A DNA stretch of 64,000 nucleotides from Sphingorhabdus lacus (GTDB lineage: Bacteria > Pseudomonadota > Alphaproteobacteria > Sphingomonadales > Sphingomonadaceae), in contig NZ_CP035733.1 in assembly GCF_009768975.1 (NCBI RefSeq), forward strand, positions 1,736,001 through 1,800,000, read 5' to 3'. The notes under the pieces were generated by a model that saw only the letters and a list, made by a program, of their open reading frames with translations, was not told the DNA's origin and searched no databases. The translations under genes and the position numbers were made by a program. Below, one piece after another: positions 1-64,000 of the stretch. Numbering within the stretch: the first letter of the stretch is position 1; each line of letters starts with the position of its first letter.

Positions 1-1
1 G

Positions 2-688
2 TTCGAAGGATCGGACCGGTTGGTGCTGGAGATGGTCGAGCCTACCGCGGCGGAAAGCCAGGCCCTCTTTGGCAAGCTTGCGATCGACAAAAGCGGCAAG
101 ACGCTGCGCTCCAAAATGAGCGATGCGGACCGGGCCATTTATGAAACCGCTATGACGAAAACAGGTCTCCCTGCCGAAGCACTCGATCCCTTTGATCCCT
201 GGGCGGCGGCCGTCACACTCTCGGTAATCTCGATGCAGAAGCAAGGTTTCGACATAAACAGCGGCGCTGAAAAGCAGCTAACCGCCGCCGCAAATGCAGC
301 GAAAAAGCCTATCGGCGGCGTTGAAACGATGGAGTTCCAACTGGGCGTCTTCGACAGCATGCCGGAAAGCGAGCAGATCCGCTTTCTCGTCGAGACCGCA
401 AAGGTCGTCGAAAGCCCGTCCAATATGATGGACAAAATGGTCGAGCTTTGGGGTACCCCCGACCCCGATGGTCTGGGACAGCTTATGAACGAAGGCCTGA
501 CCAGCCGCGCGCTGTACGATGCGTTGCTGACGCGCCGTAACGCCAATTGGGCAAAATGGATCAAGGCCGAAATGGACAAGCCGGGCACGACCTTCATGGC
601 CGTGGGTGCCGGACATCTGGCTGGCCCGACAAGTGTGCAAAATCTTCTGCCAGCCTATGGGCTTAGTGCGGTAAGAGTAGCTTATTAA
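2..688 (+). CDS. TraB/GumN family protein, 3' part (5' end outside window)
   Basis: The reading frame is open from the first bases of the window, so the start lies upstream. The visible part has an acidic LVLEMVEP stretch near its start and ends with a GAGHLAGP segment, both typical of the TraB/PrgY/GumN family, in which a conserved glutamate and a GxGHxxG motif form a putative metalloprotease-like site. Sphingomonads carry several secreted or membrane-anchored copies of unknown substrate. Any signal peptide would be outside the window. The C-terminus looks complete. Family call fairly sure; cellular role not known. Confidence 0.75.
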   Translation, partial: FEGSDRLVLEMVEPTAAESQALFGKLAIDKSGKTLRSKMSDADRAIYETAMTKTGLPAEALDPFDPWAAAVTLSVISMQKQGFDINSGAEKQLTAAANAAKKPIGGVETMEFQLGVFDSMPESEQIRFLVETAKVVESPSNMMDKMVELWGTPDPDGLGQLMNEGLTSRALYDALLTRRNANWAKWIKAEMDKPGTTFMAVGAGHLAGPTSVQNLLPAYGLSAVRVAY

Positions 689-710
689 CGATTTGCCTGT
701 CATTTGGAGA

Positions 711-731
711 AGGCTCGCGCGTTGCGGGCCT
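711..731 (+). terminator. Candidate hairpin terminator after the TraB gene
   Basis: An 8-bp stem (AGGCTCGC / GCGGGCCT, one G-U pair) with a 5-nt loop lies 23 nt after the TraB-family stop codon. It is followed by a weak T-containing run. It could end that transcript before the CPBP gene, but the poor U-tract keeps confidence low. Confidence 0.35.
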
Positions 732-751
732 TCATCCATTTTGGGGGATTA

Positions 752-1525
752 ATGGACAGCACTGAAGTTTCACCACTGCCCGAAGAGCGTCCGTCAAAGA
801 TCGGTTTTCGTAAGAAATTGCTGCAATTTGTGCTCGGCATATTGCCGAGCCTTGGCTGGATTGTACTTTACTTCGTGCTACAGTTACTGTGCACGGCGGT
901 TCTTATAGCGGCTGGTGTAGGCGGAGGCAGTTTGGCAGGCGCAGCGAATGGCGACACGAAAGGCGTTGCCGTTCTTTGGGGTCTGGTTGTTTCGGCGATT
1001 ATTCAGATCGGACTGATTGTCTTCTACCTGAGAAAAGACGACCGTTATCACCGGATCGGGCTCGACAGTTTCGGGAACATGTCCTTTGCCCAGACCGCAA
1101 GTCTGGCATTCGTGCTGATTTTGACCGCCATGATCGCCAATTTCATATACGCGACCTACGTCATCCCCGGTATCGGGATGCAGGCGGACATGGCAAAAAT
1201 GCTGGCTGAAATTCCGCGCACTCCGCTGAATATTTCTTTGGGATTCTTTGCGATCGCCGTGGCCGCACCGATAGTGGAGGAGCTTCTGTTTCGTGGATTG
1301 TTGCAGAATGCGCTCGCACGCTTCATTCCCATCTGGGCGGCAATCCTGCTAGCTTCGTTCGTATTCGCCGCAGTCCATGGGCAACCTTATGCCATCCCGG
1401 GCCTGATGTCGCTCAGCATTGCCTTCGGGTATCTGTATCACCGCACAGGTTCCCTACGCACCAACATAATATTGCATATGCTGAACAATTCCGCCGCACT
1501 GCTTTTAACCCAATCGATGGTTTAG
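752..1525 (+). CDS. CPBP family intramembrane metalloprotease
   Basis: A 257-residue integral membrane protein with about six to eight hydrophobic segments. It carries the CPBP (CAAX protease / bacteriocin-processing, Abi) signatures: EELLFRG in the second half, then FAAVHGQ with the second conserved histidine, and a final HMLNNS motif. These form the glutamate/histidine intramembrane active site. An in-frame TTG exists 48 nt upstream, but the ATG at 752 has a clear GGGGG-type ribosome binding site and is preferred. The natural substrate is unknown for most bacterial members. Its stop codon overlaps the stop of the convergent LD-carboxypeptidase gene by two bases. Confidence 0.85.
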   Translation: MDSTEVSPLPEERPSKIGFRKKLLQFVLGILPSLGWIVLYFVLQLLCTAVLIAAGVGGGSLAGAANGDTKGVAVLWGLVVSAIIQIGLIVFYLRKDDRYHRIGLDSFGNMSFAQTASLAFVLILTAMIANFIYATYVIPGIGMQADMAKMLAEIPRTPLNISLGFFAIAVAAPIVEELLFRGLLQNALARFIPIWAAILLASFVFAAVHGQPYAIPGLMSLSIAFGYLYHRTGSLRTNIILHMLNNSAALLLTQSMV

Positions 1526-2571
1526 GCGACGGCCGGCTCCAGCATCCGCAGCGTTCCTGCGTCGGCGTCGATTTCGGTCATCACGCCCTGCGCCAGTGTA
1601 AATTGGTCGGTGATATGGCCGAACCACGCGCCGGTATAAACGGGGACACCCAGTGACCCCAGATGCTGGCGGAGGACATCGTTCAGCGTGAAGCCGCCAT
1701 ACACACCGCTGCTGCTGCCTGTACAATTGGTGCATTGGCCAAATACCGCACCCGCCAGATTTTTGAGAACACCCGCAAGCCCCAATTGGGTGAGCATGCG
1801 GTCAATCCGGTATTCGGCTTCATCCACATCTTCGAGGAAGAGGATCGCCCCATTGAAATCGGGCAGATAGCTGCTGCCAGACAATGCCGAGAGGACGGTC
1901 AAATTGCCGCCCAACAGACGGCCCTTTGCCTTACCTGCGGTAATCGTCTGTGTCCGCCACCGACGCTGCGTCAATCGGTCTTCCCCACCCTCGGGATTGA
2001 CCAAGGTAGGCGTCGCGCCGTCAAAGGCTATGGGGTAAAAGGCATCCCATGAAGCCTTGCCCCACGCACTTCCCGCGTTCGGACCATGCAATGTCGTAAA
2101 GCCAGCTTTTGCGGCAATAGCCATGTGCAGAGCCGTAATATCGCTGAAGCCAGTGAGCAATTTAGGGTTTGCGCGAATGACATCCCAGTCCAGATAGGGC
2201 AGCAGCCGTGCACTTCCCCAACCGCCGCGGACTGCGAAAATGGCTTTCACATCCTTGTCGACGAACATCGCATTGATATCGGACGCCCGGTCTTTATCCC
2301 GTCCCGCCAGATAGCCATAACGATCCAATATGTGCGGCGCGCGTTTGGGAACCAGTCCCATCGCCGTAATAGCTTCTTCGACCAACTGGATCTGGAATGG
2401 CTCGTCGCTGGCAGAGGCGGGTTCGATAAGCCCTACCGTATCGCCCTTTTTCAGGCGGGCAGGCTTGCGATGGACAGGCGCGCCACGGGCGTTCGTCTGC
2501 ATCGCCATAACGGGTGGGGCCGACAGCATTGCCGCCAGCCCCGCCATGATCTGTCGCCGTGAAGCTTCCAT
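1522..2571 (-). CDS. S66 family LD-carboxypeptidase, probably Tat-exported
   Basis: A 349-residue peptidase of family S66, the muramoyl-tetrapeptide LD-carboxypeptidase / microcin-C resistance MccF family. The nucleophile serine is probably S143 in GFSD, followed by ITALH; a RGGWGSARLLPYLD segment and a C-terminal FGHITDQF segment also match the fold. The N-terminus SRRQIMAG followed by a hydrophobic stretch ending AMA looks like a twin-arginine signal, unlike the cytoplasmic E. coli LdcA. The gene starts 23 nt after the stop of the upstream TonB receptor on the same strand, so both are probably co-transcribed, pointing to use of an imported or periplasmic peptide-like substrate. It may process muropeptides, but an MccF-like amidase role is possible. 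Confidence 0.82.
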   Translation of the reverse strand: MEASRRQIMAGLAAMLSAPPVMAMQTNARGAPVHRKPARLKKGDTVGLIEPASASDEPFQIQLVEEAITAMGLVPKRAPHILDRYGYLAGRDKDRASDINAMFVDKDVKAIFAVRGGWGSARLLPYLDWDVIRANPKLLTGFSDITALHMAIAAKAGFTTLHGPNAGSAWGKASWDAFYPIAFDGATPTLVNPEGGEDRLTQRRWRTQTITAGKAKGRLLGGNLTVLSALSGSSYLPDFNGAILFLEDVDEAEYRIDRMLTQLGLAGVLKNLAGAVFGQCTNCTGSSSGVYGGFTLNDVLRQHLGSLGVPVYTGAWFGHITDQFTLAQGVMTEIDADAGTLRMLEPAVA

Positions 2572-2594
2572 ATTATCCTCCGGCGACCTGTGCT

Positions 2595-5546
2595 TTAGAA
2601 CTTTGTTTCAACCGCCAAGGTGAACGAGCGTCCACGAGGGTCGGCCACGCGCGGCTCCCAGCTGCTGCCCGCACCTGTGTTACTGTCGTAGGTAATCGCA
2701 AATGGCGGATCCTTGTCGAACAGGTTTTTGACGCCCAATGTCAGCCGGAACTGTTCCTGGATATCAAGGCTGATCGAGGTGTTGTAGGTGATATAGGGTT
2801 TCACACGCGGGTTGAAATCCGGGCGTGTCACCGTGCCATTTGCAATCCCCGGCAAGGCCTGGTTCTTATATCCATCCCGATAGATTTGCGAGATGCTGAA
2901 CGTCAGGTCATCCTTGGTATAGGTCAGGAAGGCATTATGCTTCCACTTCAGCCCCAAATCACCGGCGAAGGTAAACACGCCAATCAGGCTTGGGCCAAAA
3001 GGTGCCGACGGCAGGAACTTTTCCCGCTTTTTCAGCAAATAGGTACCATCCAGACCGGCGGTGAGTACGCCACCTGCCAAATCGGTACCCCCGCGCAAGG
3101 AGACTTCAAGACCTTCTGTCCGGCGCGAACCGATATTGTCGGCGCGCAAGTCGATCAGGGTAATAATACCATTGGTCCGAATGACCCGGTCCGGGAAGAA
3201 GGCGATATTGTCCAGTAACTGGCGCAAGGTCAGCGCGCCGATCGTGTCATCTACCGCAATCGACCAGAAATCGACCGACGCGCTAAATCGGCTGGACGGC
3301 TGGAGAACGACGCCCACGCTATATTGCTCGGATGTTTCAGGCCCCAGATTCAGGTTGCCGCCGGTCAATGTGTCCGGCGTGATCGCTGCGCATCCGGGAA
3401 GGAGGCTGACCGTGCCTGTGGGACATGTGGTCGGATCGACCAGCGTATTGCCCGGATTGGGTGACTGGGTCACGCCATTGAAAATCTGGTTGAATGCAGG
3501 AACGCGGAAACCGGTGTTGTACGAACCGCGAACCATGAACCAGTCGAAGGGCCGGAACTTGGCCGAAATCTTCGGGTTAATCGTCGAGCCGAAGCCGGTA
3601 TAATCGTCCAGACGAACAGCCCCTGTCACTTCCAGCATATCGAATATGGGGAAAAGGACTTCGGCATAGGCCGCCTTCACATCGCGGTTTTTCGGCGTCA
3701 ACGCGTTGATGTTGTCGAATGCCACATTGAAGATATCCGGTGTGCCGGTGACGGCCGCGGGCGATCCATTAAAGCTATAGGTCTCCCGCCGATAGTCGAC
3801 ACCAAGGGCAACCTGCACCGATCCGCCCGGCAGTTCGAACAGCGACCCGGAAATCGACGCGTCGAGTTGCTTCACCTCATATTTGCCGCCGTAAAGCGTG
3901 ACGCCCTTCGCCGAAATTGCATTCAGACCGGCAAGCGCGGCGGCCGACTGTGTGACCGAAAACGGATTGAGAATGCCGCTGTTGAGGAGGCCCACAATGC
4001 CCGGACGTGTGGCACCTGGTGCAGTGGGCGCGCGTGGATCGATGCCGCCCGATACTGCGCCTGGTACACCGGAGGCTGCAGCGGCAGCCGCCGATGAGAA
4101 AGTGCCACGATAGTGATAGCCATCGCCCAGCACAGATGAGGATTCGCTTCGGGCATAGGATGCCCCTGCGCGATAATCCCAGTCACCGAAAAGCGGACCT
4201 TCGGCACCAAGTGCGGCACGCAAGGTTTTGGTGTTTGTTTCATACTCGCGCGTTCCGCACGCAATGCAGCGCCAGCGATAGGAAATCGGCCTGCCGTAAT
4301 TTGCAGCAATCTGAGGGAAAACAGCGACCAAGCGGTTATAGACATCATTATATGTCGCTGCTGTCGTCGGATTTAGAGGGTAATAGAGCGGCAATGTGGT
4401 GGCATTGCCCGAATATTGGTTGTTCGAAAAACGCTTGGCCGAATCCGCATCCGAACCGGTAATTTCCGCAAAGAACTGGTGATCGCCAGCCTTGACGGTA
4501 GCACGGCCATAATAGGTCAGCGTGTTGAGCGGCTGTTGCAGCACTGCGGCACGGCCCGTATCCCACGCGCACGCGAAACGGGCGGAAGGAATAGCCCACA
4601 ATTGTTCGTCATACGCCAACCCGCCGTCGACCGATGCGCATCCTGCACCACCCGGCAAATCCAGGATGTTGATACCGCCAGTTGCCGGCACAGTGGCTCC
4701 CGCCTCCAACAGCGTTACCCCGCTCAACAGCGAACCGGTAGGCGCGAAGATGGCATTGGCACCCGTTGGAAAGGCCGTGGCGATGGGTGTACCACGCGTG
4801 TCGATCGACAGGCCGCGATTGGGCTGATTACCATTTACAAAGGAACGATCCGATCCGTTGAGCACATTGTTCACGCTGCGGCTGATCGCGCCCATGATGT
4901 TAAAGCCCTGCTCGTCGAGGTCGCCATAACCGCCAGTCGCTGAAAGCCGGTAGATATTCCCGCCGCCCGCTTCTGTAATATCCGTGAACGCATTGAGCGT
5001 AAGGCCCTGGAAATTGGTTTTGGTGATGAAGTTGATAACCCCGCCGATGGCGTCCGTTCCATAAATGGCCGACGCCCCGTCTTTCAGAACTTCAACCCGT
5101 TCCAAAGCCGCGATGGGGATCTGGTTCACGTCGACCGCCGACCCTGTAAGTCCGTGCGCAGCAACACGGCGGCCATTCAAAAGCACAAGAGTCGATGCCG
5201 ATCCCTGCCCGCGCAGGTTGGCCGCAGACAAACCGTTCGTACCGCGTTGCGCGCCGCTTGTAACATCCGCGTTGGACGCGAGATTGTCGGCACCATTTCC
5301 GTTTGAAGACAGGTAGGAGATAAGCTGTTCCGGGCTATTGATACCTTCGCGGGACAATTCTTCGGTATTTATGATCTGTAGCGGCAGCGAGCTGTCGGTG
5401 GGATCACGCTTGATGCGCGAACCGGTCACGATGATGGCGGCTGCCTCTTCCGCCTGCGGCTCGGCCGATGCTGGCGTTTCTTGGGCAAATGCAGGAAATG
5501 TCAGGCATGTCGCGGCGAGTAACGAAATCGATTTAGTGAACTTCAT
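2595..5546 (-). CDS. TonB-dependent outer-membrane receptor (983 aa)
   Basis: The protein has a Sec signal peptide ending in AFA, a TonB-box-like ITVTGS-type segment (IIVTGSRIKRD) and a plug domain. The plug contains LRGQGSASTLVLLNGRR and VEVLKDGASAIYGTDAIGGVINF, the signature of the large sphingomonad/Xanthomonas receptors often assigned to peptides or oligosaccharides. A beta-barrel follows and ends with a terminal aromatic residue (KF). It lies upstream of the S66 peptidase and divergent from the Rrf2 regulator across 192 bp. Its pairing with a peptidase suggests a peptide or muropeptide ligand. It belongs to a different receptor subfamily from the two receptors at 21.7-27.0 kb. Confidence 0.9.
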   Translation of the reverse strand: MKFTKSISLLAATCLTFPAFAQETPASAEPQAEEAAAIIVTGSRIKRDPTDSSLPLQIINTEELSREGINSPEQLISYLSSNGNGADNLASNADVTSGAQRGTNGLSAANLRGQGSASTLVLLNGRRVAAHGLTGSAVDVNQIPIAALERVEVLKDGASAIYGTDAIGGVINFITKTNFQGLTLNAFTDITEAGGGNIYRLSATGGYGDLDEQGFNIMGAISRSVNNVLNGSDRSFVNGNQPNRGLSIDTRGTPIATAFPTGANAIFAPTGSLLSGVTLLEAGATVPATGGINILDLPGGAGCASVDGGLAYDEQLWAIPSARFACAWDTGRAAVLQQPLNTLTYYGRATVKAGDHQFFAEITGSDADSAKRFSNNQYSGNATTLPLYYPLNPTTAATYNDVYNRLVAVFPQIAANYGRPISYRWRCIACGTREYETNTKTLRAALGAEGPLFGDWDYRAGASYARSESSSVLGDGYHYRGTFSSAAAAAASGVPGAVSGGIDPRAPTAPGATRPGIVGLLNSGILNPFSVTQSAAALAGLNAISAKGVTLYGGKYEVKQLDASISGSLFELPGGSVQVALGVDYRRETYSFNGSPAAVTGTPDIFNVAFDNINALTPKNRDVKAAYAEVLFPIFDMLEVTGAVRLDDYTGFGSTINPKISAKFRPFDWFMVRGSYNTGFRVPAFNQIFNGVTQSPNPGNTLVDPTTCPTGTVSLLPGCAAITPDTLTGGNLNLGPETSEQYSVGVVLQPSSRFSASVDFWSIAVDDTIGALTLRQLLDNIAFFPDRVIRTNGIITLIDLRADNIGSRRTEGLEVSLRGGTDLAGGVLTAGLDGTYLLKKREKFLPSAPFGPSLIGVFTFAGDLGLKWKHNAFLTYTKDDLTFSISQIYRDGYKNQALPGIANGTVTRPDFNPRVKPYITYNTSISLDIQEQFRLTLGVKNLFDKDPPFAITYDSNTGAGSSWEPRVADPRGRSFTLAVETKF

Positions 5547-5738
5547 GTTTTTCCCCCTTTTTGGAAAACAACCCGGAAATTTTTCCTGAGTCTGGTTCGA
5601 AGCAGAGGCTATTCTCGCAACTTCGCCAATGCAACTAGGTTAATGTAATTTCGTCGCTTTAGGTGACATCGATTGCAGCGCTGCTGTTTGTCTACTCGCG
5701 GGGTTGAAAATTAGAAAATTTCGGCGCAAAGATACTTT

Positions 5739-6176
5739 ATGCTGTCGCAGAAAACCCGATACGCCATTCGCGCCATGCAACACCTTGCTGATCATTACGG
5801 CAAAGGACCTGTGCAACTGGCCGATATTGCCGAGGTGCAAAAGATCCCGCCTAAATTCCTGACCGTCATATTGTCGGAATTGGCGCGGTCAGGACTGGTC
5901 GCTTCACAAAGAGGCAAAGATGGCGGTTACTGGCTTGGCGTCCCGCCGATTGACATCAGCTATGGGGACCTCATCCGCATCATGCGCGGGTCCTTGGCAC
6001 TTGTGCCATGCGCCAGTCGCTACGCACATGAAACCTGCCAAAACTGTGTTGAAGAAGAAAATTGCCGCACGCGCGCGCTAATGCTTCAGGTCCGCGACAA
6101 GACAGCGCACCTGCTCGATTCGATCAATCTGTCCGACAATGTCGAAGCGGACGCCTATTTGCTGGCTGCAGAGTAA
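5739..6176 (+). CDS. Rrf2 family transcriptional regulator
   Basis: A 145-residue winged-helix protein that begins MLSQKTRYAIRAM, the normal Rrf2 start. It contains the recognition helix segment IPPKFLTVILSELARSGLV followed by the wing RGKDGGY. A cysteine-containing stretch near residues 89-109 (C, CQNC, C) resembles the cluster ligand region of IscR/NsrR-type members, so a redox or Fe-S sensing function is plausible. Other Rrf2 proteins such as CymR sense cysteine metabolism instead. It is divergent from the TonB receptor and upstream of a TSUP-family exporter, which favours a link to sulfur or redox control. The target is inferred, not shown. Confidence 0.87.
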   Translation: MLSQKTRYAIRAMQHLADHYGKGPVQLADIAEVQKIPPKFLTVILSELARSGLVASQRGKDGGYWLGVPPIDISYGDLIRIMRGSLALVPCASRYAHETCQNCVEEENCRTRALMLQVRDKTAHLLDSINLSDNVEADAYLLAAE

Positions 6177-6209
6177 GCCGACCTGTCCCAATAACGCACA
6201 AACAGAACC

Positions 6210-6234
6210 TTTCGCCGCTAAAAGCGAAATCTTT
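6210..6234 (+). terminator. Candidate terminator of the Rrf2 gene
   Basis: A 6-bp stem TTTCGC / GCGAAA with an 8-nt loop begins 34 nt after the Rrf2 stop codon and is followed by TCTTT. The stem is short, so strength is uncertain. Confidence 0.4.
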
Positions 6235-6328
6235 CACCGAATCATATTGTCAATCAAATTAGTTGAGTTTATTGGCTCGTTGCTGTGCAATCTACTCCTT
6301 CATTACCCCTTCAGAATCAAAAAAGACT

Positions 6329-6404
6329 GCAAATCGGCTGGATTTGCGGCAATTTTGGCGAAAGCCGGGCTATTAGGGTTAATGCGGTAGCAAATAAAAT
6401 TTGC
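6329..6404. promoter_or_regulatory. Two related inverted repeats (GCAAAT...ATTTGC) upstream of the TSUP gene
   Basis: Two perfect inverted repeats share the same arms: GCAAATC-GGCTG-GATTTGC at 6329-6347 and GCAAAT-AAA-ATTTGC at 6390-6404. They lie 60 to 135 nt before the exporter start, in a 287-bp intergenic region otherwise holding only the Rrf2 terminator candidate. Shared arms in one upstream region suggest a pair of protein binding sites. Which regulator binds is unknown; the neighbouring Rrf2 protein is one candidate. Confidence 0.4.
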
Positions 6405-6463
6405 AGTGATTAAGCCGACCAATATCCGCACGCGAGAACCTTCGCCAGGCAAAGGAACGCCAC

Positions 6464-7240
6464 ATGCTCGACTTCATTCTTAACCTCGATTGGGGTGCCA
6501 TATGGCCCTATATAGCGGTTGGATTTGCAGCGCAGCTTGTTGACGGCGCTCTTGGCATGGCATTTGGCGTTATTTGCAGCACCTTGCTGGTCAGCGTCAT
6601 GGGCGTCGCACCTGCGCGTGCGTCGGCAGGGGTCCATTTCGTGGAAATGTTCACCACAGGCGCGTCGGGGATCAGTCATATCTTGCACAAGAATGTGGAC
6701 TGGAAGCTCTTTAGCCGCATCGCCATCCCGGGCGTCATCGGCGGCTGTACAGGAGCCTATTTGCTTGCCAGCATTCATACAGAGGCCGCACGACCGTTGG
6801 TTATGCTGTACCTGACCGTGATCGGTTTCTACCTTTTCTACAAGGCATTGACCTTTTCGCAGGAACATAAAACCCGCGACCCCAAGGTTACCGTACCTCT
6901 TGGCTTGATTGGCGGTTTCCTCGATGCTTCGGGTGGAGGCGGCTGGGGTCCGGTCGTTACGTCCAATCTGCTGATTCAAGGGACTGATCCGCGCAAGACC
7001 ATCGGAACGGTGAACACGGCCGAATTCTGCCTGACATTCGCCATTTCGATGACGTTCATCATGACCATCGGCCTTCAAGCCTTCACAGTTGTGACGGGTG
7101 GTCTGTTGATTGGTGGTTTGCTCGCTGCACCACTGGGGGCTTATGTCGCCAAGCGCATTGAACCACGCCGCTTGCTTTTCGCCGTCAGCATTGTCCTGAT
7201 CGCAACGAGCATGTTCAGCCTGTACAAGGCGCTCAGCTAG
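6464..7240 (+). CDS. TSUP family (TauE/SafE) anion permease
   Basis: A 258-residue protein made almost entirely of hydrophobic helices, with the TSUP duplicated pattern. The first half has GFAAQLVDGALGMAFG; the second half repeats it as GLIGGFLDASGGGGWGP. Members export sulfite, sulfoacetate or other small organosulfur or carboxylate anions across the inner membrane. The ATG is preceded by a purine-rich AAAGGAA site. It follows the Rrf2 regulator gene and a pair of inverted repeats, so regulated sulfur-compound export is a reasonable inference. The precise substrate cannot be read from sequence. Confidence 0.85.
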   Translation: MLDFILNLDWGAIWPYIAVGFAAQLVDGALGMAFGVICSTLLVSVMGVAPARASAGVHFVEMFTTGASGISHILHKNVDWKLFSRIAIPGVIGGCTGAYLLASIHTEAARPLVMLYLTVIGFYLFYKALTFSQEHKTRDPKVTVPLGLIGGFLDASGGGGWGPVVTSNLLIQGTDPRKTIGTVNTAEFCLTFAISMTFIMTIGLQAFTVVTGGLLIGGLLAAPLGAYVAKRIEPRRLLFAVSIVLIATSMFSLYKALS

Positions 7241-7248
7241 GACAAAGC

Positions 7249-7277
7249 TTGCATTTGGCGTAAAGCCCGCATATAGG
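7249..7277 (+). promoter_or_regulatory. Candidate sigma-70 promoter of rplY
   Basis: TTGCAT (7249-7254) and TATAGG (7272-7277) are separated by 17 nt, about 70 nt before the rplY start. Position and spacing fit a housekeeping promoter. Confidence 0.45.
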
Positions 7278-7345
7278 CGCGCGCTTGCCGTTCGTGGTCA
7301 TCCCTGGAGGCGTGACGGCAAGTGTAACTTTATTGGAGATTTATC

Positions 7346-7963
7346 ATGAGCGATCAGCTGACATTGTCGGCCGAGACGCGCGATCGGGCTGGCAAGGGAG
7401 CCTCCCGCGAATTGCGTCGTCAAAACCGGATTCCCGCCGTCATTTACGGCAACAAGCAAGACCCCGAACTCATCCATGTTGAGGAAAAGGCACTCGTCAA
7501 ATTGTTGATGACCGGCCACTTCTCGAACAGCGTGGTCGAGATCGACCTTGGTGGTAAAAAGCAAATCACCATCCCGAAGGATGTTGCTTTCCATCCGGTT
7601 TCCGATCGCCCTACCCATGTTGACTTCCTGCGCATCGTCAAGGGCGCCAAGGTCGACGTGGAAGTGCCGGTTGTATTCGTCAACGAAGACGCATCGCCTG
7701 GTCTGAAGCGTGGCGGCGTTTTGAACATTGTTCGTCATGAGCTTGAGCTCGTGTGCGAAAACGACAAGATCCCTGACGACATCAAGATCGATGTTACCGG
7801 TTTCGACGTCGGCGATTCAATCCACATCAGCCATGTAAAGCTTCCCGCTGGTTCGGAGAGCAAGATCACCGACCGTGACTTCACGATCGCAACGATCGTT
7901 GCTCCGTCCGCACTCAAGTCGAGTGATGGCGACACCACCGTTGACGGTGGCGCTGAAGCTTAA
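7346..7963 (+). CDS. rplY: 50S ribosomal protein L25 (general stress protein Ctc type)
   Basis: L25 binds 5S rRNA in the large ribosomal subunit. The 205-residue product is the long Ctc/TL5 form. An N-terminal 5S-binding domain carries the conserved [14 protein letters not shown] and IPAVIYG segments. A C-terminal beta domain of about 100 residues contains HVDFLRI. The ATG follows a GGAG ribosome site. It is directly followed by a UUCG hairpin and then pth, the usual rplY-pth order of many bacteria, linking ribosome assembly to peptidyl-tRNA recycling. Confidence 0.97.
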
Positions 7964-7976
7964 TGTTTTTTCCTGT

Positions 7977-7996
7977 GGGCGGACTTCGGTCCGCCC
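7977..7996 (+). terminator. UUCG-tetraloop hairpin between rplY and pth
   Basis: A perfect 8-bp stem GGGCGGAC / GTCCGCCC closes a TTCG loop, 14 nt after the rplY stop. There is no T-tract after it, so it may be an RNA-stabilising or attenuating structure in the rplY-pth message rather than a full terminator. Confidence 0.5.
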
Positions 7997-8023
7997 CGGA
8001 TATTCCCGCGAGGAAACACCGCG

Positions 8024-8593
8024 ATGCAGCTTTGGGTAGGCCTTGGTAATCCCGGACCCACCTATGCCATGCACCGGCATAATATCGGCTTCATGGCGAT
8101 TGATGCCCTGGCCGAAATCCACGACCTGCCATTGCCTGCCAAGAAATTTCAGGGCTGGGTGCAGGAGTTGCGGCTTGGCTCCGAAAAGATCATATTGCTG
8201 AAACCCGCCACGTTCATGAACGAAAGCGGCCGCAGCATCCGTGCCGCCATGGATTTTTATAAGCTGGAGCCAAAGGACGTCACCGTCTTTTACGACGAAC
8301 TCGATCTCGCCCCTTTCAAGGTAAAGGTAAAGACCGGCGGCGGTGCCGCTGGCCATAATGGCATAAGATCCACCATTGATCATATCGGCGCTGAATTCCG
8401 ACGTGTGCGGTTGGGCATTGGCCATCCGGGACACAAGGACCGGGTCACGGGCTATGTGCTCGGCAATTTCCATAAGAGTGAAATCGATGATCTGGCGGAC
8501 CTCCTCGGTGCCCTTTCCGCCGAAGCGGATTGGCTCGCAAAAGGCGACGATGTGCGCTTTATGAACGACGTGGCCTTGCGGCTACAGGATTAA
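8024..8593 (+). CDS. pth: Peptidyl-tRNA hydrolase
   Basis: Pth cleaves the ester bond of peptidyl-tRNAs released from stalled ribosomes. The 189-residue length is normal. Visible family motifs are LGNPGPTYAMHRHN with the active-site N9 and H19, the FMNESG substrate-binding loop, and YDELDL followed by GGGAAGHNG, which includes the conserved aspartate. The ATG follows a GAGGAAA ribosome site. It lies downstream of rplY and only 4 nt before the P-loop gene, so a three-gene unit is likely. Confidence 0.97.
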   Translation: MQLWVGLGNPGPTYAMHRHNIGFMAIDALAEIHDLPLPAKKFQGWVQELRLGSEKIILLKPATFMNESGRSIRAAMDFYKLEPKDVTVFYDELDLAPFKVKVKTGGGAAGHNGIRSTIDHIGAEFRRVRLGIGHPGHKDRVTGYVLGNFHKSEIDDLADLLGALSAEADWLAKGDDVRFMNDVALRLQD

Positions 8594-8597
8594 GTCC

Positions 8598-9095
8598 ATG
8601 CAGCGCCTGCTCGTGATCGGTCCCTGTGGCGCGGGTAAATCTACGCTATCCACAGTGCTCGGCAAAAAACTTGATTTGCCGGTATTTCACATGGACCAGC
8701 TCAACTGGCGTCCGGGCTGGATAGAAAGCAGCAAGGATGAAATTCGCGCCAGACTCGCGGACATCGTGGTCACTGACCGCTGGCTGATTGACGGCAATTA
8801 CGGCGGCACGTTGGCGGTACGGCTCGAGCACGCCGATACCATTGTTTATCTCGACTATCCGATCCGCCTTTGCGTCCTGCGCCTGTTGCGGCGGATCTGG
8901 AAATATCGGGGGCAAAGCCGTCCCGACATGACTGAAGGCTGCCCCGAACGGTTCGATCTGGCATTTCTGTTCTATCTGATGCGCTGGAACAGCGGCCCCC
9001 GCATCCGGACAGAGACGCAGTTAAAGGGCCATGAGGCAAAGATCATCCGTCTTCAGTCCCCCCAAGAATTGGACCGCTGGTTGGACTCGCTTTAA
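8598..9095 (+). CDS. P-loop nucleoside kinase-like protein (topology-modulation FlaR-type)
   Basis: A 165-residue adenylate-kinase-like P-loop protein. The Walker A motif GPCGAGKST begins at residue 8. It is followed by PVFHMDQLNWRPGW, DRWLIDGNYGG and a VYLDYP Walker B-like strand, the pattern of proteins annotated as DNA topology modulation protein FlaR-related. The true phosphate acceptor of this family is not established. The gene starts 4 nt after the pth stop and is probably translated from the same message. Confidence 0.75.
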   Translation: MQRLLVIGPCGAGKSTLSTVLGKKLDLPVFHMDQLNWRPGWIESSKDEIRARLADIVVTDRWLIDGNYGGTLAVRLEHADTIVYLDYPIRLCVLRLLRRIWKYRGQSRPDMTEGCPERFDLAFLFYLMRWNSGPRIRTETQLKGHEAKIIRLQSPQELDRWLDSL

Positions 9096-9146
9096 GCCGG
9101 GATTATATTAGGGTGGAAGCAATCGCTAACTGAGAGGATCCCCCCA

Positions 9147-10142
9147 ATGCCTATTCCGTCCGATATTGATCGCAGAACTTTGCTTGGCGGTGTCGTGGCT
9201 GTTACTGCAGCAACCACCATCAGCGCATCATCGGATGCACAGAGCGCAACATTGAGCCTTAAAGGGAAATCCATCCTGATTACGGGCAGTTCGTCCGGCT
9301 TTGGTTATGACGGCGCTCTGCATTATGCGCGGGCTGGTGCGAAAGTGATTGCGTCGATGCGCAATCTTCCAAGGGCCGAGGCGGATACGCTGAAAGCGGC
9401 AGCGGCCAAGGAGAAGCTCGACATCAGTATCATCGAGATTGACGTGACTTCCGATGAACAGGTCACAAAAGGCGTTGCCGAGGCCGAACGCCTTGCCGGT
9501 GGTGCGCTTGATGTCCTTATCAATAATGCGGGTGTCGGTTATGCAGGCCCGATCGAGTTGCAGGATATGGAAGCGACGAAGCTAATCTTCGACACCAATG
9601 TCTACGGCCCGCATCGCATGGCGCGCGCCGTTTTACCGGCCATGCGCAAGGCCAAGCGCGGCTTGATCTTCAATATTTCGTCGCAACTTGGTCGCGTCAT
9701 AGTCCCTTCCGCCGGACATTATTCGCCTACAAAATTTGCACTCGAAGCGATGAGCGAAGCGATGGCTTATGAACTGGTGCCTCACAATATCGAAGTCTGC
9801 GTGATCCAGCCGGGCGGCTACCCGACCAAAGTGTGGGTCAACCGCAACGTTCTGGCCAAAGAACTGAAAGGCCGCATTACAGAAGATCAAGCGGCTGCCT
9901 ATCCCGCACTCGTATCACGCATGGGTCTGGAAGATGGATCGGGACGCAGTGCCGATCCGATGGACGTTCCGCGCGCCATTGGAGAAATCATCGCTATGCC
10001 AGCCGGAACCCGTCCGTTGCGCAAGGCGGTTCATCCAGGACCCAAGCCTCAAGAGGCGATCAACAAGGTATCAGCAGAAACACAGGTCGCGATGCTTGGC
10101 AACACACCGTTCGGACCCTGGATTAAAGCCGTTCACGACTGA
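9147..10142 (+). CDS. SDR oxidoreductase with a twin-arginine-like leader
   Basis: A 331-residue classical short-chain dehydrogenase. It has the cofactor motif TGSSSGFG after about residue 47, NNAG, an NISS serine and the catalytic YSPTK (Y-x3-K). Unusually, it starts with a 35-residue extension IDRRTLLGGVVAVTAATT ending DAQS-A, which resembles a Tat signal peptide, so the enzyme may be folded with its cofactor and exported. No partner gene is obvious: a P-loop gene lies before it and a convergent small membrane protein after it. The ATG is preceded by GAGAGGA. The substrate is not predictable. Confidence 0.85.
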   Translation: MPIPSDIDRRTLLGGVVAVTAATTISASSDAQSATLSLKGKSILITGSSSGFGYDGALHYARAGAKVIASMRNLPRAEADTLKAAAAKEKLDISIIEIDVTSDEQVTKGVAEAERLAGGALDVLINNAGVGYAGPIELQDMEATKLIFDTNVYGPHRMARAVLPAMRKAKRGLIFNISSQLGRVIVPSAGHYSPTKFALEAMSEAMAYELVPHNIEVCVIQPGGYPTKVWVNRNVLAKELKGRITEDQAAAYPALVSRMGLEDGSGRSADPMDVPRAIGEIIAMPAGTRPLRKAVHPGPKPQEAINKVSAETQVAMLGNTPFGPWIKAVHD

Positions 10143-10148
10143 TATTAT

Positions 10149-10406
10149 CTAGCCACTCACGGCGAGGTCAATTGCGAGAAGCGCCGCGGCCAAAGCGCTG
10201 GCCAGCGCACCTCTGCGGTTCCGAATGGAATTGCGGTTTATGGCAACGATGATCCTGTTCAAATCATGATAATCGAATGTCTCTGTTGCATGCACGCGGT
10301 GGATCGTCTGAATACTGGCCAAATACCAGAACCAGGCGGCCAAAGCCGATGCGATTATCGTCGCAAAATCGAGAAAGATACCAAGGCCTGACCAAAGCTG
10401 TTCCAT
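10149..10406 (-). CDS. Small two-helix membrane protein of unknown function
   Basis: An 85-residue protein with two predicted membrane segments, around residues 10-30 (IFLDFATIIASALAAWFWYL) and 66-83 (ALASALAAALLAIDLAV). A short basic and polar loop between them contains DYHDLNRI. No enzymatic motif is visible. A GGGGAG ribosome site precedes the ATG. It is convergent with the SDR and divergent from ychF across 67 bp. Confidence 0.65.
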   Translation of the reverse strand: MEQLWSGLGIFLDFATIIASALAAWFWYLASIQTIHRVHATETFDYHDLNRIIVAINRNSIRNRRGALASALAAALLAIDLAVSG

Positions 10407-10473
10407 TTTGCTCCCCTTTTCGGAATTCTGGCGCTAAAGGCGCTCCTCCAGTTCAAGTCAAGAGTAGGTCATC

Positions 10474-11574
10474 ATGGGTTTCAAATGCGGTATTGTCGGG
10501 CTCCCCAATGTGGGCAAGTCCACGCTGTTCAATGCACTGACGGAGACCGCCGCAGCGCAGGCCGCCAACTATCCTTTCTGCACGATCGAGCCGAATATCG
10601 GTAATGTCGCGGTGCCGGACCCGCGCTTGCAGACCATTGCCAAAATCGGCGGAAGCCAGAAAATCATCGAGACACAATTGGGTTTTGTCGACATCGCCGG
10701 CCTTGTGCGCGGTGCCTCAAAAGGTGAAGGACTAGGCAACCAGTTTCTGGGCAATATCCGTGAAGTCGATGCCATCGTCCATGTTCTGCGCTGCTTTGAG
10801 AATGATGACATCCAGCATGTCGACAACAAGATTGACCCGATCTCGGATGCCGAAACGGTTGAAACCGAATTGATGCTGTCTGATCTGGAATCCTTGGAAA
10901 AGCGCGTTCCCAACTTCGCCAAAAAGGCAGCACAAGGCGACAAGGAAGCCAAGGCGGCTGCCGCCGTGCTCGGGCGTGCGCTGGATTTGCTCCGCGATGG
11001 CAAGCCTGCGCGGCTCGTCGTTCCAACTGATCCTGAAGAACAGCGCCTGTTTGACACCGCGCAATTGTTGACGGCCAAGCCCGTGCTTTATGTCTGCAAC
11101 GTGGAAGAATCGAGCGCCGCAAATGGCAATGCGCTTTCGGCAAAGGTTTTTGAAAAAGCCAAGGCGGAAGGGGCAGAGGCGGTTGTCGTGTCGGCCGCTA
11201 TCGAAGCCGAAATTTCAACCATGCCTGCTGAAGACCGCGAAGTGTTCCTTGAAGACCTGGGCCTGACCGAAACCGGGCTCGCGCGGGTTATCCGTTCGGG
11301 CTATGCGCTGCTGGACCTCATCACCTTTTTCACCGTGGGGCCCAAAGAGGCTCGCGCGTGGACAGTGACCAAAGGCGCCACGGCACCCAATGCAGCCGGT
11401 GTCATCCATAGCGATTTTGAAAAAGGCTTCATCCGCGCGGAGACCATGGCCTATGAGGATTATGTCCAATATAATGGTGAAGCAGGCGCCAAAGAGGCCG
11501 GTAAGTGGCGTTCGGAAGGTAAGGAATATCTCGTAAAAGATGGCGACATCATGCTGTTCCGGTTCAACGTCTGA
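10474..11574 (+). CDS. ychF: Redox-regulated ATPase YchF
   Basis: YchF is a conserved Obg-family P-loop protein that binds ribosomes and prefers ATP to GTP. The 366-residue product shows the G1 motif GLPNVGKST near the N-terminus, the G3 region DIAGLVRGA, a coiled region at about residues 125-190, and the C-terminal TGS domain (FFTVGPKEARAW) ending in RFNV. Length and motifs are complete. It lies upstream of the truncated globin gene, separated by 52 bp. Confidence 0.97.
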   Translation: MGFKCGIVGLPNVGKSTLFNALTETAAAQAANYPFCTIEPNIGNVAVPDPRLQTIAKIGGSQKIIETQLGFVDIAGLVRGASKGEGLGNQFLGNIREVDAIVHVLRCFENDDIQHVDNKIDPISDAETVETELMLSDLESLEKRVPNFAKKAAQGDKEAKAAAAVLGRALDLLRDGKPARLVVPTDPEEQRLFDTAQLLTAKPVLYVCNVEESSAANGNALSAKVFEKAKAEGAEAVVVSAAIEAEISTMPAEDREVFLEDLGLTETGLARVIRSGYALLDLITFFTVGPKEARAWTVTKGATAPNAAGVIHSDFEKGFIRAETMAYEDYVQYNGEAGAKEAGKWRSEGKEYLVKDGDIMLFRFNV

Positions 11575-11626
11575 CATTTGATCTCGCGCAAAGACGAATG
11601 CCACGCTTCACGGCAAAGGCAGTTTG

Positions 11627-12055
11627 ATGGATAAGATTGAAAGCACAGCCAAACCTGTTTTGCCCTTTGACCGCATTGGGGGGCGTGAACCTATCCAGCG
11701 CATGGTGGACCGTTTTTACGATCTGATGGAAAGCGAACCCGATTTCGCGGAGCTTCGGGCGATGCATGCGGCAGACCTTTCGCCGATGCGGGAATCGCTG
11801 ACCGATTTTCTGATGGCATGGATGGGCGGGCCGCGGGACTGGTTTGAAAAGCGGCCCGGCGCCTGTGTCATGTCGGCGCATCGCGCGCTTGAAGGTATGA
11901 ACTATGCGACCGCCACCCAATGGGTGCTCGCCATGCAGCAGGCGGCGAAAGACACCATCCCGTCCGATCCAGACTTTGTCGATAATATGGTGGCGGCCTT
12001 TGCCAGCATGTCCAAGGCCATGGCTGCCAATGCTGGCAAGGGTGACAGCCACTGA
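11627..12055 (+). CDS. Group II truncated hemoglobin-like protein
   Basis: A 142-residue globin of the truncated group II type. The DFLMAWMGGPRDWFE segment matches the conserved F-helix region, SAHRALEGMN supplies the proximal histidine, and TQWVLAMQQA contains the conserved G8 tryptophan. Proteins of this group bind oxygen or NO and have been linked to redox or NO detoxification. An in-frame TTG precedes the ATG by one codon; the ATG is preferred, with an AAAGGCAG ribosome site. The following two genes (secreted His/Met-rich protein and barrel) are on the same strand with short gaps and may be co-transcribed. Confidence 0.85.
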   Translation: MDKIESTAKPVLPFDRIGGREPIQRMVDRFYDLMESEPDFAELRAMHAADLSPMRESLTDFLMAWMGGPRDWFEKRPGACVMSAHRALEGMNYATATQWVLAMQQAAKDTIPSDPDFVDNMVAAFASMSKAMAANAGKGDSH

Positions 12056-12076
12056 AATTGGCGGTAAGAGGTCATC

Positions 12077-12403
12077 ATGTTCCGGAACATGATCGCCCTG
12101 CTATTCCTCTTTGCGCTGGCCCTACCGGCTGTGGCGATGGGCCAGCCTGTCCCGGCAGAGACGCATAAGGTAACAATGACGGCGGATTGCCACGGAACTC
12201 CTGCGCCGATGAACGGTCATCATGCTCCAGCGCAAGACGGTTCCGATATGCGCCTGCATGGCTGCATCGGCTGTATCGCGCCCATAGCGCCTGCATATGT
12301 CGTGCTGTTGTATAAGGCACTTGCTCCGGACGAAGCCATCGGGACCGAACAAGCGCTGACCGGCACGATTGCGCGCCCGACAATTCCGCCACCGCGAACC
12401 TGA
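12077..12403 (+). CDS. Secreted small His/Met/Cys-rich protein, possible metal binder
   Basis: A 108-residue protein with a Sec signal peptide (hydrophobic core ending VAMG). A short mature region has DCHGTPAPMNGHHAP and then HGCIGC, a CxxC with a nearby Cys/His/Met-rich stretch, before a hydrophobic segment. This resembles small DUF2946-type proteins found near copper genes. It starts 21 nt after the globin stop, and the next gene encodes an exported barrel whose mature N-terminus is also His/Met-rich. A copper or other soft-metal role is inferred from composition and context only. Confidence 0.6.
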   Translation: MFRNMIALLFLFALALPAVAMGQPVPAETHKVTMTADCHGTPAPMNGHHAPAQDGSDMRLHGCIGCIAPIAPAYVVLLYKALAPDEAIGTEQALTGTIARPTIPPPRT

Positions 12404-12447
12404 AATTTGAGCCGACGAACTAGTCTCTCAAATATCAGGATAAAATC

Positions 12448-13725
12448 ATGAAAATGAAACTTTTGATGGCGAGCGCCTGCGCGCTTGCCCTTCACACCGC
12501 GCCGGTCTCTGCGCAAGATCACGCACATATTGGTCATGACATGGCCACCATGGCGGACGAAGTAGTGATCGCCGACCTGAATATTGAATCTTCGGCAGAA
12601 GGTTCTGGCACTGCACGGCTGCCCAGAAATGAAGGCGGGATGCACGGATTACATCTCGACATTGCGGACGATTGGATGATCATGGCGCATGGTTATGTGT
12701 GGGGTGTTTACACTGACCAGTCCGGCCCGCGCGGTGACGACAAGGCATATGCACAATCGATGGCAATGCTGACCGCGGAACGGTCCTTCGAAGGGGGGCG
12801 TTTCCAGTTCAAATCGATGTTGAGCTTCGAACCGCTAATGTCCAATCGCGGCTACCCGAATTTATTCGCCACCGGAGAAACAGCGGGCGGCGAACCCTTG
12901 GTCGACCGGCAGCACCCCCATGACTTGTTCATGGAACTGGCCGCGCGGATAGATTTCGACGTCGCCGAAGGAAGCAGCCTGTTTCTCTATGGCGGACCCG
13001 TCGGCGAACCCGCTTTAGGGCCGTCGGCGTTTATGCATCGCGGGTCGGCCAAACTGAACCCCGAAGCGCCGATCACCCACCACTGGTTCGACAGCAGTCA
13101 TATTACCTATGGTGTCGCGACGCTTGGTTTTTCATCGCGGAAATTCCAGGTGGAAGGATCTATTTTTACCGGCCGAGAGCCAGATGAGGATCGTTGGAAC
13201 ATTGAAAAACCAAGATTCGACAGCTGGTCGCTCCGCGCGACGTTTAGCCCTTCGCCCAACTGGGCTTTGCAGGTGAGCCATGGCTTTTTAAAACAGCCGG
13301 AATTCACGATCCATCCGGACGAAAACGAGCATCGTACCACAGCGTCGGCGCATTTTGCCAACGGCAACGGTTTGACGGCCACCGCCGCCTTTTCGGCTAA
13401 AAACCGCGATCCGGGTCCGACGCTTACCGCCTATCTTGTCGAAGTTAACTGGGACATTGACGACCATCACAGCCTGTTTGGCCGGTTCGAAAATGTCAAA
13501 AATGACGAGCTGTTTCCGGATCATAGTGACGTTTTGCACGAGGTGCCGTTCCGCGTCAGCAAACTGCAGGCCGGCTATGCCTATCGCTTACCACTGAGCG
13601 GACCGGTGAACTTGGCCCTCGGTGGCTCTGTCGCAAAATTTCTGAAGCCCGACACCTTTGACACCGCTTATGGCAAAAGCCCGGTAGGCTTCACGCTATT
13701 TGCGAAATTATCGCTAGGACATTGA
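12448..13725 (+). CDS. Outer-membrane beta-barrel protein with His/Met-rich N-terminus
   Basis: A 425-residue protein with a signal peptide ending SAQ, then a metal-ligand-rich mature start DHAHIGHDMATM. Alternating strands ending in a YGKSPVGFTLFAKLSLGH terminus suggest an outer-membrane barrel. Length and pattern fit conserved hypothetical barrels found beside copper-homeostasis genes in sphingomonads. It follows the secreted CxxC protein by 44 nt. Function is not established; metal-linked export or protection is one inference. A strong hairpin directly after the stop ends the unit. Confidence 0.65.
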   Translation: MKMKLLMASACALALHTAPVSAQDHAHIGHDMATMADEVVIADLNIESSAEGSGTARLPRNEGGMHGLHLDIADDWMIMAHGYVWGVYTDQSGPRGDDKAYAQSMAMLTAERSFEGGRFQFKSMLSFEPLMSNRGYPNLFATGETAGGEPLVDRQHPHDLFMELAARIDFDVAEGSSLFLYGGPVGEPALGPSAFMHRGSAKLNPEAPITHHWFDSSHITYGVATLGFSSRKFQVEGSIFTGREPDEDRWNIEKPRFDSWSLRATFSPSPNWALQVSHGFLKQPEFTIHPDENEHRTTASAHFANGNGLTATAAFSAKNRDPGPTLTAYLVEVNWDIDDHHSLFGRFENVKNDELFPDHSDVLHEVPFRVSKLQAGYAYRLPLSGPVNLALGGSVAKFLKPDTFDTAYGKSPVGFTLFAKLSLGH

Positions 13726-13731
13726 AATGAT

Positions 13732-13765
13732 AAGCTGTTCGGTCACTTGCGGCCGAACAGCTTTT
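13732..13765. terminator. Strong 11-bp hairpin terminator shared by two convergent genes
   Basis: A perfect inverted repeat AAGCTGTTCGG / CCGAACAGCTT with a 10-nt loop is followed by TT on the plus strand. It lies 6 nt after the barrel gene stop. On the minus strand it overlaps the last codons of mutL, whose stop codon falls in the loop, so it can serve both genes. Confidence 0.65.
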
Positions 13766-15557
13766 CCACATCACCCAATGCCAACTTCACCCAAGTCGGC
13801 CGACCATGATTGCACTGCCCCGAATGCGGCGTGACTTCCATTTCGCGTAGCAACGCATTCATTTCCGGAACCGATAGCACACGCCCCGCGCGGACGGAGC
13901 CATGGCAGGCCATGGTGGCTGCGACATGGTCGATCCGCTCCTTCAGCGATAGTGCCTGGTCATAAGCAGCCAGATCATCGGCTAAATCTTCGATCAGGGC
14001 TTTAGCATCCCCGCCGCCGAGCATTGCCGGTGTTGCGCGGACCAGCATCGCGCCTGGACCGAAGCGTTCCAGTTCAAGACCAAAGGCCGACAGCTCTTCA
14101 AGTCGAGCCTCCAGCCGGTCGCATGCAGGTTCATCCAGTTCGACCACCTGCGGAAGAAGCAATGCCTGAGAGGGTACCGCGCCGCCTGCTTGGGCCATGG
14201 CCTTGCGCATGCGTTCCAGCACCAGACGCTCATGCGCTGCGTGCTGATCGACGATGACAAGGCCGTCTTCCGCCTCTGCCACGATGTAAGTATTTGCCAC
14301 CTGCCCACGGGCAACGCCGAGCGGGTGTTGCCGGCTTTCCGGTACCGCTTCGGTCGCTGTTGCCGCGCGGCCCATCAGGGGGGCGAGATCTTCACGCTCG
14401 ATTTGGCCCAAATCCCCGAAACTATTCCGCTTTTCGGCTAAAGACGGGTAGGCAGTCGCGTAATAATTCTGATACGCAGTGCGCGGGTTGGCGAAAATAT
14501 CCCCCTGCGACGTGCGCACCGGTTCTTGCTGCCATGCCGCCAGCGCATCGGCAGCGGGATGTTGGACGGCGCGAAAGCCTGACTGGTCCAAGGCATGGCG
14601 CAGTCCCGAGACAATCATACCGCGAATGAGAGAAGGTTCGCGAAAGCGAACCTCGGTTTTTGCCGGATGAACGTTGACGTCTACTTCGGTTGGCGGCAGG
14701 TCGAGAAACAAGGCCACAACGGCATGACGGTCCCGTGCCAGCATTTCTGCATAGGCACCACGAACCGCTCCGATCAGAAGCTTGTCTTTTACCGGACGAC
14801 CATTGACGAACAGAAACTGATGGTCGGCAACACCACGGTTATAGGTGGGCAAGCTTGCGATGCCGCCCAAACGCACGCCCTCGCGCTGAAAATCAAGGCC
14901 GACACTGTTGTCGATGAGTTCCGCACTCGTTAGCGACGCTACCCGCTCAGGACGTTCCATATCTGGCTGTACCGACAACACCCGGCGACCATCATGTTCG
15001 ACCGTGAACCCGATATCGGACCTTGCCATCGCGAGCCGTTTTATCGTGTCCAGTGCTGCGGCATATTCCGCTCGCGGACTTCTTAAAAATTTCCGGCGCG
15101 CCGGGATCTTGCCGAACAGATTTTCCACGCGCACCCGTGTTCCTGATGGCAAAGCCGCGGGACCTTCCCCGGTCAGCACGCCGTGATCGACGACGCGACG
15201 CCATCCCTCCGCATTGCCGACGCGGCTTTCCAAGGTAAGCATCGACACACTGGCGATTGAAGGCAACGCTTCCCCACGAAAGCCAAGAGTGGATACTAGT
15301 TCTATATCCTCATCCGGTAATTTGGATGTCGCATGCCGCTCCAGTGCCAAGGCCATATCAGCCGGAGACATGCCGCATCCATTGTCGGTCACCTCAATCA
15401 AATCAATGCCGCCGGCACCAAGACGGACTGCAATATTGCGCGCACCGGAATCTATGGCATTTTCAACCAGTTCCTTCAACGCACTGGCTGGTCTTTCTAC
15501 CACTTCACCGGCAGCGATGCGGTTGACCAAATTTTCCGGAAGTCTTCTTATTGACAT
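13743..15557 (-). CDS. mutL: DNA mismatch repair protein MutL
   Basis: MutL couples MutS mismatch recognition to downstream repair. The 604-residue product starts MSIRRLPENLVNRIAAGEVV and has the GHKL ATPase motifs LVENAIDSGA, DNGCGM and GFRGEALPSI, the NGRPVKDK segment, and a C-terminal dimerisation domain ending near SGQCNHGRPT. The open frame extends upstream by 152 codons, but that extension runs into mreB control and coding sequence and lacks family similarity. The ATG at 15557 gives the canonical N-terminus. No clear DQHA-E endonuclease motif needed for nicking was verified, although VDQHAAHER is present around residue 426. Confidence 0.96.
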   Translation of the reverse strand: MSIRRLPENLVNRIAAGEVVERPASALKELVENAIDSGARNIAVRLGAGGIDLIEVTDNGCGMSPADMALALERHATSKLPDEDIELVSTLGFRGEALPSIASVSMLTLESRVGNAEGWRRVVDHGVLTGEGPAALPSGTRVRVENLFGKIPARRKFLRSPRAEYAAALDTIKRLAMARSDIGFTVEHDGRRVLSVQPDMERPERVASLTSAELIDNSVGLDFQREGVRLGGIASLPTYNRGVADHQFLFVNGRPVKDKLLIGAVRGAYAEMLARDRHAVVALFLDLPPTEVDVNVHPAKTEVRFREPSLIRGMIVSGLRHALDQSGFRAVQHPAADALAAWQQEPVRTSQGDIFANPRTAYQNYYATAYPSLAEKRNSFGDLGQIEREDLAPLMGRAATATEAVPESRQHPLGVARGQVANTYIVAEAEDGLVIVDQHAAHERLVLERMRKAMAQAGGAVPSQALLLPQVVELDEPACDRLEARLEELSAFGLELERFGPGAMLVRATPAMLGGGDAKALIEDLADDLAAYDQALSLKERIDHVAATMACHGSVRAGRVLSVPEMNALLREMEVTPHSGQCNHGRPTWVKLALGDVEKLFGRK

Positions 15558-15719
15558 GTCGGCATTCCTAGCCCAAGCGGCCCGTGCAGGCGACTCCTTA
15601 ATCGTTCGCAATCCAGCCAAATACCTGTTTTTAAAAACAGCAAATTCCGCTAGGACCGCGCGATTGTTTTGGGCGCGCTCAAAAGGATTCTCACCAGACT
15701 TGGATTGGGTGGACATTAA

Positions 15720-16760
<1,041 letters not shown>

Positions 16761-16774
16761 TCTAGGATTTCAGC

Positions 16775-17677
16775 ATGGCGCCGCCACCCCATCGGCGCCC
16801 CGGATTTTCCCGGAAGGCGCAATATGGCCTGTTCGCGACTTATGTAATCGCGATCGCAGGAACGGTGGTGGCTGCCTTGTTGCTGATAATATCGGTCGCT
16901 GATCCGACAGGTTTTGCGGCATTGCGTGCTGCGGGGGCTGAAATCACGGCACCTGTGGCGCGTTTCTTCAACAGCATCCGGCGAACGGGCAACGATATGG
17001 GTGGCAATTTGTCCGCCTATTTTGATGCGGCTTCCAAAAATGCCGCGCTCACCAAAGAAGTGAAGGCGAACCGCACCAAGTTGATTGAGGCGCGCGCGTT
17101 GAAGGTCGAAAACGCGCGGTTGCGTGGCTTGCTAAAGCTGAGAGATGAATCCGGTGAACAGGTCGCCGTAGGGCGGCTGATCAGCTCAACAGCTTCAAGT
17201 ACCCGCCGGGTTGCAACGCTCTCTATCGGTTCCAACTACGGAATCGAGCGTGCGCAACCGGTTCGAGGCCCATCGGGTCTCATTGGACGTGTCATTGAAA
17301 CAGGCCCGACAACGGCACGCATATTGCTCGTCACCGATGCTGAAAATCTGGTACCCGTAATGCGCTTAGGCGATGGCTTGCCTGCGTTTTCGACCGGCCT
17401 CGGCAATGGTTTAGTCGTTATAAAGCCGCTTAACCTCGGTGAGAGTCCCTTCAAGGTTGGCGACATCATCGTTACCTCCGGTAATGGCGGCCTGTATCAA
17501 CCCAATATACCCTTTGCCCGGGTTATCCGGAAAACCAATGACGGTGCGCTGGCCAAGCCTTTGGCAGACCCTTCGAACAGTCCCTACGCCATTGTCATGA
17601 AAGCCTATCAGGCCGAAGCACGAGCTGTACAACAGGCAATCGCCCCGGACGGTAAAGCCAAAGAGGTAGCGGAGTGA
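16775..17677 (+). CDS. mreC: Rod shape-determining protein MreC
   Basis: A 300-residue bitopic protein. A basic N-terminus (HRRPGFSRK) is followed by one membrane helix at about residues 19-45, a coiled-coil at about 85-120 (LTKEVKANRTKLIEARAL...) and the periplasmic beta-barrel domain with GLIGRVIETGP and VVTSGNGGLYQPNIP-type segments. MreC forms filaments that activate PBP2-RodA. Its stop overlaps the mreD start by 4 bases. Confidence 0.96.
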   Translation: MAPPPHRRPGFSRKAQYGLFATYVIAIAGTVVAALLLIISVADPTGFAALRAAGAEITAPVARFFNSIRRTGNDMGGNLSAYFDAASKNAALTKEVKANRTKLIEARALKVENARLRGLLKLRDESGEQVAVGRLISSTASSTRRVATLSIGSNYGIERAQPVRGPSGLIGRVIETGPTTARILLVTDAENLVPVMRLGDGLPAFSTGLGNGLVVIKPLNLGESPFKVGDIIVTSGNGGLYQPNIPFARVIRKTNDGALAKPLADPSNSPYAIVMKAYQAEARAVQQAIAPDGKAKEVAE

Positions 17678-18228
17678 AAAATCCAGTTACCGCCATCCGG
17701 CTCCCGTTACGCCCGGGTCGCGAATATGAAAGCCGCTTTGACCGGGAACAGTCATTGCTGAAAATGCTGGCGATTCCAATTGCCTCGATTGTGATGGCAT
17801 CAATGGTAACCACTTTACCATTTATGACATCCCAACCGCTTTTGCCGCCTTTTGGATTGTTGATGTTTCTCGCTTGGCGCTTGATGCGTCCGGGTTTGTT
17901 ACCCGTCTGGTCTGGTGTCCCGTTCGGACTGGTGGATGATATGTTTAGCGGCCAGCCGTTCGGCAGCGCCGGGCTTTTATGGTCGCTTGCGATGCTGGCT
18001 GTCGAAATCATCGACTCCCGCGCGATCTGGCGCGATTATATGCAGGATTGGCTAATCGCATCTCTCTTGATCATAGCAGTCCTGCTTGGCGGTCTATGGA
18101 TAGCCGGAATGGCACACGCAGCGCCGGACCCCGTCGTCCTATTACCGCAAATGTTGCTGTCGATATTGCTATATCCTCTAGTCGTGCGAATATGTGCACG
18201 GTTGGATAGCTGGCGATTGGCAACATGA
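17674..18228 (+). CDS. mreD: Rod shape-determining protein MreD
   Basis: A 184-residue inner-membrane protein with about five hydrophobic segments. It contains a GVPFGLVDDMFSGQPFGSAGLLWSL region typical of MreD. It starts with GTG in a 4-base overlap with the mreC stop, and its own stop overlaps the mrdA start, indicating translational coupling. MreD partners MreC in the elongasome. Confidence 0.93.
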   Translation: MKNPVTAIRLPLRPGREYESRFDREQSLLKMLAIPIASIVMASMVTTLPFMTSQPLLPPFGLLMFLAWRLMRPGLLPVWSGVPFGLVDDMFSGQPFGSAGLLWSLAMLAVEIIDSRAIWRDYMQDWLIASLLIIAVLLGGLWIAGMAHAAPDPVVLLPQMLLSILLYPLVVRICARLDSWRLAT

Positions 18229-20132
18229 AAGTCGAAAAGCAGGTCACATCAGGACAGCTTGATTTCACATTCACCCGCCGCGCCGTATTCGTGGGTGGTG
18301 TGCAGGCGGCTATCGGTGCCACTGTTGCCGCGCGCATGTCCTACATCGCCGTTGCGGATAACGAAAAGTACAAGCTTCTCGCCGAAAGCAATCGCGTCAA
18401 TTTGACGATTATTCCGCCGCGCCGTGGCTGGTTTATCGACAGGTATGGCAAACCGATTGCCACCAATCGCGCCGATTTCCGCGTGGATATCATCCCGGAC
18501 CGCCTCGTTCGTAAAGAGGAAACGATTGCGACACTCGCCAATCTGCTCGCCTTGTCCAGCGATGATGTGGACCGGATCAATCGCGAACTCAAGCAGGCGC
18601 AAGGGTTTCAACCTGTACAAGTGGCCGACGGCCTCGACTATGAGCGTTTCGCGGCGGTCAGTGTCCGGCTTCCGGATTTGCCCGGCGTCAGCCCGCGCCA
18701 AGGCTATTCCCGCTTCTATCCCAGCGGCGCTGCAGTCGGCCATCTCATCGGCTATGTCGGCACCGTATCGGCGGAAGAATATCAGAAGAACAAGAACCCC
18801 CTGCTCATCACTCCGGGCTTCAAGGTCGGCAAAGACGGTCTTGAAAAAACGCTGGAGGACAAACTGCAAGGGGAACCGGGTGCCAAGCGCACCGAGGTAA
18901 CCGCTCGTGGAAAGATCGTCCGCGAACTGACGACACGTCCTGACACACCGGGGAAACCGGTCCAGCTGACCATCGATATTGATCTGCACAATTATGCCGC
19001 CCGAAGGCTTGGTCTGGAGTCTGGATCTGTCGTTGTGTTCGACTGCCTGACCGGCGACATTCTGACGATGGCGTCAATGCCGTGCTATGACCCCAACAGC
19101 TTCTCCGACGGCATCGGCCGCATCGAATGGAAGATGTTGAACTCGGACGACCATATTCCGATGCTCAACAAGGCGCTGCAAGGTCTCTACCCTCCGGGCT
19201 CCACCTTGAAACCCATGGCCGGATTGGCGATGCTGAAACATGGCGTCGATCCGGAAGAAACCGTTACATGCGGCGGTGGCTACCGGCTTGGTAACCGAGT
19301 GTTCAAATGCCTCGGCCGCCATGGTCCGGTAAATATGCCGACCGCCATCATGAAAAGCTGTAACACCTATTTCTATTCGATGGGGCGTCGGGTCGGCTAT
19401 GATAACATCGCTCCGATTGCTCGCGAACTCGGACTTGGGCAGGAATTTCCCCTTCCCTTTCCTTCCCAGCGCTATGGAACGGTTCCCGACAGCGAATGGA
19501 AAATGCGCAAGTTCGGGCAGAAGTGGACCGAATCCGACACATTGAACGCCGTCATAGGCCAAGGCTATATCATCGCGAGCCCCTTTCAACTTGGCCTGAT
19601 GGCCGCACGAATTGCGTCGGGGCACAATCTGTTGCCCGAGATCATCAAGAAAAACCGCGCTGCGCCGAACTTGCTCTCCTTTCCGCAGGAGCATCTCGAT
19701 GTGGTCCGGAAGGGCATGGATCTTGTGGTCAACGGCGCCGGAACAGCCGTGCGCAGCCGCCTGCAGCTCGAAAATGTAGCAATGGCGGGGAAGACTGGTA
19801 CTGCGCAGGTACGCCGGATCGAGGGTGCGCAGCGTGGCCAGTCTGGCGCATGGAAATATCGCGACCACGGCCTGTTCGTCTGCTTTGCCCCCGTTGAACA
19901 GCCCCGCTATGGCGCTGCTGTGGTGATCGAACATGGCTTGGGCGGCGCCCGTGCCGCTGCGCCGATTGCCAAGGATGTTCTCACCTTTCTCTACGACCGC
20001 GAACAGGCAATGGCCTCGCTGGAAGCACTCGAAGCAGGCTGGGGTGGGAATATCGAACAGCGAATGGCCGCCAAATATGCCGCCTTCCAGGGACAGCCTG
20101 CCGACCCTCCTCCGCTGGATCCTACGGCATGA
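18225..20132 (+). CDS. mrdA: Penicillin-binding protein 2 (elongasome transpeptidase)
   Basis: PBP2 cross-links peptidoglycan during elongation. The 635-residue protein has a short cytoplasmic N-terminus, one membrane segment at about residues 25-45, the dimerisation domain (RGWFIDRYGKPIATN) and a transpeptidase domain. The latter has SxxK in GSTLKP (catalytic S326), SCN in KSCNTY and KTGT at about residue 523. It overlaps mreD and rodA by 4 bases each. Confidence 0.97.
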   Translation: MKVEKQVTSGQLDFTFTRRAVFVGGVQAAIGATVAARMSYIAVADNEKYKLLAESNRVNLTIIPPRRGWFIDRYGKPIATNRADFRVDIIPDRLVRKEETIATLANLLALSSDDVDRINRELKQAQGFQPVQVADGLDYERFAAVSVRLPDLPGVSPRQGYSRFYPSGAAVGHLIGYVGTVSAEEYQKNKNPLLITPGFKVGKDGLEKTLEDKLQGEPGAKRTEVTARGKIVRELTTRPDTPGKPVQLTIDIDLHNYAARRLGLESGSVVVFDCLTGDILTMASMPCYDPNSFSDGIGRIEWKMLNSDDHIPMLNKALQGLYPPGSTLKPMAGLAMLKHGVDPEETVTCGGGYRLGNRVFKCLGRHGPVNMPTAIMKSCNTYFYSMGRRVGYDNIAPIARELGLGQEFPLPFPSQRYGTVPDSEWKMRKFGQKWTESDTLNAVIGQGYIIASPFQLGLMAARIASGHNLLPEIIKKNRAAPNLLSFPQEHLDVVRKGMDLVVNGAGTAVRSRLQLENVAMAGKTGTAQVRRIEGAQRGQSGAWKYRDHGLFVCFAPVEQPRYGAAVVIEHGLGGARAAAPIAKDVLTFLYDREQAMASLEALEAGWGGNIEQRMAAKYAAFQGQPADPPPLDPTA

Positions 20133-21241
20133 ACGGCATTGTCCCGGCACCCATTGCCACGCTTCCCTGGCGGGTCATCTTCATTTTGATGGCCCTTGTC
20201 GGGTTTGGTGCGACAGTCCTCTACTCTACCGCCGGTGGCCATTTGGAGCCATGGGCCGGCAAGCATGTCGCCCGCTTCTTGGTTCTACTCGCCATGGCGA
20301 TTGTGATGTCCCGTCTCCGCATGGAGTTCTGGAAATCCATTACTTTTCCGCTCTATCTGGCCTTGATCTTTCTGCTGATCGTTGTCGAATTTCTGGGCTT
20401 TGTCGGCGGCGGCAGCCAGCGCTGGATCAACCTTGGCATCATCACGCTACAGCCGTCCGAACTTATGAAACCCGTCATGGTGCTGGCCGCCGCGTGGTTC
20501 TTCGACCGCCTTCCGCCCAACCGGATCAGCGGCATCGACGCTATCTGGCCAGTCGCGGCCTTGCTCGTCATTCCCAGTGCCCTTGTCATCATTCAGCCCG
20601 ATTTCGATGCCGCCATCGCCTATGCCTTCGGCCTGGGTGTAGTTGCCTTTCTTGCCGGGTTGCCGCTGATCTACTTCATCGGTGCAGCCGCGGCGGTCGC
20701 CATATTCGCCCCGCTCGTCTATTTTTTCGGGATGAAGCCGTACCAGCAAGACCGCGTCCTCATCTTCCTAAACCCGGAAAATGACCCGCTCGGCGCAGGC
20801 TACCATATCACCCAGTCCAAGATCGCCATCGGGTCGGGCGGGATATTCGGCAAAGGGTTTGGCAACGGCACCCAAAGCCACCTCGACTATCTGCCCGAAG
20901 GCCACACCGATTTCGTCTTTGCCACCATGGCCGAAGAATGGGGCATTGTCGGCGGGTTCTTCATCTTGGGGCTCTATGTCCTCCTGATGCGCTGGGGCCT
21001 GGGGGTCGCAATGCAGAGCAAGACCCGCTATGGGCAGCTCGTTGCGGCGGGCCTGACCTGCACCATCTTCTTCTACATCATGATCAATCTGCTGATGGTC
21101 GTCGGCCTCGCTCCGGTCGCCGGCATCCCCCTTCCCTTCGTTAGCCATGGCGGTTCCTCCATGCTGACCATGATGATCTGCGTCGGCATCATCATGTCGA
21201 TCGAACGCCACCCCGGTGCAAAGCGCGGGCAATTTAGCTAA
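20129..21241 (+). CDS. rodA: Peptidoglycan polymerase RodA (SEDS family)
   Basis: RodA is the SEDS glycosyltransferase that works with PBP2. The 370-residue polytopic protein shows the family segments GGGSQRWINLG, QPSELMKP, LIFLNPENDPLGAGYH and EWGIVGG, and ends VSHGGSSMLTMM, all conserved in RodA/FtsW. The start overlaps the mrdA stop by 4 bases. It is the last gene of the operon before the tRNA. Confidence 0.97.
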   Translation: MNGIVPAPIATLPWRVIFILMALVGFGATVLYSTAGGHLEPWAGKHVARFLVLLAMAIVMSRLRMEFWKSITFPLYLALIFLLIVVEFLGFVGGGSQRWINLGIITLQPSELMKPVMVLAAAWFFDRLPPNRISGIDAIWPVAALLVIPSALVIIQPDFDAAIAYAFGLGVVAFLAGLPLIYFIGAAAAVAIFAPLVYFFGMKPYQQDRVLIFLNPENDPLGAGYHITQSKIAIGSGGIFGKGFGNGTQSHLDYLPEGHTDFVFATMAEEWGIVGGFFILGLYVLLMRWGLGVAMQSKTRYGQLVAAGLTCTIFFYIMINLLMVVGLAPVAGIPLPFVSHGGSSMLTMMICVGIIMSIERHPGAKRGQFS

Positions 21242-21257
21242 AACGCGCAGCTCAAGC

Positions 21258-21293
21258 TTGACAACAGCGCCGAATCCCATCAAAGGCGGCGCT
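21258..21293 (+). promoter_or_regulatory. TTGACA box and inverted repeat before the tRNA gene
   Basis: A perfect TTGACA (21258-21263) is followed by a 7-bp inverted repeat AGCGCCG / CGGCGCT (21266-21272 and 21287-21293). They lie between the rodA stop and the tRNA. The TTGACA could be the -35 of the tRNA promoter, though no good -10 was seen at 16-18 nt. The repeat could be a rodA terminator without a T-run. Confidence 0.3.
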
Positions 21294-21330
21294 CCAAACG
21301 ATGCAGGGCAATTTGGCCGTATCGAAATGG

Positions 21331-21406
<76 letters not shown>

Positions 21407-21743
21407 TTTTCTTCTTTAATAACAATTGTTTACATGGCAGCGATGCGCCTCAGGTTTTCAGCTTGAGCTCCTAGGTAACGGGCTAGGTAACGGGGAACAA
21501 GCGGCTCACTTGAATTAAACTCGTGGGCTCCTCCGAATGGCTATGAACAGAATGTCTCATTGTTCAACCGATTCATGTTCGGATTGCGGTGTGCCCAGAA
21601 ATTTTCAGCATCGTTGACGATGCCTAATTTGATTCACCGAAGACGTCCAACTGTTGGATACGTGAAGGTTGAACGTCTGACTCCTCCCATCGCTAAGTTT
21701 CGCTTGTTCGTCAGGTGATGAAACAGTCGGGTGGATATCTCGA
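21407..21743. other. 337-bp gap without a gene between tRNA-Lys and the catabolic cluster
   Basis: No credible reading frame is seen on either strand. It contains a 12-bp tandem repeat at 21471-21494 and a perfect 6-bp hairpin GCATCG-TTGA-CGATGC at 21608-21623. The hairpin is about 120 nt beyond the stop of the minus-strand TonB receptor and might be its terminator, but it lacks a T-run. No integrase gene or obvious repeat of the tRNA 3' end was noticed here. Confidence 0.5.
21471..21494. repeat. Perfect 12-bp tandem duplication (CTAGGTAACGGG x2)
   Basis: Two identical 12-bp units lie directly head to tail, 65 nt after the tRNA-Lys CCA end. They are not in a gene. Their closeness to a tRNA 3' end makes an integration-scar origin possible, but no other element supports this. 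Confidence 0.6.
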
Positions 21744-24332
21744 TCAGAACTTCGTTCGCACGGTTAAACCATAGGTTCGTGGTTCCTCAAAGAAGGCCGC
21801 CCTGGCGCGATTTCCTGGGACACCGCGTAAAGGGACATTTCCTGTCAGAGTCTGTGTAACTTCATTACTCAAATTGAGACCCCAAAATTCAAAAGTGAAT
21901 CGGTCGTCAGGCGTCGTGAAACCAACGCGGGCATTTACTTTGAAAAAATTCTCCTGAATTCCGAACGGGAATGGCGTACGCGCGGCGTTTGTGTCACGGG
22001 GTTGTACAGTGCTGCGATAGCTGTCCGAATATTGGATATTGACGTTTGTCAGTAGTTGCCAACCCGAGCCGCCTAAGGGACCGTCATAGGTCATACCCGC
22101 AGCAGCCGTAAATTTGGGCGAGCGCGGAAGGGAAGAGCCGCAAAGGGTCGACACTGTCGGAAATTCGGCAGTAGAAAGCCCTATTGCACAATCATTTGGA
22201 AAACGCGTGTCAGCATAGGTGCCTGCCAAATTGATCGACACATAGTCATGTAGTTTACCGAATACTTCGATTTCGGCTCCCGTTGACTTTACGCTTGGTA
22301 CATTGAAGGTGCGGAAACGTAATCCATCGAATTCCAACAACTGGAAATCGGTCATGTCCATATGGAACAAGGCGATGTTAACATTTAGTCTGCCCAAGGC
22401 CGCCTTAAGCCCCAACTCATAAGCATCTACTTTCTCAGAACGCAGGCGCGGATCAGCAAACTGCGGAGCGACCGGCGTCCCTGCAGCCAACCCCGCAAGA
22501 ACAGCTGCAGAATTGACTAGCACTGCCGAGCTTTGATCGAGGTTGAAGCCGCCTGACTTAAATCCATGGCTAAAGCTTGCGTAGAGCAGGATGTCCGAAT
22601 TTGGTTTGAACGCGAGCTGCCCCGTATATGTCAGAGCATCATCCTTGAAGACACCAGCGAACTCGCGCGGCTGATTCAGAAAGTTGCTTGCCAGTCCACC
22701 GCCGACAGATGCCGGAGCCGTCGTGTTTACGGGAAATGCCCGTCCGCAGTTCAGAGCGACGAGAGTATTGCGGAATGCCGCTGGCACTGAACCGGTCAAT
22801 ACTCCGTTGACGCTTGCTTGGCAGGCCGGGTTGTTTGCTTGCAACTGGTTGAAAGCAGCCTCCTTTCGTTCGTCAACATAGCGCGCGCCGAGAGTCAGGC
22901 TCAGCTTGTCGGTCAGGCTAAACACATTGTGCGTGAAAATCGAAATTGTCTTACCACTTTGGGTGAACTGATTTGCTGCATGTGCTCCAGTTGCACTCAC
23001 TGGTACTCCACCATTTCCAAATGCGGTAAGCGTGAACAGCGGGTTTGGACCTGCCGCAGTGCCGATTTGGAAAGCCGCTGCCGCCCGTTGGTAATCTGCG
23101 CCAAGGGTAGCCGTGGCAACGCTCGTTAGATCTTCGTCGCCGTAAAATGCACCGACGAGCCAATCGAGTTTACCATCAAAACCATCGCCTTGCAGCCGCA
23201 GTTCTTGCGTCAGGGTCTTGATCCGGTCACCCATCTTGGGTTGCCCAGGTGTTTGCGAAACACCCCCTGCTCCCTGGGTCAGGATTTTGAGCCCGGTCAG
23301 ATCAACTTCGGTAGTCTGGAATGAATCAAAATCGCGATAGGCGCCGATGTAAGTCAGTCGCGCGCCTCCAAAATCATATTTCAGTTCGCCCGACACACCC
23401 CAATTGTCGGCACCGTTGAACGATTGCTTTCCATTGGTTCGCAGATTGCGGAACGCCGTGGGGCCGATGTTGGAAACGCCGGTATTCGGCAATCCATGAA
23501 AGGTGGCGTTAGCCTGAGTTGCCAGAGTGGTATCGGCGATGATGACGGCATCGCAGCATTTCTCATCGATCTTGGAATAGTCTGCCAGGATCCGGATGCT
23601 CAGGTCTTTGCTGGGCTCGAAGTAAAGCTGACCGCGCAACAACCATCGATCCTTGTTGTTGCTGGTTGCGCCGGTTGCACTCTTCGCAACGCCATCGCGT
23701 TGCCGCCATGAACCCGAAACACGAAATCCAACGTTTTCGGAAATGGGACCGCCAACACCGGCCTGGAGATTGAACAGGTCGTAGTTCCCATAGGTCGCGT
23801 TGGCGAAGCCCTCGAACTCGGTCAGGCTAGGCTTCTTGGTGATGACGCTGATCGCACCGGCCGAGGTGTTACGGCCGAACAGCGTGCCTTGCGGACCGCG
23901 AAGGACTTCCAAACGCTCGACGTCGACCAACTCGCCAAATGCGACACCGGGTCTCGACTGGTAGACGCCATCGATGAAGAAACCGACCGAGCTTTCAAGG
24001 CCCGGGTTGTTGCCGGTCGTGCCAACACCACGAATGCGGATCGCGCTGCCCGAAGTTTCGGTAGAGGTCGACTGATAAGAGAAACTGGGCGAGATCGTGC
24101 TTAGCAACTTGACATCAACCACGCCCTGCCGCTCGAGCGTAGCGGGAGCGATTGCTGTAACCGCGACAGGAATGTCTTGGACACTCGCTTCGCGCAGAGT
24201 GGCCGTGACAATGATTTCTTCATTGTCCGACGCCTCGTCGGCATCGGCTTGGCCCGATTGAGCCATTGCCTGCGTTGCAAAGGCCAAACTGCATACCGAT
24301 GCAACCAACGCGATCCGGTGACTTGATTTCAT
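21744..24332 (-). CDS. TonB-dependent receptor, downstream copy of a tandem pair
   Basis: An 862-residue receptor with a signal peptide ending AMAQ, the TonB-box-like EEIIVTATLRE, and a plug with VEVLRGPQGTLFGRNTSAGAISVITKKP. A barrel follows, ending TYGLTVRTKF with terminal Phe. The ATG at 24332 has a GGAGAGCGG ribosome site; the open frame continues upstream but overlaps the preceding receptor. It is closely similar along its whole length to the gene at 24404-26989, 71 bp upstream, and is presumably co-transcribed from the operator-controlled promoter at 27.05 kb. This receptor subfamily is abundant in sphingomonads and linked to hydrophobic or aromatic substrates and siderophores; the ligand is unknown. 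Confidence 0.93.
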   Translation of the reverse strand: MKSSHRIALVASVCSLAFATQAMAQSGQADADEASDNEEIIVTATLREASVQDIPVAVTAIAPATLERQGVVDVKLLSTISPSFSYQSTSTETSGSAIRIRGVGTTGNNPGLESSVGFFIDGVYQSRPGVAFGELVDVERLEVLRGPQGTLFGRNTSAGAISVITKKPSLTEFEGFANATYGNYDLFNLQAGVGGPISENVGFRVSGSWRQRDGVAKSATGATSNNKDRWLLRGQLYFEPSKDLSIRILADYSKIDEKCCDAVIIADTTLATQANATFHGLPNTGVSNIGPTAFRNLRTNGKQSFNGADNWGVSGELKYDFGGARLTYIGAYRDFDSFQTTEVDLTGLKILTQGAGGVSQTPGQPKMGDRIKTLTQELRLQGDGFDGKLDWLVGAFYGDEDLTSVATATLGADYQRAAAAFQIGTAAGPNPLFTLTAFGNGGVPVSATGAHAANQFTQSGKTISIFTHNVFSLTDKLSLTLGARYVDERKEAAFNQLQANNPACQASVNGVLTGSVPAAFRNTLVALNCGRAFPVNTTAPASVGGGLASNFLNQPREFAGVFKDDALTYTGQLAFKPNSDILLYASFSHGFKSGGFNLDQSSAVLVNSAAVLAGLAAGTPVAPQFADPRLRSEKVDAYELGLKAALGRLNVNIALFHMDMTDFQLLEFDGLRFRTFNVPSVKSTGAEIEVFGKLHDYVSINLAGTYADTRFPNDCAIGLSTAEFPTVSTLCGSSLPRSPKFTAAAGMTYDGPLGGSGWQLLTNVNIQYSDSYRSTVQPRDTNAARTPFPFGIQENFFKVNARVGFTTPDDRFTFEFWGLNLSNEVTQTLTGNVPLRGVPGNRARAAFFEEPRTYGLTVRTKF

Positions 24333-24403
24333 TTCCGCTCTCCTTTGCCTTCCCCACCCAAGCGGCTTACCCCCGGATGGCGAGGGCGGCCGCATTCTTC
24401 CGA

Positions 24404-26989
24404 TCAGAACCTGGTTCGCACGGTTATGCCATAGGTCCGAGGCTCTTCGGGAAAGGCGGCTCTGGCGCGATCCCCGGCCACACCGCGCCCAGGAACGTTT
24501 CCTGTCAGCCGCTTTGTGATTTCGTTGGTTAGGTTGAGACCCCAAACTTCGAAGGTGAATCGTTCGTTCGGCGTCGTGAAACCGAGCCGCGCGTTCACCT
24601 TGACAAAGTTTTCCTGAATATCTGTCGCGATCGGCAAGCCATTTGTATCAACCGGCCGCTGCGATGTGCGATAACTGTCGGAGTACTGAAGGTTCACATT
24701 CGCAACCAAGCCCCAGCCCGACCCGCCCATCGGGCCATCATAGGTGAGTCCTGCGACGCTCGAGAAGCTGGGTGAGAGATTGAGCTTATTTCCACAGAAG
24801 ACCGAAATGGTTGCAAGCTGGGCGGCCGGCGCGCCGACCGCACAATCGTTAGGAGCGCGCGTATTAAGGAAGGTGCCAGCCAGATTCATAGAAAAATGGT
24901 CAGCCAGTTTGCCGAAGACTTCTACCTCAAGTCCTGTCGACTTCACACTCGGAACGTTAAATGTCGTGAACCGAACGCCATCGAACTCTAGCACCTGGTA
25001 GTCGGTCATATCCATATGGAACAACGCGACGTTGGCATTGATTCGTCCGAAGGTCGCCTTAAGCCCCAGCTCATAGGCATCGACCTTTTCAGAACGTATG
25101 CGCGGATCCGCAAATTGCGGCGCAGCGCCGGTCGTCAGCACAGCCGTCGAATTCAGCAGTCCGCCTGCGGTGGCATCGAGATTGATCCCGCCCGATTTGA
25201 AACCATGGCTGAAACTGCCGTAGAGCAGCATATCGGCGTTCGGTTTGTAGGCCAGTTGCGCGGTGTAAGTCAGCGCGTCGTCCTTGAAGACTGCGGAATA
25301 TTCGCGGACAAGCGGCAGGAAGGAACTAGCTCGGCCGATGCCTCCGGGGCCGGACAGGTTGACGGGAGTCGCAATTGGAAAGCAGTTTCCTAGCGCAAGA
25401 GGGGCAAGTGCAGGGTTCGGCAGGGCATTGGTCAGGACCGCGCGAACCGCAGCCGCACAGGCCGCATTGCTGCCCTGAAGCTGGCTGAAACCGCCTTCCT
25501 TGCGCTCATCGACATAGCGAGCGCCGACGGTGACGCTGAGCTTGTCGGTCAGATTGAAAACATTGTGGGTAAAGATCGAGTAGCTTTTCCCGCTCTGAGT
25601 AAACAGGTTTGCCGCATTGGCACCAGCCGCAGTGACCGGAATGCCGCCATTGCCGAAAGCCGTGAAAACGAACGCCGGATTGGGCGGCAAGGCCGGGGGA
25701 GCACCGAATGGCGAGGGGATACCAAAAGCGGCAAGAGCGCGCTGGAAGTCAGGGCCGAGTGTGGCAGTCTGAACGCTTGAGAGGTCTTCATCACTATAAT
25801 AGGCGCCAAGCAGCCAGTCGAGCTTGCCATCAAGAGCACCGCCTTGCAGGCGGAGCTCTTGGGTAAGGGTCTTGATCCGGTCGCCCATTTTGGGCTGCCC
25901 GGGGGTTTGCGCTTGTCCGCCAAGCCCCTGCGTAAACATCCTGAAGCTCGTCAGGCCAGTTTCCGAAGTCTGGAACGACTCAAAATCGCGATAGCCGCCA
26001 ATGTAAGTGAGCTTCGCGCCGCCGAAGTCATAGTTCAGCTCGCCCGAGATACCCCATTGATCCGCACCGTTGCGGAACTGGAAGCTGTTCGACCTCAGAT
26101 TGTTGAGAGCGGATGGGCCCGAAAAGGTGACGCCCGTGTTGGGCAGGCCATTGATCGCAGCGCGGGCCTGGGTCGCTAGGCCGGTTTCCTGAAGGATGAT
26201 ACCATCACAGCATTTTTCATCGATTTTGGAATAATCTCCGAGGATGCGTATACTCAAAGCATCACTCGGCTCAAAGTAGAGCTGACCGCGCAGCAGCCAG
26301 CGATCCTTGTCATTGCTGGTTGCCCCGGTAGCACTTTTGATGACGCCGTCGCGTTTACGCCACGAACCCGCGATGCCAAAGCCGACATTCTCCGCGATAG
26401 GACCGCTGACGCCGCCCTGCAGGTTGAAAAGGTCATAATTGCCATAGGTCGCATTGGCGAAACCCCTGAATTCGGTAAGGCTGGGTTTCTTCGTGACAAT
26501 GCTGATCGCACCAGCCGAAGTGTTGCGGCCGAACAGCGTGCCCTGCGGGCCGCGCAGCACCTCCACGCGCTCTATGTCGACGAGTTCGCCAAAAGCGACG
26601 GTTGGCCGCGATTGATAGACACCGTCGATAAAGATTCCTACAGAAGTTTCGAGTCCCGGATTGTTGCCGGTGGTACCGACACCACGAATCCGTATCCCGA
26701 CGCCACCAGTTTCGCTCTGAGACGATTGAACGGCAAAGCTCGGCGTGATCGTGCTCAAGAGTTTGACGTCCGCGACACCTTGTCGCTCCAGAGCAACCGG
26801 CGAAACTGCAGTGACGGCGACAGGAATGTCCTGCACGCTCGCCTCGCGCAGAGTCGCAGTCACGATGATCTCTTCGCCATCTGTCGTACTGTCTGAACTT
26901 GATTGGGCTGTTTGCTGCGCAAAGGACGGTGCAGAAAGCGCCAAGCTGCATGCCGAAGCAAGCATTGCGATCCTCTGTCTCGATTTCAT
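24404..26989 (-). CDS. TonB-dependent receptor, upstream copy of a tandem pair
   Basis: An 861-residue outer-membrane receptor starting MKSRQRIAM with a signal peptide ending SFAQ. It has the TonB-box-like EEIIVTATLREASVQDIP, a plug with IERVEVLRGPQGTLFGRN, and a barrel ending YGITVRTRF. The ATG at 26989 follows GGAGAATAGAG. It begins 62 bp from an operator copy at 27051-27069, whose -35 box points toward this gene. Its sequence parallels the downstream receptor from the plug through the barrel, with most differences in surface-loop-like regions (for example the QTATLGPDFQRALAAFG region), so the pair may recognise related ligands. Confidence 0.93.
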   Translation of the reverse strand: MKSRQRIAMLASACSLALSAPSFAQQTAQSSSDSTTDGEEIIVTATLREASVQDIPVAVTAVSPVALERQGVADVKLLSTITPSFAVQSSQSETGGVGIRIRGVGTTGNNPGLETSVGIFIDGVYQSRPTVAFGELVDIERVEVLRGPQGTLFGRNTSAGAISIVTKKPSLTEFRGFANATYGNYDLFNLQGGVSGPIAENVGFGIAGSWRKRDGVIKSATGATSNDKDRWLLRGQLYFEPSDALSIRILGDYSKIDEKCCDGIILQETGLATQARAAINGLPNTGVTFSGPSALNNLRSNSFQFRNGADQWGISGELNYDFGGAKLTYIGGYRDFESFQTSETGLTSFRMFTQGLGGQAQTPGQPKMGDRIKTLTQELRLQGGALDGKLDWLLGAYYSDEDLSSVQTATLGPDFQRALAAFGIPSPFGAPPALPPNPAFVFTAFGNGGIPVTAAGANAANLFTQSGKSYSIFTHNVFNLTDKLSVTVGARYVDERKEGGFSQLQGSNAACAAAVRAVLTNALPNPALAPLALGNCFPIATPVNLSGPGGIGRASSFLPLVREYSAVFKDDALTYTAQLAYKPNADMLLYGSFSHGFKSGGINLDATAGGLLNSTAVLTTGAAPQFADPRIRSEKVDAYELGLKATFGRINANVALFHMDMTDYQVLEFDGVRFTTFNVPSVKSTGLEVEVFGKLADHFSMNLAGTFLNTRAPNDCAVGAPAAQLATISVFCGNKLNLSPSFSSVAGLTYDGPMGGSGWGLVANVNLQYSDSYRTSQRPVDTNGLPIATDIQENFVKVNARLGFTTPNERFTFEVWGLNLTNEITKRLTGNVPGRGVAGDRARAAFPEEPRTYGITVRTRF

Positions 26990-27050
26990 CTCTATTCTCC
27001 CTCCCATCGCCCATTGCCGTTCCAAGCTGGCGTGGCTTCGATATCGATGG

Positions 27051-27069
27051 AAACTAACCAGTAAGTTTT
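27051..27069 (-). promoter_or_regulatory. Operator copy a (AAACTAACCAGTAAGTTTT)
   Basis: A copy of the cluster-wide near-palindrome. On the minus strand a TTGACA (27073-27078) precedes it by 4 nt, so the associated promoter drives the TonB receptor pair. It is also 82 bp upstream of the divergent sulfatase start and could control both directions. Confidence 0.75.
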
Positions 27070-27150
27070 AGTTGTCAAGTGGCATCAAGTCACTTAACCG
27101 TTCCCGTCGATGCGATGTCTCCAAGGCGGACCAAAGAGGAGAAGTTCGGC

Positions 27151-28548
27151 ATGAGAGTTTCCAGACGCGGACTCATTTCTAGCGCCATTACGTTGGCTAC
27201 ACTGACGGCGGCAGGCTCTGCTTCCGGGCGGGTCAGGCAGCGGCGAAAACCGAACTTCGTTTTCATTCTGGCTGACGATCTAGGTGCATTTGACTTGTCA
27301 TGTTACGGTCGCGAGGACTATCGAACCCCATATATCGACAGCATCGCCCGCAATGGGATGCGTTTCGATCGTGGCTATGCAAGTTCTAGTTCCTGCGCAC
27401 CAACCCGGGTTGGACTAATTTCTGGTCGCTACCAGAACCGCCTCTTGGCAGGCTCGGGCGAAGGTGGCGGATATACTAGGGGGAAAATCGGATATTCCGG
27501 CGATCTCCCTTCGCTGCCCGGTATGTTTAAGGCAGCAGGCTATCGCACGGGGTTGGTCGGGAAATGGGGCATCGGCGAACTTCCGGACTATGGGCCTCGC
27601 AAGAGCGGTTATGACGAGTTCTTCGGGCTTATGGGCGGTGGGATCGACTATTGGTCGCACGATTTCCTCGACCCGCTGACGCCGGGTCCGCGGCACCCAG
27701 ATCTTTATGATAACGAAACCCCGGTCAAACTGGATGGCTATTCGACGGACCTCTTTTCAGACCGGGCCTCTGATTTCATAATGCGCAACGCCAAGCAGCC
27801 TTTTATGCTGTCGCTGCACTACACCGCCCCGCATTGGCCCTGGCAGACACGAACCGAACGCGGGTCGCCGCGAATGACTGACATGCACTATGAAGGCGGC
27901 TCCCCCGCGATCTACCGCGACATGGTTTTGGCGATGGATCAGGGCATTGGCCGGGTGCTCGATACCCTGCGCAAGCACCGCCTTGATCGCGATACCGTGA
28001 TCATCTTCACCAGCGACAATGGCGGCGAGCGATTCTCCAAGATGTGGCCGCTGCGGGGCGGAAAGGGCGATCTCTGGGAGGGCGGTACACGGGTTCCGCT
28101 GATCGTAAGCTGGCCAGGCCGGATTGAAGCTGGCACGGTTTCTCGTCAGATAGCGATCTCGATGGACTTTCTGCCGACAATGGCTGCGCTCGCCGGAATT
28201 TCGACCGATCCCTCTTTTCCACCCGATGGAATCGATCTTTCGCCGCAGCTCTTCGGCGCCCCTCCGATCGAGCGGACGCTGTTCTGGATGACGCCGGGCG
28301 ACCGTCTGGCCGCATTATCCTATCCTTGGAAATTCATGCGCAACGGCACGCTCGAATATCTCTACAATCTCGACGAGGATCCGACCGAACATGCCAATTT
28401 CAAGACCAGGAACCCGGCCGTGTTCGCCGATCTGAAGGCGCGGACCCTTGCCTGGTCGGCACAAATGCAGAAGCCGATGCCCGCCGTGCCCAGAACCCTT
28501 GTCGATCAGGCCGAGGGACTCGAGACGCCCAGGCTTCCGGGCAAATAG
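27151..28548 (+). CDS. Type I sulfatase, Tat-exported
   Basis: A 465-residue alkaline-phosphatase-superfamily sulfatase that hydrolyses sulfate esters. The leader MRVSRRGLISSA...AGSASG is a likely twin-arginine signal. Metal residues D42-D43 lie in ILADDLG. The formylglycine motif is C82-A-P-T-R (cysteine type, needs an FGE activator), and a second metal site lies in FTSDNGG. The open frame reaches a GTG at 27079, but the ATG at 27151 has an AGAGGAGAA ribosome site and a clean signal sequence. It is divergent from the TonB receptors over an operator. Removal of a sulfate from an imported conjugate is the likely task; the substrate is unknown. Confidence 0.9.
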   Translation: MRVSRRGLISSAITLATLTAAGSASGRVRQRRKPNFVFILADDLGAFDLSCYGREDYRTPYIDSIARNGMRFDRGYASSSSCAPTRVGLISGRYQNRLLAGSGEGGGYTRGKIGYSGDLPSLPGMFKAAGYRTGLVGKWGIGELPDYGPRKSGYDEFFGLMGGGIDYWSHDFLDPLTPGPRHPDLYDNETPVKLDGYSTDLFSDRASDFIMRNAKQPFMLSLHYTAPHWPWQTRTERGSPRMTDMHYEGGSPAIYRDMVLAMDQGIGRVLDTLRKHRLDRDTVIIFTSDNGGERFSKMWPLRGGKGDLWEGGTRVPLIVSWPGRIEAGTVSRQIAISMDFLPTMAALAGISTDPSFPPDGIDLSPQLFGAPPIERTLFWMTPGDRLAALSYPWKFMRNGTLEYLYNLDEDPTEHANFKTRNPAVFADLKARTLAWSAQMQKPMPAVPRTLVDQAEGLETPRLPGK

Positions 28549-28698
28549 GCGAATCAGTTCGCGGAGTCGGAGGCCCGTCTGCAGGCTCATAAACGCGCAG
28601 CCACAACTATTTGGCACGATCCCGCTATTGGGCCGCCGCAAGGCATCGAGTACACTTGCACCAGCGGCGCACAATTGCCGCATCACATTGGCTATCAG

Positions 28699-29061
28699 TC
28701 ACAAACGCGTACCTTGGTAGTGCTGCATTTTCCAACCGCCGTCGCGCCGCGCCCATAGGACTATGCTGCGTCCTTCGGCGGATTGAATGTTCCCACCTGG
28801 GACAACGACTTGGAGGATGATACGGCCAGTCACGACGGCGACGTTCTCGGAAAGCATCCGCACCGCCATTTCGGGCTGGGTCACTGCCTGATATCGATAG
28901 GTCCTGTCGCGGACACGTGCTAGATATTCAGCCTTAGTTTCGAGCAGCCCGTTGGTGTGAACATAGAGCGCCTCGTCGTCGATCAACTCATCTAGCGCGG
29001 TGAGATCACACGCAACCATCGCGGCGCGGCGACGAGCTTCGATTTCTTCGATTTCGGTCAT
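28699..29061 (-). CDS. SnoaL-like / DUF4440 NTF2-fold protein
   Basis: A 120-residue single-domain protein with the NTF2-like pattern. An N-terminal helix pair EIEARRRAAMVACDLTALDELIDDEALYVHTNG is followed by strands RTYRYQAV and a C-terminal VLWARRDGGWKMQHYQ strand. Such proteins act as small hydratases, isomerases or ligand carriers; catalytic residues cannot be assigned here. It is the last gene of the minus-strand unit that begins at the TetR regulator. The gap of 239 bp to the upstream enoyl-CoA hydratase shows no gene. It is convergent with the sulfatase. Confidence 0.75.
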   Translation of the reverse strand: MTEIEEIEARRRAAMVACDLTALDELIDDEALYVHTNGLLETKAEYLARVRDRTYRYQAVTQPEMAVRMLSENVAVVTGRIILQVVVPGGNIQSAEGRSIVLWARRDGGWKMQHYQGTRL

Positions 29062-29300
29062 GGTATCAGCCTGAAGTGTTGAAGCCGACTGGCGCTGGAT
29101 GCCAGAGAAATTGCCGCGATCTTCCTACTTGCACACGGGCTTCGTGGCGTGGCAGAGTTGGGCATTGTCATCAGACAGCCTTCCAAAGCCCACTTATTAG
29201 CCGGATGTTTTCCAAGGGTCACGGCTCATCATCTCCCTCTTTAACTCAACAGCGAAAAGCACGACCGCTCTTCATTCGCAATGCATTGACGGGTTCACGC

Positions 29301-30098
29301 CTAGTCCGAAAAACTTGGACCGCGACGCTCAGTAAAGGCCGACACAGCCTCCTCATGATCAGGCGTCGTGTGCGCCAGGGCCTGCATCGCGGCTGATAGT
29401 TCGAGCGTGTCGGCTAGCGTCGTGCCATGGGCCTTGCGCAGCAGGCGTTTTGTCATCCGGACCGCGTGCCTCGGGTTGCCCGCGATCATATTGGCGATGT
29501 CGATCGCCTCGGAAAGCAGGTCGTCGGGACCGACGACCCTCGACACCAGGCCGCAAGCGAGCGCTTGAGCTGCGCTCAGAACCTCGCCGGTCAACGCCAT
29601 CTCACATGCCTTTGAAAAGCCCACGATCCTTGGCAGGAGCCATGCACCACCGTCGCCAGGGACGAGGCCAACCTTTACGAAACTCTCAGCGAAGACTGCC
29701 TTCTCCGACGCAATCCGGACATCGCACATGCACGCAAGATCGCAGCCTGCGCCAATAGCAGGGCCGTTGACTGCCGCGACGACGGGCACCTCCAGCGCTT
29801 CAAACAACATCGGCAACCGCTGGATGCCGCGCATATAGTTCGTTCGGGTGTTGACGGGAGCCTCGTCCCGCAATCCCTGTCCCGGTGCCATCTTCTTGAC
29901 GTCGCCGCCCGACGAAAAGGCCGACCCGGCGCCGGTCAAAATCACGGCTCGCACGGAGGGAGTCGCGTCGGCGTCGATCATCGCTTGCGCCAGCGCGTCG
30001 ATCATTTCGATGTCGGAAATGGGATTCCTCCTTTCGGGCGCGTTGAGCGTCACCTTGAGGACCGGTCCAATTTGCTCCTTGAGAACGAGATCAGTCAT
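29301..30098 (-). CDS. Enoyl-CoA hydratase/isomerase (crotonase) family protein
   Basis: A 265-residue crotonase-fold enzyme. The oxyanion-hole segments are SSGGDVKKM and NGPAIGAGCDLA, and FAESFVKVGLVPGDGG contains a glutamate at a catalytic position. Crotonases hydrate, isomerise or cleave CoA thioesters. It lies between an FAD monooxygenase and a SnoaL gene on the minus strand, consistent with a CoA-dependent step. Stop codon TAG at 29301; the ATG is preceded by a purine-rich stretch. Confidence 0.9.
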   Translation of the reverse strand: MTDLVLKEQIGPVLKVTLNAPERRNPISDIEMIDALAQAMIDADATPSVRAVILTGAGSAFSSGGDVKKMAPGQGLRDEAPVNTRTNYMRGIQRLPMLFEALEVPVVAAVNGPAIGAGCDLACMCDVRIASEKAVFAESFVKVGLVPGDGGAWLLPRIVGFSKACEMALTGEVLSAAQALACGLVSRVVGPDDLLSEAIDIANMIAGNPRHAVRMTKRLLRKAHGTTLADTLELSAAMQALAHTTPDHEEAVSAFTERRGPSFSD

Positions 30099-30207
30099 TT
30101 TTCGTCGATCCTGACTTGGTTTGCGCCAGCACCTTCTGCTGGGCTCGAGAAATTGATGCTCCGCTTGCGGCGTTCTGATTTTGCACTTCCGATTGCCATT
30201 TCCCGGC

Positions 30208-31512
30208 TCAGTCGATTTCTACCTTGCGAACCGCTTCGCCAAAATAGCTGGCCACTTCGCGTCGCCCGATTTCGGCCACATAGGCATCGGGTCGGATGAG
30301 GATGTGGGGAGAGTTCCGGCGGACAAGCTGGGTCGCGCCGGTGTGGCGCAAATGATCGAACAGCCGCGAACCATCGGGCAGCAAGCGGTCGGCGATCCGG
30401 TCGCCAGGGGCAAGCCCATCATCCGCTTCGCCGACATTCAACGGACTGTCGGGGTAGCCAAGCGAGAGATGATTGGTCAGATCGCCACGCTTGAGCGAGG
30501 CGTTGACATGGAGCGCGCCGGTGAGCTTGAGCATGGCCGCCGCAATCGGCAGCCGCTCCTTCTGGTAGGTGTCAAGCAGACCGTCATCGCCGGTCCGGAT
30601 CGATGCGGCCAGCTTCCAGCCGAGATTCCAGGCATCCTGCACACTGGTGTTCAACCCCTGCGCGCCCGAAGGCGGATGGATATGGGCGGCATCGCCGGAG
30701 AGAAACGCCCTGCCGACGCGGTACCGATCGACCATGCGTGTCTGGTGACGGTATTCGGATTGCCAGGCGACACGGGTCACGCGCTGGCCTGTGGTACGTC
30801 GCACGCCGGCTTCCAGCCCGGCCTCGGCGATCCTGCTGGACGATGCCAGCTGGAACAGGTTGCTCACCGGCAGCGGACACAGCAAGGCCGGTCCAGTGCG
30901 GTTGAGCGGCCAGACATGCCAGAACTCGCGATCTAGGTCTTCGATCTCGAGGTCGGCGACAACCATGGTCTTGCTGTCGAGCGAGGTGCCGAACATCTCA
31001 ACCCCCAGAAGACTTCGCAAGGTGCTGCGCCCACCATCACAGCCCACGATGTAGTCGGCCTTGATGGTCTCGCCGGTGGCAAGCTCGGCGGTCACCCCCT
31101 CGGGAGACTGGGCAATGCCGACGAGGGCGGAATCATACTCGACCCGGCCACCAAGTTCGGTGAATCGGGTGAGCAGGATCTCGTTGGTCCGCCATTGCGG
31201 GATCATGAGCATGTTGGGAAAGGGACGGTCGACTGTTGCCTGGTGGCGGCTGCCAATCGAGAACAGCGGCAGGCCAAGCGGACCAGCATGGAGCTTGAAG
31301 CGGGGATACAGCCTGCTCGAGGCCACCATGTCTTCGGCAACGCCAATGAGGTCGAAGATCTCGAGCGTGCGCGGCTGAACCCCTTTGCCGCGCGATCCCT
31401 CGAAAGCAGCACTGCCTTTTTCGACCAGCCTGATCTCAACGCCGCGCCGCAGCAGTTCGATCCCCAGCACGAGGCCGGTCGGGCCTGCGCCCACGATCAG
31501 GACCTGGGTCAC
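30208..31512 (-). CDS. FAD-dependent aromatic-ring monooxygenase (PheA/TfdB type)
   Basis: A 434-residue flavoprotein with the Rossmann motif VGAGPTGLVLGIELLRRG, a central DYIVGCDGGRSTLR, and the FAD ribityl-binding motif FLSGDAAHIHPPSGAQGLNTSVQDAWNLGWKLA. These define class A flavoprotein hydroxylases that add one oxygen to phenols or related rings with NAD(P)H. It is shorter than the usual 500-600 residues but retains the C-terminal PDGSRLFDHLR and IRPDAYVAEI region. Its start overlaps the stop of the GST-like gene by 4 bases, indicating coupling. Confidence 0.88.
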   Translation of the reverse strand: MTQVLIVGAGPTGLVLGIELLRRGVEIRLVEKGSAAFEGSRGKGVQPRTLEIFDLIGVAEDMVASSRLYPRFKLHAGPLGLPLFSIGSRHQATVDRPFPNMLMIPQWRTNEILLTRFTELGGRVEYDSALVGIAQSPEGVTAELATGETIKADYIVGCDGGRSTLRSLLGVEMFGTSLDSKTMVVADLEIEDLDREFWHVWPLNRTGPALLCPLPVSNLFQLASSSRIAEAGLEAGVRRTTGQRVTRVAWQSEYRHQTRMVDRYRVGRAFLSGDAAHIHPPSGAQGLNTSVQDAWNLGWKLAASIRTGDDGLLDTYQKERLPIAAAMLKLTGALHVNASLKRGDLTNHLSLGYPDSPLNVGEADDGLAPGDRIADRLLPDGSRLFDHLRHTGATQLVRRNSPHILIRPDAYVAEIGRREVASYFGEAVRKVEID

Positions 31513-32429
31513 TGCGTAGCTCCTGGCAGATTTCCCATTCGCGACCGGTAATCAGACGCACGGTCCAGCCCTACCACCTGTACAAGGTCGGTGCCACGTA
31601 GCCGTTGCACCGCGTGCAACAGCTTCGTGATCAAACCGACTCCACGCGGCCAGCGCACTTCTCCACTCAGATCCTTCCGAGCATCGAGCGCATCGAACCA
31701 TTCGCCCATACGTGGATGCAGGTGATGCAGAGGATAGGATGCCTCGCACAAGCGCCTGACGTAGATGTACCAGGCTATGTCGAGCAGCGTCAGCTGGTTG
31801 CCGAGTAGGAAATACTGGCCTTCGAGTCGACCGTCAAACTGTTCGAGCACGCACCGAAACCGATCGAATGCCAGCCGAGCGCGCTCGTCGCTTACCCCGT
31901 TGTTCCTGATCATCTCGCGCCAGAATTCGGCTTCGCGCGCCTTGTCCGGATCGACCGCGCCTTGGACACTGCCAGAGCCCAGACCTTCATACTTGCGGAT
32001 CTCACTTTCGGGCTTTTTCGCGAGGAACGACGGCACGACGAACCGCATCGTCAGGGCCCTGATGTCCAGGTGTAGATTGTCCTCCTCGCGCAGCAAGCGG
32101 TGCATCTCTTCCTTGCGATCTGCTGGAATCAGCACTGGCTCGGGAAATGCTTCTTCCAGGTATTCGAGGATATCGTTGCTCTCCACGATCACCTTGCCAT
32201 CATGCACCAACGCCGGCACAAGGCCCCTTGGGTTGATCCCCATGTACCAAGGCGTGACATGCTCCCCTTTGGCAAGGCTGATGTGGTGCGAGGTCCAGTC
32301 AATGCCCTTAAGGCGCAGGAAAATCCGGACCTTCTGCGAGCAGGACGAACCCTGGAAGTGAAACAAGTGCAACCCTCGCCAGTCCAGCACTTCCTTGGTC
32401 AGCACATCACTGTCGTGCAGCATTACCAT
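31509..32429 (-). CDS. Glutathione S-transferase-like protein with a zeta-type N-terminus
   Basis: A 306-residue GST. The N-terminal thioredoxin-like domain begins near residue 18, and FQGSSCSQKVRIFLRLKGI resembles the SSCxxRVR signature of maleylpyruvate/maleylacetoacetate isomerases. NPRGLVPALVHDGK and VIVESNDILEYLEE bind the glutathione backbone. The C-terminal helical domain is longer than in a typical 215-residue zeta GST. It is coupled by a 4-base overlap with the FAD monooxygenase. An isomerase or ether-cleaving (LigF-like) role is possible; the assignment is tentative beyond GST fold. Confidence 0.78.
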   Translation of the reverse strand: MVMLHDSDVLTKEVLDWRGLHLFHFQGSSCSQKVRIFLRLKGIDWTSHHISLAKGEHVTPWYMGINPRGLVPALVHDGKVIVESNDILEYLEEAFPEPVLIPADRKEEMHRLLREEDNLHLDIRALTMRFVVPSFLAKKPESEIRKYEGLGSGSVQGAVDPDKAREAEFWREMIRNNGVSDERARLAFDRFRCVLEQFDGRLEGQYFLLGNQLTLLDIAWYIYVRRLCEASYPLHHLHPRMGEWFDALDARKDLSGEVRWPRGVGLITKLLHAVQRLRGTDLVQVVGLDRASDYRSRMGNLPGATQ

Positions 32430-32474
32430 AGGCGGTTTCTCTCTAGTTTTTGGGCACCGAGCAGATCGTTTTGG

Positions 32475-33272
32475 TTACCTCGGAGCGATGAAAACAGTTT
32501 GCAAACCCCTTGCGTAAACCCCCTTTTCATCAGCAAACAGCGTATGTGCGGTCCCGTGGCCGTTGCCCGCCGTGTGGGTTTCGGCGTCAAGCAGGAACCA
32601 ATCGCCGACCGGCATCCTCATGAACTGAACTGTGATATCGAGATTGGGCATGGCCCATTCCGTCGGGCGCAGCGCATTACCAAAGCCATGGCCGAAATCG
32701 GCGAACAAACACGCTTTTACAAAGTTCGACGGCGTTTCCCCAGAAATCACTTCGCCGTCGGTCATGGTCATCCACCACACAGCCCGCCCGGGCACACCCG
32801 GATCGCCGCTGACGCGCCGAAAGGTAACCGAACCGCCCATTTGCGCAAGCTCCGGTACTTTCCCCGATGGCATGTCCTCCGGCTTGGGATAGTTTGAAGG
32901 CATAGCAAAATCAGGAGTCGTCAGACGGCGGACGCGCAAAACATGAGCTTGTGCTACGACCTCGCCATTAGCCAGCAGGCTGATGCAGTGAAGTTTGGTT
33001 TGCGCCCCGTCACGCAAGACCTTGATCGAGCGGGACAGCGGCAAATTGGGAACCTTCCCAAAGATATCAAGTTGGAATCGCGCGATTGCGAACCTTTCGT
33101 TGAGATCGGAATCTTCCGCGCAGGATGCCAGCAGACAGCTTGTCGGGCCTCCGGCAATCCATTTGTCGCCATGCCAAGGACTACGCGCCAAATCGGTTGG
33201 AACGAATTTCTCTCCATCTCGAAAAAAATAAACGTTTGGGACAAGGCGTGGCCTTGCGTTGGGTAATGACAC
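32475..33272 (-). CDS. Acyl-CoA thioesterase-like double-hotdog protein
   Basis: A 265-residue TesB-like thioesterase-superfamily protein. SPWHGDKWIAGGPTSCLLA opens the first hotdog, and the second hotdog ends PNLDITVQFMRMPVGDWFLLDAET followed by GRGTAHTLFADEKGVYARG-type segments. Starts with GTG at 33272, preceded by GGAG at a spacing of about 9. It is immediately downstream of the TetR gene on the same strand and probably part of the same unit. It may release free CoA from dead-end acyl-CoAs; the physiological substrate is unknown. Confidence 0.8.
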   Translation of the reverse strand: MSLPNARPRLVPNVYFFRDGEKFVPTDLARSPWHGDKWIAGGPTSCLLASCAEDSDLNERFAIARFQLDIFGKVPNLPLSRSIKVLRDGAQTKLHCISLLANGEVVAQAHVLRVRRLTTPDFAMPSNYPKPEDMPSGKVPELAQMGGSVTFRRVSGDPGVPGRAVWWMTMTDGEVISGETPSNFVKACLFADFGHGFGNALRPTEWAMPNLDITVQFMRMPVGDWFLLDAETHTAGNGHGTAHTLFADEKGVYARGLQTVFIAPR

Positions 33273-33345
33273 TAGACTTACTCCGAGACTTCAAGTTTGA
33301 GTCAATGCACACGCAGTCTAAGTGTCTCAAAAGGGATGATGGCCC

Positions 33346-33936
33346 CTATTTTTTTGAACGAGTAGAACCGCGCATAAATAAAGACCAATTGGCTTCAATA
33401 ACTTCTTCTTCAGACAAACCTTTCTTTTTCTCTACAAACCATTTGCTCGGACCGAGAGCAAGAGCGATGAATGACCGGGCAATCAACTCCAATGGAATGT
33501 CATCGCGTAGTTCACCCGACTTTTGCGCATCGGTGATCAATGATTTGATAAAAGAAAGATATTCTCCAGCTAAACGATCAATTTCGTCACGATCGGTTAA
33601 CCGGTGACGTTCTCCATCGATAATCCTGACCTCGTGACGGTGCTCAATCGCAAAATGCGTATGAAAGCGGAACAGTTCGCGTAGCTGATCGAGCGATGCA
33701 GCCTTTCCAGCGGCGATCCGCCGCGCTTCGTCAAGGGCGCGTTCGTGGTTACGCCGGACAATCGCCTGCAGGATTGCGGCTTTGCTTGAACCGTATTTGT
33801 AGAGCGTCGGTTTGGAAATACCGAGGCGGTTGGCCAATTCGTCCGTACTGGTCTCATGAAAGCCCTTCTCAGCGAAAAGGTTGCTTGCAGCCTCAAGGAC
33901 TGAATCAGTCAATTCCTCTTGTCGGCTCCGTCCCAT
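33346..33936 (-). CDS. TetR family transcriptional regulator, candidate master repressor of the cluster
   Basis: A 196-residue TetR-type protein. The N-terminal helix-turn-helix spans about residues 10-55, with TSTDELANRLGISKPTLYKYGSSKAAIL as the recognition region. The C-terminal ligand and dimer domain ends in a basic RGSTRSKK tail. It is the only transcription regulator gene seen in the 42-kb cluster. An operator copy lies 24 bp upstream, overlapping its own promoter, so autorepression is likely. By analogy with steroid regulators such as KstR and KstR2, the inducer may be a CoA thioester, but that is inference. Confidence 0.9.
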   Translation of the reverse strand: MGRSRQEELTDSVLEAASNLFAEKGFHETSTDELANRLGISKPTLYKYGSSKAAILQAIVRRNHERALDEARRIAAGKAASLDQLRELFRFHTHFAIEHRHEVRIIDGERHRLTDRDEIDRLAGEYLSFIKSLITDAQKSGELRDDIPLELIARSFIALALGPSKWFVEKKKGLSEEEVIEANWSLFMRGSTRSKK

Positions 33937-33959
33937 AACTATTCCTCATTCACAAAATG

Positions 33960-33978
33960 AAACTAACCCGTAAGTTTA
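33960..33978 (-). promoter_or_regulatory. Operator copy b, at the TetR gene (AAACTAACCCGTAAGTTTA)
   Basis: This copy lies 24 bp upstream of the TetR start. On the minus strand TTGACG (33983-33988) precedes it by 5 nt, so the promoter reads toward the TetR-thioesterase-GST-monooxygenase unit. This is the key copy for assigning the motif to this regulator. Confidence 0.78.
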
Positions 33979-34169
33979 GCTACGTCAAGCAGCTTGCACC
34001 TTTGGAAGGCAACCTTGGCACCGCACACCCGGTTCATTCCAAGGCCTTTGCTAAGGTCAAAACAGAGGTTTAGGGATTATCCGCGGAGGTTCCACCAAAA
34101 AATGGACCAGCCGGTTCCCGAGCAGAAGGACCAGTGCACAACAGAGCGGCATACAATTCGAAGCTGGCT

Positions 34170-35004
34170 TTACAGGATGAACTGATCACCAGAAGCCCGA
34201 ACCGTTATGTCGCCAATTGACACGCCCAGCGGCTGGTCGATGACGTGCAGTATCGCGTCGGCGATATAGTCGGGCGAGAGGCGGGCATAGGAAATCCCTT
34301 GGGAATCCATTAAGATAGTCTCCCCTACCCTCTTCGACTGCTAATAACATTTCTGCGAGCTCTCCGGCATTTTGACCCACGATCCCAACGCCTGCAGCAC
34401 GGTTGATAACTGATCCGGTTAAACCCGTTCCAGGAACTCCGGTGGGCTTCACTACGGAGACTTTGATCTTGCCCCTCGTTTCAACCCGAAAGCTCTCGGA
34501 AAGAAAATTGACCGCGGTCTTGGTCGCACCATAGACGGCCGCGCCGACAACTGGGAAATTGCCGTAAATCGAACTGATATTGACGATCTGCCCACTGCCT
34601 TTTTCCATCATCGGATCATGTGCGGCAATCATGCCGTTGAGCACACCCTTGATGTTGACATCGATCACGCGATGCCAAGCCACATGGGCGGTTTCGTGAT
34701 CGCTGAAAAATGCCAGCGGCATAATTCCGCCGTTGTTGATCATCACATCGACCTGACCTAACGCGTTCACTGCGGCAGAGACCGGGGCCTTGTCGGCATC
34801 AAGCTCGGTCAAGTCGACCTGCTTGGCCAGGGCTTCGCCACCTGCTTCGCAGATCTGGGCCGCGACGGCTTCAGCCCCTTCGATATTCACGTCCCCCAGT
34901 GTGACCCGCGCACCACGCGCCGCAGCCTTTCGTGCGACGAGCTCGCCGAAACCACCACCGGCCCCGGTTATGACGACGGATTACCACGCAACATAGTCGT
35001 TCAT
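34170..35004 (-). pseudogene. Short-chain dehydrogenase pseudogene (nonsense plus frameshift)
   Basis: Read on the minus strand from ATG at 35004, the protein would start MNDYVAW and then meets TAA at codon 8, just before VVITGAGGGFGELVARKAAARG. Everything after is a recognisable SDR: cofactor motif GAGGGFG, NNGG, NISS and catalytic YGATK. Near 34310 the frame changes. The continuing open frame ends in a basic, unrelated tail, whereas the neighbouring frame gives a normal SDR C-terminus (MDSQGISYARLSPDYIADAI..., ending GDQFIL and TAA at 34170). Two independent lesions indicate loss of function. It lies downstream of the two acyl-CoA dehydrogenases and may once have been the hydroxyacyl dehydrogenase of that unit. 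Confidence 0.85.
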
Positions 35005-35027
35005 ACCGTGTATCCTTCCTTTAGGGC

Positions 35028-36005
35028 TTACGCTACCGGTGCTGCGGCATCGGACCGGCGGGTGATTTCCGGCCAAAAGCCGGTGCCACCTAGCCTCGAA
35101 ACGTGCCGACCGAGTTGGCTTGCCCAATAGGCGTCGTTACCGCAATCCCCGCGCCAGTCCATGAGCCGGCGCGTATAGTGGTTGAGCGCATATTCCATGG
35201 TAAAGCCAATTGCGCCGTGCAGTCGATGAGCTATAGGGAAGCACTTCTCGATCGCCATATTCGCCCGCAGTTTTGAAGCGGCAATTTCGAATACAGCACC
35301 ATCATCGAGCACATCGCCTTTGTCGAGCGCCGCAGCCATTGCCTGCCCGGCCACATTGATCGCCGCTGCTTCGACCGAAAATTCTGCCATGGCCTGCTGC
35401 ACGGCCTGGAAACGCCCCAGCGCCTTGCCAAACTGGACTCGCGTGTTGACGTGCTCAAGCGTCAACTCGAACGCCGATTCGAGCGCACCGGCCGACTGTG
35501 CCACAAGGGCAAAGGCACCCAATGCGGCTAGATCTGCATTGCACTGTGCGCTCGCTATTGGTACGCCAATCGGACGAATTATGTCGAATGGTTCTCCTGC
35601 GAGAGAGTTGCCTTCGATGACCTCGCTCGCGGCCACTTCGATGAGCCTGAGTTCGTAATCGTCTACGAAGATGACGCCGCTGCAATATCGTCCGAAACTA
35701 ACTTTGCCTTTGGTTCTTACTAATCCGATAGGACCAGCAGGCGGTGTTATCCCGGCATCGATCAAAAGCCGGTGCGCGATTATGGTGTCACCCAAAGGCG
35801 CAGATAGTGCATGCCGCCCCGCAATCCGCAACACGGCATAAACGTCACCCCAATCACCGCCAAATCCACCCATGTCCTCAGGGATCAACAATGACGCGAA
35901 GCCCGCTTCTTCAATCCTGGGCCAGATGGCATTAAAGTCGGCATCAGCTAAATCCGCGAACAGTCCCTCCGCCATGTTGCATAGCAACTGCCTGAACTCG
36001 CTCAT
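35028..36005 (-). CDS. Acyl-CoA dehydrogenase, short subunit of a pair
   Basis: A 325-residue acyl-CoA dehydrogenase. VQFGKALGRFQAVQQAMAEF is the FAD/dimer helix and LHGAIGFTMEYALNHYTRR the C-terminal helix. It is shorter than the 380-400 residue norm and lacks a clear GxSEPxxGSD segment. It starts at 36005 (GAGGAG site) 14 bp after the long subunit gene (36019-37176). Such long/short adjacent pairs are typical of the alpha2beta2 heterotetrameric dehydrogenases of steroid and cyclic-acid degradation (ChsE1-ChsE2, FadE26-FadE27). Which subunit carries the catalytic base was not resolved. Confidence 0.85.
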   Translation of the reverse strand: MSEFRQLLCNMAEGLFADLADADFNAIWPRIEEAGFASLLIPEDMGGFGGDWGDVYAVLRIAGRHALSAPLGDTIIAHRLLIDAGITPPAGPIGLVRTKGKVSFGRYCSGVIFVDDYELRLIEVAASEVIEGNSLAGEPFDIIRPIGVPIASAQCNADLAALGAFALVAQSAGALESAFELTLEHVNTRVQFGKALGRFQAVQQAMAEFSVEAAAINVAGQAMAAALDKGDVLDDGAVFEIAASKLRANMAIEKCFPIAHRLHGAIGFTMEYALNHYTRRLMDWRGDCGNDAYWASQLGRHVSRLGGTGFWPEITRRSDAAAPVA

Positions 36006-36018
36006 GTCCAATCGCTCC

Positions 36019-37176
36019 TCATCGTAGCCCCAAACCCTTTGCAATTATGCCCCTAAGAACCTCCGGAGTGCCGCCGCGCAGTGAAAAGCTGGGTGATGCA
36101 ACAAGCACATGAGTCAACATCCGTTCCAAGGTTCCACGTTCAAGCAAATCGGCATCGACAGACGACTGGATCATTCTGGGCATGGCCTGTTCAAAGGCGT
36201 TACCAAGATCCTTTACGATCGACGCTTCGATCACTGGGTCTTCGCCTGCAGCAAGTTTGGCGGCAGTCGACATCGACATCTGGCGTAACGTCCAGATTTC
36301 GGCTGCTAGTCTACCGGTCAATCCGGCTAACGGTTCGGGCGGATCAGCGCCGATCGCATCGACCAGTTGTACAAATAGCATATAGGTTGAAAGGTATCTT
36401 TCTGGTCCGGAGCGCTCATAAGCCAGTTCAGCCATCGCCTGCTTCCAACCTTCGCCCTCGGCACCCACGAGCGAGTCGAGAGGGATCAGTACGTCATCGA
36501 AAAATACTTCGTTGAAATGATGCTCGCCCGTCATGTCGATTATAGGCCGTATGGTAACACCCGGCAGGTCAAGATCGATCATCAGCTGCGATAGACCAGC
36601 CTGACGCTCCGACGCGGGATCGGTCCGCACCAAGGTCAACATCGCCTGACATTCATGGGCGTTACTGGTCCAGATCTTTTGCCCGTTGAGCACCCATCCA
36701 TCGGGTGTCCGGCGCGCTTGACTGCGAACGCTCGCCAGATCTGAACCGGCGTTCGGCTCAGACAAACCGATACAGGCAAAGACCTCACCACGAGCCATTC
36801 CAGGCAGGTATTTCTCGCGCAGAAGCTCATTACCGTAACGCAACAGCAGTGGCCCGGTCTGGCGATCGGCGATCCAGTGGCACCCGCAAGGTGCACCGTG
36901 GGCCAGAAGCTCTTCGAGCACCACATAGCGTTCAAGCACCGAACGTTCCTGTCCGCCATATTGCCGTGGCCATGTCAATCCGAGCAGTCCCGCATCGCCC
37001 AGCGCGCGCGAGAATCCTGCATCGCATTTGAGCCACGGATTGCATCGCTCTTCCGGCGTCCAGCGATGGTCGTGTTGGCGTATGATCTCGCGCACCTGCT
37101 CACGAAGACATGTGACATCGCCGGGGGGATCAAATGCTCGGATCGGAAAAATCTGCATCGTTACGCTGTCACCCAT
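36019..37176 (-). CDS. Acyl-CoA dehydrogenase, long subunit of a pair
   Basis: A full-size acyl-CoA dehydrogenase of about 385 residues. FACIGLSEPNAGSDLASVR is the substrate and FAD loop, and DGWVLNGQKIWTSNA follows it. The C-terminus is SFSLRGGTPEVLRGIIAKGLGLR. The open frame begins at a GTG (37233); the ATG at 37176 is chosen as the first Met with a plausible body, but no strong ribosome site separates it from the GTG or from ATG 37158. It is divergent from the NMO-thiolase pair, with an operator copy at 37256-37274 in between. Confidence 0.85.
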   Translation of the reverse strand: MGDSVTMQIFPIRAFDPPGDVTCLREQVREIIRQHDHRWTPEERCNPWLKCDAGFSRALGDAGLLGLTWPRQYGGQERSVLERYVVLEELLAHGAPCGCHWIADRQTGPLLLRYGNELLREKYLPGMARGEVFACIGLSEPNAGSDLASVRSQARRTPDGWVLNGQKIWTSNAHECQAMLTLVRTDPASERQAGLSQLMIDLDLPGVTIRPIIDMTGEHHFNEVFFDDVLIPLDSLVGAEGEGWKQAMAELAYERSGPERYLSTYMLFVQLVDAIGADPPEPLAGLTGRLAAEIWTLRQMSMSTAAKLAAGEDPVIEASIVKDLGNAFEQAMPRMIQSSVDADLLERGTLERMLTHVLVASPSFSLRGGTPEVLRGIIAKGLGLR

Positions 37177-37255
37177 TCTTGTCGGATCAGGATTTCGCGC
37201 ATGCCCGATCACCGTCTCAGCTCTCTCTTCCACGAACGACAGTGCTTGACAAGAA

Positions 37256-37274
37256 AAACTTACCCGTTAGTTTT
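37256..37274 (+). promoter_or_regulatory. Operator copy c (AAACTTACCCGTTAGTTTT)
   Basis: This copy is preceded by a perfect TTGACA (37246-37251) 4 nt upstream on the plus strand, directing transcription to the NMO-thiolase unit. It also lies 80 bp from the divergent acyl-CoA dehydrogenase start. Confidence 0.78.
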
Positions 37275-37362
37275 ATTGACTATTGATGGCGGCTGCGAAT
37301 TGGCAACCGCGGCCGATCGATCGCATCAAAGCCCAACCCGTCTAGAGGAGTGAAATTTCCTG

Positions 37363-38343
37363 ATGGCTCTGCGTACGCGAATTACCGAGCGGCTCGGGAT
37401 CGAGCACCCAATAGTTCAGGGCGGAATGATGAATGTCGGTTATGCCGAGCTTGCATCAGCGGTTTCGAACGCTGGCGGATTGGGCATCATCACCGCGCTA
37501 ACCCAACCCTCTCCCCAGGCGCTTCGCGAGGAAATCGAACGCACGAAAGCGATGACCACGAAACCATTCGGCGTGAACATGACGATCTTCCCGACCGTCA
37601 ACTCCCCCGACTACAAAGCTTACGCGCAGGCGATCATCGACGGCGGGATTACCATCGTCGAGACAGCCGGCACCCAAGCGGTTCGCGAAATCTGGGAGAT
37701 GCTCCGTCCGCACGGAGTGACAATTCTCCACAAATGCACGGCGGTTCGTCATGCTCTATCTGCAGAGAAAGCCGGATGCGACATTATTTCGATCGACGGC
37801 TTCGAATGCGCCGGGCACCCCGGCGAAGACGACATTCCAGGCTTGGTCCTGATTCCGGCTGCAGCTGACAGGGTGAAAATCCCGATGCTTGCATCCGGCG
37901 GCTTCGGGGATGGCCGCGGTCTTGCCGCCGCTTTGGCGCTAGGTGCAGACGGTATCAATATGGGAACGCGCTTCTGCGCAACGCAAGAAGCGCCGATCCA
38001 CGACAATGTAAAGCAGGCCTATCTCGACAACGACGAACGGGGCAGCTTTCTGATTTTCCGCGCGTTCAAGAACACCGCGAGGGTAGGAAAAAGTGCGGTA
38101 TCGGAAGAAGTTGTCCGCCGGCTTTCGAGCCCAGATGCCGTGTTCGAAGACGTGCGCGAACTGGTTTCCGGAGTGGCAGGCAAGGAACTGCTAAAATCTG
38201 GTGATCTTTCGCAAGGGGTTTTCTGGGCGGGTATGGTCCAGGGTCTTATTCACGACATTCCCACCTGCCAGGAGCTCGTAAACCGAATTGTTGCCGATGC
38301 CGAAAACATCATCCGCATTCGGCTTACTGGCATGTTAGGCTGA
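37363..38343 (+). CDS. Nitronate monooxygenase-family flavoprotein (IpdC-like context)
   Basis: A 326-residue FMN TIM-barrel protein of the nitronate monooxygenase / 2-nitropropane dioxygenase family. It has HPIVQGGMMN at the N-terminus, GIITALTQPSP, DGFECAGHPGEDD (the His loop) and LASGGFGDGRGLAAALALGADGINMGTRF for phosphate binding. Many members are not nitronate enzymes: the steroid enzyme IpdC belongs here and acts on a CoA-linked ring compound. It starts behind an operator and is 19 nt upstream of a thiolase, which favours an IpdC-like CoA role over nitronate oxidation. Confidence 0.85.
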   Translation: MALRTRITERLGIEHPIVQGGMMNVGYAELASAVSNAGGLGIITALTQPSPQALREEIERTKAMTTKPFGVNMTIFPTVNSPDYKAYAQAIIDGGITIVETAGTQAVREIWEMLRPHGVTILHKCTAVRHALSAEKAGCDIISIDGFECAGHPGEDDIPGLVLIPAAADRVKIPMLASGGFGDGRGLAAALALGADGINMGTRFCATQEAPIHDNVKQAYLDNDERGSFLIFRAFKNTARVGKSAVSEEVVRRLSSPDAVFEDVRELVSGVAGKELLKSGDLSQGVFWAGMVQGLIHDIPTCQELVNRIVADAENIIRIRLTGMLG

Positions 38344-38362
38344 CAAACAAAGGAGTTTAACG

Positions 38363-39616
38363 ATGCGCGAAGCATATATAATCGACACCTGCCGCACACC
38401 CCGCGGGATTGGCAAGCCAGGCAAAGGGGCACTATCCCACATGCATCCACAGAATGTTGGTGCAACTGTCCTGAAGGCACTCAAGGAACGCAACAATCTC
38501 GACACCTCAACTGTCGACGACATCATCTGGTCGACCAGCACACAGGAGGGCAAGCAGGCTGCCGACTTGGGTAGGATGGCAGCACTCGTTGCGGGATATG
38601 ATGTGAGAGCGTCAGGAACGACACTCGATCGTTTTTGCGGCGGCGGTATAACAGCTGTCAATCTTGCCGCCGGTTCAGTGCTTTCGGGGATGGAAGACTG
38701 CGTAGTTGCTGGCGGCACCGAACTGATGAGCTACCAGCAGATCCTGGCCGCCCAACGTGCCGAATTTGGCATAGAACCACGCGTTATTGGCTCGCACAAT
38801 GAAGTGCTAGATGCGCTGCATCCCCAATCCAACCAGGGTGTTTGCGCCGATGCGATCGCAGCGATAGAAGGAATTGGCCGGGAGGATCTCGACGCGCTGG
38901 CACTGGAAAGTCAGCGCCGGGCAGATCGCGCGATCCGCGAAGGGCGATTCGACCGATCGGTGGTGCCGGTATATAACCCCGACGGTTCGCTTGCTCTCGA
39001 TCATGAGGAGTTTCCGCGTCCTGAAACCACTGCCGAAGGCCTATCTTCGCTCAAACCTTCGTTCCAAGTCGTTGCTGATGTCGATCTTGGCAACGGTCGG
39101 ACCTGGCGCAAGCAGATTCAGCGGGTTTACAGCGATCTCCAGTTCGAGGCTGTACACCATCCCGGCAACAGCTCGGGCGTGGTCGATGGTGCAGGTGCGA
39201 TCCTGCTGACCAGCAAAGACTATGCCGAGAAGCATGGCCTAAAGCCGCGTGCGCGGATCGTAGCCTATGCCAATCTTGGCGATTGCCCCACTCTGATGCT
39301 CAATGCGCCAGTGCCAGCAGCCAGAAAAGTGCTGCAAAAGGCCGGCCTGACAGTCGACGATATCGACCTGTGGGAGATAAACGAAGCTTTTGCGGTGGTG
39401 GCTGAAAAGTTCATTCGCGACCTCAAGCTCGACCGCGAAAAAGTGAACGTCAACGGCGGCTCAATCGCGCTAGGGCATCCCATCGGAGCAACAGGTGCGA
39501 TGTTGATTGGTACAATATTGGACGAATTGGAACGCACCGATGGCCGCTATGGCCTGGTCACAATGTGCGCGGGCGGCGGCATGGCACCGGCGATCATCAT
39601 AGAACGGCTGACTTAG
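38363..39616 (+). CDS. Thiolase (acetyl-CoA acetyltransferase family)
   Basis: A 417-residue degradative thiolase. The nucleophilic cysteine is C92 in TTLDRFCGGGI, the histidine is in NEAFAVVAEK, and the second cysteine lies in VTMCAGGGMAPAIIIER. Such enzymes cleave 3-oxoacyl-CoA to a shortened acyl-CoA and acetyl-CoA (or propionyl-CoA). It has a GGAG ribosome site (AAAGGAGTTTAACG) and follows the NMO gene, resembling the ipdC-fadA6 neighbourhood of steroid-degrading actinobacteria. Confidence 0.93.
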   Translation: MREAYIIDTCRTPRGIGKPGKGALSHMHPQNVGATVLKALKERNNLDTSTVDDIIWSTSTQEGKQAADLGRMAALVAGYDVRASGTTLDRFCGGGITAVNLAAGSVLSGMEDCVVAGGTELMSYQQILAAQRAEFGIEPRVIGSHNEVLDALHPQSNQGVCADAIAAIEGIGREDLDALALESQRRADRAIREGRFDRSVVPVYNPDGSLALDHEEFPRPETTAEGLSSLKPSFQVVADVDLGNGRTWRKQIQRVYSDLQFEAVHHPGNSSGVVDGAGAILLTSKDYAEKHGLKPRARIVAYANLGDCPTLMLNAPVPAARKVLQKAGLTVDDIDLWEINEAFAVVAEKFIRDLKLDREKVNVNGGSIALGHPIGATGAMLIGTILDELERTDGRYGLVTMCAGGGMAPAIIIERLT

Positions 39617-39632
39617 GGTCGTTTCAGATCGC

Positions 39633-39647
39633 GCCTAGTGCCTAGGC
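39633..39647. terminator. Small hairpin between convergent thiolase and ferredoxin reductase genes
   Basis: GCCTAG-TGC-CTAGGC forms a 6-bp stem. It begins 17 nt after the thiolase stop and includes the stop codon of the convergent gene. No T-run, so termination is weakly supported. Confidence 0.3.
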
Positions 39648-40861
39648 AGATCCTTCAGTGGAAGGCTCGTGTTGGCTAGGTCTTCAGGCGCGATCATTGC
39701 TCCTTCCTCAATCAGTTTGCGGGCCTGGACATAATCCCTAGTCGCGTTGATCGCATCGACAGCGATCAGGCGCCCTGCCTTAAGGTAGAGTACCGAAAAA
39801 CTGCGCGCTGCACGATCGCCGCGCAGGATCGCAGTGTCATACCCTGACGAAATCCCGACGGTCTGTAGCTTCAGATCATACTGGTTGGACCAGAACCATG
39901 GTGTTGCGGCATAGGATTGTGCATCACCCAGGATAGCCTTTACTGCGCATGCGGCCTGATCATTGGCATTCTGGACGCTTTCGACCCGCAGCACTGCACC
40001 GCCAGCAAAGCGGTTGGCCTGTGCGGCGCAATCGCCGATGGCGTAGATGTTATCGTCGCTGGTGCGGCAGAAGGCATCGACCTCCACACCATTTCCACCT
40101 TTGATTCCCGCAGCGAGCAAAGGCTCCACCGAAGGGACAATTCCGATTCCAACAATCACCATCTGGCATTCGATCAGGCTGCCATCAGCGAGACGCACTC
40201 CGCTCACCCGCTCCAAACCATCAACCGAACGCAAGGCAGCTGACGTCCTGAGATCAACACCTTGCGCGCGGTGCTCGGCTTCGTAGAATGACGAAACATC
40301 CTCGCCAGCCACCCTAGCGAGTACTCGCGGCAAAGCCTCTAGGAGCGTTACCTCCTTGCCAAGCTTCCGGAGCACGGCTGCGGCCTCGAGCCCAATGTAG
40401 CCGCCACCCACGATCACCGCGCGACTTACATGAGAAAGTCGGCCCAGGATCGCATCGGCATCGGCCCGCGTTCTAACGACGTGAACCCCCTCTAAATCCG
40501 TGCCGGGGCAAGCCAGCCAGCGAGGCTCTCCGCCAGTTGCCCAGATTAGTTTACCATATCCCATACTGCTGCCATCGTGCATGGTTACTTGCCGCGCTGT
40601 TGGTTGGACTGCGGTCACCTCAAGTCCAAGGAGCAATGCAATACCTTTTTCCTGCCAGAAGGCGGCAGGGCGGATCAGCAGACGCTCCCATTCCTTTTCG
40701 CCAAGCAGATATTCCTTGGAAAGAGGAGGTCGTTCATAGGGCAGCTCGTTCTCGCGCCCGACAATGGCGACGGTACCAGCAAAACCTTGCTGCCGAAGCT
40801 GGATCGCCGCATAGGCGCCACCCTGGCCACCTCCCACGATCAAAACATCAAAATGCGGCAT
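39635..40861 (-). CDS. NAD(P)H-dependent ferredoxin reductase (P450 redox partner type)
   Basis: A 408-residue FAD enzyme of the putidaredoxin/rubredoxin reductase type. It has the FAD motif VLIVGGGQGGAYAAIQLRQ at the N-terminus, ENELPYERPPLSKEYL, the NAD motif VIVGGGYIGLEAAAVL and the FAD motif NIYAIGDCA. It passes electrons from NAD(P)H to a small iron-sulfur carrier. The ATG at 40861 has a perfect AGGAGGAA site; the upstream open frame is ignored. It is the last gene of the CoA transferase-ferredoxin-VTT-reductase unit and should serve the P450s of the cluster. Confidence 0.92.
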   Translation of the reverse strand: MPHFDVLIVGGGQGGAYAAIQLRQQGFAGTVAIVGRENELPYERPPLSKEYLLGEKEWERLLIRPAAFWQEKGIALLLGLEVTAVQPTARQVTMHDGSSMGYGKLIWATGGEPRWLACPGTDLEGVHVVRTRADADAILGRLSHVSRAVIVGGGYIGLEAAAVLRKLGKEVTLLEALPRVLARVAGEDVSSFYEAEHRAQGVDLRTSAALRSVDGLERVSGVRLADGSLIECQMVIVGIGIVPSVEPLLAAGIKGGNGVEVDAFCRTSDDNIYAIGDCAAQANRFAGGAVLRVESVQNANDQAACAVKAILGDAQSYAATPWFWSNQYDLKLQTVGISSGYDTAILRGDRAARSFSVLYLKAGRLIAVDAINATRDYVQARKLIEEGAMIAPEDLANTSLPLKDLPRH

Positions 40862-40919
40862 GTTCCTCCTCAAATTTGCCAAGGCTCGGTTTGAAATTAG
40901 GGTCTCATAGCGCCCGTAG

Positions 40920-41600
40920 CTATGAATTTTGCTTTGCGTGCCAGCGACGGAATCCAAGCCATGCAATCAGCGGAAGGAAAACGCTGCCGGTTATGGCGAG
41001 CAATCCGGATTGGTCGGCAAGAGCAGCAGAGCCGATAGCAGCAAAGACCATTGCAACCGAAAGGTTGGCAAGCCCTGTGATGATCACGAATTGTCCGAGT
41101 CTCATTCCAGCCATCCCGGATGCAATAGTCGCGAGTTCGGCAAAAACCGGCACCGGCCTGGAGAAGATCAGCACAAGCGGTCCCATACCAGTTGTAAAAC
41201 GGTGTGCCCGGATAAGTTCCTGCTCGCCGAGCAGTTTGAGCGCGAGCGGCCGCGCCGCCAGAACTCCAACGGTATAACCTAACAGGCTGGCTACCATCAG
41301 GCCGACCCAGATCACCACCGAACCCAGCGCGAATCCGAAGATCGCGCCAGCAAGCGTATTAGTCACTCCATTGGGAACCGGCAGGAATATGTCTAGAGCT
41401 AGGGCCAGAATGATTGCCCCTGCTACCAGCAGAGGACTGGTCTGCGCGGACTCGACAGCGAGGTTCGCAATCCGCTCGATCTCGGCCGCAAAATAGACAG
41501 GCCCAACCAGGACCACTGCCCCAAGGATCAAGAGGGCCGTCCAGCGCAATCCACTATCCCAGGCCGTCCGTCGAGACCTCACCGGTTGGTCGTGCTGCAT
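40920..41600 (-). CDS. VTT (DedA/TVP38) family membrane protein
   Basis: A 226-residue integral membrane protein with the VTT pattern. It has LDIFLPVPNGVTNTLAGAIFG, a re-entrant-type hydrophobic region, and a second SRPVPVFAELATIASGMAGM region. Members are linked to lipid scrambling and membrane homeostasis; none is a known redox component. It lies between the ferredoxin and ferredoxin reductase genes, so its presence in the P450 electron-transfer unit is unusual. It may help membranes tolerate a hydrophobic substrate, which is inference. Confidence 0.78.
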   Translation of the reverse strand: MQHDQPVRSRRTAWDSGLRWTALLILGAVVLVGPVYFAAEIERIANLAVESAQTSPLLVAGAIILALALDIFLPVPNGVTNTLAGAIFGFALGSVVIWVGLMVASLLGYTVGVLAARPLALKLLGEQELIRAHRFTTGMGPLVLIFSRPVPVFAELATIASGMAGMRLGQFVIITGLANLSVAMVFAAIGSAALADQSGLLAITGSVFLPLIAWLGFRRWHAKQNS

Positions 41601-41655
41601 TGCTCGCGGCTTTCTCCTGCTTGGCCTTGGACGATCGGAGATCGCAGGCGATAGA

Positions 41656-41979
41656 TTATCGACGCACGCCTGGAAGTTTTATGACAATACCATCCAACTC
41701 GGGTCCAATCTTTACTTGGCACAATAACCGCGAATTGTCCGCTCTTTGATCTTCGACCAGTTCGAGCATGGCGTCTTCAGTTTCGTTCATCTCCGTCAAG
41801 CGGTCGAAGAACGCGCCATCGATGTAACCATGGCAGGTTGCGCAGGCGCAGACGCCGCCACAATCAGCATCAACTCCTTCGACGCCATGGCGCACTGCCA
41901 CTTCCATGGCAGTTTCGCCCGGATTGGCCGTCACTTCACGTCGCGTTCCGTCTGGTTCGAAAAAGACGATTGTCGTCAT
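41656..41979 (-). CDS. Adrenodoxin/putidaredoxin-type [2Fe-2S] ferredoxin
   Basis: A 107-residue ferredoxin with the C-x5-C-x2-C...C ligand set at C40, C46, C49 and C87 (DCGGVCACATC and RLLCQ), plus an extra C44. It has the VEGVDADCGG loop of the vertebrate-type class that serves bacterial P450s. It is co-directional with the CoA transferase upstream and the VTT and reductase genes downstream, and probably transfers electrons from the reductase to one or both P450s. Confidence 0.93.
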   Translation of the reverse strand: MTTIVFFEPDGTRREVTANPGETAMEVAVRHGVEGVDADCGGVCACATCHGYIDGAFFDRLTEMNETEDAMLELVEDQRADNSRLLCQVKIGPELDGIVIKLPGVRR

Positions 41980-42038
41980 AACTACTACTACCTCTCTTTC
42001 GGCCGCTTATCGAACAGCCTTGACTCTGTCATTAGCGC

Positions 42039-43217
42039 TCAGACCAGGTTCCGTTCGATCAACATTTCGATTTCGTCCTTCGAAAAACCATAGTCATCAA
42101 GCACTTCGCGGCTATGTTTGCCCAGTTCTGGTGCAGTGATATTTTCCCTGGTCGGCGCTCCAGAAAAGCGGATCGGGGTCGGCATCTGCATTATGGTTTC
42201 GGATCCAAAAGACCCTTGCTGGAAAAAGCTTTCCCGTAGGCTCATTGCGCCGCCCATGATATCGTCGGGCGATAAGACCGGCCCAGCCGGAAGTCCGATC
42301 TGCACCAGTTCTTTTATGCAATCGTCAGTGGACTTGTCCTTGGCCCATTCCGACATGACCTCGCTTAACGCATCGCCGTTTACGCCGCGCAGGGCGTCAT
42401 CCGAGAATCGGGGATCTTCGACCAATTCGGGCCTCCCGATAAATTTGGCCCAGCGCGCGAATAGTTTGTTACCAAGCACCGACACGACGAACCAGCCATC
42501 CCGTGTTCTGATGATGTCCGAAGGTCCTCCGATGGGTGAGCGATTTCCGGTCGGTCTTCTCGGTGCCTTTCCATAGGCGTGTTCCATCAGGATCGGAGCC
42601 ATGACATTGAGCGCAGTGCCGACCAGCGAGGATTCGACATGCATGCCCTTTCCAGTCCGCTCCCGATTGAACAGCGCAGCCATTGCCGCATAGGCCGACG
42701 AGACGGCCGTGCCGAAATCAACATAGGCGGTTGCCGACTTGTAGGGTTGCCCTGCCTCCCCCGTAAGATAAACCCCGCCGCTTACTACCTGGCCGATACT
42801 GTCGAGCCCCAACGCATCGCGCATCGGTGTATTGGACGGAAAAGTGCTCGAGGTGACCAGGATGATGTCGTCGCGCAGCGCCTTGACCGATTCATAGTCC
42901 AAACCGAAATGCGCGAGCGCACTCGGCGAGAGGTTGGCAACGACCACGTCAGCCTTGGCGATCATGCGATGCAGAACCGCCAGACCTTCAGGCTTGCTGG
43001 TATCAAGGGTCAGAGACCGCTTGCCCCGATTACCGTAAAGGAAAAGCGAGCCTTCACCGCTATCGGTGGCTGGCGCTACATAGCGGTCATCGCCACCGCC
43101 CGGTTTTTCTACACGTACTACGTCAGCGCCCAGGTCCGCCAGCATCCCGGCACACAGCGGCCCGGCAATGTACTTCCCGAAATCGACGACCTTGATACCT
43201 TGCAGAATTCCGGGCAC
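42039..43217 (-). CDS. CaiB/BaiF family (class III) CoA transferase
   Basis: A 392-residue class III CoA transferase that moves CoA between acids. The N-terminal CaiB core is VVDFGKYIAGPLCAGMLADLGADVVRVEKP, and the catalytic aspartate probably lies in the ALGLDSIGQ segment. GMHVESSLVGTALNV and the C-terminal half are intact. It is the first gene of a minus-strand unit with ferredoxin, VTT and reductase, 70 bp from operator copy d. It may recycle CoA between substrate acid and end product, as BaiF does for bile acids. Confidence 0.9.
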   Translation of the reverse strand: MPGILQGIKVVDFGKYIAGPLCAGMLADLGADVVRVEKPGGGDDRYVAPATDSGEGSLFLYGNRGKRSLTLDTSKPEGLAVLHRMIAKADVVVANLSPSALAHFGLDYESVKALRDDIILVTSSTFPSNTPMRDALGLDSIGQVVSGGVYLTGEAGQPYKSATAYVDFGTAVSSAYAAMAALFNRERTGKGMHVESSLVGTALNVMAPILMEHAYGKAPRRPTGNRSPIGGPSDIIRTRDGWFVVSVLGNKLFARWAKFIGRPELVEDPRFSDDALRGVNGDALSEVMSEWAKDKSTDDCIKELVQIGLPAGPVLSPDDIMGGAMSLRESFFQQGSFGSETIMQMPTPIRFSGAPTRENITAPELGKHSREVLDDYGFSKDEIEMLIERNLV

Positions 43218-43286
43218 GCTGCTTACTCCTGAAAATCCAAACCCACATCTGTCGCCGCGCGAAAAGGTGACCGCGACCGATATGAA

Positions 43287-43305
43287 AAACTTACTGGTAA
43301 GTTTT
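43287..43305 (-). promoter_or_regulatory. Operator copy d, perfect palindrome (AAACTTACTGGTAAGTTTT)
   Basis: The only copy with perfectly matching arms AAAACTTAC / GTAAGTTTT around a 2-nt centre. On the minus strand TTGACT (43311-43316) precedes it by 6 nt and directs transcription to the CoA transferase-ferredoxin-reductase unit. Confidence 0.8.
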
Positions 43306-43340
43306 CATTAAGTCAACGACGCTCGATTAGCGATGTCATT

Positions 43341-44339
43341 TCAGCTTGTAGAGGACGTAGACAGTTTCGTTTCGCCCGATCCGACCGCCATTCGCAGCAC
43401 ATCGGCGATCCGGTACCCGCCTGTTGTCACGCGGGACTTGGCGAGTTCGCGGGCTACATGGATTTCTTGCGCGCTAACCAACGGGGCATTTTCAGCCTCC
43501 GAACTCGCCATCAGATAGTTTCCCGTATAACCGACTAGCCTGGCCAGATGCAGGCTTTCATCGAGCCATTGTCCAAACTGTTCCTGTGGGGTTCCGGAAT
43601 AAACCGGCCAGCCGAACCTCTCCCGCGGCCAGAGCGTTACGAGCCTGTTTGACCAATATTGCGAGGTCCTGTCTCCCTCAACCTTCCCGTCGGCATTAGG
43701 GATATCGAGTATCTGGTCCCAATAATTGTGCAGATTGGTGGGCTCCCCGCCTTCCGCCTTCCGCACAAAGGCTAGGCTGCCTGCCTCGTCGGTTAACCAG
43801 AAATCGCCGGTCATCTGATGGCCAGCATGCAGGGGCTGCTGAATGTCGCCAATGATGTGGATTAGCCAGCCAATCGCGATCGCCCGGTCACGTGCCGGAG
43901 CATTTCTATCTGCGAGTGAGTCGTAATTGAGATTGAAGGCATAGCTCGCATTGCCGTTGCGAAATGGCCAAAGCCATGTGCGACCAGAAACAACGCGCAG
44001 CTCATAATGCCAGTCGCGATGTTCATATTCGGTGCCATTGATATCGTCGGGCCAGCGCGCCAGCCATTCGAATATCTTGCGCGTACGGTTCCTGCCGGTC
44101 AGCCCGGCCGCCCTTGCCGCCAGTTCGTGATAATGGGGATGGGCAGGCAAAATCTGCTCGAGCTCCGCTATCACGTCAGGGTCATTTGCCGCGAGATCGT
44201 CAAAAGCGATCGCACCGGTCGTCATATGCGTTTCTTCCGACCAGGCGGAGGCAGAGGCGGAGAAGAAGCAGGCCGATAAAACGGCCAGCAATTTGACATG
44301 GATACTCATATTCGCCGTTCTGCCACAAAGCGCACGCAT
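43341..44339 (-). CDS. S1/P1 family zinc nuclease / phospholipase C-like, secreted
   Basis: A 332-residue protein. The signal peptide should end SASA before Trp, so the mature chain begins WSEETH, as in S1/P1 nucleases where the N-terminal Trp and a nearby His bind zinc. Further zinc ligands lie in the EYEHRDWHYE, HIIGDIQQPLH and NLHNYWDQIL segments. Members cut single-stranded nucleic acids or phosphomonoesters and relate to phospholipase C. The ATG at 44339 has an AGGAAGG site and lies 10 nt after the stop of an enoyl-CoA hydratase, so it is coupled to a catabolic gene; an internal ATG (44309) gives a more compact signal. Confidence 0.82.
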   Translation of the reverse strand: MRALCGRTANMSIHVKLLAVLSACFFSASASAWSEETHMTTGAIAFDDLAANDPDVIAELEQILPAHPHYHELAARAAGLTGRNRTRKIFEWLARWPDDINGTEYEHRDWHYELRVVSGRTWLWPFRNGNASYAFNLNYDSLADRNAPARDRAIAIGWLIHIIGDIQQPLHAGHQMTGDFWLTDEAGSLAFVRKAEGGEPTNLHNYWDQILDIPNADGKVEGDRTSQYWSNRLVTLWPRERFGWPVYSGTPQEQFGQWLDESLHLARLVGYTGNYLMASSEAENAPLVSAQEIHVARELAKSRVTTGGYRIADVLRMAVGSGETKLSTSSTS

Positions 44340-44349
44340 GGCAACCTTC

Positions 44350-45120
44350 CTACTGCTGCTCGCGCCGGATCACAGCGCTTGCCTGCGTCGACAGGCCCAT
44401 GTTTAGCGCCTCAGTGTCAAACTGTGCCTCGAATGACCAGTCTTCAGCGTTGTTGAGGTTCTGCTTCATATAGCGATACGCCATTCTCGGTCCGTCGGCC
44501 AACCTATGCGCCGCCTTCAATGTTTCTGCACGCAGGGTATCGTCATCGAGGAGGCGGGTGTAGATTCCTTTGGCAAAGGCATCTTCGGCCGACAGCTTTT
44601 CGCCGAGCAGAAAAAGTTCGCGCGCGACGGCCGTTCCGACAATCTTCGAGAGAAACCAGCTGCTTCCGAAGTCACCGCTCGCGCCGATCTTGTCGAAGGC
44701 GGTAATGAATGTGGCAGATCGCCCAGCAAAGCGCAGATCGCAGGCGCCGGCGATCCCGACCCCGGCACCAGCCACCGGCCCGTTGACCATCGCGATGGTC
44801 GGCTTGGGCATTTCATGCAGCAGCCTTGACGTTTCCATGTTTCCGCGCAGACCAGTAAAACGCTGTTCGACGCGGCTGCCGACTTGCGAATTGGGCGCAA
44901 CGACGACACTTCCTCCATCCTTGATGTCACCCCCTGCACAAAAGCCACGGCCTGCGCCCGTGACCACGACGCAGCCAACCGAGACATCCCGTGCGGCGTC
45001 AGCGACTGCATCGGCTAGGGCGGCCATCAACTCGGTCGTTAGTGCATTCAACCTGTCAGGTCGGTTCAGAGTGATGATCCTGACACCTTCATCGTCTTCG
45101 GTCAGGACAAGATCGCTCAT
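44350..45120 (-). CDS. Enoyl-CoA hydratase/isomerase family protein
   Basis: A 256-residue crotonase. FCAGGDIKDG and NGPVAGAGVGIAGACDL form the oxyanion hole, and FDKIGASGDFGSSWFL replaces the usual glutamate-proline loop, so a non-hydratase reaction (isomerase or ring hydrolase) is possible. Its ATG overlaps the stop of the MaoC hydratase by one base, giving a coupled MaoC-crotonase-nuclease unit. Confidence 0.88.
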   Translation of the reverse strand: MSDLVLTEDDEGVRIITLNRPDRLNALTTELMAALADAVADAARDVSVGCVVVTGAGRGFCAGGDIKDGGSVVVAPNSQVGSRVEQRFTGLRGNMETSRLLHEMPKPTIAMVNGPVAGAGVGIAGACDLRFAGRSATFITAFDKIGASGDFGSSWFLSKIVGTAVARELFLLGEKLSAEDAFAKGIYTRLLDDDTLRAETLKAAHRLADGPRMAYRYMKQNLNNAEDWSFEAQFDTEALNMGLSTQASAVIRREQQ

Positions 45121-46403
45121 CAGCTGCCTCCCAGTTCCCAGTGCCGCGCCATCATTCGTGCTGCGGTTTCCGCAATGTCCTCCGGAACGGGCGGATACAT
45201 CGGCAGCGGTTTGTCCTTGCTGGGTAAGGCAATGGTAGCCGTGCCGCGAACCGTTTCCTCGTCGCGCTGGTTCACGAACTTGACTGCTACGTCCACCAGA
45301 TTTTGACCGTTTTCGACCCGCTTGCCAAGAACCTCACCGGTCACACGCTGCACGTCGCCCATATAGGCAAATTTGCGCACCTCGTCGTGTAGCTGGATGA
45401 TGATACCGTCGTCGCCCACCCAGTCGTTGAGATAGTGCCAAAGATAGTTTTCACGCATCACTCCATAGTCATAGGCCATCGGGTTGCCGATCGCCTGAGC
45501 CCAAACCGGATCCCAGTGTAAACGCTGCGCAACATCGGGAATGCCCTGTTCATTCTTGATGTAGAAAGCCGGAATCCGCTGCCGGTTCTTGTGCGCGCGT
45601 CGGTTGGTCGTCGGGGCGTAGGGGGTGAAGCCATAGCCCGCTGCGTGAAAGCAAATGATGTCAGTCACAGCAAGCGGCCCCTTGGCCTGTAGGCCCAAAC
45701 TGTCGCCCACTTCGACACTTTCAAACCATCGCTTCTCGGCGCCTTGCACCTTTTCGGCGGCGTAGATGTCTTCGATCGCCTGCATTTCCTCATCGGTGTA
45801 GGTCGCAGGTTCGATCGCCGCGTTCTTGCCCTTTTTGGCCGCAGCTTTGCGCTCGGTGAGAATCCGCAGTAGATCGTAGGTGGCAACCACCTCGCCCCGC
45901 TGATTGACCTTGACCCGGCGGGTGACGTTGACCACCGACCTACCGGCAAATTCCGACTGTTTGACCTCACACGAAACCTCGCCTTCGTAGGCATAGATCG
46001 AATCCCCTGGTCGGACCGGCCGATAAAAGGTGAAGTCCGCACCAGAAACGAAGACATGTATGCCCTTGAACAGGCTCTTGCGCAGCGCTCGGATCTCATC
46101 CGAAGGCGGATCGCCCAGCATCGGCTTGCTGATCTGCCCTACCATCATGCCCGGGGCGATCACGCCGCCCCATCGGGTTTTCCGAGCATAAGCAGGGTCG
46201 GTGAACAACGGATTGTCGTCGCCGCTGCCATAGGCCCAGTTGCGAATTGAGTCTTCTGAAGCCGTCTGGACATAATCGGCTCTCCTCATTGCCTCCCAGT
46301 ATCCGATTAGTTTGCGCTGCCTCTCTATGTCGCTGTCCAAAATCTCATAGGACGTGGCTTTCTGCCATTCTTCGCTTTGCTTAATGTCGGACTTCTTGGG
46401 CAT
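45120..46403 (-). CDS. Two-domain MaoC-like hydratase (FAS1-DH plus MaoC hotdogs)
   Basis: A 427-residue protein with an N-terminal FAS1-type dehydratase hotdog, in which NWAYGSGDDNPLFTDPAYARKTRWGGVIAPG is the active region. A Lys-rich linker (KAAAKKGKN) and a C-terminal MaoC-type hotdog with KRWFESVEVGDSL follow, ending in a conserved C-terminal region. Such proteins hydrate enoyl-CoAs with bulky ring or side-chain substrates, as ChsH1-ChsH2 does for sterol side chains. It begins 28 bp from operator e and leads the minus-strand unit. Confidence 0.82.
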   Translation of the reverse strand: MPKKSDIKQSEEWQKATSYEILDSDIERQRKLIGYWEAMRRADYVQTASEDSIRNWAYGSGDDNPLFTDPAYARKTRWGGVIAPGMMVGQISKPMLGDPPSDEIRALRKSLFKGIHVFVSGADFTFYRPVRPGDSIYAYEGEVSCEVKQSEFAGRSVVNVTRRVKVNQRGEVVATYDLLRILTERKAAAKKGKNAAIEPATYTDEEMQAIEDIYAAEKVQGAEKRWFESVEVGDSLGLQAKGPLAVTDIICFHAAGYGFTPYAPTTNRRAHKNRQRIPAFYIKNEQGIPDVAQRLHWDPVWAQAIGNPMAYDYGVMRENYLWHYLNDWVGDDGIIIQLHDEVRKFAYMGDVQRVTGEVLGKRVENGQNLVDVAVKFVNQRDEETVRGTATIALPSKDKPLPMYPPVPEDIAETAARMMARHWELGGS

Positions 46404-46430
46404 GATGGCACCACTCCTTGCGATATAATA

Positions 46431-46449
46431 AAACTAACCCGTAAGTTTT
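46431..46449 (-). promoter_or_regulatory. Operator copy e (AAACTAACCCGTAAGTTTT)
   Basis: This copy lies 28 bp from the MaoC start. On the minus strand TTGACA (46453-46458) precedes it by 4 nt, so it controls the MaoC-crotonase-nuclease unit. It lies 72 bp from the divergent CoA ligase start and may affect that gene as well. Confidence 0.78.
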
Positions 46450-46520
46450 TCTTGTCAAGCTCGACGCCTTGTGAGAAGAGGCCATCAATTCTCAAGAGGT
46501 TTGATCAACGGAGCCCTGGC

Positions 46521-48011
46521 ATGGCCGAAGTGCGAAGGATAAGCGACGCCTTGAAAATACGCGCTGAGCATCAGCGCGACCAGATTGCCCATGACGATAC
46601 ACGCCGCCAGTTAACTTTCGCCGAGTGGGATGATGAGGCCGATGAGATTGGCGGCGGTCTGGCAGCTGCAGGGTTGCAGCCGGGTGATCGGGTATTCTTG
46701 CCGATCAGTAATGATCATGCAGTCGAAATGGCAATTGCCGTTTTTGCGATTTTCCGCGCGGGAGGTATTGTCTGTCCGATCAACCCGCGGCTCAGCCCTA
46801 CTGAAGTGTCGGACTATAAGGATCTTTGCGGGCCGCGCTGGTGCATTACCGATGTTCCAGACCTCGTGGAAAATCTGAGCTTTGATGGGTGCTGGACAGT
46901 CGATCAGATGCCGCGAGACATCTCGGCATTACCAGATCAAGACGGCCTAGAAGCCGACGCAGATGCAGAAATCCTGGGAACGAGTGGTACCACTGGGAAA
47001 ATCAAGGGCGTTGTTGTCAGCCATCCTGATCTGATTTCCCGGGGAGTCACCGGGACCAATATGGATAGTACCCGGTCCACGTTGAATGCCCTACCGCTGA
47101 CCGGTTCCGGTGGAAATCTCGGGATAGTCATGCTGCCAGTCCGTGGCGGGGCGACTGCGATTACGCAGCGCAAGTTCGATCCCAAAGGTTTCCTGGAACT
47201 GGTAAAAGAGAAGCGGCCGGATTTGGTTTATCTTGTTCCTTCAATGTTGCGGCTAATCCTCGATCATCCTGATGCAGGAAACTATGATTTTGCTGGCGTG
47301 AAGTATCTCATGACTGGGACCGCGCCCCTTCCGCATGACTCGGTGGTTCGGGCCATGGCCAACTGGCCGCACCTCAGGATTCGTAACAATTATGGTATGT
47401 CCGAAGGCGGCGTCGTGGTTGGTACCACCAGCGCGGCCCAAGCACTCAAGCCAGGCTGTGTCGGCAGGATGCCCGAACATATGCAACTTCGTGACGAAAC
47501 CGGCGTGGTGATTACCGAACCCGGAGTAATTGGCGAAATCTACGGAATCCAGAAACATCCACGTCGTTACTGGAACGATCCAGAGGCAACCGCAGCTAGT
47601 TTCATTGGAGGTTGGACGAAGACCGGTGACTTGGGCTTTGTCGACGATGATGGCGACCTTATCATCTCCGGCCGTTCCAAGGAGCTGATCATTCGCGGCG
47701 GTTACAACATCACCCCGCTGGAAATCGAAACCGTGCTTTTCCAGCACCCTGCCGTGCAGCAGGCGGCGGTCGTTGGAGTTGATCATCCGGTTTTAGGCGA
47801 GGATATCGCAGCGGCAGTGTCATTGCGTCCTGGTTGCACAGCATCGCCTGACGATATCACCGGATTTTGCCGAGAACATCTGGCCGACAACAAGATCCCA
47901 CGCACGCTGCTGATTCTTGAAGCCTTGCCGCTCAACCCGAATGGCAAAATTGTGAAGAAGGAACTGAAGCCCCTATTGCAGAAGGTGGCAGATGCCAAGC
48001 GGGGGCAATAA
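46521..48011 (+). CDS. Acyl-CoA ligase (class I adenylate-forming)
   Basis: A 496-residue AMP-forming ligase. The phosphate loop is LGTSGTTGKIKGVVV, NNYGMSEGG lies in the adenine region, GWTKTGDLGFVDDDGDL follows, the hinge is GRSKELIIRGGYNITPLE and a catalytic lysine is expected in NPNGKIVKKEL. The ATG at 46521 is preferred over the upstream open frame. It activates an acid with ATP and CoA, likely the cluster substrate or an intermediate. It precedes the P450 at 48149 with 137 bp containing its own operator copy. Confidence 0.92.
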   Translation: MAEVRRISDALKIRAEHQRDQIAHDDTRRQLTFAEWDDEADEIGGGLAAAGLQPGDRVFLPISNDHAVEMAIAVFAIFRAGGIVCPINPRLSPTEVSDYKDLCGPRWCITDVPDLVENLSFDGCWTVDQMPRDISALPDQDGLEADADAEILGTSGTTGKIKGVVVSHPDLISRGVTGTNMDSTRSTLNALPLTGSGGNLGIVMLPVRGGATAITQRKFDPKGFLELVKEKRPDLVYLVPSMLRLILDHPDAGNYDFAGVKYLMTGTAPLPHDSVVRAMANWPHLRIRNNYGMSEGGVVVGTTSAAQALKPGCVGRMPEHMQLRDETGVVITEPGVIGEIYGIQKHPRRYWNDPEATAASFIGGWTKTGDLGFVDDDGDLIISGRSKELIIRGGYNITPLEIETVLFQHPAVQQAAVVGVDHPVLGEDIAAAVSLRPGCTASPDDITGFCREHLADNKIPRTLLILEALPLNPNGKIVKKELKPLLQKVADAKRGQ

Positions 48012-48111
48012 CCGGCTATCGCCGCCCGATCAGTCGAGCATGGGTTATTGCGAACTTTGCAATGCAAATTCTTCATTGGAAAGCGGCTTGCCGAACCCTG
48101 TTTGATCAGCT

Positions 48112-48130
48112 AAACTAACTGGTAAGTAAA
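48112..48130 (+). promoter_or_regulatory. Operator copy f (AAACTAACTGGTAAGTAAA)
   Basis: TTGATC (48102-48107) lies 4 nt before the motif on the plus strand. The operator ends 18 bp before the P450 start. Its right arm deviates (AAGTAAA instead of AAGTTTT). Confidence 0.7.
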
Positions 48131-48148
48131 GTTATCTGGAGACAGCCC

Positions 48149-49372
48149 ATGGATGCCCAAAAACTCAGCCTTGCCGATCTTCCCGAGTTCGACCTCCACG
48201 GCGAAGAGTATAACAGTAACCCCTATCAGTTGCTAGAAAGGCTGCGCAACCAGTCTCCGGTCGCCAAGAGCCAACGTGGCTTTGAAGTGCTGCGTTATGA
48301 AACGCTCAATTGGATGCTCAAGGCTGATGAGTTTGATATTCCCACCGCCGATCTCAACGTGAGTTTGGGCTGTGGACCGCTTCAAGAATCCTTCGATCGC
48401 CACGGTCGCTTGCCTGCCCTACCCCGTGAGCAGCATGCCCGAATTCGCCGGGTGATGGGCCAGGCCTTCGCTCTGCGCCGGATCGGCGAAAGGCGGGATC
48501 TGATGGCCGAAGTGGCGAACAACCTGATCGACAAGTTCGTCGATCGCGGCGAGTGTGATTTTATTGCAGACTTTACCCACCACTATTCAATCACCGTGGC
48601 ATGCCTCTTGTTCGGGGTGGACATCAAGGATGTACCATCGTTCCAGAATGCCACGGCGACCATGATGCACATGTTTTCGAATCCTCTGGCACCGCACGTT
48701 CCAGCAATCGAGGCCGCACTTCAAACGCTTTGGGACTATCTCGAACCATTGGTGGAAAGCCGGACGAACGAACCCAAAGAAGACTTTATTTCAGCGCTGG
48801 TTGAAGCGCAGAAGACCCAAGGTAAGCTTAGCAAGGAGGAGGTTATCTGGGGTCTCGCCAACCTGCTCTTCGCCGGCCATGACACAACGCGCAGTCAGCT
48901 GGCAAACTGCGTGAGGGCTATTCTTGAACATCCGGGTGTCTGGGATGATATTAGGGACAATCACGACCGGATTCCCTTCGTGATGCACGAATCGATCCGT
49001 TACTATCCCACCGTTCAGGCTAACCGGCGTGTGGTACGCAATCCGGTTGAATTCGAGGGGTTCTTGGCCGAACCCGGCCAGCTGATCTACCTCAATACGC
49101 TATCGGCCAGCCGTGACCCCGAACGCTTCGACAACCCGAACACCTACGACACCACCCGACCGATCGAGAGCTACAACACAGCTTTTGGGCACGGCATTCA
49201 CCACTGTCTTGGCCATGTCCTGGCCAAGACCGAGATGATCGAGGCCTTGCGGGTGCTGACCGAACGGCTCGAGAATGTCCGGTTCAACGGACCTCTCGTG
49301 ACCCTGCCCTATTCCGGTCAGCTGGGCTCGCTCAAATCGTTACCGCTTAAGTTTGACGCGCGCACAAATTAA
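48149..49372 (+). CDS. Cytochrome P450 (407 aa)
   Basis: A soluble bacterial P450. The I-helix oxygen-activation motif is FAGHDTTR, the K-helix motif is ESIR, and the heme loop is AFGHGIHHCLG with the ligand C353. The ATG follows a CTGGAGACAG site. Electrons probably come from the [2Fe-2S] ferredoxin at 41.7-42.0 kb. It heads a plus-strand unit with a second CoA ligase and an SDR, suggesting hydroxylation, oxidation to an acid and CoA activation of one substrate. Confidence 0.95.
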   Translation: MDAQKLSLADLPEFDLHGEEYNSNPYQLLERLRNQSPVAKSQRGFEVLRYETLNWMLKADEFDIPTADLNVSLGCGPLQESFDRHGRLPALPREQHARIRRVMGQAFALRRIGERRDLMAEVANNLIDKFVDRGECDFIADFTHHYSITVACLLFGVDIKDVPSFQNATATMMHMFSNPLAPHVPAIEAALQTLWDYLEPLVESRTNEPKEDFISALVEAQKTQGKLSKEEVIWGLANLLFAGHDTTRSQLANCVRAILEHPGVWDDIRDNHDRIPFVMHESIRYYPTVQANRRVVRNPVEFEGFLAEPGQLIYLNTLSASRDPERFDNPNTYDTTRPIESYNTAFGHGIHHCLGHVLAKTEMIEALRVLTERLENVRFNGPLVTLPYSGQLGSLKSLPLKFDARTN

Positions 49373-49426
49373 TCGACACCTAGCCGGTTCAGAACGAGCG
49401 GCGAGGCAGCATAGGGAGGACCGGAT

Positions 49427-51076
49427 ATGATGGACGTGCAAATCCCCGGCCCAGCCTATGTTCCGACGCTTGTAAACACGCTGAAGTCTGCCGTCGAACG
49501 CTTTCCCGACACTGAATTTTTGGTCCAGGGTTCGCGGCGGCTGACCTTTCGGCAAGCGGAAGAGGAATCGGCTGCGCTGGCAAAGGGGCTGTTGGCCATG
49601 GGCATAGGCAAGGGAACCCGCGTCGGTTTGCTGATGTCCAACAAGCCCGACTGGGTAGTCATTTTCCTGGCCGCAACCAGGATCGGGGCTCTCGTCGTCA
49701 CGATGAGCACCTTCTATCAGCCCCCCGAGGTCGACTGGGCGGTCGAGTTCCATGACCTCGATACGCTGATCATCGAGCCCCGCTATCTCAAGAACCACTA
49801 TGTCGAGCGAGTTGAAGTTGCGTTGCCAGGCCTGACCGGACAGTTGACACCGGAACTATATCTTTCTGAACACCCCTACCTTCGCAGGATCATCATCTGG
49901 GGAGACCATGACCGGAGCTGGGCGTTGACAGGGCCGCAGCAGGTGATGGATGCGGCGGCTGCCAAACCCCAGATCGATGGAAGCTTCCTCGCCAAGGTTG
50001 AGGAATCGGTCCACCCGTCGGACCCGGCGTTGGTGATCTGCACATCGGGCAGCACCGCACGCCCCAAATCAGTGGTTCACACCCACGGCACAGTTGTGCG
50101 GGCCACGTTCAACTTTCTGGATTATTTCGACGCGAAGCCGGGCAACCGCACCCTGCACGTCATGAATCTGTTCTGGCTGGGTGGAATCAATTTCAACCTG
50201 ATGCCCGCGCTGCATGTCGGCGGGACCCTGTGCTTCCCCGAAAATCCCACCTCCGCCGAGCTTTTCAGGGTTGTTAAGGAAGAAGGCATCACCCGCTTCT
50301 CGGCTTGGTCAACCCAAGGCGCCGAACTACGTCAGGCGGCAGCGATGGAAGGCCTGGATGTTTCGCACATCTCGGGTCTGGCACCACCGGTCGACAATGT
50401 TACTGGGAATCCAATCCCGTCTGAGCGGATCCAGAGCTGGATTGGCATGACCGAAACCTTCGGCCCTCACAGCATCAATCGGTACGGAACGCCCGCGCCC
50501 CACGGAAAGGGTGGCAATCTGGGCCGAAACCTGCCCGGCGTGGAGCGCCTCATAGTCGATCCGGAAACTGGAACCCCCCTTCCTTCGGGCGAAGTCGGCG
50601 AACTTTGGGTGCGTGGATACACCCTGATGCGTGACTATTATAAAAAGGAACGCCATGAGTTTCTGACCTGTGATGGCTTCTTCCAGACCGGTGATACGGG
50701 CCTTATCGATAAGGACGGCTTTTTCTATTTCAAGGGCCGTCGTAACGACATGATCAAGGCTGCTGGCGCCAATGTCTCGCCGGCTGAAATTGAAGTCGTA
50801 CTAATGCGCCATCCGGCCGTCTCTGAAGCTATCGTTCTAGGCTTACCCGACCCACAACGCGGAGAGATCGTTGTTGCGGTCGTGGTCGAGGCAAGCGGGA
50901 CATCAGTCACGGCGGAAGTGCTGCGCGAAGCTACAAAACGGGCACTATCCCAGTACAAAATCCCATCCGAGTTCGTTTTCCTGTCCGCCGACGAAATTCC
51001 GCGCACCCATTCGCATAAGGTCAAGAAACCGGAGCTTCAGGCATTGGTCGCGGAAAAGATGGGCCGGTCCATTTAG
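49427..51076 (+). CDS. Acyl-CoA ligase / AMP-dependent synthetase (549 aa)
   Basis: A class I adenylate-forming enzyme. The phosphate loop is CTSGSTARPKSV, in which Ala replaces the usual Gly of STGxPK. Other signatures are WIGMTETFGPH, FFQTGDTGLIDKDGFF, GRRNDMIKAAGANVSP and a late Lys in THSHKVKKPEL. The ATG at 49427 has an AGGGAGGA site. It lies 54 bp after the P450 and 27 bp before an SDR. Similar to cyclohexane- or long-chain-acid CoA ligases; specificity unknown. Confidence 0.92.
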   Translation: MMDVQIPGPAYVPTLVNTLKSAVERFPDTEFLVQGSRRLTFRQAEEESAALAKGLLAMGIGKGTRVGLLMSNKPDWVVIFLAATRIGALVVTMSTFYQPPEVDWAVEFHDLDTLIIEPRYLKNHYVERVEVALPGLTGQLTPELYLSEHPYLRRIIIWGDHDRSWALTGPQQVMDAAAAKPQIDGSFLAKVEESVHPSDPALVICTSGSTARPKSVVHTHGTVVRATFNFLDYFDAKPGNRTLHVMNLFWLGGINFNLMPALHVGGTLCFPENPTSAELFRVVKEEGITRFSAWSTQGAELRQAAAMEGLDVSHISGLAPPVDNVTGNPIPSERIQSWIGMTETFGPHSINRYGTPAPHGKGGNLGRNLPGVERLIVDPETGTPLPSGEVGELWVRGYTLMRDYYKKERHEFLTCDGFFQTGDTGLIDKDGFFYFKGRRNDMIKAAGANVSPAEIEVVLMRHPAVSEAIVLGLPDPQRGEIVVAVVVEASGTSVTAEVLREATKRALSQYKIPSEFVFLSADEIPRTHSHKVKKPELQALVAEKMGRSI

Positions 51077-51103
51077 GTAGCAATCAGGAGCGCAGACACA
51101 GCC

Positions 51104-51937
51104 ATGAATAGAACCGACAGTCTCACCGGTAAGGCCATGGTGATCACCGGAGCCGGCCGTGGCATCGGTGCCGTCGTCGCGCAGAGAGCAGCCGGTTTGG
51201 GTGCCTTCGTTGTCGTGAACGACATCGATGCCGATGTGGCCAGCGAAACGGTCGCCAGGATAGAGGAGCTCGGTGGGTCGGCGATCGCGCACTGCGGCGA
51301 TATCAGCGATCCAAATTATTGCGAAAGGTTGATCGAGGCTTGCATTGCAGAGCGCGGCCAGATCGATGCACTGGTCAACAACGCCGGTCTGTTCCGAATG
51401 GGGCCAGCCTGGGACCTGAATCCAGCCGACCTTCAAACCATGATTGCGGTCAATGTCCTGGGCACCGCCCATTGCGCCATGCACGCCATTCCCAGGATGC
51501 GCGCCGCCGGGAAGGGCTCGATCATCAACGTCACTTCGGGTGCCGCCAGCGGCATTGCCGAGATGAGTGCCTATGGTGCGACCAAGGGTGCGGTCTCTTC
51601 CATGACTTATGGCTGGGCGCTGGATCTTACCGGCTCAGGGGTTCGCGTGAACGCGGTCTCTCCCAATGCAACAACCCGGATGGTTGCGGCTATGCAGGAA
51701 TTCAAGGGCATTCAAGACCAGCCCCGTCCGTTCCAGGACCCGCAGCATACTGCCGAGACAGTATGCTTTCTCGCTTCTGATCGATCAGCCCATGTCAACG
51801 GGCAGATCATCAGGATTGCCAGCGGTCAATTGTCCTTGGTGGCCCAGCCCAAGCCCATTCAGCCAGGCGTTTCAGTCGCAGACTGGTCGATCGATACGGT
51901 TGCACAGGCAGTGCAGGAGCTCATTGCCGGCCAATAA
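51104..51937 (+). CDS. SDR family oxidoreductase
   Basis: A 277-residue short-chain dehydrogenase. The cofactor motif is VITGAGRGIG near residue 13, with NNAG, a Ser in NVTSGAAS and catalytic YGATK. A C-terminal extension of about 35 residues beyond the core (SLVAQPKP...) is longer than the usual 250. Likely oxidises a hydroxyl on a CoA-linked or free intermediate. It ends the P450-ligase-SDR unit and is convergent with the acyl-CoA dehydrogenase pair. Confidence 0.9.
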   Translation: MNRTDSLTGKAMVITGAGRGIGAVVAQRAAGLGAFVVVNDIDADVASETVARIEELGGSAIAHCGDISDPNYCERLIEACIAERGQIDALVNNAGLFRMGPAWDLNPADLQTMIAVNVLGTAHCAMHAIPRMRAAGKGSIINVTSGAASGIAEMSAYGATKGAVSSMTYGWALDLTGSGVRVNAVSPNATTRMVAAMQEFKGIQDQPRPFQDPQHTAETVCFLASDRSAHVNGQIIRIASGQLSLVAQPKPIQPGVSVADWSIDTVAQAVQELIAGQ

Positions 51938-51948
51938 AAGGCGAGTTA

Positions 51949-53151
51949 TCAGGTGCGCGGCAGTCCCAGGTATCGCTCAGCGACGATGTTGCGCATGATC
52001 TCGTTCGATCCCCCGGCGATCGTCCAGGCATAGCTCTTGAGGAAGTCGGTGAACTTGATCCTGCTCGTATGCGCTGTAGCGGGGATCGGGGCTTTCCACT
52101 TGTGTGCTTGTATGCCTTCGGCGCGCACGAGAAACTCGGTATAGCGCTGCAGGAACGGCCCCCAGGTCAGTTTAATGAAGGTCGGCAGGGTTGGCGAAAC
52201 CTTGTCAGGGTTCGCTTCCAGCTCCTTGAGCAGCTTGCGGATCAGCAGCCGGATGACCTGAAGCTCGGCATGGAACGCGGCGTATTCACGGCGCATCTGC
52301 GAATCGCGCATCCAACTGTCCTTACCGTCGACCCGGTCGCGTTCGAACGAACGGGCAAGCCGTTCCGTTCCGCCGAAAATCAGCAGCCCCCTCTCGGCCG
52401 AGAGAGTGGATTGAGCGATATTCCAACCGTCGCCTTCTGCACCGATCAGGTTCTCCGCCGAGATTTTCACATCATCCATGAAGATCTCGCAGAATTCCTG
52501 CTCACCGGTAATCGACCGGATCGGCCGAACTTCGACGCCGGGTGCCTTCATATCCATGATGAAATAAGAAATGCCTTCGTGCTTGCGCTTGACGTTCTGC
52601 TCCGTGCGGGCAAGCAGCAGGCAAAATTGGGCATTCATCGCCCCTGACGACCAGATCTTCTGCCCGTTGACTACATAATGATCGCCTTCGCGGCGTGCAC
52701 TTGTTCGTAGCGCCGCGAGATCCGATCCGGCCCCCGGTTCAGAGAAGCCCTGGCACCAGATATCTGTGCCGTGAGTTATCCCCGAAAGGTACTTCTCCTT
52801 CTGCGTTGGACTGCCGTGTTCAAACAGCGTTGCCGGCGTCTGGAACAGCGAAACCATGTACATGTGAAGCTCGGGCGCGTCTGCGCGGGTCAGCTCCTCA
52901 TAAACGATGATCTGGTAACCGAATGGCAGACCTGGCCCGCCCCATTCCTTCGGCCAGTGCGGAGTGGCGAGGCCCACTTTCCTGCGCTCTTCGAGCCAAG
53001 CGACCATCTTGGGCTTGAGGGTTTCATTTTCCAGTCCCTGCCATTCGTTGCGCCAGTTCCTGGGCATCGCAACTGCGAGCCAGTCGCGAATTTCCTGCCG
53101 AAAGGCTGCCTCGTCGCCGACTTTAGAGAGAATATCGAAAGTCCGGGACAT
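51949..53151 (-). CDS. Acyl-CoA dehydrogenase, long subunit of a second pair
   Basis: A 400-residue full-size acyl-CoA dehydrogenase. The FAD/substrate loop is WCQGFSEPGAGSDLAALR, followed by HYVVNGQKIWSSGAMN, and the C-terminus is TIAGGSNEIMRNIVAERYLGLPRT. Its ATG overlaps the stop of the short subunit by one base, so the two are translated together as expected for a heterotetramer. Confidence 0.9.
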   Translation of the reverse strand: MSRTFDILSKVGDEAAFRQEIRDWLAVAMPRNWRNEWQGLENETLKPKMVAWLEERRKVGLATPHWPKEWGGPGLPFGYQIIVYEELTRADAPELHMYMVSLFQTPATLFEHGSPTQKEKYLSGITHGTDIWCQGFSEPGAGSDLAALRTSARREGDHYVVNGQKIWSSGAMNAQFCLLLARTEQNVKRKHEGISYFIMDMKAPGVEVRPIRSITGEQEFCEIFMDDVKISAENLIGAEGDGWNIAQSTLSAERGLLIFGGTERLARSFERDRVDGKDSWMRDSQMRREYAAFHAELQVIRLLIRKLLKELEANPDKVSPTLPTFIKLTWGPFLQRYTEFLVRAEGIQAHKWKAPIPATAHTSRIKFTDFLKSYAWTIAGGSNEIMRNIVAERYLGLPRT

Positions 53152-54224
53152 CACGCCGCCTCCAGCAGATCGGCAACACGATCGAGCGCTTCATTGCGGG
53201 TTAGATAAAGTGCTTCATTAAGCTTTGCTCGCTTCAGGAAGACATGCGGTTGGAACTCTGCAGTGAAGCCAACACCGCCATGCAACTGGATGCAATCACG
53301 CGCGACCTCAGCCACAACTCGGGTGATGTGCGCCTTGGCAGAAATGGCATGAACCAGACCGGCCGGATCAACTGGATCGAGCGACGATGCATAAGCGAGT
53401 AGTTCACGCGCACCAACCAAAGCAGTCTTGTGATCTGCCACCCGATGTTTGAGCGCCTGAAAACTACCGATCACCTTTCCGAACTGTTCGCGAATCTTTA
53501 GGTATTCGATAGTGAGAGCAAGCACGGCTTCGCCGATGCCCAGAGAGTCCGAAGCAAGTAAAATGCAGCTCGAATGCACAAGCAGATCGGCAACCTGTCG
53601 GTCCTCTGGCTGCAGAACGATTGCATCTTCAACTATCGACACGTGGGATAGTGTCACAGTTCCCAGCGTCCGGCTCGTGTCATTCAGCGGGTGGGCTTCT
53701 ACAGACAGACCGGAAGCACTAATGGGCAGCACGATCCAGCAAGCCTTATCTCTACGCCTCCCGTTCAGAACAAGGTGCGTTGCACAAGGGGCGTCGAGGA
53801 TGTCAGCGATAACGCCACTGACGCTTTCGTCATCGATTTCCAGCCATCCACCCGATGGTTGAGCAAAGGCCGGCCGCATCGAGCCACTGGCAAGCATGGG
53901 GAGCCATGCCGCACGCTGCCTGTCGCTGGCAGCATGCGCGACAAGCAAAATAGTCAAAGTCGTGCCGAGCATTGGGACCGGTGCCGCCACCGCACCGAGA
54001 GCCCGATGCAGGCGTGAGGCGGCGTCAATTCCAAGGCCAAGCCCTCCGAACGATTCAGGGACAGTAAGGGCAGTCCAACCAAGCTCCGATATCTGCTGCC
54101 ACAAATCCACCGCCATCGAGCCACCGGATTGGGCGTATGCGACCGAGCGTTCGCGCGGCCATTCGGTGGCCAGTAATTCTGAAAAGCTTTCGTCCAGGAG
54201 ATCGAGATCGATGGTATCGGACAA
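53151..54224 (-). CDS. Acyl-CoA dehydrogenase, short subunit of a second pair
   Basis: A 357-residue acyl-CoA dehydrogenase homologue. The helix IREQFGKVIGSFQALKHRVAD and the QLHGGVGFTAEFQPHVFLKR C-terminal region are conserved, while the N-terminal half is degenerate and has no GxSEPxxGSD loop. Coupled to the long subunit by a 1-base overlap. Downstream of the rubredoxin and crotonase genes of the P450 unit beginning near 56.5 kb. Confidence 0.87.
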   Translation of the reverse strand: MSDTIDLDLLDESFSELLATEWPRERSVAYAQSGGSMAVDLWQQISELGWTALTVPESFGGLGLGIDAASRLHRALGAVAAPVPMLGTTLTILLVAHAASDRQRAAWLPMLASGSMRPAFAQPSGGWLEIDDESVSGVIADILDAPCATHLVLNGRRRDKACWIVLPISASGLSVEAHPLNDTSRTLGTVTLSHVSIVEDAIVLQPEDRQVADLLVHSSCILLASDSLGIGEAVLALTIEYLKIREQFGKVIGSFQALKHRVADHKTALVGARELLAYASSLDPVDPAGLVHAISAKAHITRVVAEVARDCIQLHGGVGFTAEFQPHVFLKRAKLNEALYLTRNEALDRVADLLEAA

Positions 54225-54265
54225 GCGGTTTACTCCAGTTTCAAATCGACAAACGCGCTTCCGCG

Positions 54266-55066
54266 CTAGTCGCCGGCCACGATGTTCTTGAAGTTTGCAA
54301 GCCGCTCAGCGGCACTGGCTGTGCTCTTTGAGGCGGTATGTACAAGTTGATGGGTGTCGAAATGCGCGCTCATCATCACGCTATAGCCTTGGGAATCGAG
54401 ATTACGGTTGAGCGAGCGTTTCATCATCTGCATGGCAAAGGGAGGAGCCTTCCCGATCGTCTCTGCAATTTCCATTGCGGCAGCTTCAAGTTGGTCACGC
54501 GCGACCAGCCGCGTGACGAAACCACGTTGGTAAGCCTCTTCAGCTGTTAGTTTGCGCCCTGTAAACAAGATGTCGCGCGCCAGCCGGTCTCCAAGCGCCC
54601 ATGGGTGGAACAGGACTTCAACTGCGGCTGAACCCAATAGTACGGTAGGATCCGCGAAATACGCATCCTCCGACGCTACCAGAATATCCGCCATCGCTGC
54701 GAGCATGAAACCCCCGGCAATGCACGCACCCTGGGCTTGGACAATCACAGGTTTGGAGTGGTTCCGTATGCCCATCGCAATCTCGAGATAATAGCGATCT
54801 TCGAACTGGTATCGCTCAATAGTAGGCCGCTGTAGATAGTCGTCGCCCAATTCCTTATTGTCATGGCCGGCCGAAAAGCAGCTGCCATCGGCAGCCAGGA
54901 TAACAACTCGAACCTCGTCATCGACGTCTGCGCGTTTGAGCCCAGCATCCAGGCCTTCGAGCATTGCTTTGTTTTGAGCATTCCGCTTTTCGGGCCGCGC
55001 CAGCGTTATGCGCTCGACGCTTCCAAACCGTTCAACCCGGACATGCTGCTGGGACATGGCATTCAT
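54266..55066 (-). CDS. Enoyl-CoA hydratase/isomerase family protein
   Basis: A 266-residue crotonase with the oxyanion segment FSAGHDNKELG (an aspartate-containing loop) and GACIAGGFMLAAMADI. FADPTVLLGSAAVE replaces the usual glutamate loop. The ATG at 55066 has a GCAGGAAAG site; a second ATG lies 9 nt further in. It probably works with the adjacent acyl-CoA dehydrogenase pair, either as hydratase or isomerase. Confidence 0.88.
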   Translation of the reverse strand: MNAMSQQHVRVERFGSVERITLARPEKRNAQNKAMLEGLDAGLKRADVDDEVRVVILAADGSCFSAGHDNKELGDDYLQRPTIERYQFEDRYYLEIAMGIRNHSKPVIVQAQGACIAGGFMLAAMADILVASEDAYFADPTVLLGSAAVEVLFHPWALGDRLARDILFTGRKLTAEEAYQRGFVTRLVARDQLEAAAMEIAETIGKAPPFAMQMMKRSLNRNLDSQGYSVMMSAHFDTHQLVHTASKSTASAAERLANFKNIVAGD

Positions 55067-55084
55067 CTTTCCTGCGATTAGCGA

Positions 55085-55264
55085 TCAATAGTCCATCAGC
55101 TCGAAATCCTGCTTTTCCGTGCCACAATCGGGGCAATAGAAAAGATCTTCCGGAATGGTTTCGAAGGGCGTCCCCGGCTCAATTCCCTCCTCCGGAAAAC
55201 CCAAGGCTTCGTCGTAAATATAGCCGCAGCTCCGACACCGCCATTTTCGTGACAAGCTACTCAT
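55085..55264 (-). CDS. Rubredoxin
   Basis: A 59-residue iron protein with two CxxC knuckles: C10-x2-C13 in WRCRSCGYIYDE and C44-x2-C47 in FYCPDCG. This is the complete rubredoxin signature with a GFPEEGIEPGTPFETIPEDL core. It lies 13 bp after the P450 stop and 18 bp before the crotonase start, within one unit. Rubredoxins usually feed alkane hydroxylases, so linkage to a P450 is unusual; it may act as an electron carrier for the P450 or for the acyl-CoA dehydrogenases. Confidence 0.93.
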   Translation of the reverse strand: MSSLSRKWRCRSCGYIYDEALGFPEEGIEPGTPFETIPEDLFYCPDCGTEKQDFELMDY

Positions 55265-55277
55265 CGCCGTCGCCTTC

Positions 55278-56549
55278 TTAACACGCCGTGAAACGGATCG
55301 GCACCCGCTTTGGCCCACATACAAAGTTCGAAATCGTCCTGGCTGGCGTTCCCGAAAGCTCCACGGAAGCCAAGCGATCGAACAACTCTTCCAAAAGGAC
55401 ACGCATTTCCAACCGCGCCAAGTGCTGCCCCAGGCAAACGTGAACGCCGTACCCAAAGGCGAGTTGCGGGTTGTCCTTACGATCCAGTCTAAATTCGTAC
55501 GGGTCATCGAAGACCAAATCGTCACGATTGGCAGAACTGTAGCACAACATCATCCAGTCACCCTTCGCGATCTTCTGGCCGGCCAATTCGCAATCAGCGG
55601 TGGCCGCGCGCATGAAGTGCTTGACCGGCGTCACCCAGCGCACGCCTTCATCGACAAGCGCCGGGATTAGCGACCGGTCATGCCGTATTTGCTCGAAAAG
55701 GTGCGGCCTTTCTGCCAAAGCCCACATAATTCCTGCGGTTGCGTTCGAAGTGGTATCATGGCCCGCGGTCGCGACAGTGACATAATAGCTGAGCAACTGC
55801 CGGCGGGTCAGATAATCTCCATCGATCCGCGCGTTGGCGATCAAGCTGTTCAGCCCACCATCCGGCTCGCTACGTAAACGTGTAGTCACATCGAGGAAAT
55901 AGGTCTCCATCTCGGCCATGCTTGCTAAAGTCGCCTGGAGAGCCTCCTCCGGGGTTAGTTGCTTGCCAGAACGGTTCAAGTCAGGATCGTTAGCTGAGAA
56001 TATCTCCTGGGTCAGCTTAAGCATCATCGGCTCGTCCTCACGCGGAACGCCCATAAATGCCATCAACACCCGTAGCGGATAGAGAAATGCCACCTGCTTG
56101 GCGAAATCGCACTCGCCGCCAAGTTCGAGCATCTGGTCGGCAAACTCGCTTGCGATCTTGCGAACCTTATCTTCCATAGGCCGGACCGATCGCGGCGTCA
56201 GATGCGGGAACAATACTCCTCGCAAGTCCTTATGCTCTTTTCCATCGACCGTCACGACACTGCGGCTCATATTCGCTTCGCCACCCGTGACTTCTCGTAT
56301 CTTTGCCGCGTTTGCTTTCGTTTGGACTACTGTCGCTCGGTCCCCGTTGTGGAACAGATTTGGCTGGCGCTCGATTTCCTTGATATCGGCGTGTCGGCTC
56401 ACTACCCAGAAGGGGTCATATTCGTCTGGTTCCGCAATATCCAATGGCGCCTCCGATCTGATGCGCCGGAATACTTCGTCTATCCTGTCCCCATCCGCAT
56501 AGGCCCGACCGTCAACAATCGCTTCGGCTAATGACTGGTGTAACGTCAT
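55278..56549 (-). CDS. Cytochrome P450, second copy (423 aa), CYP124/125-like
   Basis: A soluble P450 with I-helix ATAGHDTTS, K-helix EGVRW-type region and the heme loop AFGYGVHVCLG with ligand C372. The region VDGKEHKDLRGVLFPHLTPRSVR resembles the CYP124/CYP125/CYP142 group that hydroxylates terminal carbons of methyl-branched chains or sterol side chains, which is a tentative comparison. The ATG at 56549 has a GGAGAG site. It leads the unit P450-rubredoxin-crotonase-acyl-CoA dehydrogenase pair and faces the kinase-like gene over an operator region. Confidence 0.93.
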   Translation of the reverse strand: MTLHQSLAEAIVDGRAYADGDRIDEVFRRIRSEAPLDIAEPDEYDPFWVVSRHADIKEIERQPNLFHNGDRATVVQTKANAAKIREVTGGEANMSRSVVTVDGKEHKDLRGVLFPHLTPRSVRPMEDKVRKIASEFADQMLELGGECDFAKQVAFLYPLRVLMAFMGVPREDEPMMLKLTQEIFSANDPDLNRSGKQLTPEEALQATLASMAEMETYFLDVTTRLRSEPDGGLNSLIANARIDGDYLTRRQLLSYYVTVATAGHDTTSNATAGIMWALAERPHLFEQIRHDRSLIPALVDEGVRWVTPVKHFMRAATADCELAGQKIAKGDWMMLCYSSANRDDLVFDDPYEFRLDRKDNPQLAFGYGVHVCLGQHLARLEMRVLLEELFDRLASVELSGTPARTISNFVCGPKRVPIRFTAC

Positions 56550-56700
56550 ATCTCTCCAACCCTCACTGGCGACGGACACTCATTGCGAAAGTTGCACATA
56601 TGGTGGCCGAACGAGGCTATAGATTTCATTGAATTGGTTTTCCAAATCATCGAAACTTTATGCTCCTCGGTTACCGATTGTCTCAGTATTTGACAAGCAT

Positions 56701-56719
56701 AAACTAACTGGTAAGTTTT
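56701..56719 (+). promoter_or_regulatory. Operator copy g (AAACTAACTGGTAAGTTTT)
   Basis: TTGACA (56690-56695) precedes the motif by 5 nt on the plus strand, directing transcription to the kinase-like pair. It lies 151 bp from the divergent P450 start and could also influence it. Confidence 0.77.
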
Positions 56720-56775
56720 CATTTGCCAGCTTGCAAATGGCGTGGTCACATGCACGATTTATGAAGGTGGAACCA

Positions 56776-57864
56776 ATGGCGGAATTTCCGTCCCATCCCG
56801 ACGAAGTTAGCCCCTGCTGGCTAACCGATAAGCTGCGCAATGCCGGCCTTATAGGGAATGCGGCGATTATAAACCTTTCGTGGCAATCAATAGGCACCGG
56901 GAACGTCGGCGACAGCGTTCGCTACACTCTTGCTTACGATCGCGAAGGTCCTTTGCCGTCAACGATCGCTGGCAAATTTCCGGCATCCGACGAAACCAGC
57001 CGTGCGACCGCTTCTGCATTTGGCGTTTATGCCAAGGAAGTGAAATTCTATCTCGAGATCGCACCAAAGCTGGAAGTACGAGTGCCGCAGACATATGTTG
57101 CAAAGATCGCACCGAACGGGGTGGATTTCATCTTGTTGTTCGAAGACTTAGGCCCGGCCCGCGGAGGAGATCAACTGATCGGCTGCACCGCTTCCGACGC
57201 TCGCGCCGCGATCCGGCAAGCAGCGTCCTTCCACGCACCCAGCTGGAACGATCCCGAACTGCTTGCCATCGACTGGCTTCGGCCGAATCCCGCGATCATG
57301 GCGAAGCGTGCAGAACTCTATCCAAGAGCTCAAGACGCGTTTCGAGAACGGTTTGCCAATAAGCTTGAACCAGAGTTCATGAACTTATGCGAAGAATTGG
57401 TTGAATATATCGGCGTTTGGATAGAGCGTGAGGCACGGCCTCAATCACTTGTCCACGGCGACTTCCGCCTCGACAACATGCTGTTCGAAATCAAGGATGG
57501 TATCGAAGAGATTGCTGTGCTCGACTGGCAGACCGTTGCCATTGGAAACGGCCTTGTCGATCTCGGTTTTTTCATGGGCGCTGGCATTGGTGCCAGCTTG
57601 CGGCGCGAATGCGAAGCTGAACTACTCGATCTCTACTGTTCGGAAATGACCCGGCGCGGTGTAGCGCTCACACGTGACGAGATTTGGGACGACTATGTAG
57701 TGGGAAGCCTACGGGGTATCGTCAACGCCGTATTTAGTACCGCAAACGTCAAGCGCAGTGAACGCGGCGATGAATGTTTTCTTTCCATGGCTCGCGGTGG
57801 TTGCTCGCTAGCTTTGGAGCACAATAGCCTCGCGCGGCTGATGGGAGCAAGCACATGGTGCTGA
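56776..57864 (+). CDS. APH-superfamily small-molecule kinase-like protein
   Basis: A 362-residue phosphotransferase of the aminoglycoside/choline-kinase-like fold, closest in pattern to the ecdysteroid-kinase-like group (DUF227/CHK). A phosphate-binding SIGTGNVGDSVRY segment is near the start, Brenner's motif is LVHGDFRLDNMLF and the metal aspartate is VLDWQTVAIGNGLVDLG. The ATG at 56776 has an AAGGTGG site; upstream in-frame starts are rejected since they overlap the operator. It probably phosphorylates a hydroxyl of a small hydrophobic compound. It overlaps the next gene by 10 bases. Confidence 0.85.
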   Translation: MAEFPSHPDEVSPCWLTDKLRNAGLIGNAAIINLSWQSIGTGNVGDSVRYTLAYDREGPLPSTIAGKFPASDETSRATASAFGVYAKEVKFYLEIAPKLEVRVPQTYVAKIAPNGVDFILLFEDLGPARGGDQLIGCTASDARAAIRQAASFHAPSWNDPELLAIDWLRPNPAIMAKRAELYPRAQDAFRERFANKLEPEFMNLCEELVEYIGVWIEREARPQSLVHGDFRLDNMLFEIKDGIEEIAVLDWQTVAIGNGLVDLGFFMGAGIGASLRRECEAELLDLYCSEMTRRGVALTRDEIWDDYVVGSLRGIVNAVFSTANVKRSERGDECFLSMARGGCSLALEHNSLARLMGASTWC

Positions 57865-58940
57865 CGAAGGGCGACGACTTTCCGTTACACCAGACACCTG
57901 AACCCGTCGCATTTGCCGGCACCGACCGTAATTTCTATGATCGGTACTTTTTCCATGGCTATGCGCCAGATGGCTCCGATTTCTTCGCCGCAGCCTTTGG
58001 AGTGTACCCGCATCTCAACGTCGCAGATGCCCATTTTTCTGCGGTTCGTGGCGGAATTCAGCATAACCTCCATGCCAGTCGCGAACTCAACATGGAGCGG
58101 ATGGACCTTACATGCGGCCCGATCCGAATCGAAGTATTGGAGCCGCTCCACCAGCTGCGCATCCTGATTGATGGAGAAGGGATCAAGGCTGACCTGACCT
58201 TCACTGGCCGTGCCTTTCCAATCGAGGAACCACGTTTCACTATCCGCATCGGCCCACGCGTCTTCACCGATCTGACACGCATGACACAAAACGGCTTTTA
58301 CAGCGGCTGGATCGAGATCGATGGTGTCAAAATTGAAATGCCAACGGGAACCATGGGAACCAGAGACCGTAGTTGGGGTGTCCGTCCGATAGGCGCGCGC
58401 GACCAACAGCCGCATTCAAGCGGAACCAACTTCACATTTTTTTGGCAATGGGTTCCAATAAATTTTACTGACCGAAGCGTCTTCTTCCACGTAAATGCTA
58501 AACCCGATGGTCGCCCCGTGCACACGCGTGCCGTCATCGCATCCGATGGTGCGATGGCCGGTGACATGTACGAAACCGAAGCCAGAATGGAGGCTTCCTT
58601 GCAACCAGGCACGCGATGGCCCAAGTCGGGCAGGTTGACCGTACAGGGGCAAGACGGTCTGGAAGTGCTGACGTTCGAAGTGCTGGGCCGCTTCCAGATG
58701 CGCGGGCTTGGATACAGTTCACCCAAATGGGGCCACGGCCTTTATCACGGCCCCTTGGCGGTCGAGCGGGAAGATATAGATCTCTCTCAATGCGATCCTG
58801 CTCAACTAGAGAACCACTATGTGCAGTTGCCATGCAGGGTGACAAGCGATCGATATGGGGAAGGTTTTGGTGTCTTTGAACAGTTGATTGTCGGTCCATA
58901 TCAACCATTTGGCTTGCAGGAATTCACCGATCTAGGGTAG
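57855..58940 (+). CDS. Lipocalin-like protein of unknown function (DUF7064/7065-like)
   Basis: A 361-residue soluble protein without a signal peptide, rich in beta strands. It contains GTRDRSWGVRPIG, a motif family marker, and HGLYHGPLAVE near the end. It resembles AttH/hydroxyneurosporene-synthase-type lipocalin-like hydrolases and proteins usually found beside APH-type kinases. Function is not known. The start overlaps the kinase gene by 10 bases, indicating a coupled pair. A kinase plus ligand-binding or hydrolytic partner would fit, but this is inference. Confidence 0.7.
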   Translation: MVLTKGDDFPLHQTPEPVAFAGTDRNFYDRYFFHGYAPDGSDFFAAAFGVYPHLNVADAHFSAVRGGIQHNLHASRELNMERMDLTCGPIRIEVLEPLHQLRILIDGEGIKADLTFTGRAFPIEEPRFTIRIGPRVFTDLTRMTQNGFYSGWIEIDGVKIEMPTGTMGTRDRSWGVRPIGARDQQPHSSGTNFTFFWQWVPINFTDRSVFFHVNAKPDGRPVHTRAVIASDGAMAGDMYETEARMEASLQPGTRWPKSGRLTVQGQDGLEVLTFEVLGRFQMRGLGYSSPKWGHGLYHGPLAVEREDIDLSQCDPAQLENHYVQLPCRVTSDRYGEGFGVFEQLIVGPYQPFGLQEFTDLG

Positions 58941-58980
58941 CGTCGGAAGGCTATTCGCAAAAATACATCTCCGGTCTTCG

Positions 58981-59358
58981 CTAACCCGCTATCGATCGCC
59001 GATATGTGTCCATGTCAAAATAGTCGCGCCACACCTTGATTTTACCATTTTCGAGCTCAAATACTCCGCAACAAGGCAAGGCTACCGCTTTTCCATGGGC
59101 GATGATCCGATCAATCCGTTCGACGAAAACAACATTGCCAGTGCTGGCGATTGACAGGATTTCCCAGCTGGTTTCTGTCCAGCTCTCCAGAAACGCGGCT
59201 ATAAAGGTTCGCAAATTTTCTTGGCCTCGCACCGGCTCCATCGGCATGTTGTGATAGACCCCATCTTGGGCAAAAAATTCTACGATCCTGTCGACATCCA
59301 GGTTCGGCCAAGTGTCAATAAAAGTCCGAACGATCACCATATTTTCCGCACTGCTCAC
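58981..59358 (-). CDS. Limonene-1,2-epoxide hydrolase-like NTF2-fold protein
   Basis: A 125-residue protein of the SnoaL/limonene-epoxide-hydrolase type. It has VVFVERIDRI, in which R81 and D83 match the Arg and Asp of the limonene epoxide hydrolase triad, and KVWRDYFD supplying D112. Starts at GTG 59358 with an AAAGGA site; the longer open frame upstream overlaps the divergent operator region and is rejected. It could hydrolyse an epoxide made by a P450 or simply bind a small ligand. Confidence 0.75.
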   Translation of the reverse strand: MSSAENMVIVRTFIDTWPNLDVDRIVEFFAQDGVYHNMPMEPVRGQENLRTFIAAFLESWTETSWEILSIASTGNVVFVERIDRIIAHGKAVALPCCGVFELENGKIKVWRDYFDMDTYRRSIAG

Positions 59359-59479
59359 CCAACATCCTTTCGATTCAGCCTCACCTGTGCGAGCAAGCGC
59401 TAACGACTGCGGCAGATTTCCGCTTGCTGGCATACTGCAGATGCAAATGCTAATCACGGCTTAGAGGTTTGACAATCAA

Positions 59480-59498
59480 AAACTAACTGGTAAGTTTT
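59480..59498 (+). promoter_or_regulatory. Operator copy h (AAACTAACTGGTAAGTTTT)
   Basis: TTGACA (59469-59474) precedes the motif by 5 nt on the plus strand and reads to the extradiol dioxygenase unit. It also lies in the divergent region before the epoxide-hydrolase-like gene. Confidence 0.78.
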
Positions 59499-59560
59499 AC
59501 AAAGCGTGTAAAGGGAATCGCACCGTAATCATGGAGCGTATCACCTTCGGAGAATTTCAC

Positions 59561-60553
59561 ATGCCTGTAATAGCCGTTCAGGATATCGCACATGTTCGTT
59601 ATGCGGCACCAGATCTTGCCGCTATGCGTTCGTTCCTCGAAGATTTTGGCATGCAGTGCTTCGAATCGGGAGGGCGTTTGTATGGTAAAGGTACTGATGG
59701 CCGACCATTCTTTCACGTAACGGAACCCGGAAAGGCGCAATTTCTTGCCGTCGGGCTGCTAGCGAAATCGGAGGAGGATTTAGAGGCTCTCGCCAAGTAT
59801 GAAGGAGTGGCGGTCGAAGACTCCCATGAACCAGGTGGCGGCAAAGTTCTCCGTCTGCTTGACCCAGATGGTTACCGGGTAGAGGTCATTGCAGGCCAGT
59901 CGAATGATGAACCCACATTTCCTCTTATAGGCGAACCGTTCAATACACCCTCGGTCAAGCCGAGGCTCAACCGAGAGGTTCGATTAACACCCGGGCCATC
60001 CCACCCGCACCGGATCGGACACACCGGGCTCGCAGTAAGTGACTTCCGGGTAAGCGAGAAGTGGTATAAGGATCGCTTCGGTTTTCTGACCACGAACGAA
60101 ATCGAGGCCGCGAAAGAGGTCCCGCTAGGTGCGTTTCTCCGATGCGATCGGGGTGACCAGCCCACCGACCATCACACACTGGCGTTGCTCCAGTTGCCAG
60201 GTGGGCGCCGCAACCTGCATGCCGCTTTCGAAGTGCCCAGCGTCGACGACCTATTGCTGGGGCACAACTATCTCAAGTTGAAGAAGCGAACACCGTTCTG
60301 GAGTCTGGGGCGGCACGTTCTTGGGAGCCAATATTTCGATTACTGGAAAGACCCGTTCGGTAACGAACTGGAGCATTGGACCGACGGCGACGTATACACA
60401 GCTGATCAGCCTCCGACGCGAGAATCAATCCAAACCCTATTTTCGGCCCAGTGGGGGCCGCCGGTGCCGACGGGCAGGATTCCTGTTGGCGTAATAGCAT
60501 GGCTGCTTTCACTGTTTGTCCGCACCAAACGCCGTTTCTCTCGACAACCCTAA
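59561..60553 (+). CDS. VOC-family extradiol ring-cleavage dioxygenase
   Basis: A 330-residue two-domain VOC protein with the metal set of type I extradiol dioxygenases. H154 lies in RIGHTGLAV, H220 in RNLHAAFEV and E271 in FGNELEHW, plus the second-sphere H204/H205 in DHHTLAL. These match the 2-His-1-Glu site of 2,3-dihydroxybiphenyl dioxygenase-like enzymes, which cleave catechols next to the diol. The ATG at 59561 (CGGAGAATT) gives a normal length; an upstream ATG at 59531 is possible. It starts a plus-strand unit with FAH hydrolase, FAD oxidoreductase and SnoaL, directly behind operator h. Confidence 0.9.
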   Translation: MPVIAVQDIAHVRYAAPDLAAMRSFLEDFGMQCFESGGRLYGKGTDGRPFFHVTEPGKAQFLAVGLLAKSEEDLEALAKYEGVAVEDSHEPGGGKVLRLLDPDGYRVEVIAGQSNDEPTFPLIGEPFNTPSVKPRLNREVRLTPGPSHPHRIGHTGLAVSDFRVSEKWYKDRFGFLTTNEIEAAKEVPLGAFLRCDRGDQPTDHHTLALLQLPGGRRNLHAAFEVPSVDDLLLGHNYLKLKKRTPFWSLGRHVLGSQYFDYWKDPFGNELEHWTDGDVYTADQPPTRESIQTLFSAQWGPPVPTGRIPVGVIAWLLSLFVRTKRRFSRQP

Positions 60554-60564
60554 GGAACCAACCA

Positions 60565-61485
60565 ATGAAGCTTTGCACTTTCACCACAAACGGACAGACA
60601 CGCACTGGCATTGTCGTAGGGGAATCGGTTATCGACACAGGCGTTCCAGGAAGCATGATCGACCTAATTCGCGACTGGGACAACCTCAAGGCGGGCCTCG
60701 AAGCAAAAGCTGCAGCGGGCGGCGGCGTTCTGCTTTCCTCGGTCAAGCTTGAGGCACCGATCCAGCGTCCCGGAAAGATCTTTGGCGCGACACTCAACTA
60801 TCATTCGCACATCGAGGAAGGCAGGAAATTTGGGGCCGATACCCAGGTTCCCAGCCGTCCGGGCTTTTTCACCAAGGCCCAGACCAGTATCAATGGTCCC
60901 TATGATCCGATCCTGATCACCAAGGGGACAAAGGTACCCGACGACCACGTCAGCCACTTCCCGGACAAGTTTAAAGCGATTTTCGCCATCGCCGATTCGA
61001 GCACCGATTATGAGATCGAACTGGTTGCGGTGATCGGCAAGGGCGGCAAGCACATTGAAAGGGGGGATGCACTGGCTGCAGTGTTCGGTTATTGCGTGGG
61101 CAATGAGGTAACTGAACGCACTTGGCAGATTGCTAGCCCGCAATGGTCGCTCGGCAAAAGCTTCGATTCCCATGCGCCAATCGGCCCATGGATCGTGACC
61201 GCTGATGAAGCGGGCGATCCGCAGGCGCTGGGAATGCGCTGTTACGTCAATGGCGAACTGCGTCAGGATAACAACACCAGCGACATGGTCTTTCCGGTCG
61301 ATGCGCAGATTGAACACCTTTCGGTTGGTATGACACTGGAGCCGGGCGACCTCATCTTTACCGGTACGCCGGCCGGGGTCGGTGTAGCCAACTTGCCACC
61401 CAAGTTCCTCAAGCCCGGCGATGTGGTGCGCTGCGAGATCGACGGACTCGGGCATATCGAAGGCACCATGGTGGCGGAGGCCTGA
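60565..61485 (+). CDS. FAH-superfamily hydrolase
   Basis: A 306-residue fumarylacetoacetate-hydrolase-fold enzyme. GATLNYHSHIEEG and STDYEIELVAVIGKGGKHI carry the Mg ligands, and GKSFDSHAPIGPWIV, DMVFPVDAQIEHLSVGMTLEPGDLIFTGTP complete the fold. An insertion (KGTKVPDDHVSHFP) occurs before the metal loop. Such enzymes hydrolyse or hydrate ring-fission products, matching the preceding extradiol dioxygenase. The ATG at 60565 has an AAGGAACC site, 12 bp after the dioxygenase stop. Confidence 0.93.
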   Translation: MKLCTFTTNGQTRTGIVVGESVIDTGVPGSMIDLIRDWDNLKAGLEAKAAAGGGVLLSSVKLEAPIQRPGKIFGATLNYHSHIEEGRKFGADTQVPSRPGFFTKAQTSINGPYDPILITKGTKVPDDHVSHFPDKFKAIFAIADSSTDYEIELVAVIGKGGKHIERGDALAAVFGYCVGNEVTERTWQIASPQWSLGKSFDSHAPIGPWIVTADEAGDPQALGMRCYVNGELRQDNNTSDMVFPVDAQIEHLSVGMTLEPGDLIFTGTPAGVGVANLPPKFLKPGDVVRCEIDGLGHIEGTMVAEA

Positions 61486-61488
61486 AGC

Positions 61489-62586
61489 GTGGGTGTGGCA
61501 CTTCAATACCGGGTCGCAATTGTGGGCGGCGGCTATGCGGGTTTTACCCTGGCCCGCGAGCTCGACCCACATGTTGATGTGACATTGATAGAGGCACGCG
61601 AGGCCTTCGTGATGACTCCGGCGACGCCGCGCGTATCGGTCGAACCTGCGCTGCTCGACAGGATTGTCATCCCCTATGATCGGTTGCTGAAAAGGGGGCG
61701 GGTAGTGCGCGGGCGCGCAACTGTGGTCGACGAAGGCGGAGTCCTGTTGGCCGATGGCACCCGGGTCGAAGCCGAAGCCATAGTCGTTGCCACAGGCTCG
61801 CAGTATGCCGCGCCGTTCAAGCCCCAGGACGACAGCATTGCCGCTTTTAAGGAGGCGCTCTTGAATGCGTCGAGGCAGATCGCTGAGTCTGACAATGTGG
61901 TGATCGTGGGCACCGGCGCAGTAGGGGTAGAACTCGCCGGAGAAATCAAGACCGCCTATCCCGGGAAGTCCGTGACCTTGGTTGGCGATCAGCCGCAACT
62001 GTTTCCGATGTATACGGAACGACTGCATCAGAAACTGGCCAAACGCCTTGCCGCAATCGGAGTTACGCTCCGCCTCAATTGCCCAGTGAGTGGTCTCAAA
62101 CAGACGAATGCGCCTTTCGAAGGAGAGGTCACGCTGAAAGATGGCACCGTGTTGTCCGGCCTGATTGTTCCGGCGATTGGCGCGCGCGTTGTTTCGAGTC
62201 CGGCACATGACTTGCCCGGCACCCGGCCCCAGCCCAACGGGCAATTGGCGGTTGATGCCTGGCTGCGCCCGTCGAGCCTGCCCAATATCTTTGTCATGGG
62301 CGATCTTGCGGCAACCGGCGACGGCATGACGGTGGTTACCACGGCCAAACATGTGCCTTGGCTTAAGAAAACCTTGTTGGCGCTCGCCGATGGGAAGAGC
62401 ATCGAGAGCCTGCCGCCTTACAAGGGCTGGCGCATCCCGCCAATCTTGGTCCCGCTTGGCCCGAAGCTGGGTGTCAGCGTCTTTCCGTTGGGAACGCACG
62501 GCACGACCTTCGGAGACTGGGTCACCAGCAAGATCAAGGGCAAGAACCAGTTCATTCCGCGCTACCAGAAGGAATTTAACCGTTAG
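61489..62586 (+). CDS. NAD(P)H-FAD oxidoreductase, AIFM2/NDH2-like
   Basis: A 365-residue flavoprotein with the FAD motif VAIVGGGYAGFTLAREL, the NAD motif VVIVGTGAVGVELAGEI and a C-terminal FVMGDLAATGDGMTVVTTAKHVPW. It belongs to the FSP1/NDH-2-like class that reduces quinones or small carriers. It starts with GTG 4 bp after the FAH stop, with GGAGGC upstream. Role in the ring-cleavage unit is uncertain; quinone reduction or supply of electrons is possible. Confidence 0.83.
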   Translation: MGVALQYRVAIVGGGYAGFTLARELDPHVDVTLIEAREAFVMTPATPRVSVEPALLDRIVIPYDRLLKRGRVVRGRATVVDEGGVLLADGTRVEAEAIVVATGSQYAAPFKPQDDSIAAFKEALLNASRQIAESDNVVIVGTGAVGVELAGEIKTAYPGKSVTLVGDQPQLFPMYTERLHQKLAKRLAAIGVTLRLNCPVSGLKQTNAPFEGEVTLKDGTVLSGLIVPAIGARVVSSPAHDLPGTRPQPNGQLAVDAWLRPSSLPNIFVMGDLAATGDGMTVVTTAKHVPWLKKTLLALADGKSIESLPPYKGWRIPPILVPLGPKLGVSVFPLGTHGTTFGDWVTSKIKGKNQFIPRYQKEFNR

Positions 62587-62630
62587 AAAGAAGCCTTCCA
62601 GGGGATTCAAGCTACTTAGGAGTTACGCCG

Positions 62631-63074
62631 ATGAGTGAGACAGCAAACGCGAACAACGCTGAAACCATCCGTGAATTCTATCGCCTGCTCGATGCGGGAA
62701 ACCCTCCGTTTCATCTTTTCGCGGCCGGCTTCCAGTTCCACTACCCCAAATTCGGCATTGGCCGGGGCGTCGAGGAATTTGTCGAACTTGCGATGGGCAC
62801 GCGAACGAACATTAGCCGGATGTTGCACCGGATTGAGAATATTCTGACCGCAGAGAGTGGCACCGTTGTGACGGTCGAGGGTGTGACCGAAGGAGCCGAC
62901 GCTAAGGGCAAGGAATGGCGGGGAGGAGAAACGTCAGGTGGCAGGTTCTGCACGGTTTTCGGCTTAAATCCCGAAGGCCTGATCGAGCGCATGCACATCT
63001 ACCTCGATCCCGATTTTACCGGTGAGCACAACGATGGCTTCCGCTGGCCAAATCGCAAAAGGCAGGAGTGGTAA
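62631..63074 (+). CDS. SnoaL-like NTF2-fold protein
   Basis: A 147-residue small alpha+beta protein with the SnoaL pattern. TIREFYRLLDAGNPPFHLF is the first helix pair, and GGRFCTVFGLNPEGLIERMHIYLD is the closing strands. Catalytic residues cannot be assigned. It follows the FAD oxidoreductase by 44 bp with an AGGAG site at an 8-nt spacing. Such proteins often serve as dehydratases, isomerases or carriers in hydrophobic-compound pathways. Confidence 0.78.
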   Translation: MSETANANNAETIREFYRLLDAGNPPFHLFAAGFQFHYPKFGIGRGVEEFVELAMGTRTNISRMLHRIENILTAESGTVVTVEGVTEGADAKGKEWRGGETSGGRFCTVFGLNPEGLIERMHIYLDPDFTGEHNDGFRWPNRKRQEW

Positions 63075-63098
63075 GGATCGAGCGGACGCGAAGGCGCC

Positions 63099-64000
63099 CT
63101 ATCCTATATTTTCCTTGAGACTTGCAGCGACGGGGATGCCCTGCTTCTCCAATGCCGCAGCGATTTTGCTCGCGCCCTCCTGTTCGCCCCAGTGCATCGG
63201 ACCGCCGCGATAGGCGGGCCATCCATAGCCATGAACCCAAACCACATCGATGTCCGACGCGCGCTGGGCCTTGCCCTCTTCGAGCATAAGGTGCCCTTCG
63301 TTGACCATAGGATATAGCGTACGCTCGATAATCTCCTCGTCGGTAATTTCGCGTTTGGGAAGGTTTGATCGTGAACGAAAATCTTCGATGATTGCGAGGG
63401 TCTCAGGCGAGGGCGTGCCATTGCGCCGTTCGTCGTAGTCGTAGAATCCCTTCCCGTTCTTCTGACCAAGCCGACCCGCTGCGCAAAGCGCATCGCGGAT
63501 CGTTTCGACCCGCGAAGGATCGCGGTGCCAGCCCACATCGAGCCCCGCCAGATCGCTCATCTGGAAAGGTCCCATCGGCATGCCGAAGGCGAAATGGGCC
63601 CGGTCGATCTGCTCGGGCGATGCACCTTCAAGCAGCAGTTGCAGCGCCGCATGCTGGCGCTGGGCAAGCATGCGGTTGCCGATGAAGCCATGGCACACAC
63701 CAGCCACCACCGCGATCTTGCCGATCCGCTTGGCCAAGGCCATCACGGTCGCGAGTGCATCGTCCGAAGTCTTGTCACCGCGCACCACTTCGAGCAGCTT
63801 CATGACGTTGGCGGGCGAGAAGAAATGCATTCCCAGCACGTCCTGCGGCCGCGATGTCGCCGAAGCGATTTCGTTCACGTCAAGATAACTGGTGTTGGTC
63901 GCAAGGATCGCGCCCGGCTTGCAGATCCGGTCGAGCTTGGCGAACACCTCCTGCTTGACGTCCATCACCTCATAGACGGCTTCGATCACCAGATCGCAGT
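63099..64000 (-). CDS. 3-hydroxyacyl-CoA dehydrogenase, FadB/FadJ type (5' part outside window)
   Basis: The visible 300 C-terminal residues start at [10 protein letters not shown], so the Rossmann FAD/NAD motif and any N-terminal hydratase domain lie beyond the window. Visible features are [33 protein letters not shown] (catalytic His and the first 3HAD domain), [18 protein letters not shown] and [15 protein letters not shown]. This is the multifunctional beta-oxidation type that oxidises 3-hydroxyacyl-CoA with NAD. It is convergent with the SnoaL gene and shows that the cluster continues to the right. Confidence 0.92.

Follow-up and report, generated by a model that had tools for sequence, protein, structure and literature searches.

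The window analysed here, a stretch of 64,000 nucleotides from Sphingorhabdus lacus, contains the following genes:

21744-27025, minus strand: two tandem TonB-dependent receptors (ORF starts overcalled, overlapping by 142 bp)
27079-28548, plus strand: sulfatase (Pfam)
28699-33272, minus strand: the run after the TetR gene, with thioesterase, GST, FAD monooxygenase, enoyl-CoA hydratase and DUF4440 protein
33346-33936, minus strand: TetR-type regulator, the proposed cluster repressor (TetR_N and TetR_C_24, fold model)
34186-37233, minus strand: acyl-CoA dehydrogenase pair and SDR
37363-39616, plus strand: NMO/FabK-like flavoprotein and thiolase
39635-43217, minus strand: family III CoA transferase, 2Fe-2S ferredoxin, VTT-domain protein and ferredoxin reductase
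43341-46403, minus strand: MaoC-type hydratase, enoyl-CoA hydratase and S1/P1 nuclease-like protein
46377-51937, plus strand: ligase 1, P450 a, ligase 2 and SDR
51949-56579, minus strand: P450 b (P450terp-like), enoyl-CoA hydratase and acyl-CoA dehydrogenase pair
56629-58940, plus strand: EcKL/APH kinase-like protein and a protein without Pfam match
58981-59457, minus strand: LEH/SnoaL-like protein
59531-63074, plus strand: extradiol dioxygenase, FAA hydrolase, reductase and SnoaL-like protein
63099-64000, minus strand: FadJ-like gene, start only, continuing beyond the window

The TetR gene, which the original prediction had singled out as the only one of its type in the cluster, is the sole regulator among the 42 cluster ORFs scanned against Pfam. 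Its product matches PF00440 with 56.9 bits (cut-off 24) and PF17932 with 42.9 bits (cut-off 26.4), and the protein model (pLDDT 85.7) is all-helical with TetR folds as its best fold matches. Insertion of the cluster at the tRNA-Lys gene at 21331-21406 was considered and rejected, the last 14-20 bases of the tRNA having no second exact copy in 102 kb of own sequence or in the examined parts of two other clusters.

Scanning of the window for the 18-bp near-palindrome AAACTWAC-NN-GTWAGTTT identified eight copies (operators 1 to 8 below), each at its originally predicted coordinate and with both arms perfect at 43287 as had been claimed. Allowing up to three mismatches the window holds 16 strand matches against 0.23 expected, a count equalled by none of 100 shuffles. 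A ninth, exact copy lies just past the window end (C1:1801181), and eight of the nine read exactly AAACTWACNNGTWAGTTT, the exception being the weakest copy at 48112 with two mismatches. The predicted operators, with the promoters at which they lie, are:

Operator 1, 27051-27068, minus strand: TonB receptor promoter, divergent sulfatase; TTGACA at 27073-27078
Operator 2, 33960-33977, minus strand: the TetR gene's own promoter; TTGACG at 33983-33988
Operator 3, 37256-37273, plus strand: NMO-thiolase promoter, divergent acyl-CoA dehydrogenase pair and SDR; TTGACA at 37246-37251
Operator 4, 43287-43304, minus strand: promoter of the CoA transferase, ferredoxin, VTT protein and ferredoxin reductase; perfect arms; TTGACT at 43311-43316
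Operator 5, 46431-46448, minus strand: MaoC-type hydratase promoter, divergent ligase 1; TTGACA at 46453-46458
Operator 6, 48112-48129, plus strand: just before P450 a; weak, two mismatches, without TTGAC box
Operator 7, 56701-56718, plus strand: promoter of the kinase-like pair, divergent P450 b; TTGACA at 56690-56695
Operator 8, 59480-59497, plus strand: extradiol dioxygenase promoter, divergent LEH-like gene; TTGACA at 59469-59474
Operator 9, window-equivalent 65181-65198, outside the window: ligase 3 promoter, divergent FadJ-like gene

The copies at 46431 and 56701 fall within automatic ORF calls that begin at TTG codons (46377 and 56629), whose true starts are likelier to be ATG codons further down, so that both would remain upstream sites; the earlier description of all copies as intergenic holds for these two only with such starts. 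The copy before the TetR gene lies upstream as predicted, at a measured 23 bp from the ATG rather than 24 bp. No exact copy was found outside the cluster in the rest of the 3.46-Mb genome, where one imperfect match differed at two positions and nine others at three. Genome-wide, with up to three mismatches allowed, the motif has 19 matches per strand and the backwards-read pattern 28, which places these weak matches at chance level. The two-mismatch site (C1:2170059) is flanked by convergent ORFs whose 3′ ends face it, hence is not at a promoter, and was treated as a chance match. The genome-wide count thus did not turn up many unrelated copies, and the original statement that there were none elsewhere stands for exact copies outside the cluster. 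The proposed extent of 27051-59498 was too narrow, the regulated stretch probably running from 21744 to about window-equivalent 71400. None of the spellings of the motif that were tried was found in open-licence PMC papers.

The motif occupies a constant place relative to a putative -35 element. Across three genomes 23 of 25 sites have a TTGAC(A/G/T) box 4-6 bp from the motif (4 bp at 12 of the 25, 5 bp at eight and 6 bp at three), so that the motif covers the spacer and the -10 position, where a repressor binds; a clear -10 hexamer was not seen. No such box stands on the side of the sulfatase, ACAD1a, ligase 1, P450 b, LEH or FadJ, and control of these six divergent partner genes by the motif is consequently a prediction only. 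Operator 2 has a near-match, TTCACA, on its opposite side too in two of the three genomes.

Close relatives of the TetR gene (91 % and 89 %) are present in two other genomes, each of which has eight motif copies at the corresponding promoters; the two are S. contaminans and a MAG. In ungapped cross-genome comparisons the motif arms were identical at 349 of 352 positions and the 12 bp before the motif at 235 of 264, while the flanks (upstream, 13-52 bp before the motif; downstream, 3-42 bp after it) were identical at 398 of 880 and 324 of 880 (37-45 %), flanks with small insertions counting as diverged. These counts use eight of the nine own sites, the P450 a site being omitted, and compare the extradiol site with S. 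contaminans only because the MAG has one site common to extradiol and P450 b. The motif is a conserved island amid diverged promoters, an outcome of the alignment of corresponding upstream regions, proposed with the original prediction, that extends over all three genomes. Flanking sequence is visibly better conserved at the TetR, MaoC and ligase 3 sites than at the rest. The P450 a site has one mismatch in the MAG and is absent from S. contaminans.

The TetR gene was present in two of 45 genus genomes and the motif array in those two only; gene and array occur together in three genomes, two of them carrying different genus codes, and no array without the gene was found among the genomes searched for both. 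In a survey for operators of distant TetR relatives, which took the best dyads (up to four each) upstream of 13 loci, only those of the two close relatives resemble the motif. Since the genomes without the cluster lack gene and motif alike, joint occurrence by itself is also compatible with a regulator encoded elsewhere, perhaps by another TetR gene (there are 14 besides this one, from 15 TetR_N matches genome-wide), with the cluster TetR controlling itself or something else; a general regulator serving the cluster would likewise leave the motif missing where the cluster is missing. We consider this unlikely, however, as a general regulator with sites in this cluster only would be odd and, in each of the three genomes, including the two with different genus codes, the motif stands as a predicted operator in the promoter of the cluster TetR gene itself (33960-33977 here, with its counterparts in the other two).

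The computed sites, their confinement to the cluster, their conservation, their co-occurrence with the TetR gene, the -35 geometry and the TetR fold argue with good confidence for one cluster-specific TetR repressor governing the catabolic block through nine motif copies, very probably keeping a 50-kb ring-compound gene set off; TetR binding, repression, operon membership and the kind of inducer we infer. A TetR dimer would bind the near-palindrome at all nine sites and, at eight, cover the 16-17-bp spacer and the -10 place next to the -35 box, shutting out RNA polymerase, with occupancy of its own promoter giving negative feedback. Control would extend from the TonB receptors as far as the third acyl-CoA dehydrogenase pair, over a block that covers uptake and desulfation, oxidation by P450s and their redox partners, extradiol ring cleavage, CoA activation and beta-oxidation. 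An inducer, most likely a CoA-thioester made by the pathway or the acid before it, would release the repressor so that one signal turns on the whole pathway. The original placing of these units under one repressor is upheld as the best reading, the six divergent partners without a box and the degenerate site before P450 a counting against it.

The fixed arrangement of motif and TTGAC box also resembles a composite promoter, as might serve a special sigma factor or a TetR protein acting mainly as an activator, which a few TetR proteins do. This we hold to be very improbable: the two-fold symmetry of the motif, its place over the spacer and -10 and its copy at the regulator's own gene fit a repressor, and near-consensus TTGACA boxes should need no help. 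Chance repeats or a functionless short mobile repeat, as many short near-identical copies in one stretch might suggest, are scarcely credible given the 0.23 matches expected, the upstream positions, the single fixed promoter geometry and retention of the motif in three genomes with diverged flanks.

The repression model outlined above has parallels among known regulators. EdcR of Caenibius tardaugens is described as a TetR repressor of estrogen catabolism whose palindromic operator TnnCnnTACnAnTnGTAnnGnnA overlaps the -10 box of several promoters (PMC8700777), and the present system is like it in having a TetR regulator adjoining a catabolic cluster in a sphingomonad and a palindrome over the -10 of several promoters. 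The operator as given there differs however from AAACTWACNNGTWAGTTT, its TAC and GTA standing five bases apart rather than two (compared by eye), and the C-terminal family is TetR_C_11 in EdcR and TetR_C_24 here, TetR_C_11 giving no match to the cluster TetR at E 0.001; EdcR-type estrogen control was therefore rejected. PheR of Sphingobium sp. SHPJ-2, reported as a repressor of a catabolic operon (PMC13273656), shares the sphingomonad setting and the tie to TonB uptake but belongs to the IclR family with another binding site. FadP and LiuQ, two TetR regulators that govern how fatty acids and branched-chain amino acids are used, are described as confined to betaproteobacteria within the genome set of PMC5343134.

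The folds nearest to the TetR model among the Foldseek matches listed are KstR2, PfmR, AibR and FadR, KstR2 being the best by E-value (TM 0.84, 21 % identity). KstR2 is described as a TetR repressor of the CoA-thioester pathway for the last two steroid rings (PMC5380842) with HIP-CoA as its effector (PMC8700777). The cluster resembles it in pairing a TetR regulator with a CoA-thioester-type pathway and in having, like the KstR2 regulon, a FabK-like flavoprotein, thiolase, hydratases and ligases. Identity to KstR2 is low, however, its fold is common to other TetR branches and so not distinctive, and the ipdAB-like type I CoA transferase genes sit outside the cluster (PF01144 finds four matches genome-wide, located at C1:112263-113531 and C1:2406209-2409183), on which ground a KstR2-type HIP regulon was rejected. 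The acyl-CoA-sensing FadR of Bacillus, PfmR and AibR are among the nearest by both fold and profile, and structure titles name stearoyl-CoA (3whc) and isovaleryl-CoA (5k7h), although identities are low (16-26 % among the 50 fold matches listed) and the pathways are other ones. Likeness to these four regulators makes a pathway CoA-thioester the likeliest inducer, a tentative assignment since regulators that sense other ligands are among the fold matches as well (DarR, RutR, the gamma-butyrolactone receptor and MtrR with estradiol). The arrangement is a familiar one, EdcR and KstR2 being known examples of a local TetR repressor that controls a catabolic cluster. The motif sequence and its sensor appear undescribed, and what is well supported is a local TetR regulon that is new in itself but of a known kind.

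An extradiol homologue (E 1e-60 or better) was found in 30 of 397 family genomes, 17 of its 31 places showing 60-64 % identity over nearly the whole protein. In all four neighbourhoods examined (the own paralogue, G541, G543 and G646) an FAA hydrolase and a distantly related FAD monooxygenase accompany it and the P450 cluster is missing, and G646 has a sulfatase (46 %) nearby; these neighbourhoods do not name the substrate. Plasmid searches with the TetR, extradiol dioxygenase and P450 a proteins gave only matches below 60 %, and literature on Sphingorhabdus and estrogen, Sphingorhabdus P450 clusters and diterpenoid catabolism yielded nothing on the cluster. We suggest, as a possibility we somewhat doubt, that an undescribed pathway opened by a P450 is complete from outer-membrane uptake to beta-oxidation, that it acts on an aromatic ring compound which may be sulfated and is terpenoid-like, steroid-like or alkylphenolic, and that it has moved between sphingomonad genera as a unit under one undescribed CoA-thioester sensor with nine near-identical operators. 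The 50-kb pathway gains a precise predicted operator, regulator and boundary, and would be a clean example of an entire pathway under a single input. A reporter combining one of the promoters with the TetR gene could be used to screen compounds for the inducer, giving a pointer to the substrate, and would double as a biosensor.

A search of the whole Sphingorhabdus lacus genome (3,458,643 bp, one contig, with the window at C1:1736001-1800000) with the symmetric form of the near-palindrome, AAACTWACNNGTWAGTTT, identified eight exact sites, all within C1:1763051-C1:1801198. Seven lie in the window and one just past its end at C1:1801181 (65181 in window numbering carried on past the window), while the window copy at 48112 has two mismatches to the symmetric form. 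All eight copies reported by the original prediction were found in the window (16 strand matches at ≤ 3 mismatches against 0.23 expected). Beyond the cluster there are one two-mismatch and nine three-mismatch sites, and the pattern read backwards, serving as background control, gave 28 per-strand matches genome-wide versus 19 for the motif. The proposed absence of copies outside the reported stretch was correct as to confinement and wrong as to extent: no exact copy falls outside the cluster, and the array is real, sits entirely within this one stretch and exceeds the reported one by a single copy.

Pfam scans place the catabolic cluster between 21744 and about window-equivalent 71400. It encodes two tandem TonB receptors and an MFS transporter; two P450s (one P450terp-like), a FAD monooxygenase, an extradiol dioxygenase, a ferredoxin and ferredoxin reductases; three ligases, a thioesterase, a thiolase, a family III CoA transferase, enoyl-CoA hydratases and a MaoC-type hydratase; acyl-CoA dehydrogenase pairs, a FadJ-like protein, an NMO/FabK-like flavoprotein and SDRs; and a sulfatase, a GST, an FAA hydrolase and a kinase-like protein. 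Features referred to individually are:

21331-21406, tRNA-Lys (ctt), immediately left of the cluster
21744-27025, the tandem TonB receptors
33346-33936, minus strand, the TetR-type gene
43341-44339, S1/P1 nuclease-like gene within the beta-oxidation run
48112, motif copy, P450 a site
56629-58940, EcKL/APH kinase-like pair
56701, motif copy, kinase pair/P450 b site
59480, motif copy, extradiol dioxygenase/LEH site

No second copy of the tRNA-Lys 3′ end was found in the 102 kb searched. The TetR gene, singled out earlier as the only one of its type, is the only regulator among 42 scanned cluster ORFs (≥ 100 amino acids, TonB1 to ACAD3b), all of which would fall in runs starting at one of the nine sites if same-strand runs are taken as operons.

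We scanned the single TetR protein against genome contigs of 84,980 species (one genome each), which detects close relatives only, and obtained 31 loci. Two are close, one at 91 % in Sphingorhabdus contaminans KCTC32445 and one at 89 % in a Sphingomonadaceae metagenome-assembled genome (MAG), and the remaining 29 reach at most 55 % identity, the top values over short spans. Searching the genomes of seven of the 31 loci (≤ 2 mismatches) identified eight exact motif copies inside 35 kb of S. contaminans plus a two-mismatch match on another contig, seven exact and one one-mismatch copy over two MAG contigs, and none in the five others, whose TetR relatives are distant (L020, L021, L023, L025, L031); as background, the reversed pattern matched twice in one of the seven genomes and once in each of two others. 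The copies occupy corresponding promoters in the three genomes with two exceptions: P450 a has no copy before it in S. contaminans, and a single MAG site stands where S. lacus has two (56701 and 59480). Comparison of upstream regions showed the motif arms to be kept and the flanks far less so: ungapped pairwise comparisons, 22 in all and spanning eight sites, gave identities of 349/352 for the arms, 382/396 for the whole 18-mer, 235/264 for the 12 bp preceding the motif, and 398/880 and 324/880 for the upstream and downstream flanks.

Genes of the S. lacus cluster share 67-97 % identity with those of S. contaminans and the MAG. Seven are unmatched in both (DUF4440, FAD monooxygenase, S1/P1 nuclease, the kinase pair, LEH and SnoaL), the ACAD3 pair has weak matches only, and the sulfatase has no match on the two MAG contigs. 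The counterpart in S. contaminans of the predicted operator before the kinase-like pair precedes a molybdopterin oxidoreductase (L048:6382-8559), so that equivalent promoters stand before different genes. The two TonB receptors share a single counterpart in each of S. contaminans and the MAG, which makes a duplication within S. lacus probable. The MAG contig with half of the cluster also carries a bacteriorhodopsin-like gene (L052:1563-2492).

In overlapping samples, the TetR gene was present in 2 of 45 genus genomes (E 1e-15 or better; S. lacus and G538, with S. contaminans coordinates), both with eight-site arrays at ≤ 1 mismatch, and in S. lacus only among 149 family genomes (E 1e-20) and 385 class genomes; the MAG (G809) has genus code g51 and S. 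lacus g1. One genus genome (G577) and one family genome without the TetR gene (G040) each carry a lone one-mismatch match; the reversed pattern likewise gave single matches in three genus genomes. Since genomes without the cluster lack gene and motif alike, their joint occurrence is support, short of proof, for recognition of the motif by this TetR protein.

The three genomes hold 25 sites in all, and at 23 of them the motif is preceded, on one side only, by a box reading TTGACA, TTGACG or TTGACT at a distance of 4 bp (12 sites), 5 bp (8) or 6 bp (3); the two P450 a sites are the sole exceptions. Given a 16-17 bp spacer, the predicted operator overlies that spacer and the expected -10 position, a placement also reported for the EdcR operator (PMC8700777). 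No clear -10 hexamer was seen at the sites, and six divergent partner genes lack a TTGAC box on their own side. At the TetR site a near-match, TTCACA, lies on the opposite side in two genomes.

The TetR protein contains TetR_N and TetR_C_24 domains, with no NCBIfam model at cut-off. Its AlphaFold model (mean pLDDT 85.7) matched KstR2 best by E-value, followed by PfmR and 3dcf; AibR and Bacillus FadR were among the first eleven fold matches, and DarR, RutR, a gamma-butyrolactone receptor and MtrR with estradiol were also listed. A profile of ten chosen sequences ranked Bacillus FadR proteins top, followed by Mce3R, 3dcf and PfmR, with KstR2 further down. Because several of these structures were solved with acyl-CoA, a CoA thioester of the pathway would be the likeliest inducer, judging from 16-26 % identity and the nature of the pathway.

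The P450s, together with the extradiol dioxygenase and the FAA hydrolase, point to aromatic-ring oxidation and cleavage. Bulky side chains or remnants of rings would fit the presence of three ligases and of acyl-CoA dehydrogenases in pairs, and the sulfatase suggests a sulfate ester. Local TetR repressors of catabolic clusters such as EdcR and KstR2 are already known, and the logic is ordinary. Neither the EdcR operator nor its C-terminal domain (PMC8700777) was found here, and ipdAB-type genes of a KstR2-type set are absent from the cluster. Six spellings of the operator were not found in open-licence papers, and within that literature we regard operator and regulator as undescribed. A second S. 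lacus extradiol dioxygenase, 62 % identical, lies with an FAA hydrolase and FAD monooxygenase at C1:3385905-3389445 (L069:5905-9445), adjoining a further TetR gene that is encoded on the other strand, and this trio also occurs in three other sphingomonad genomes examined.
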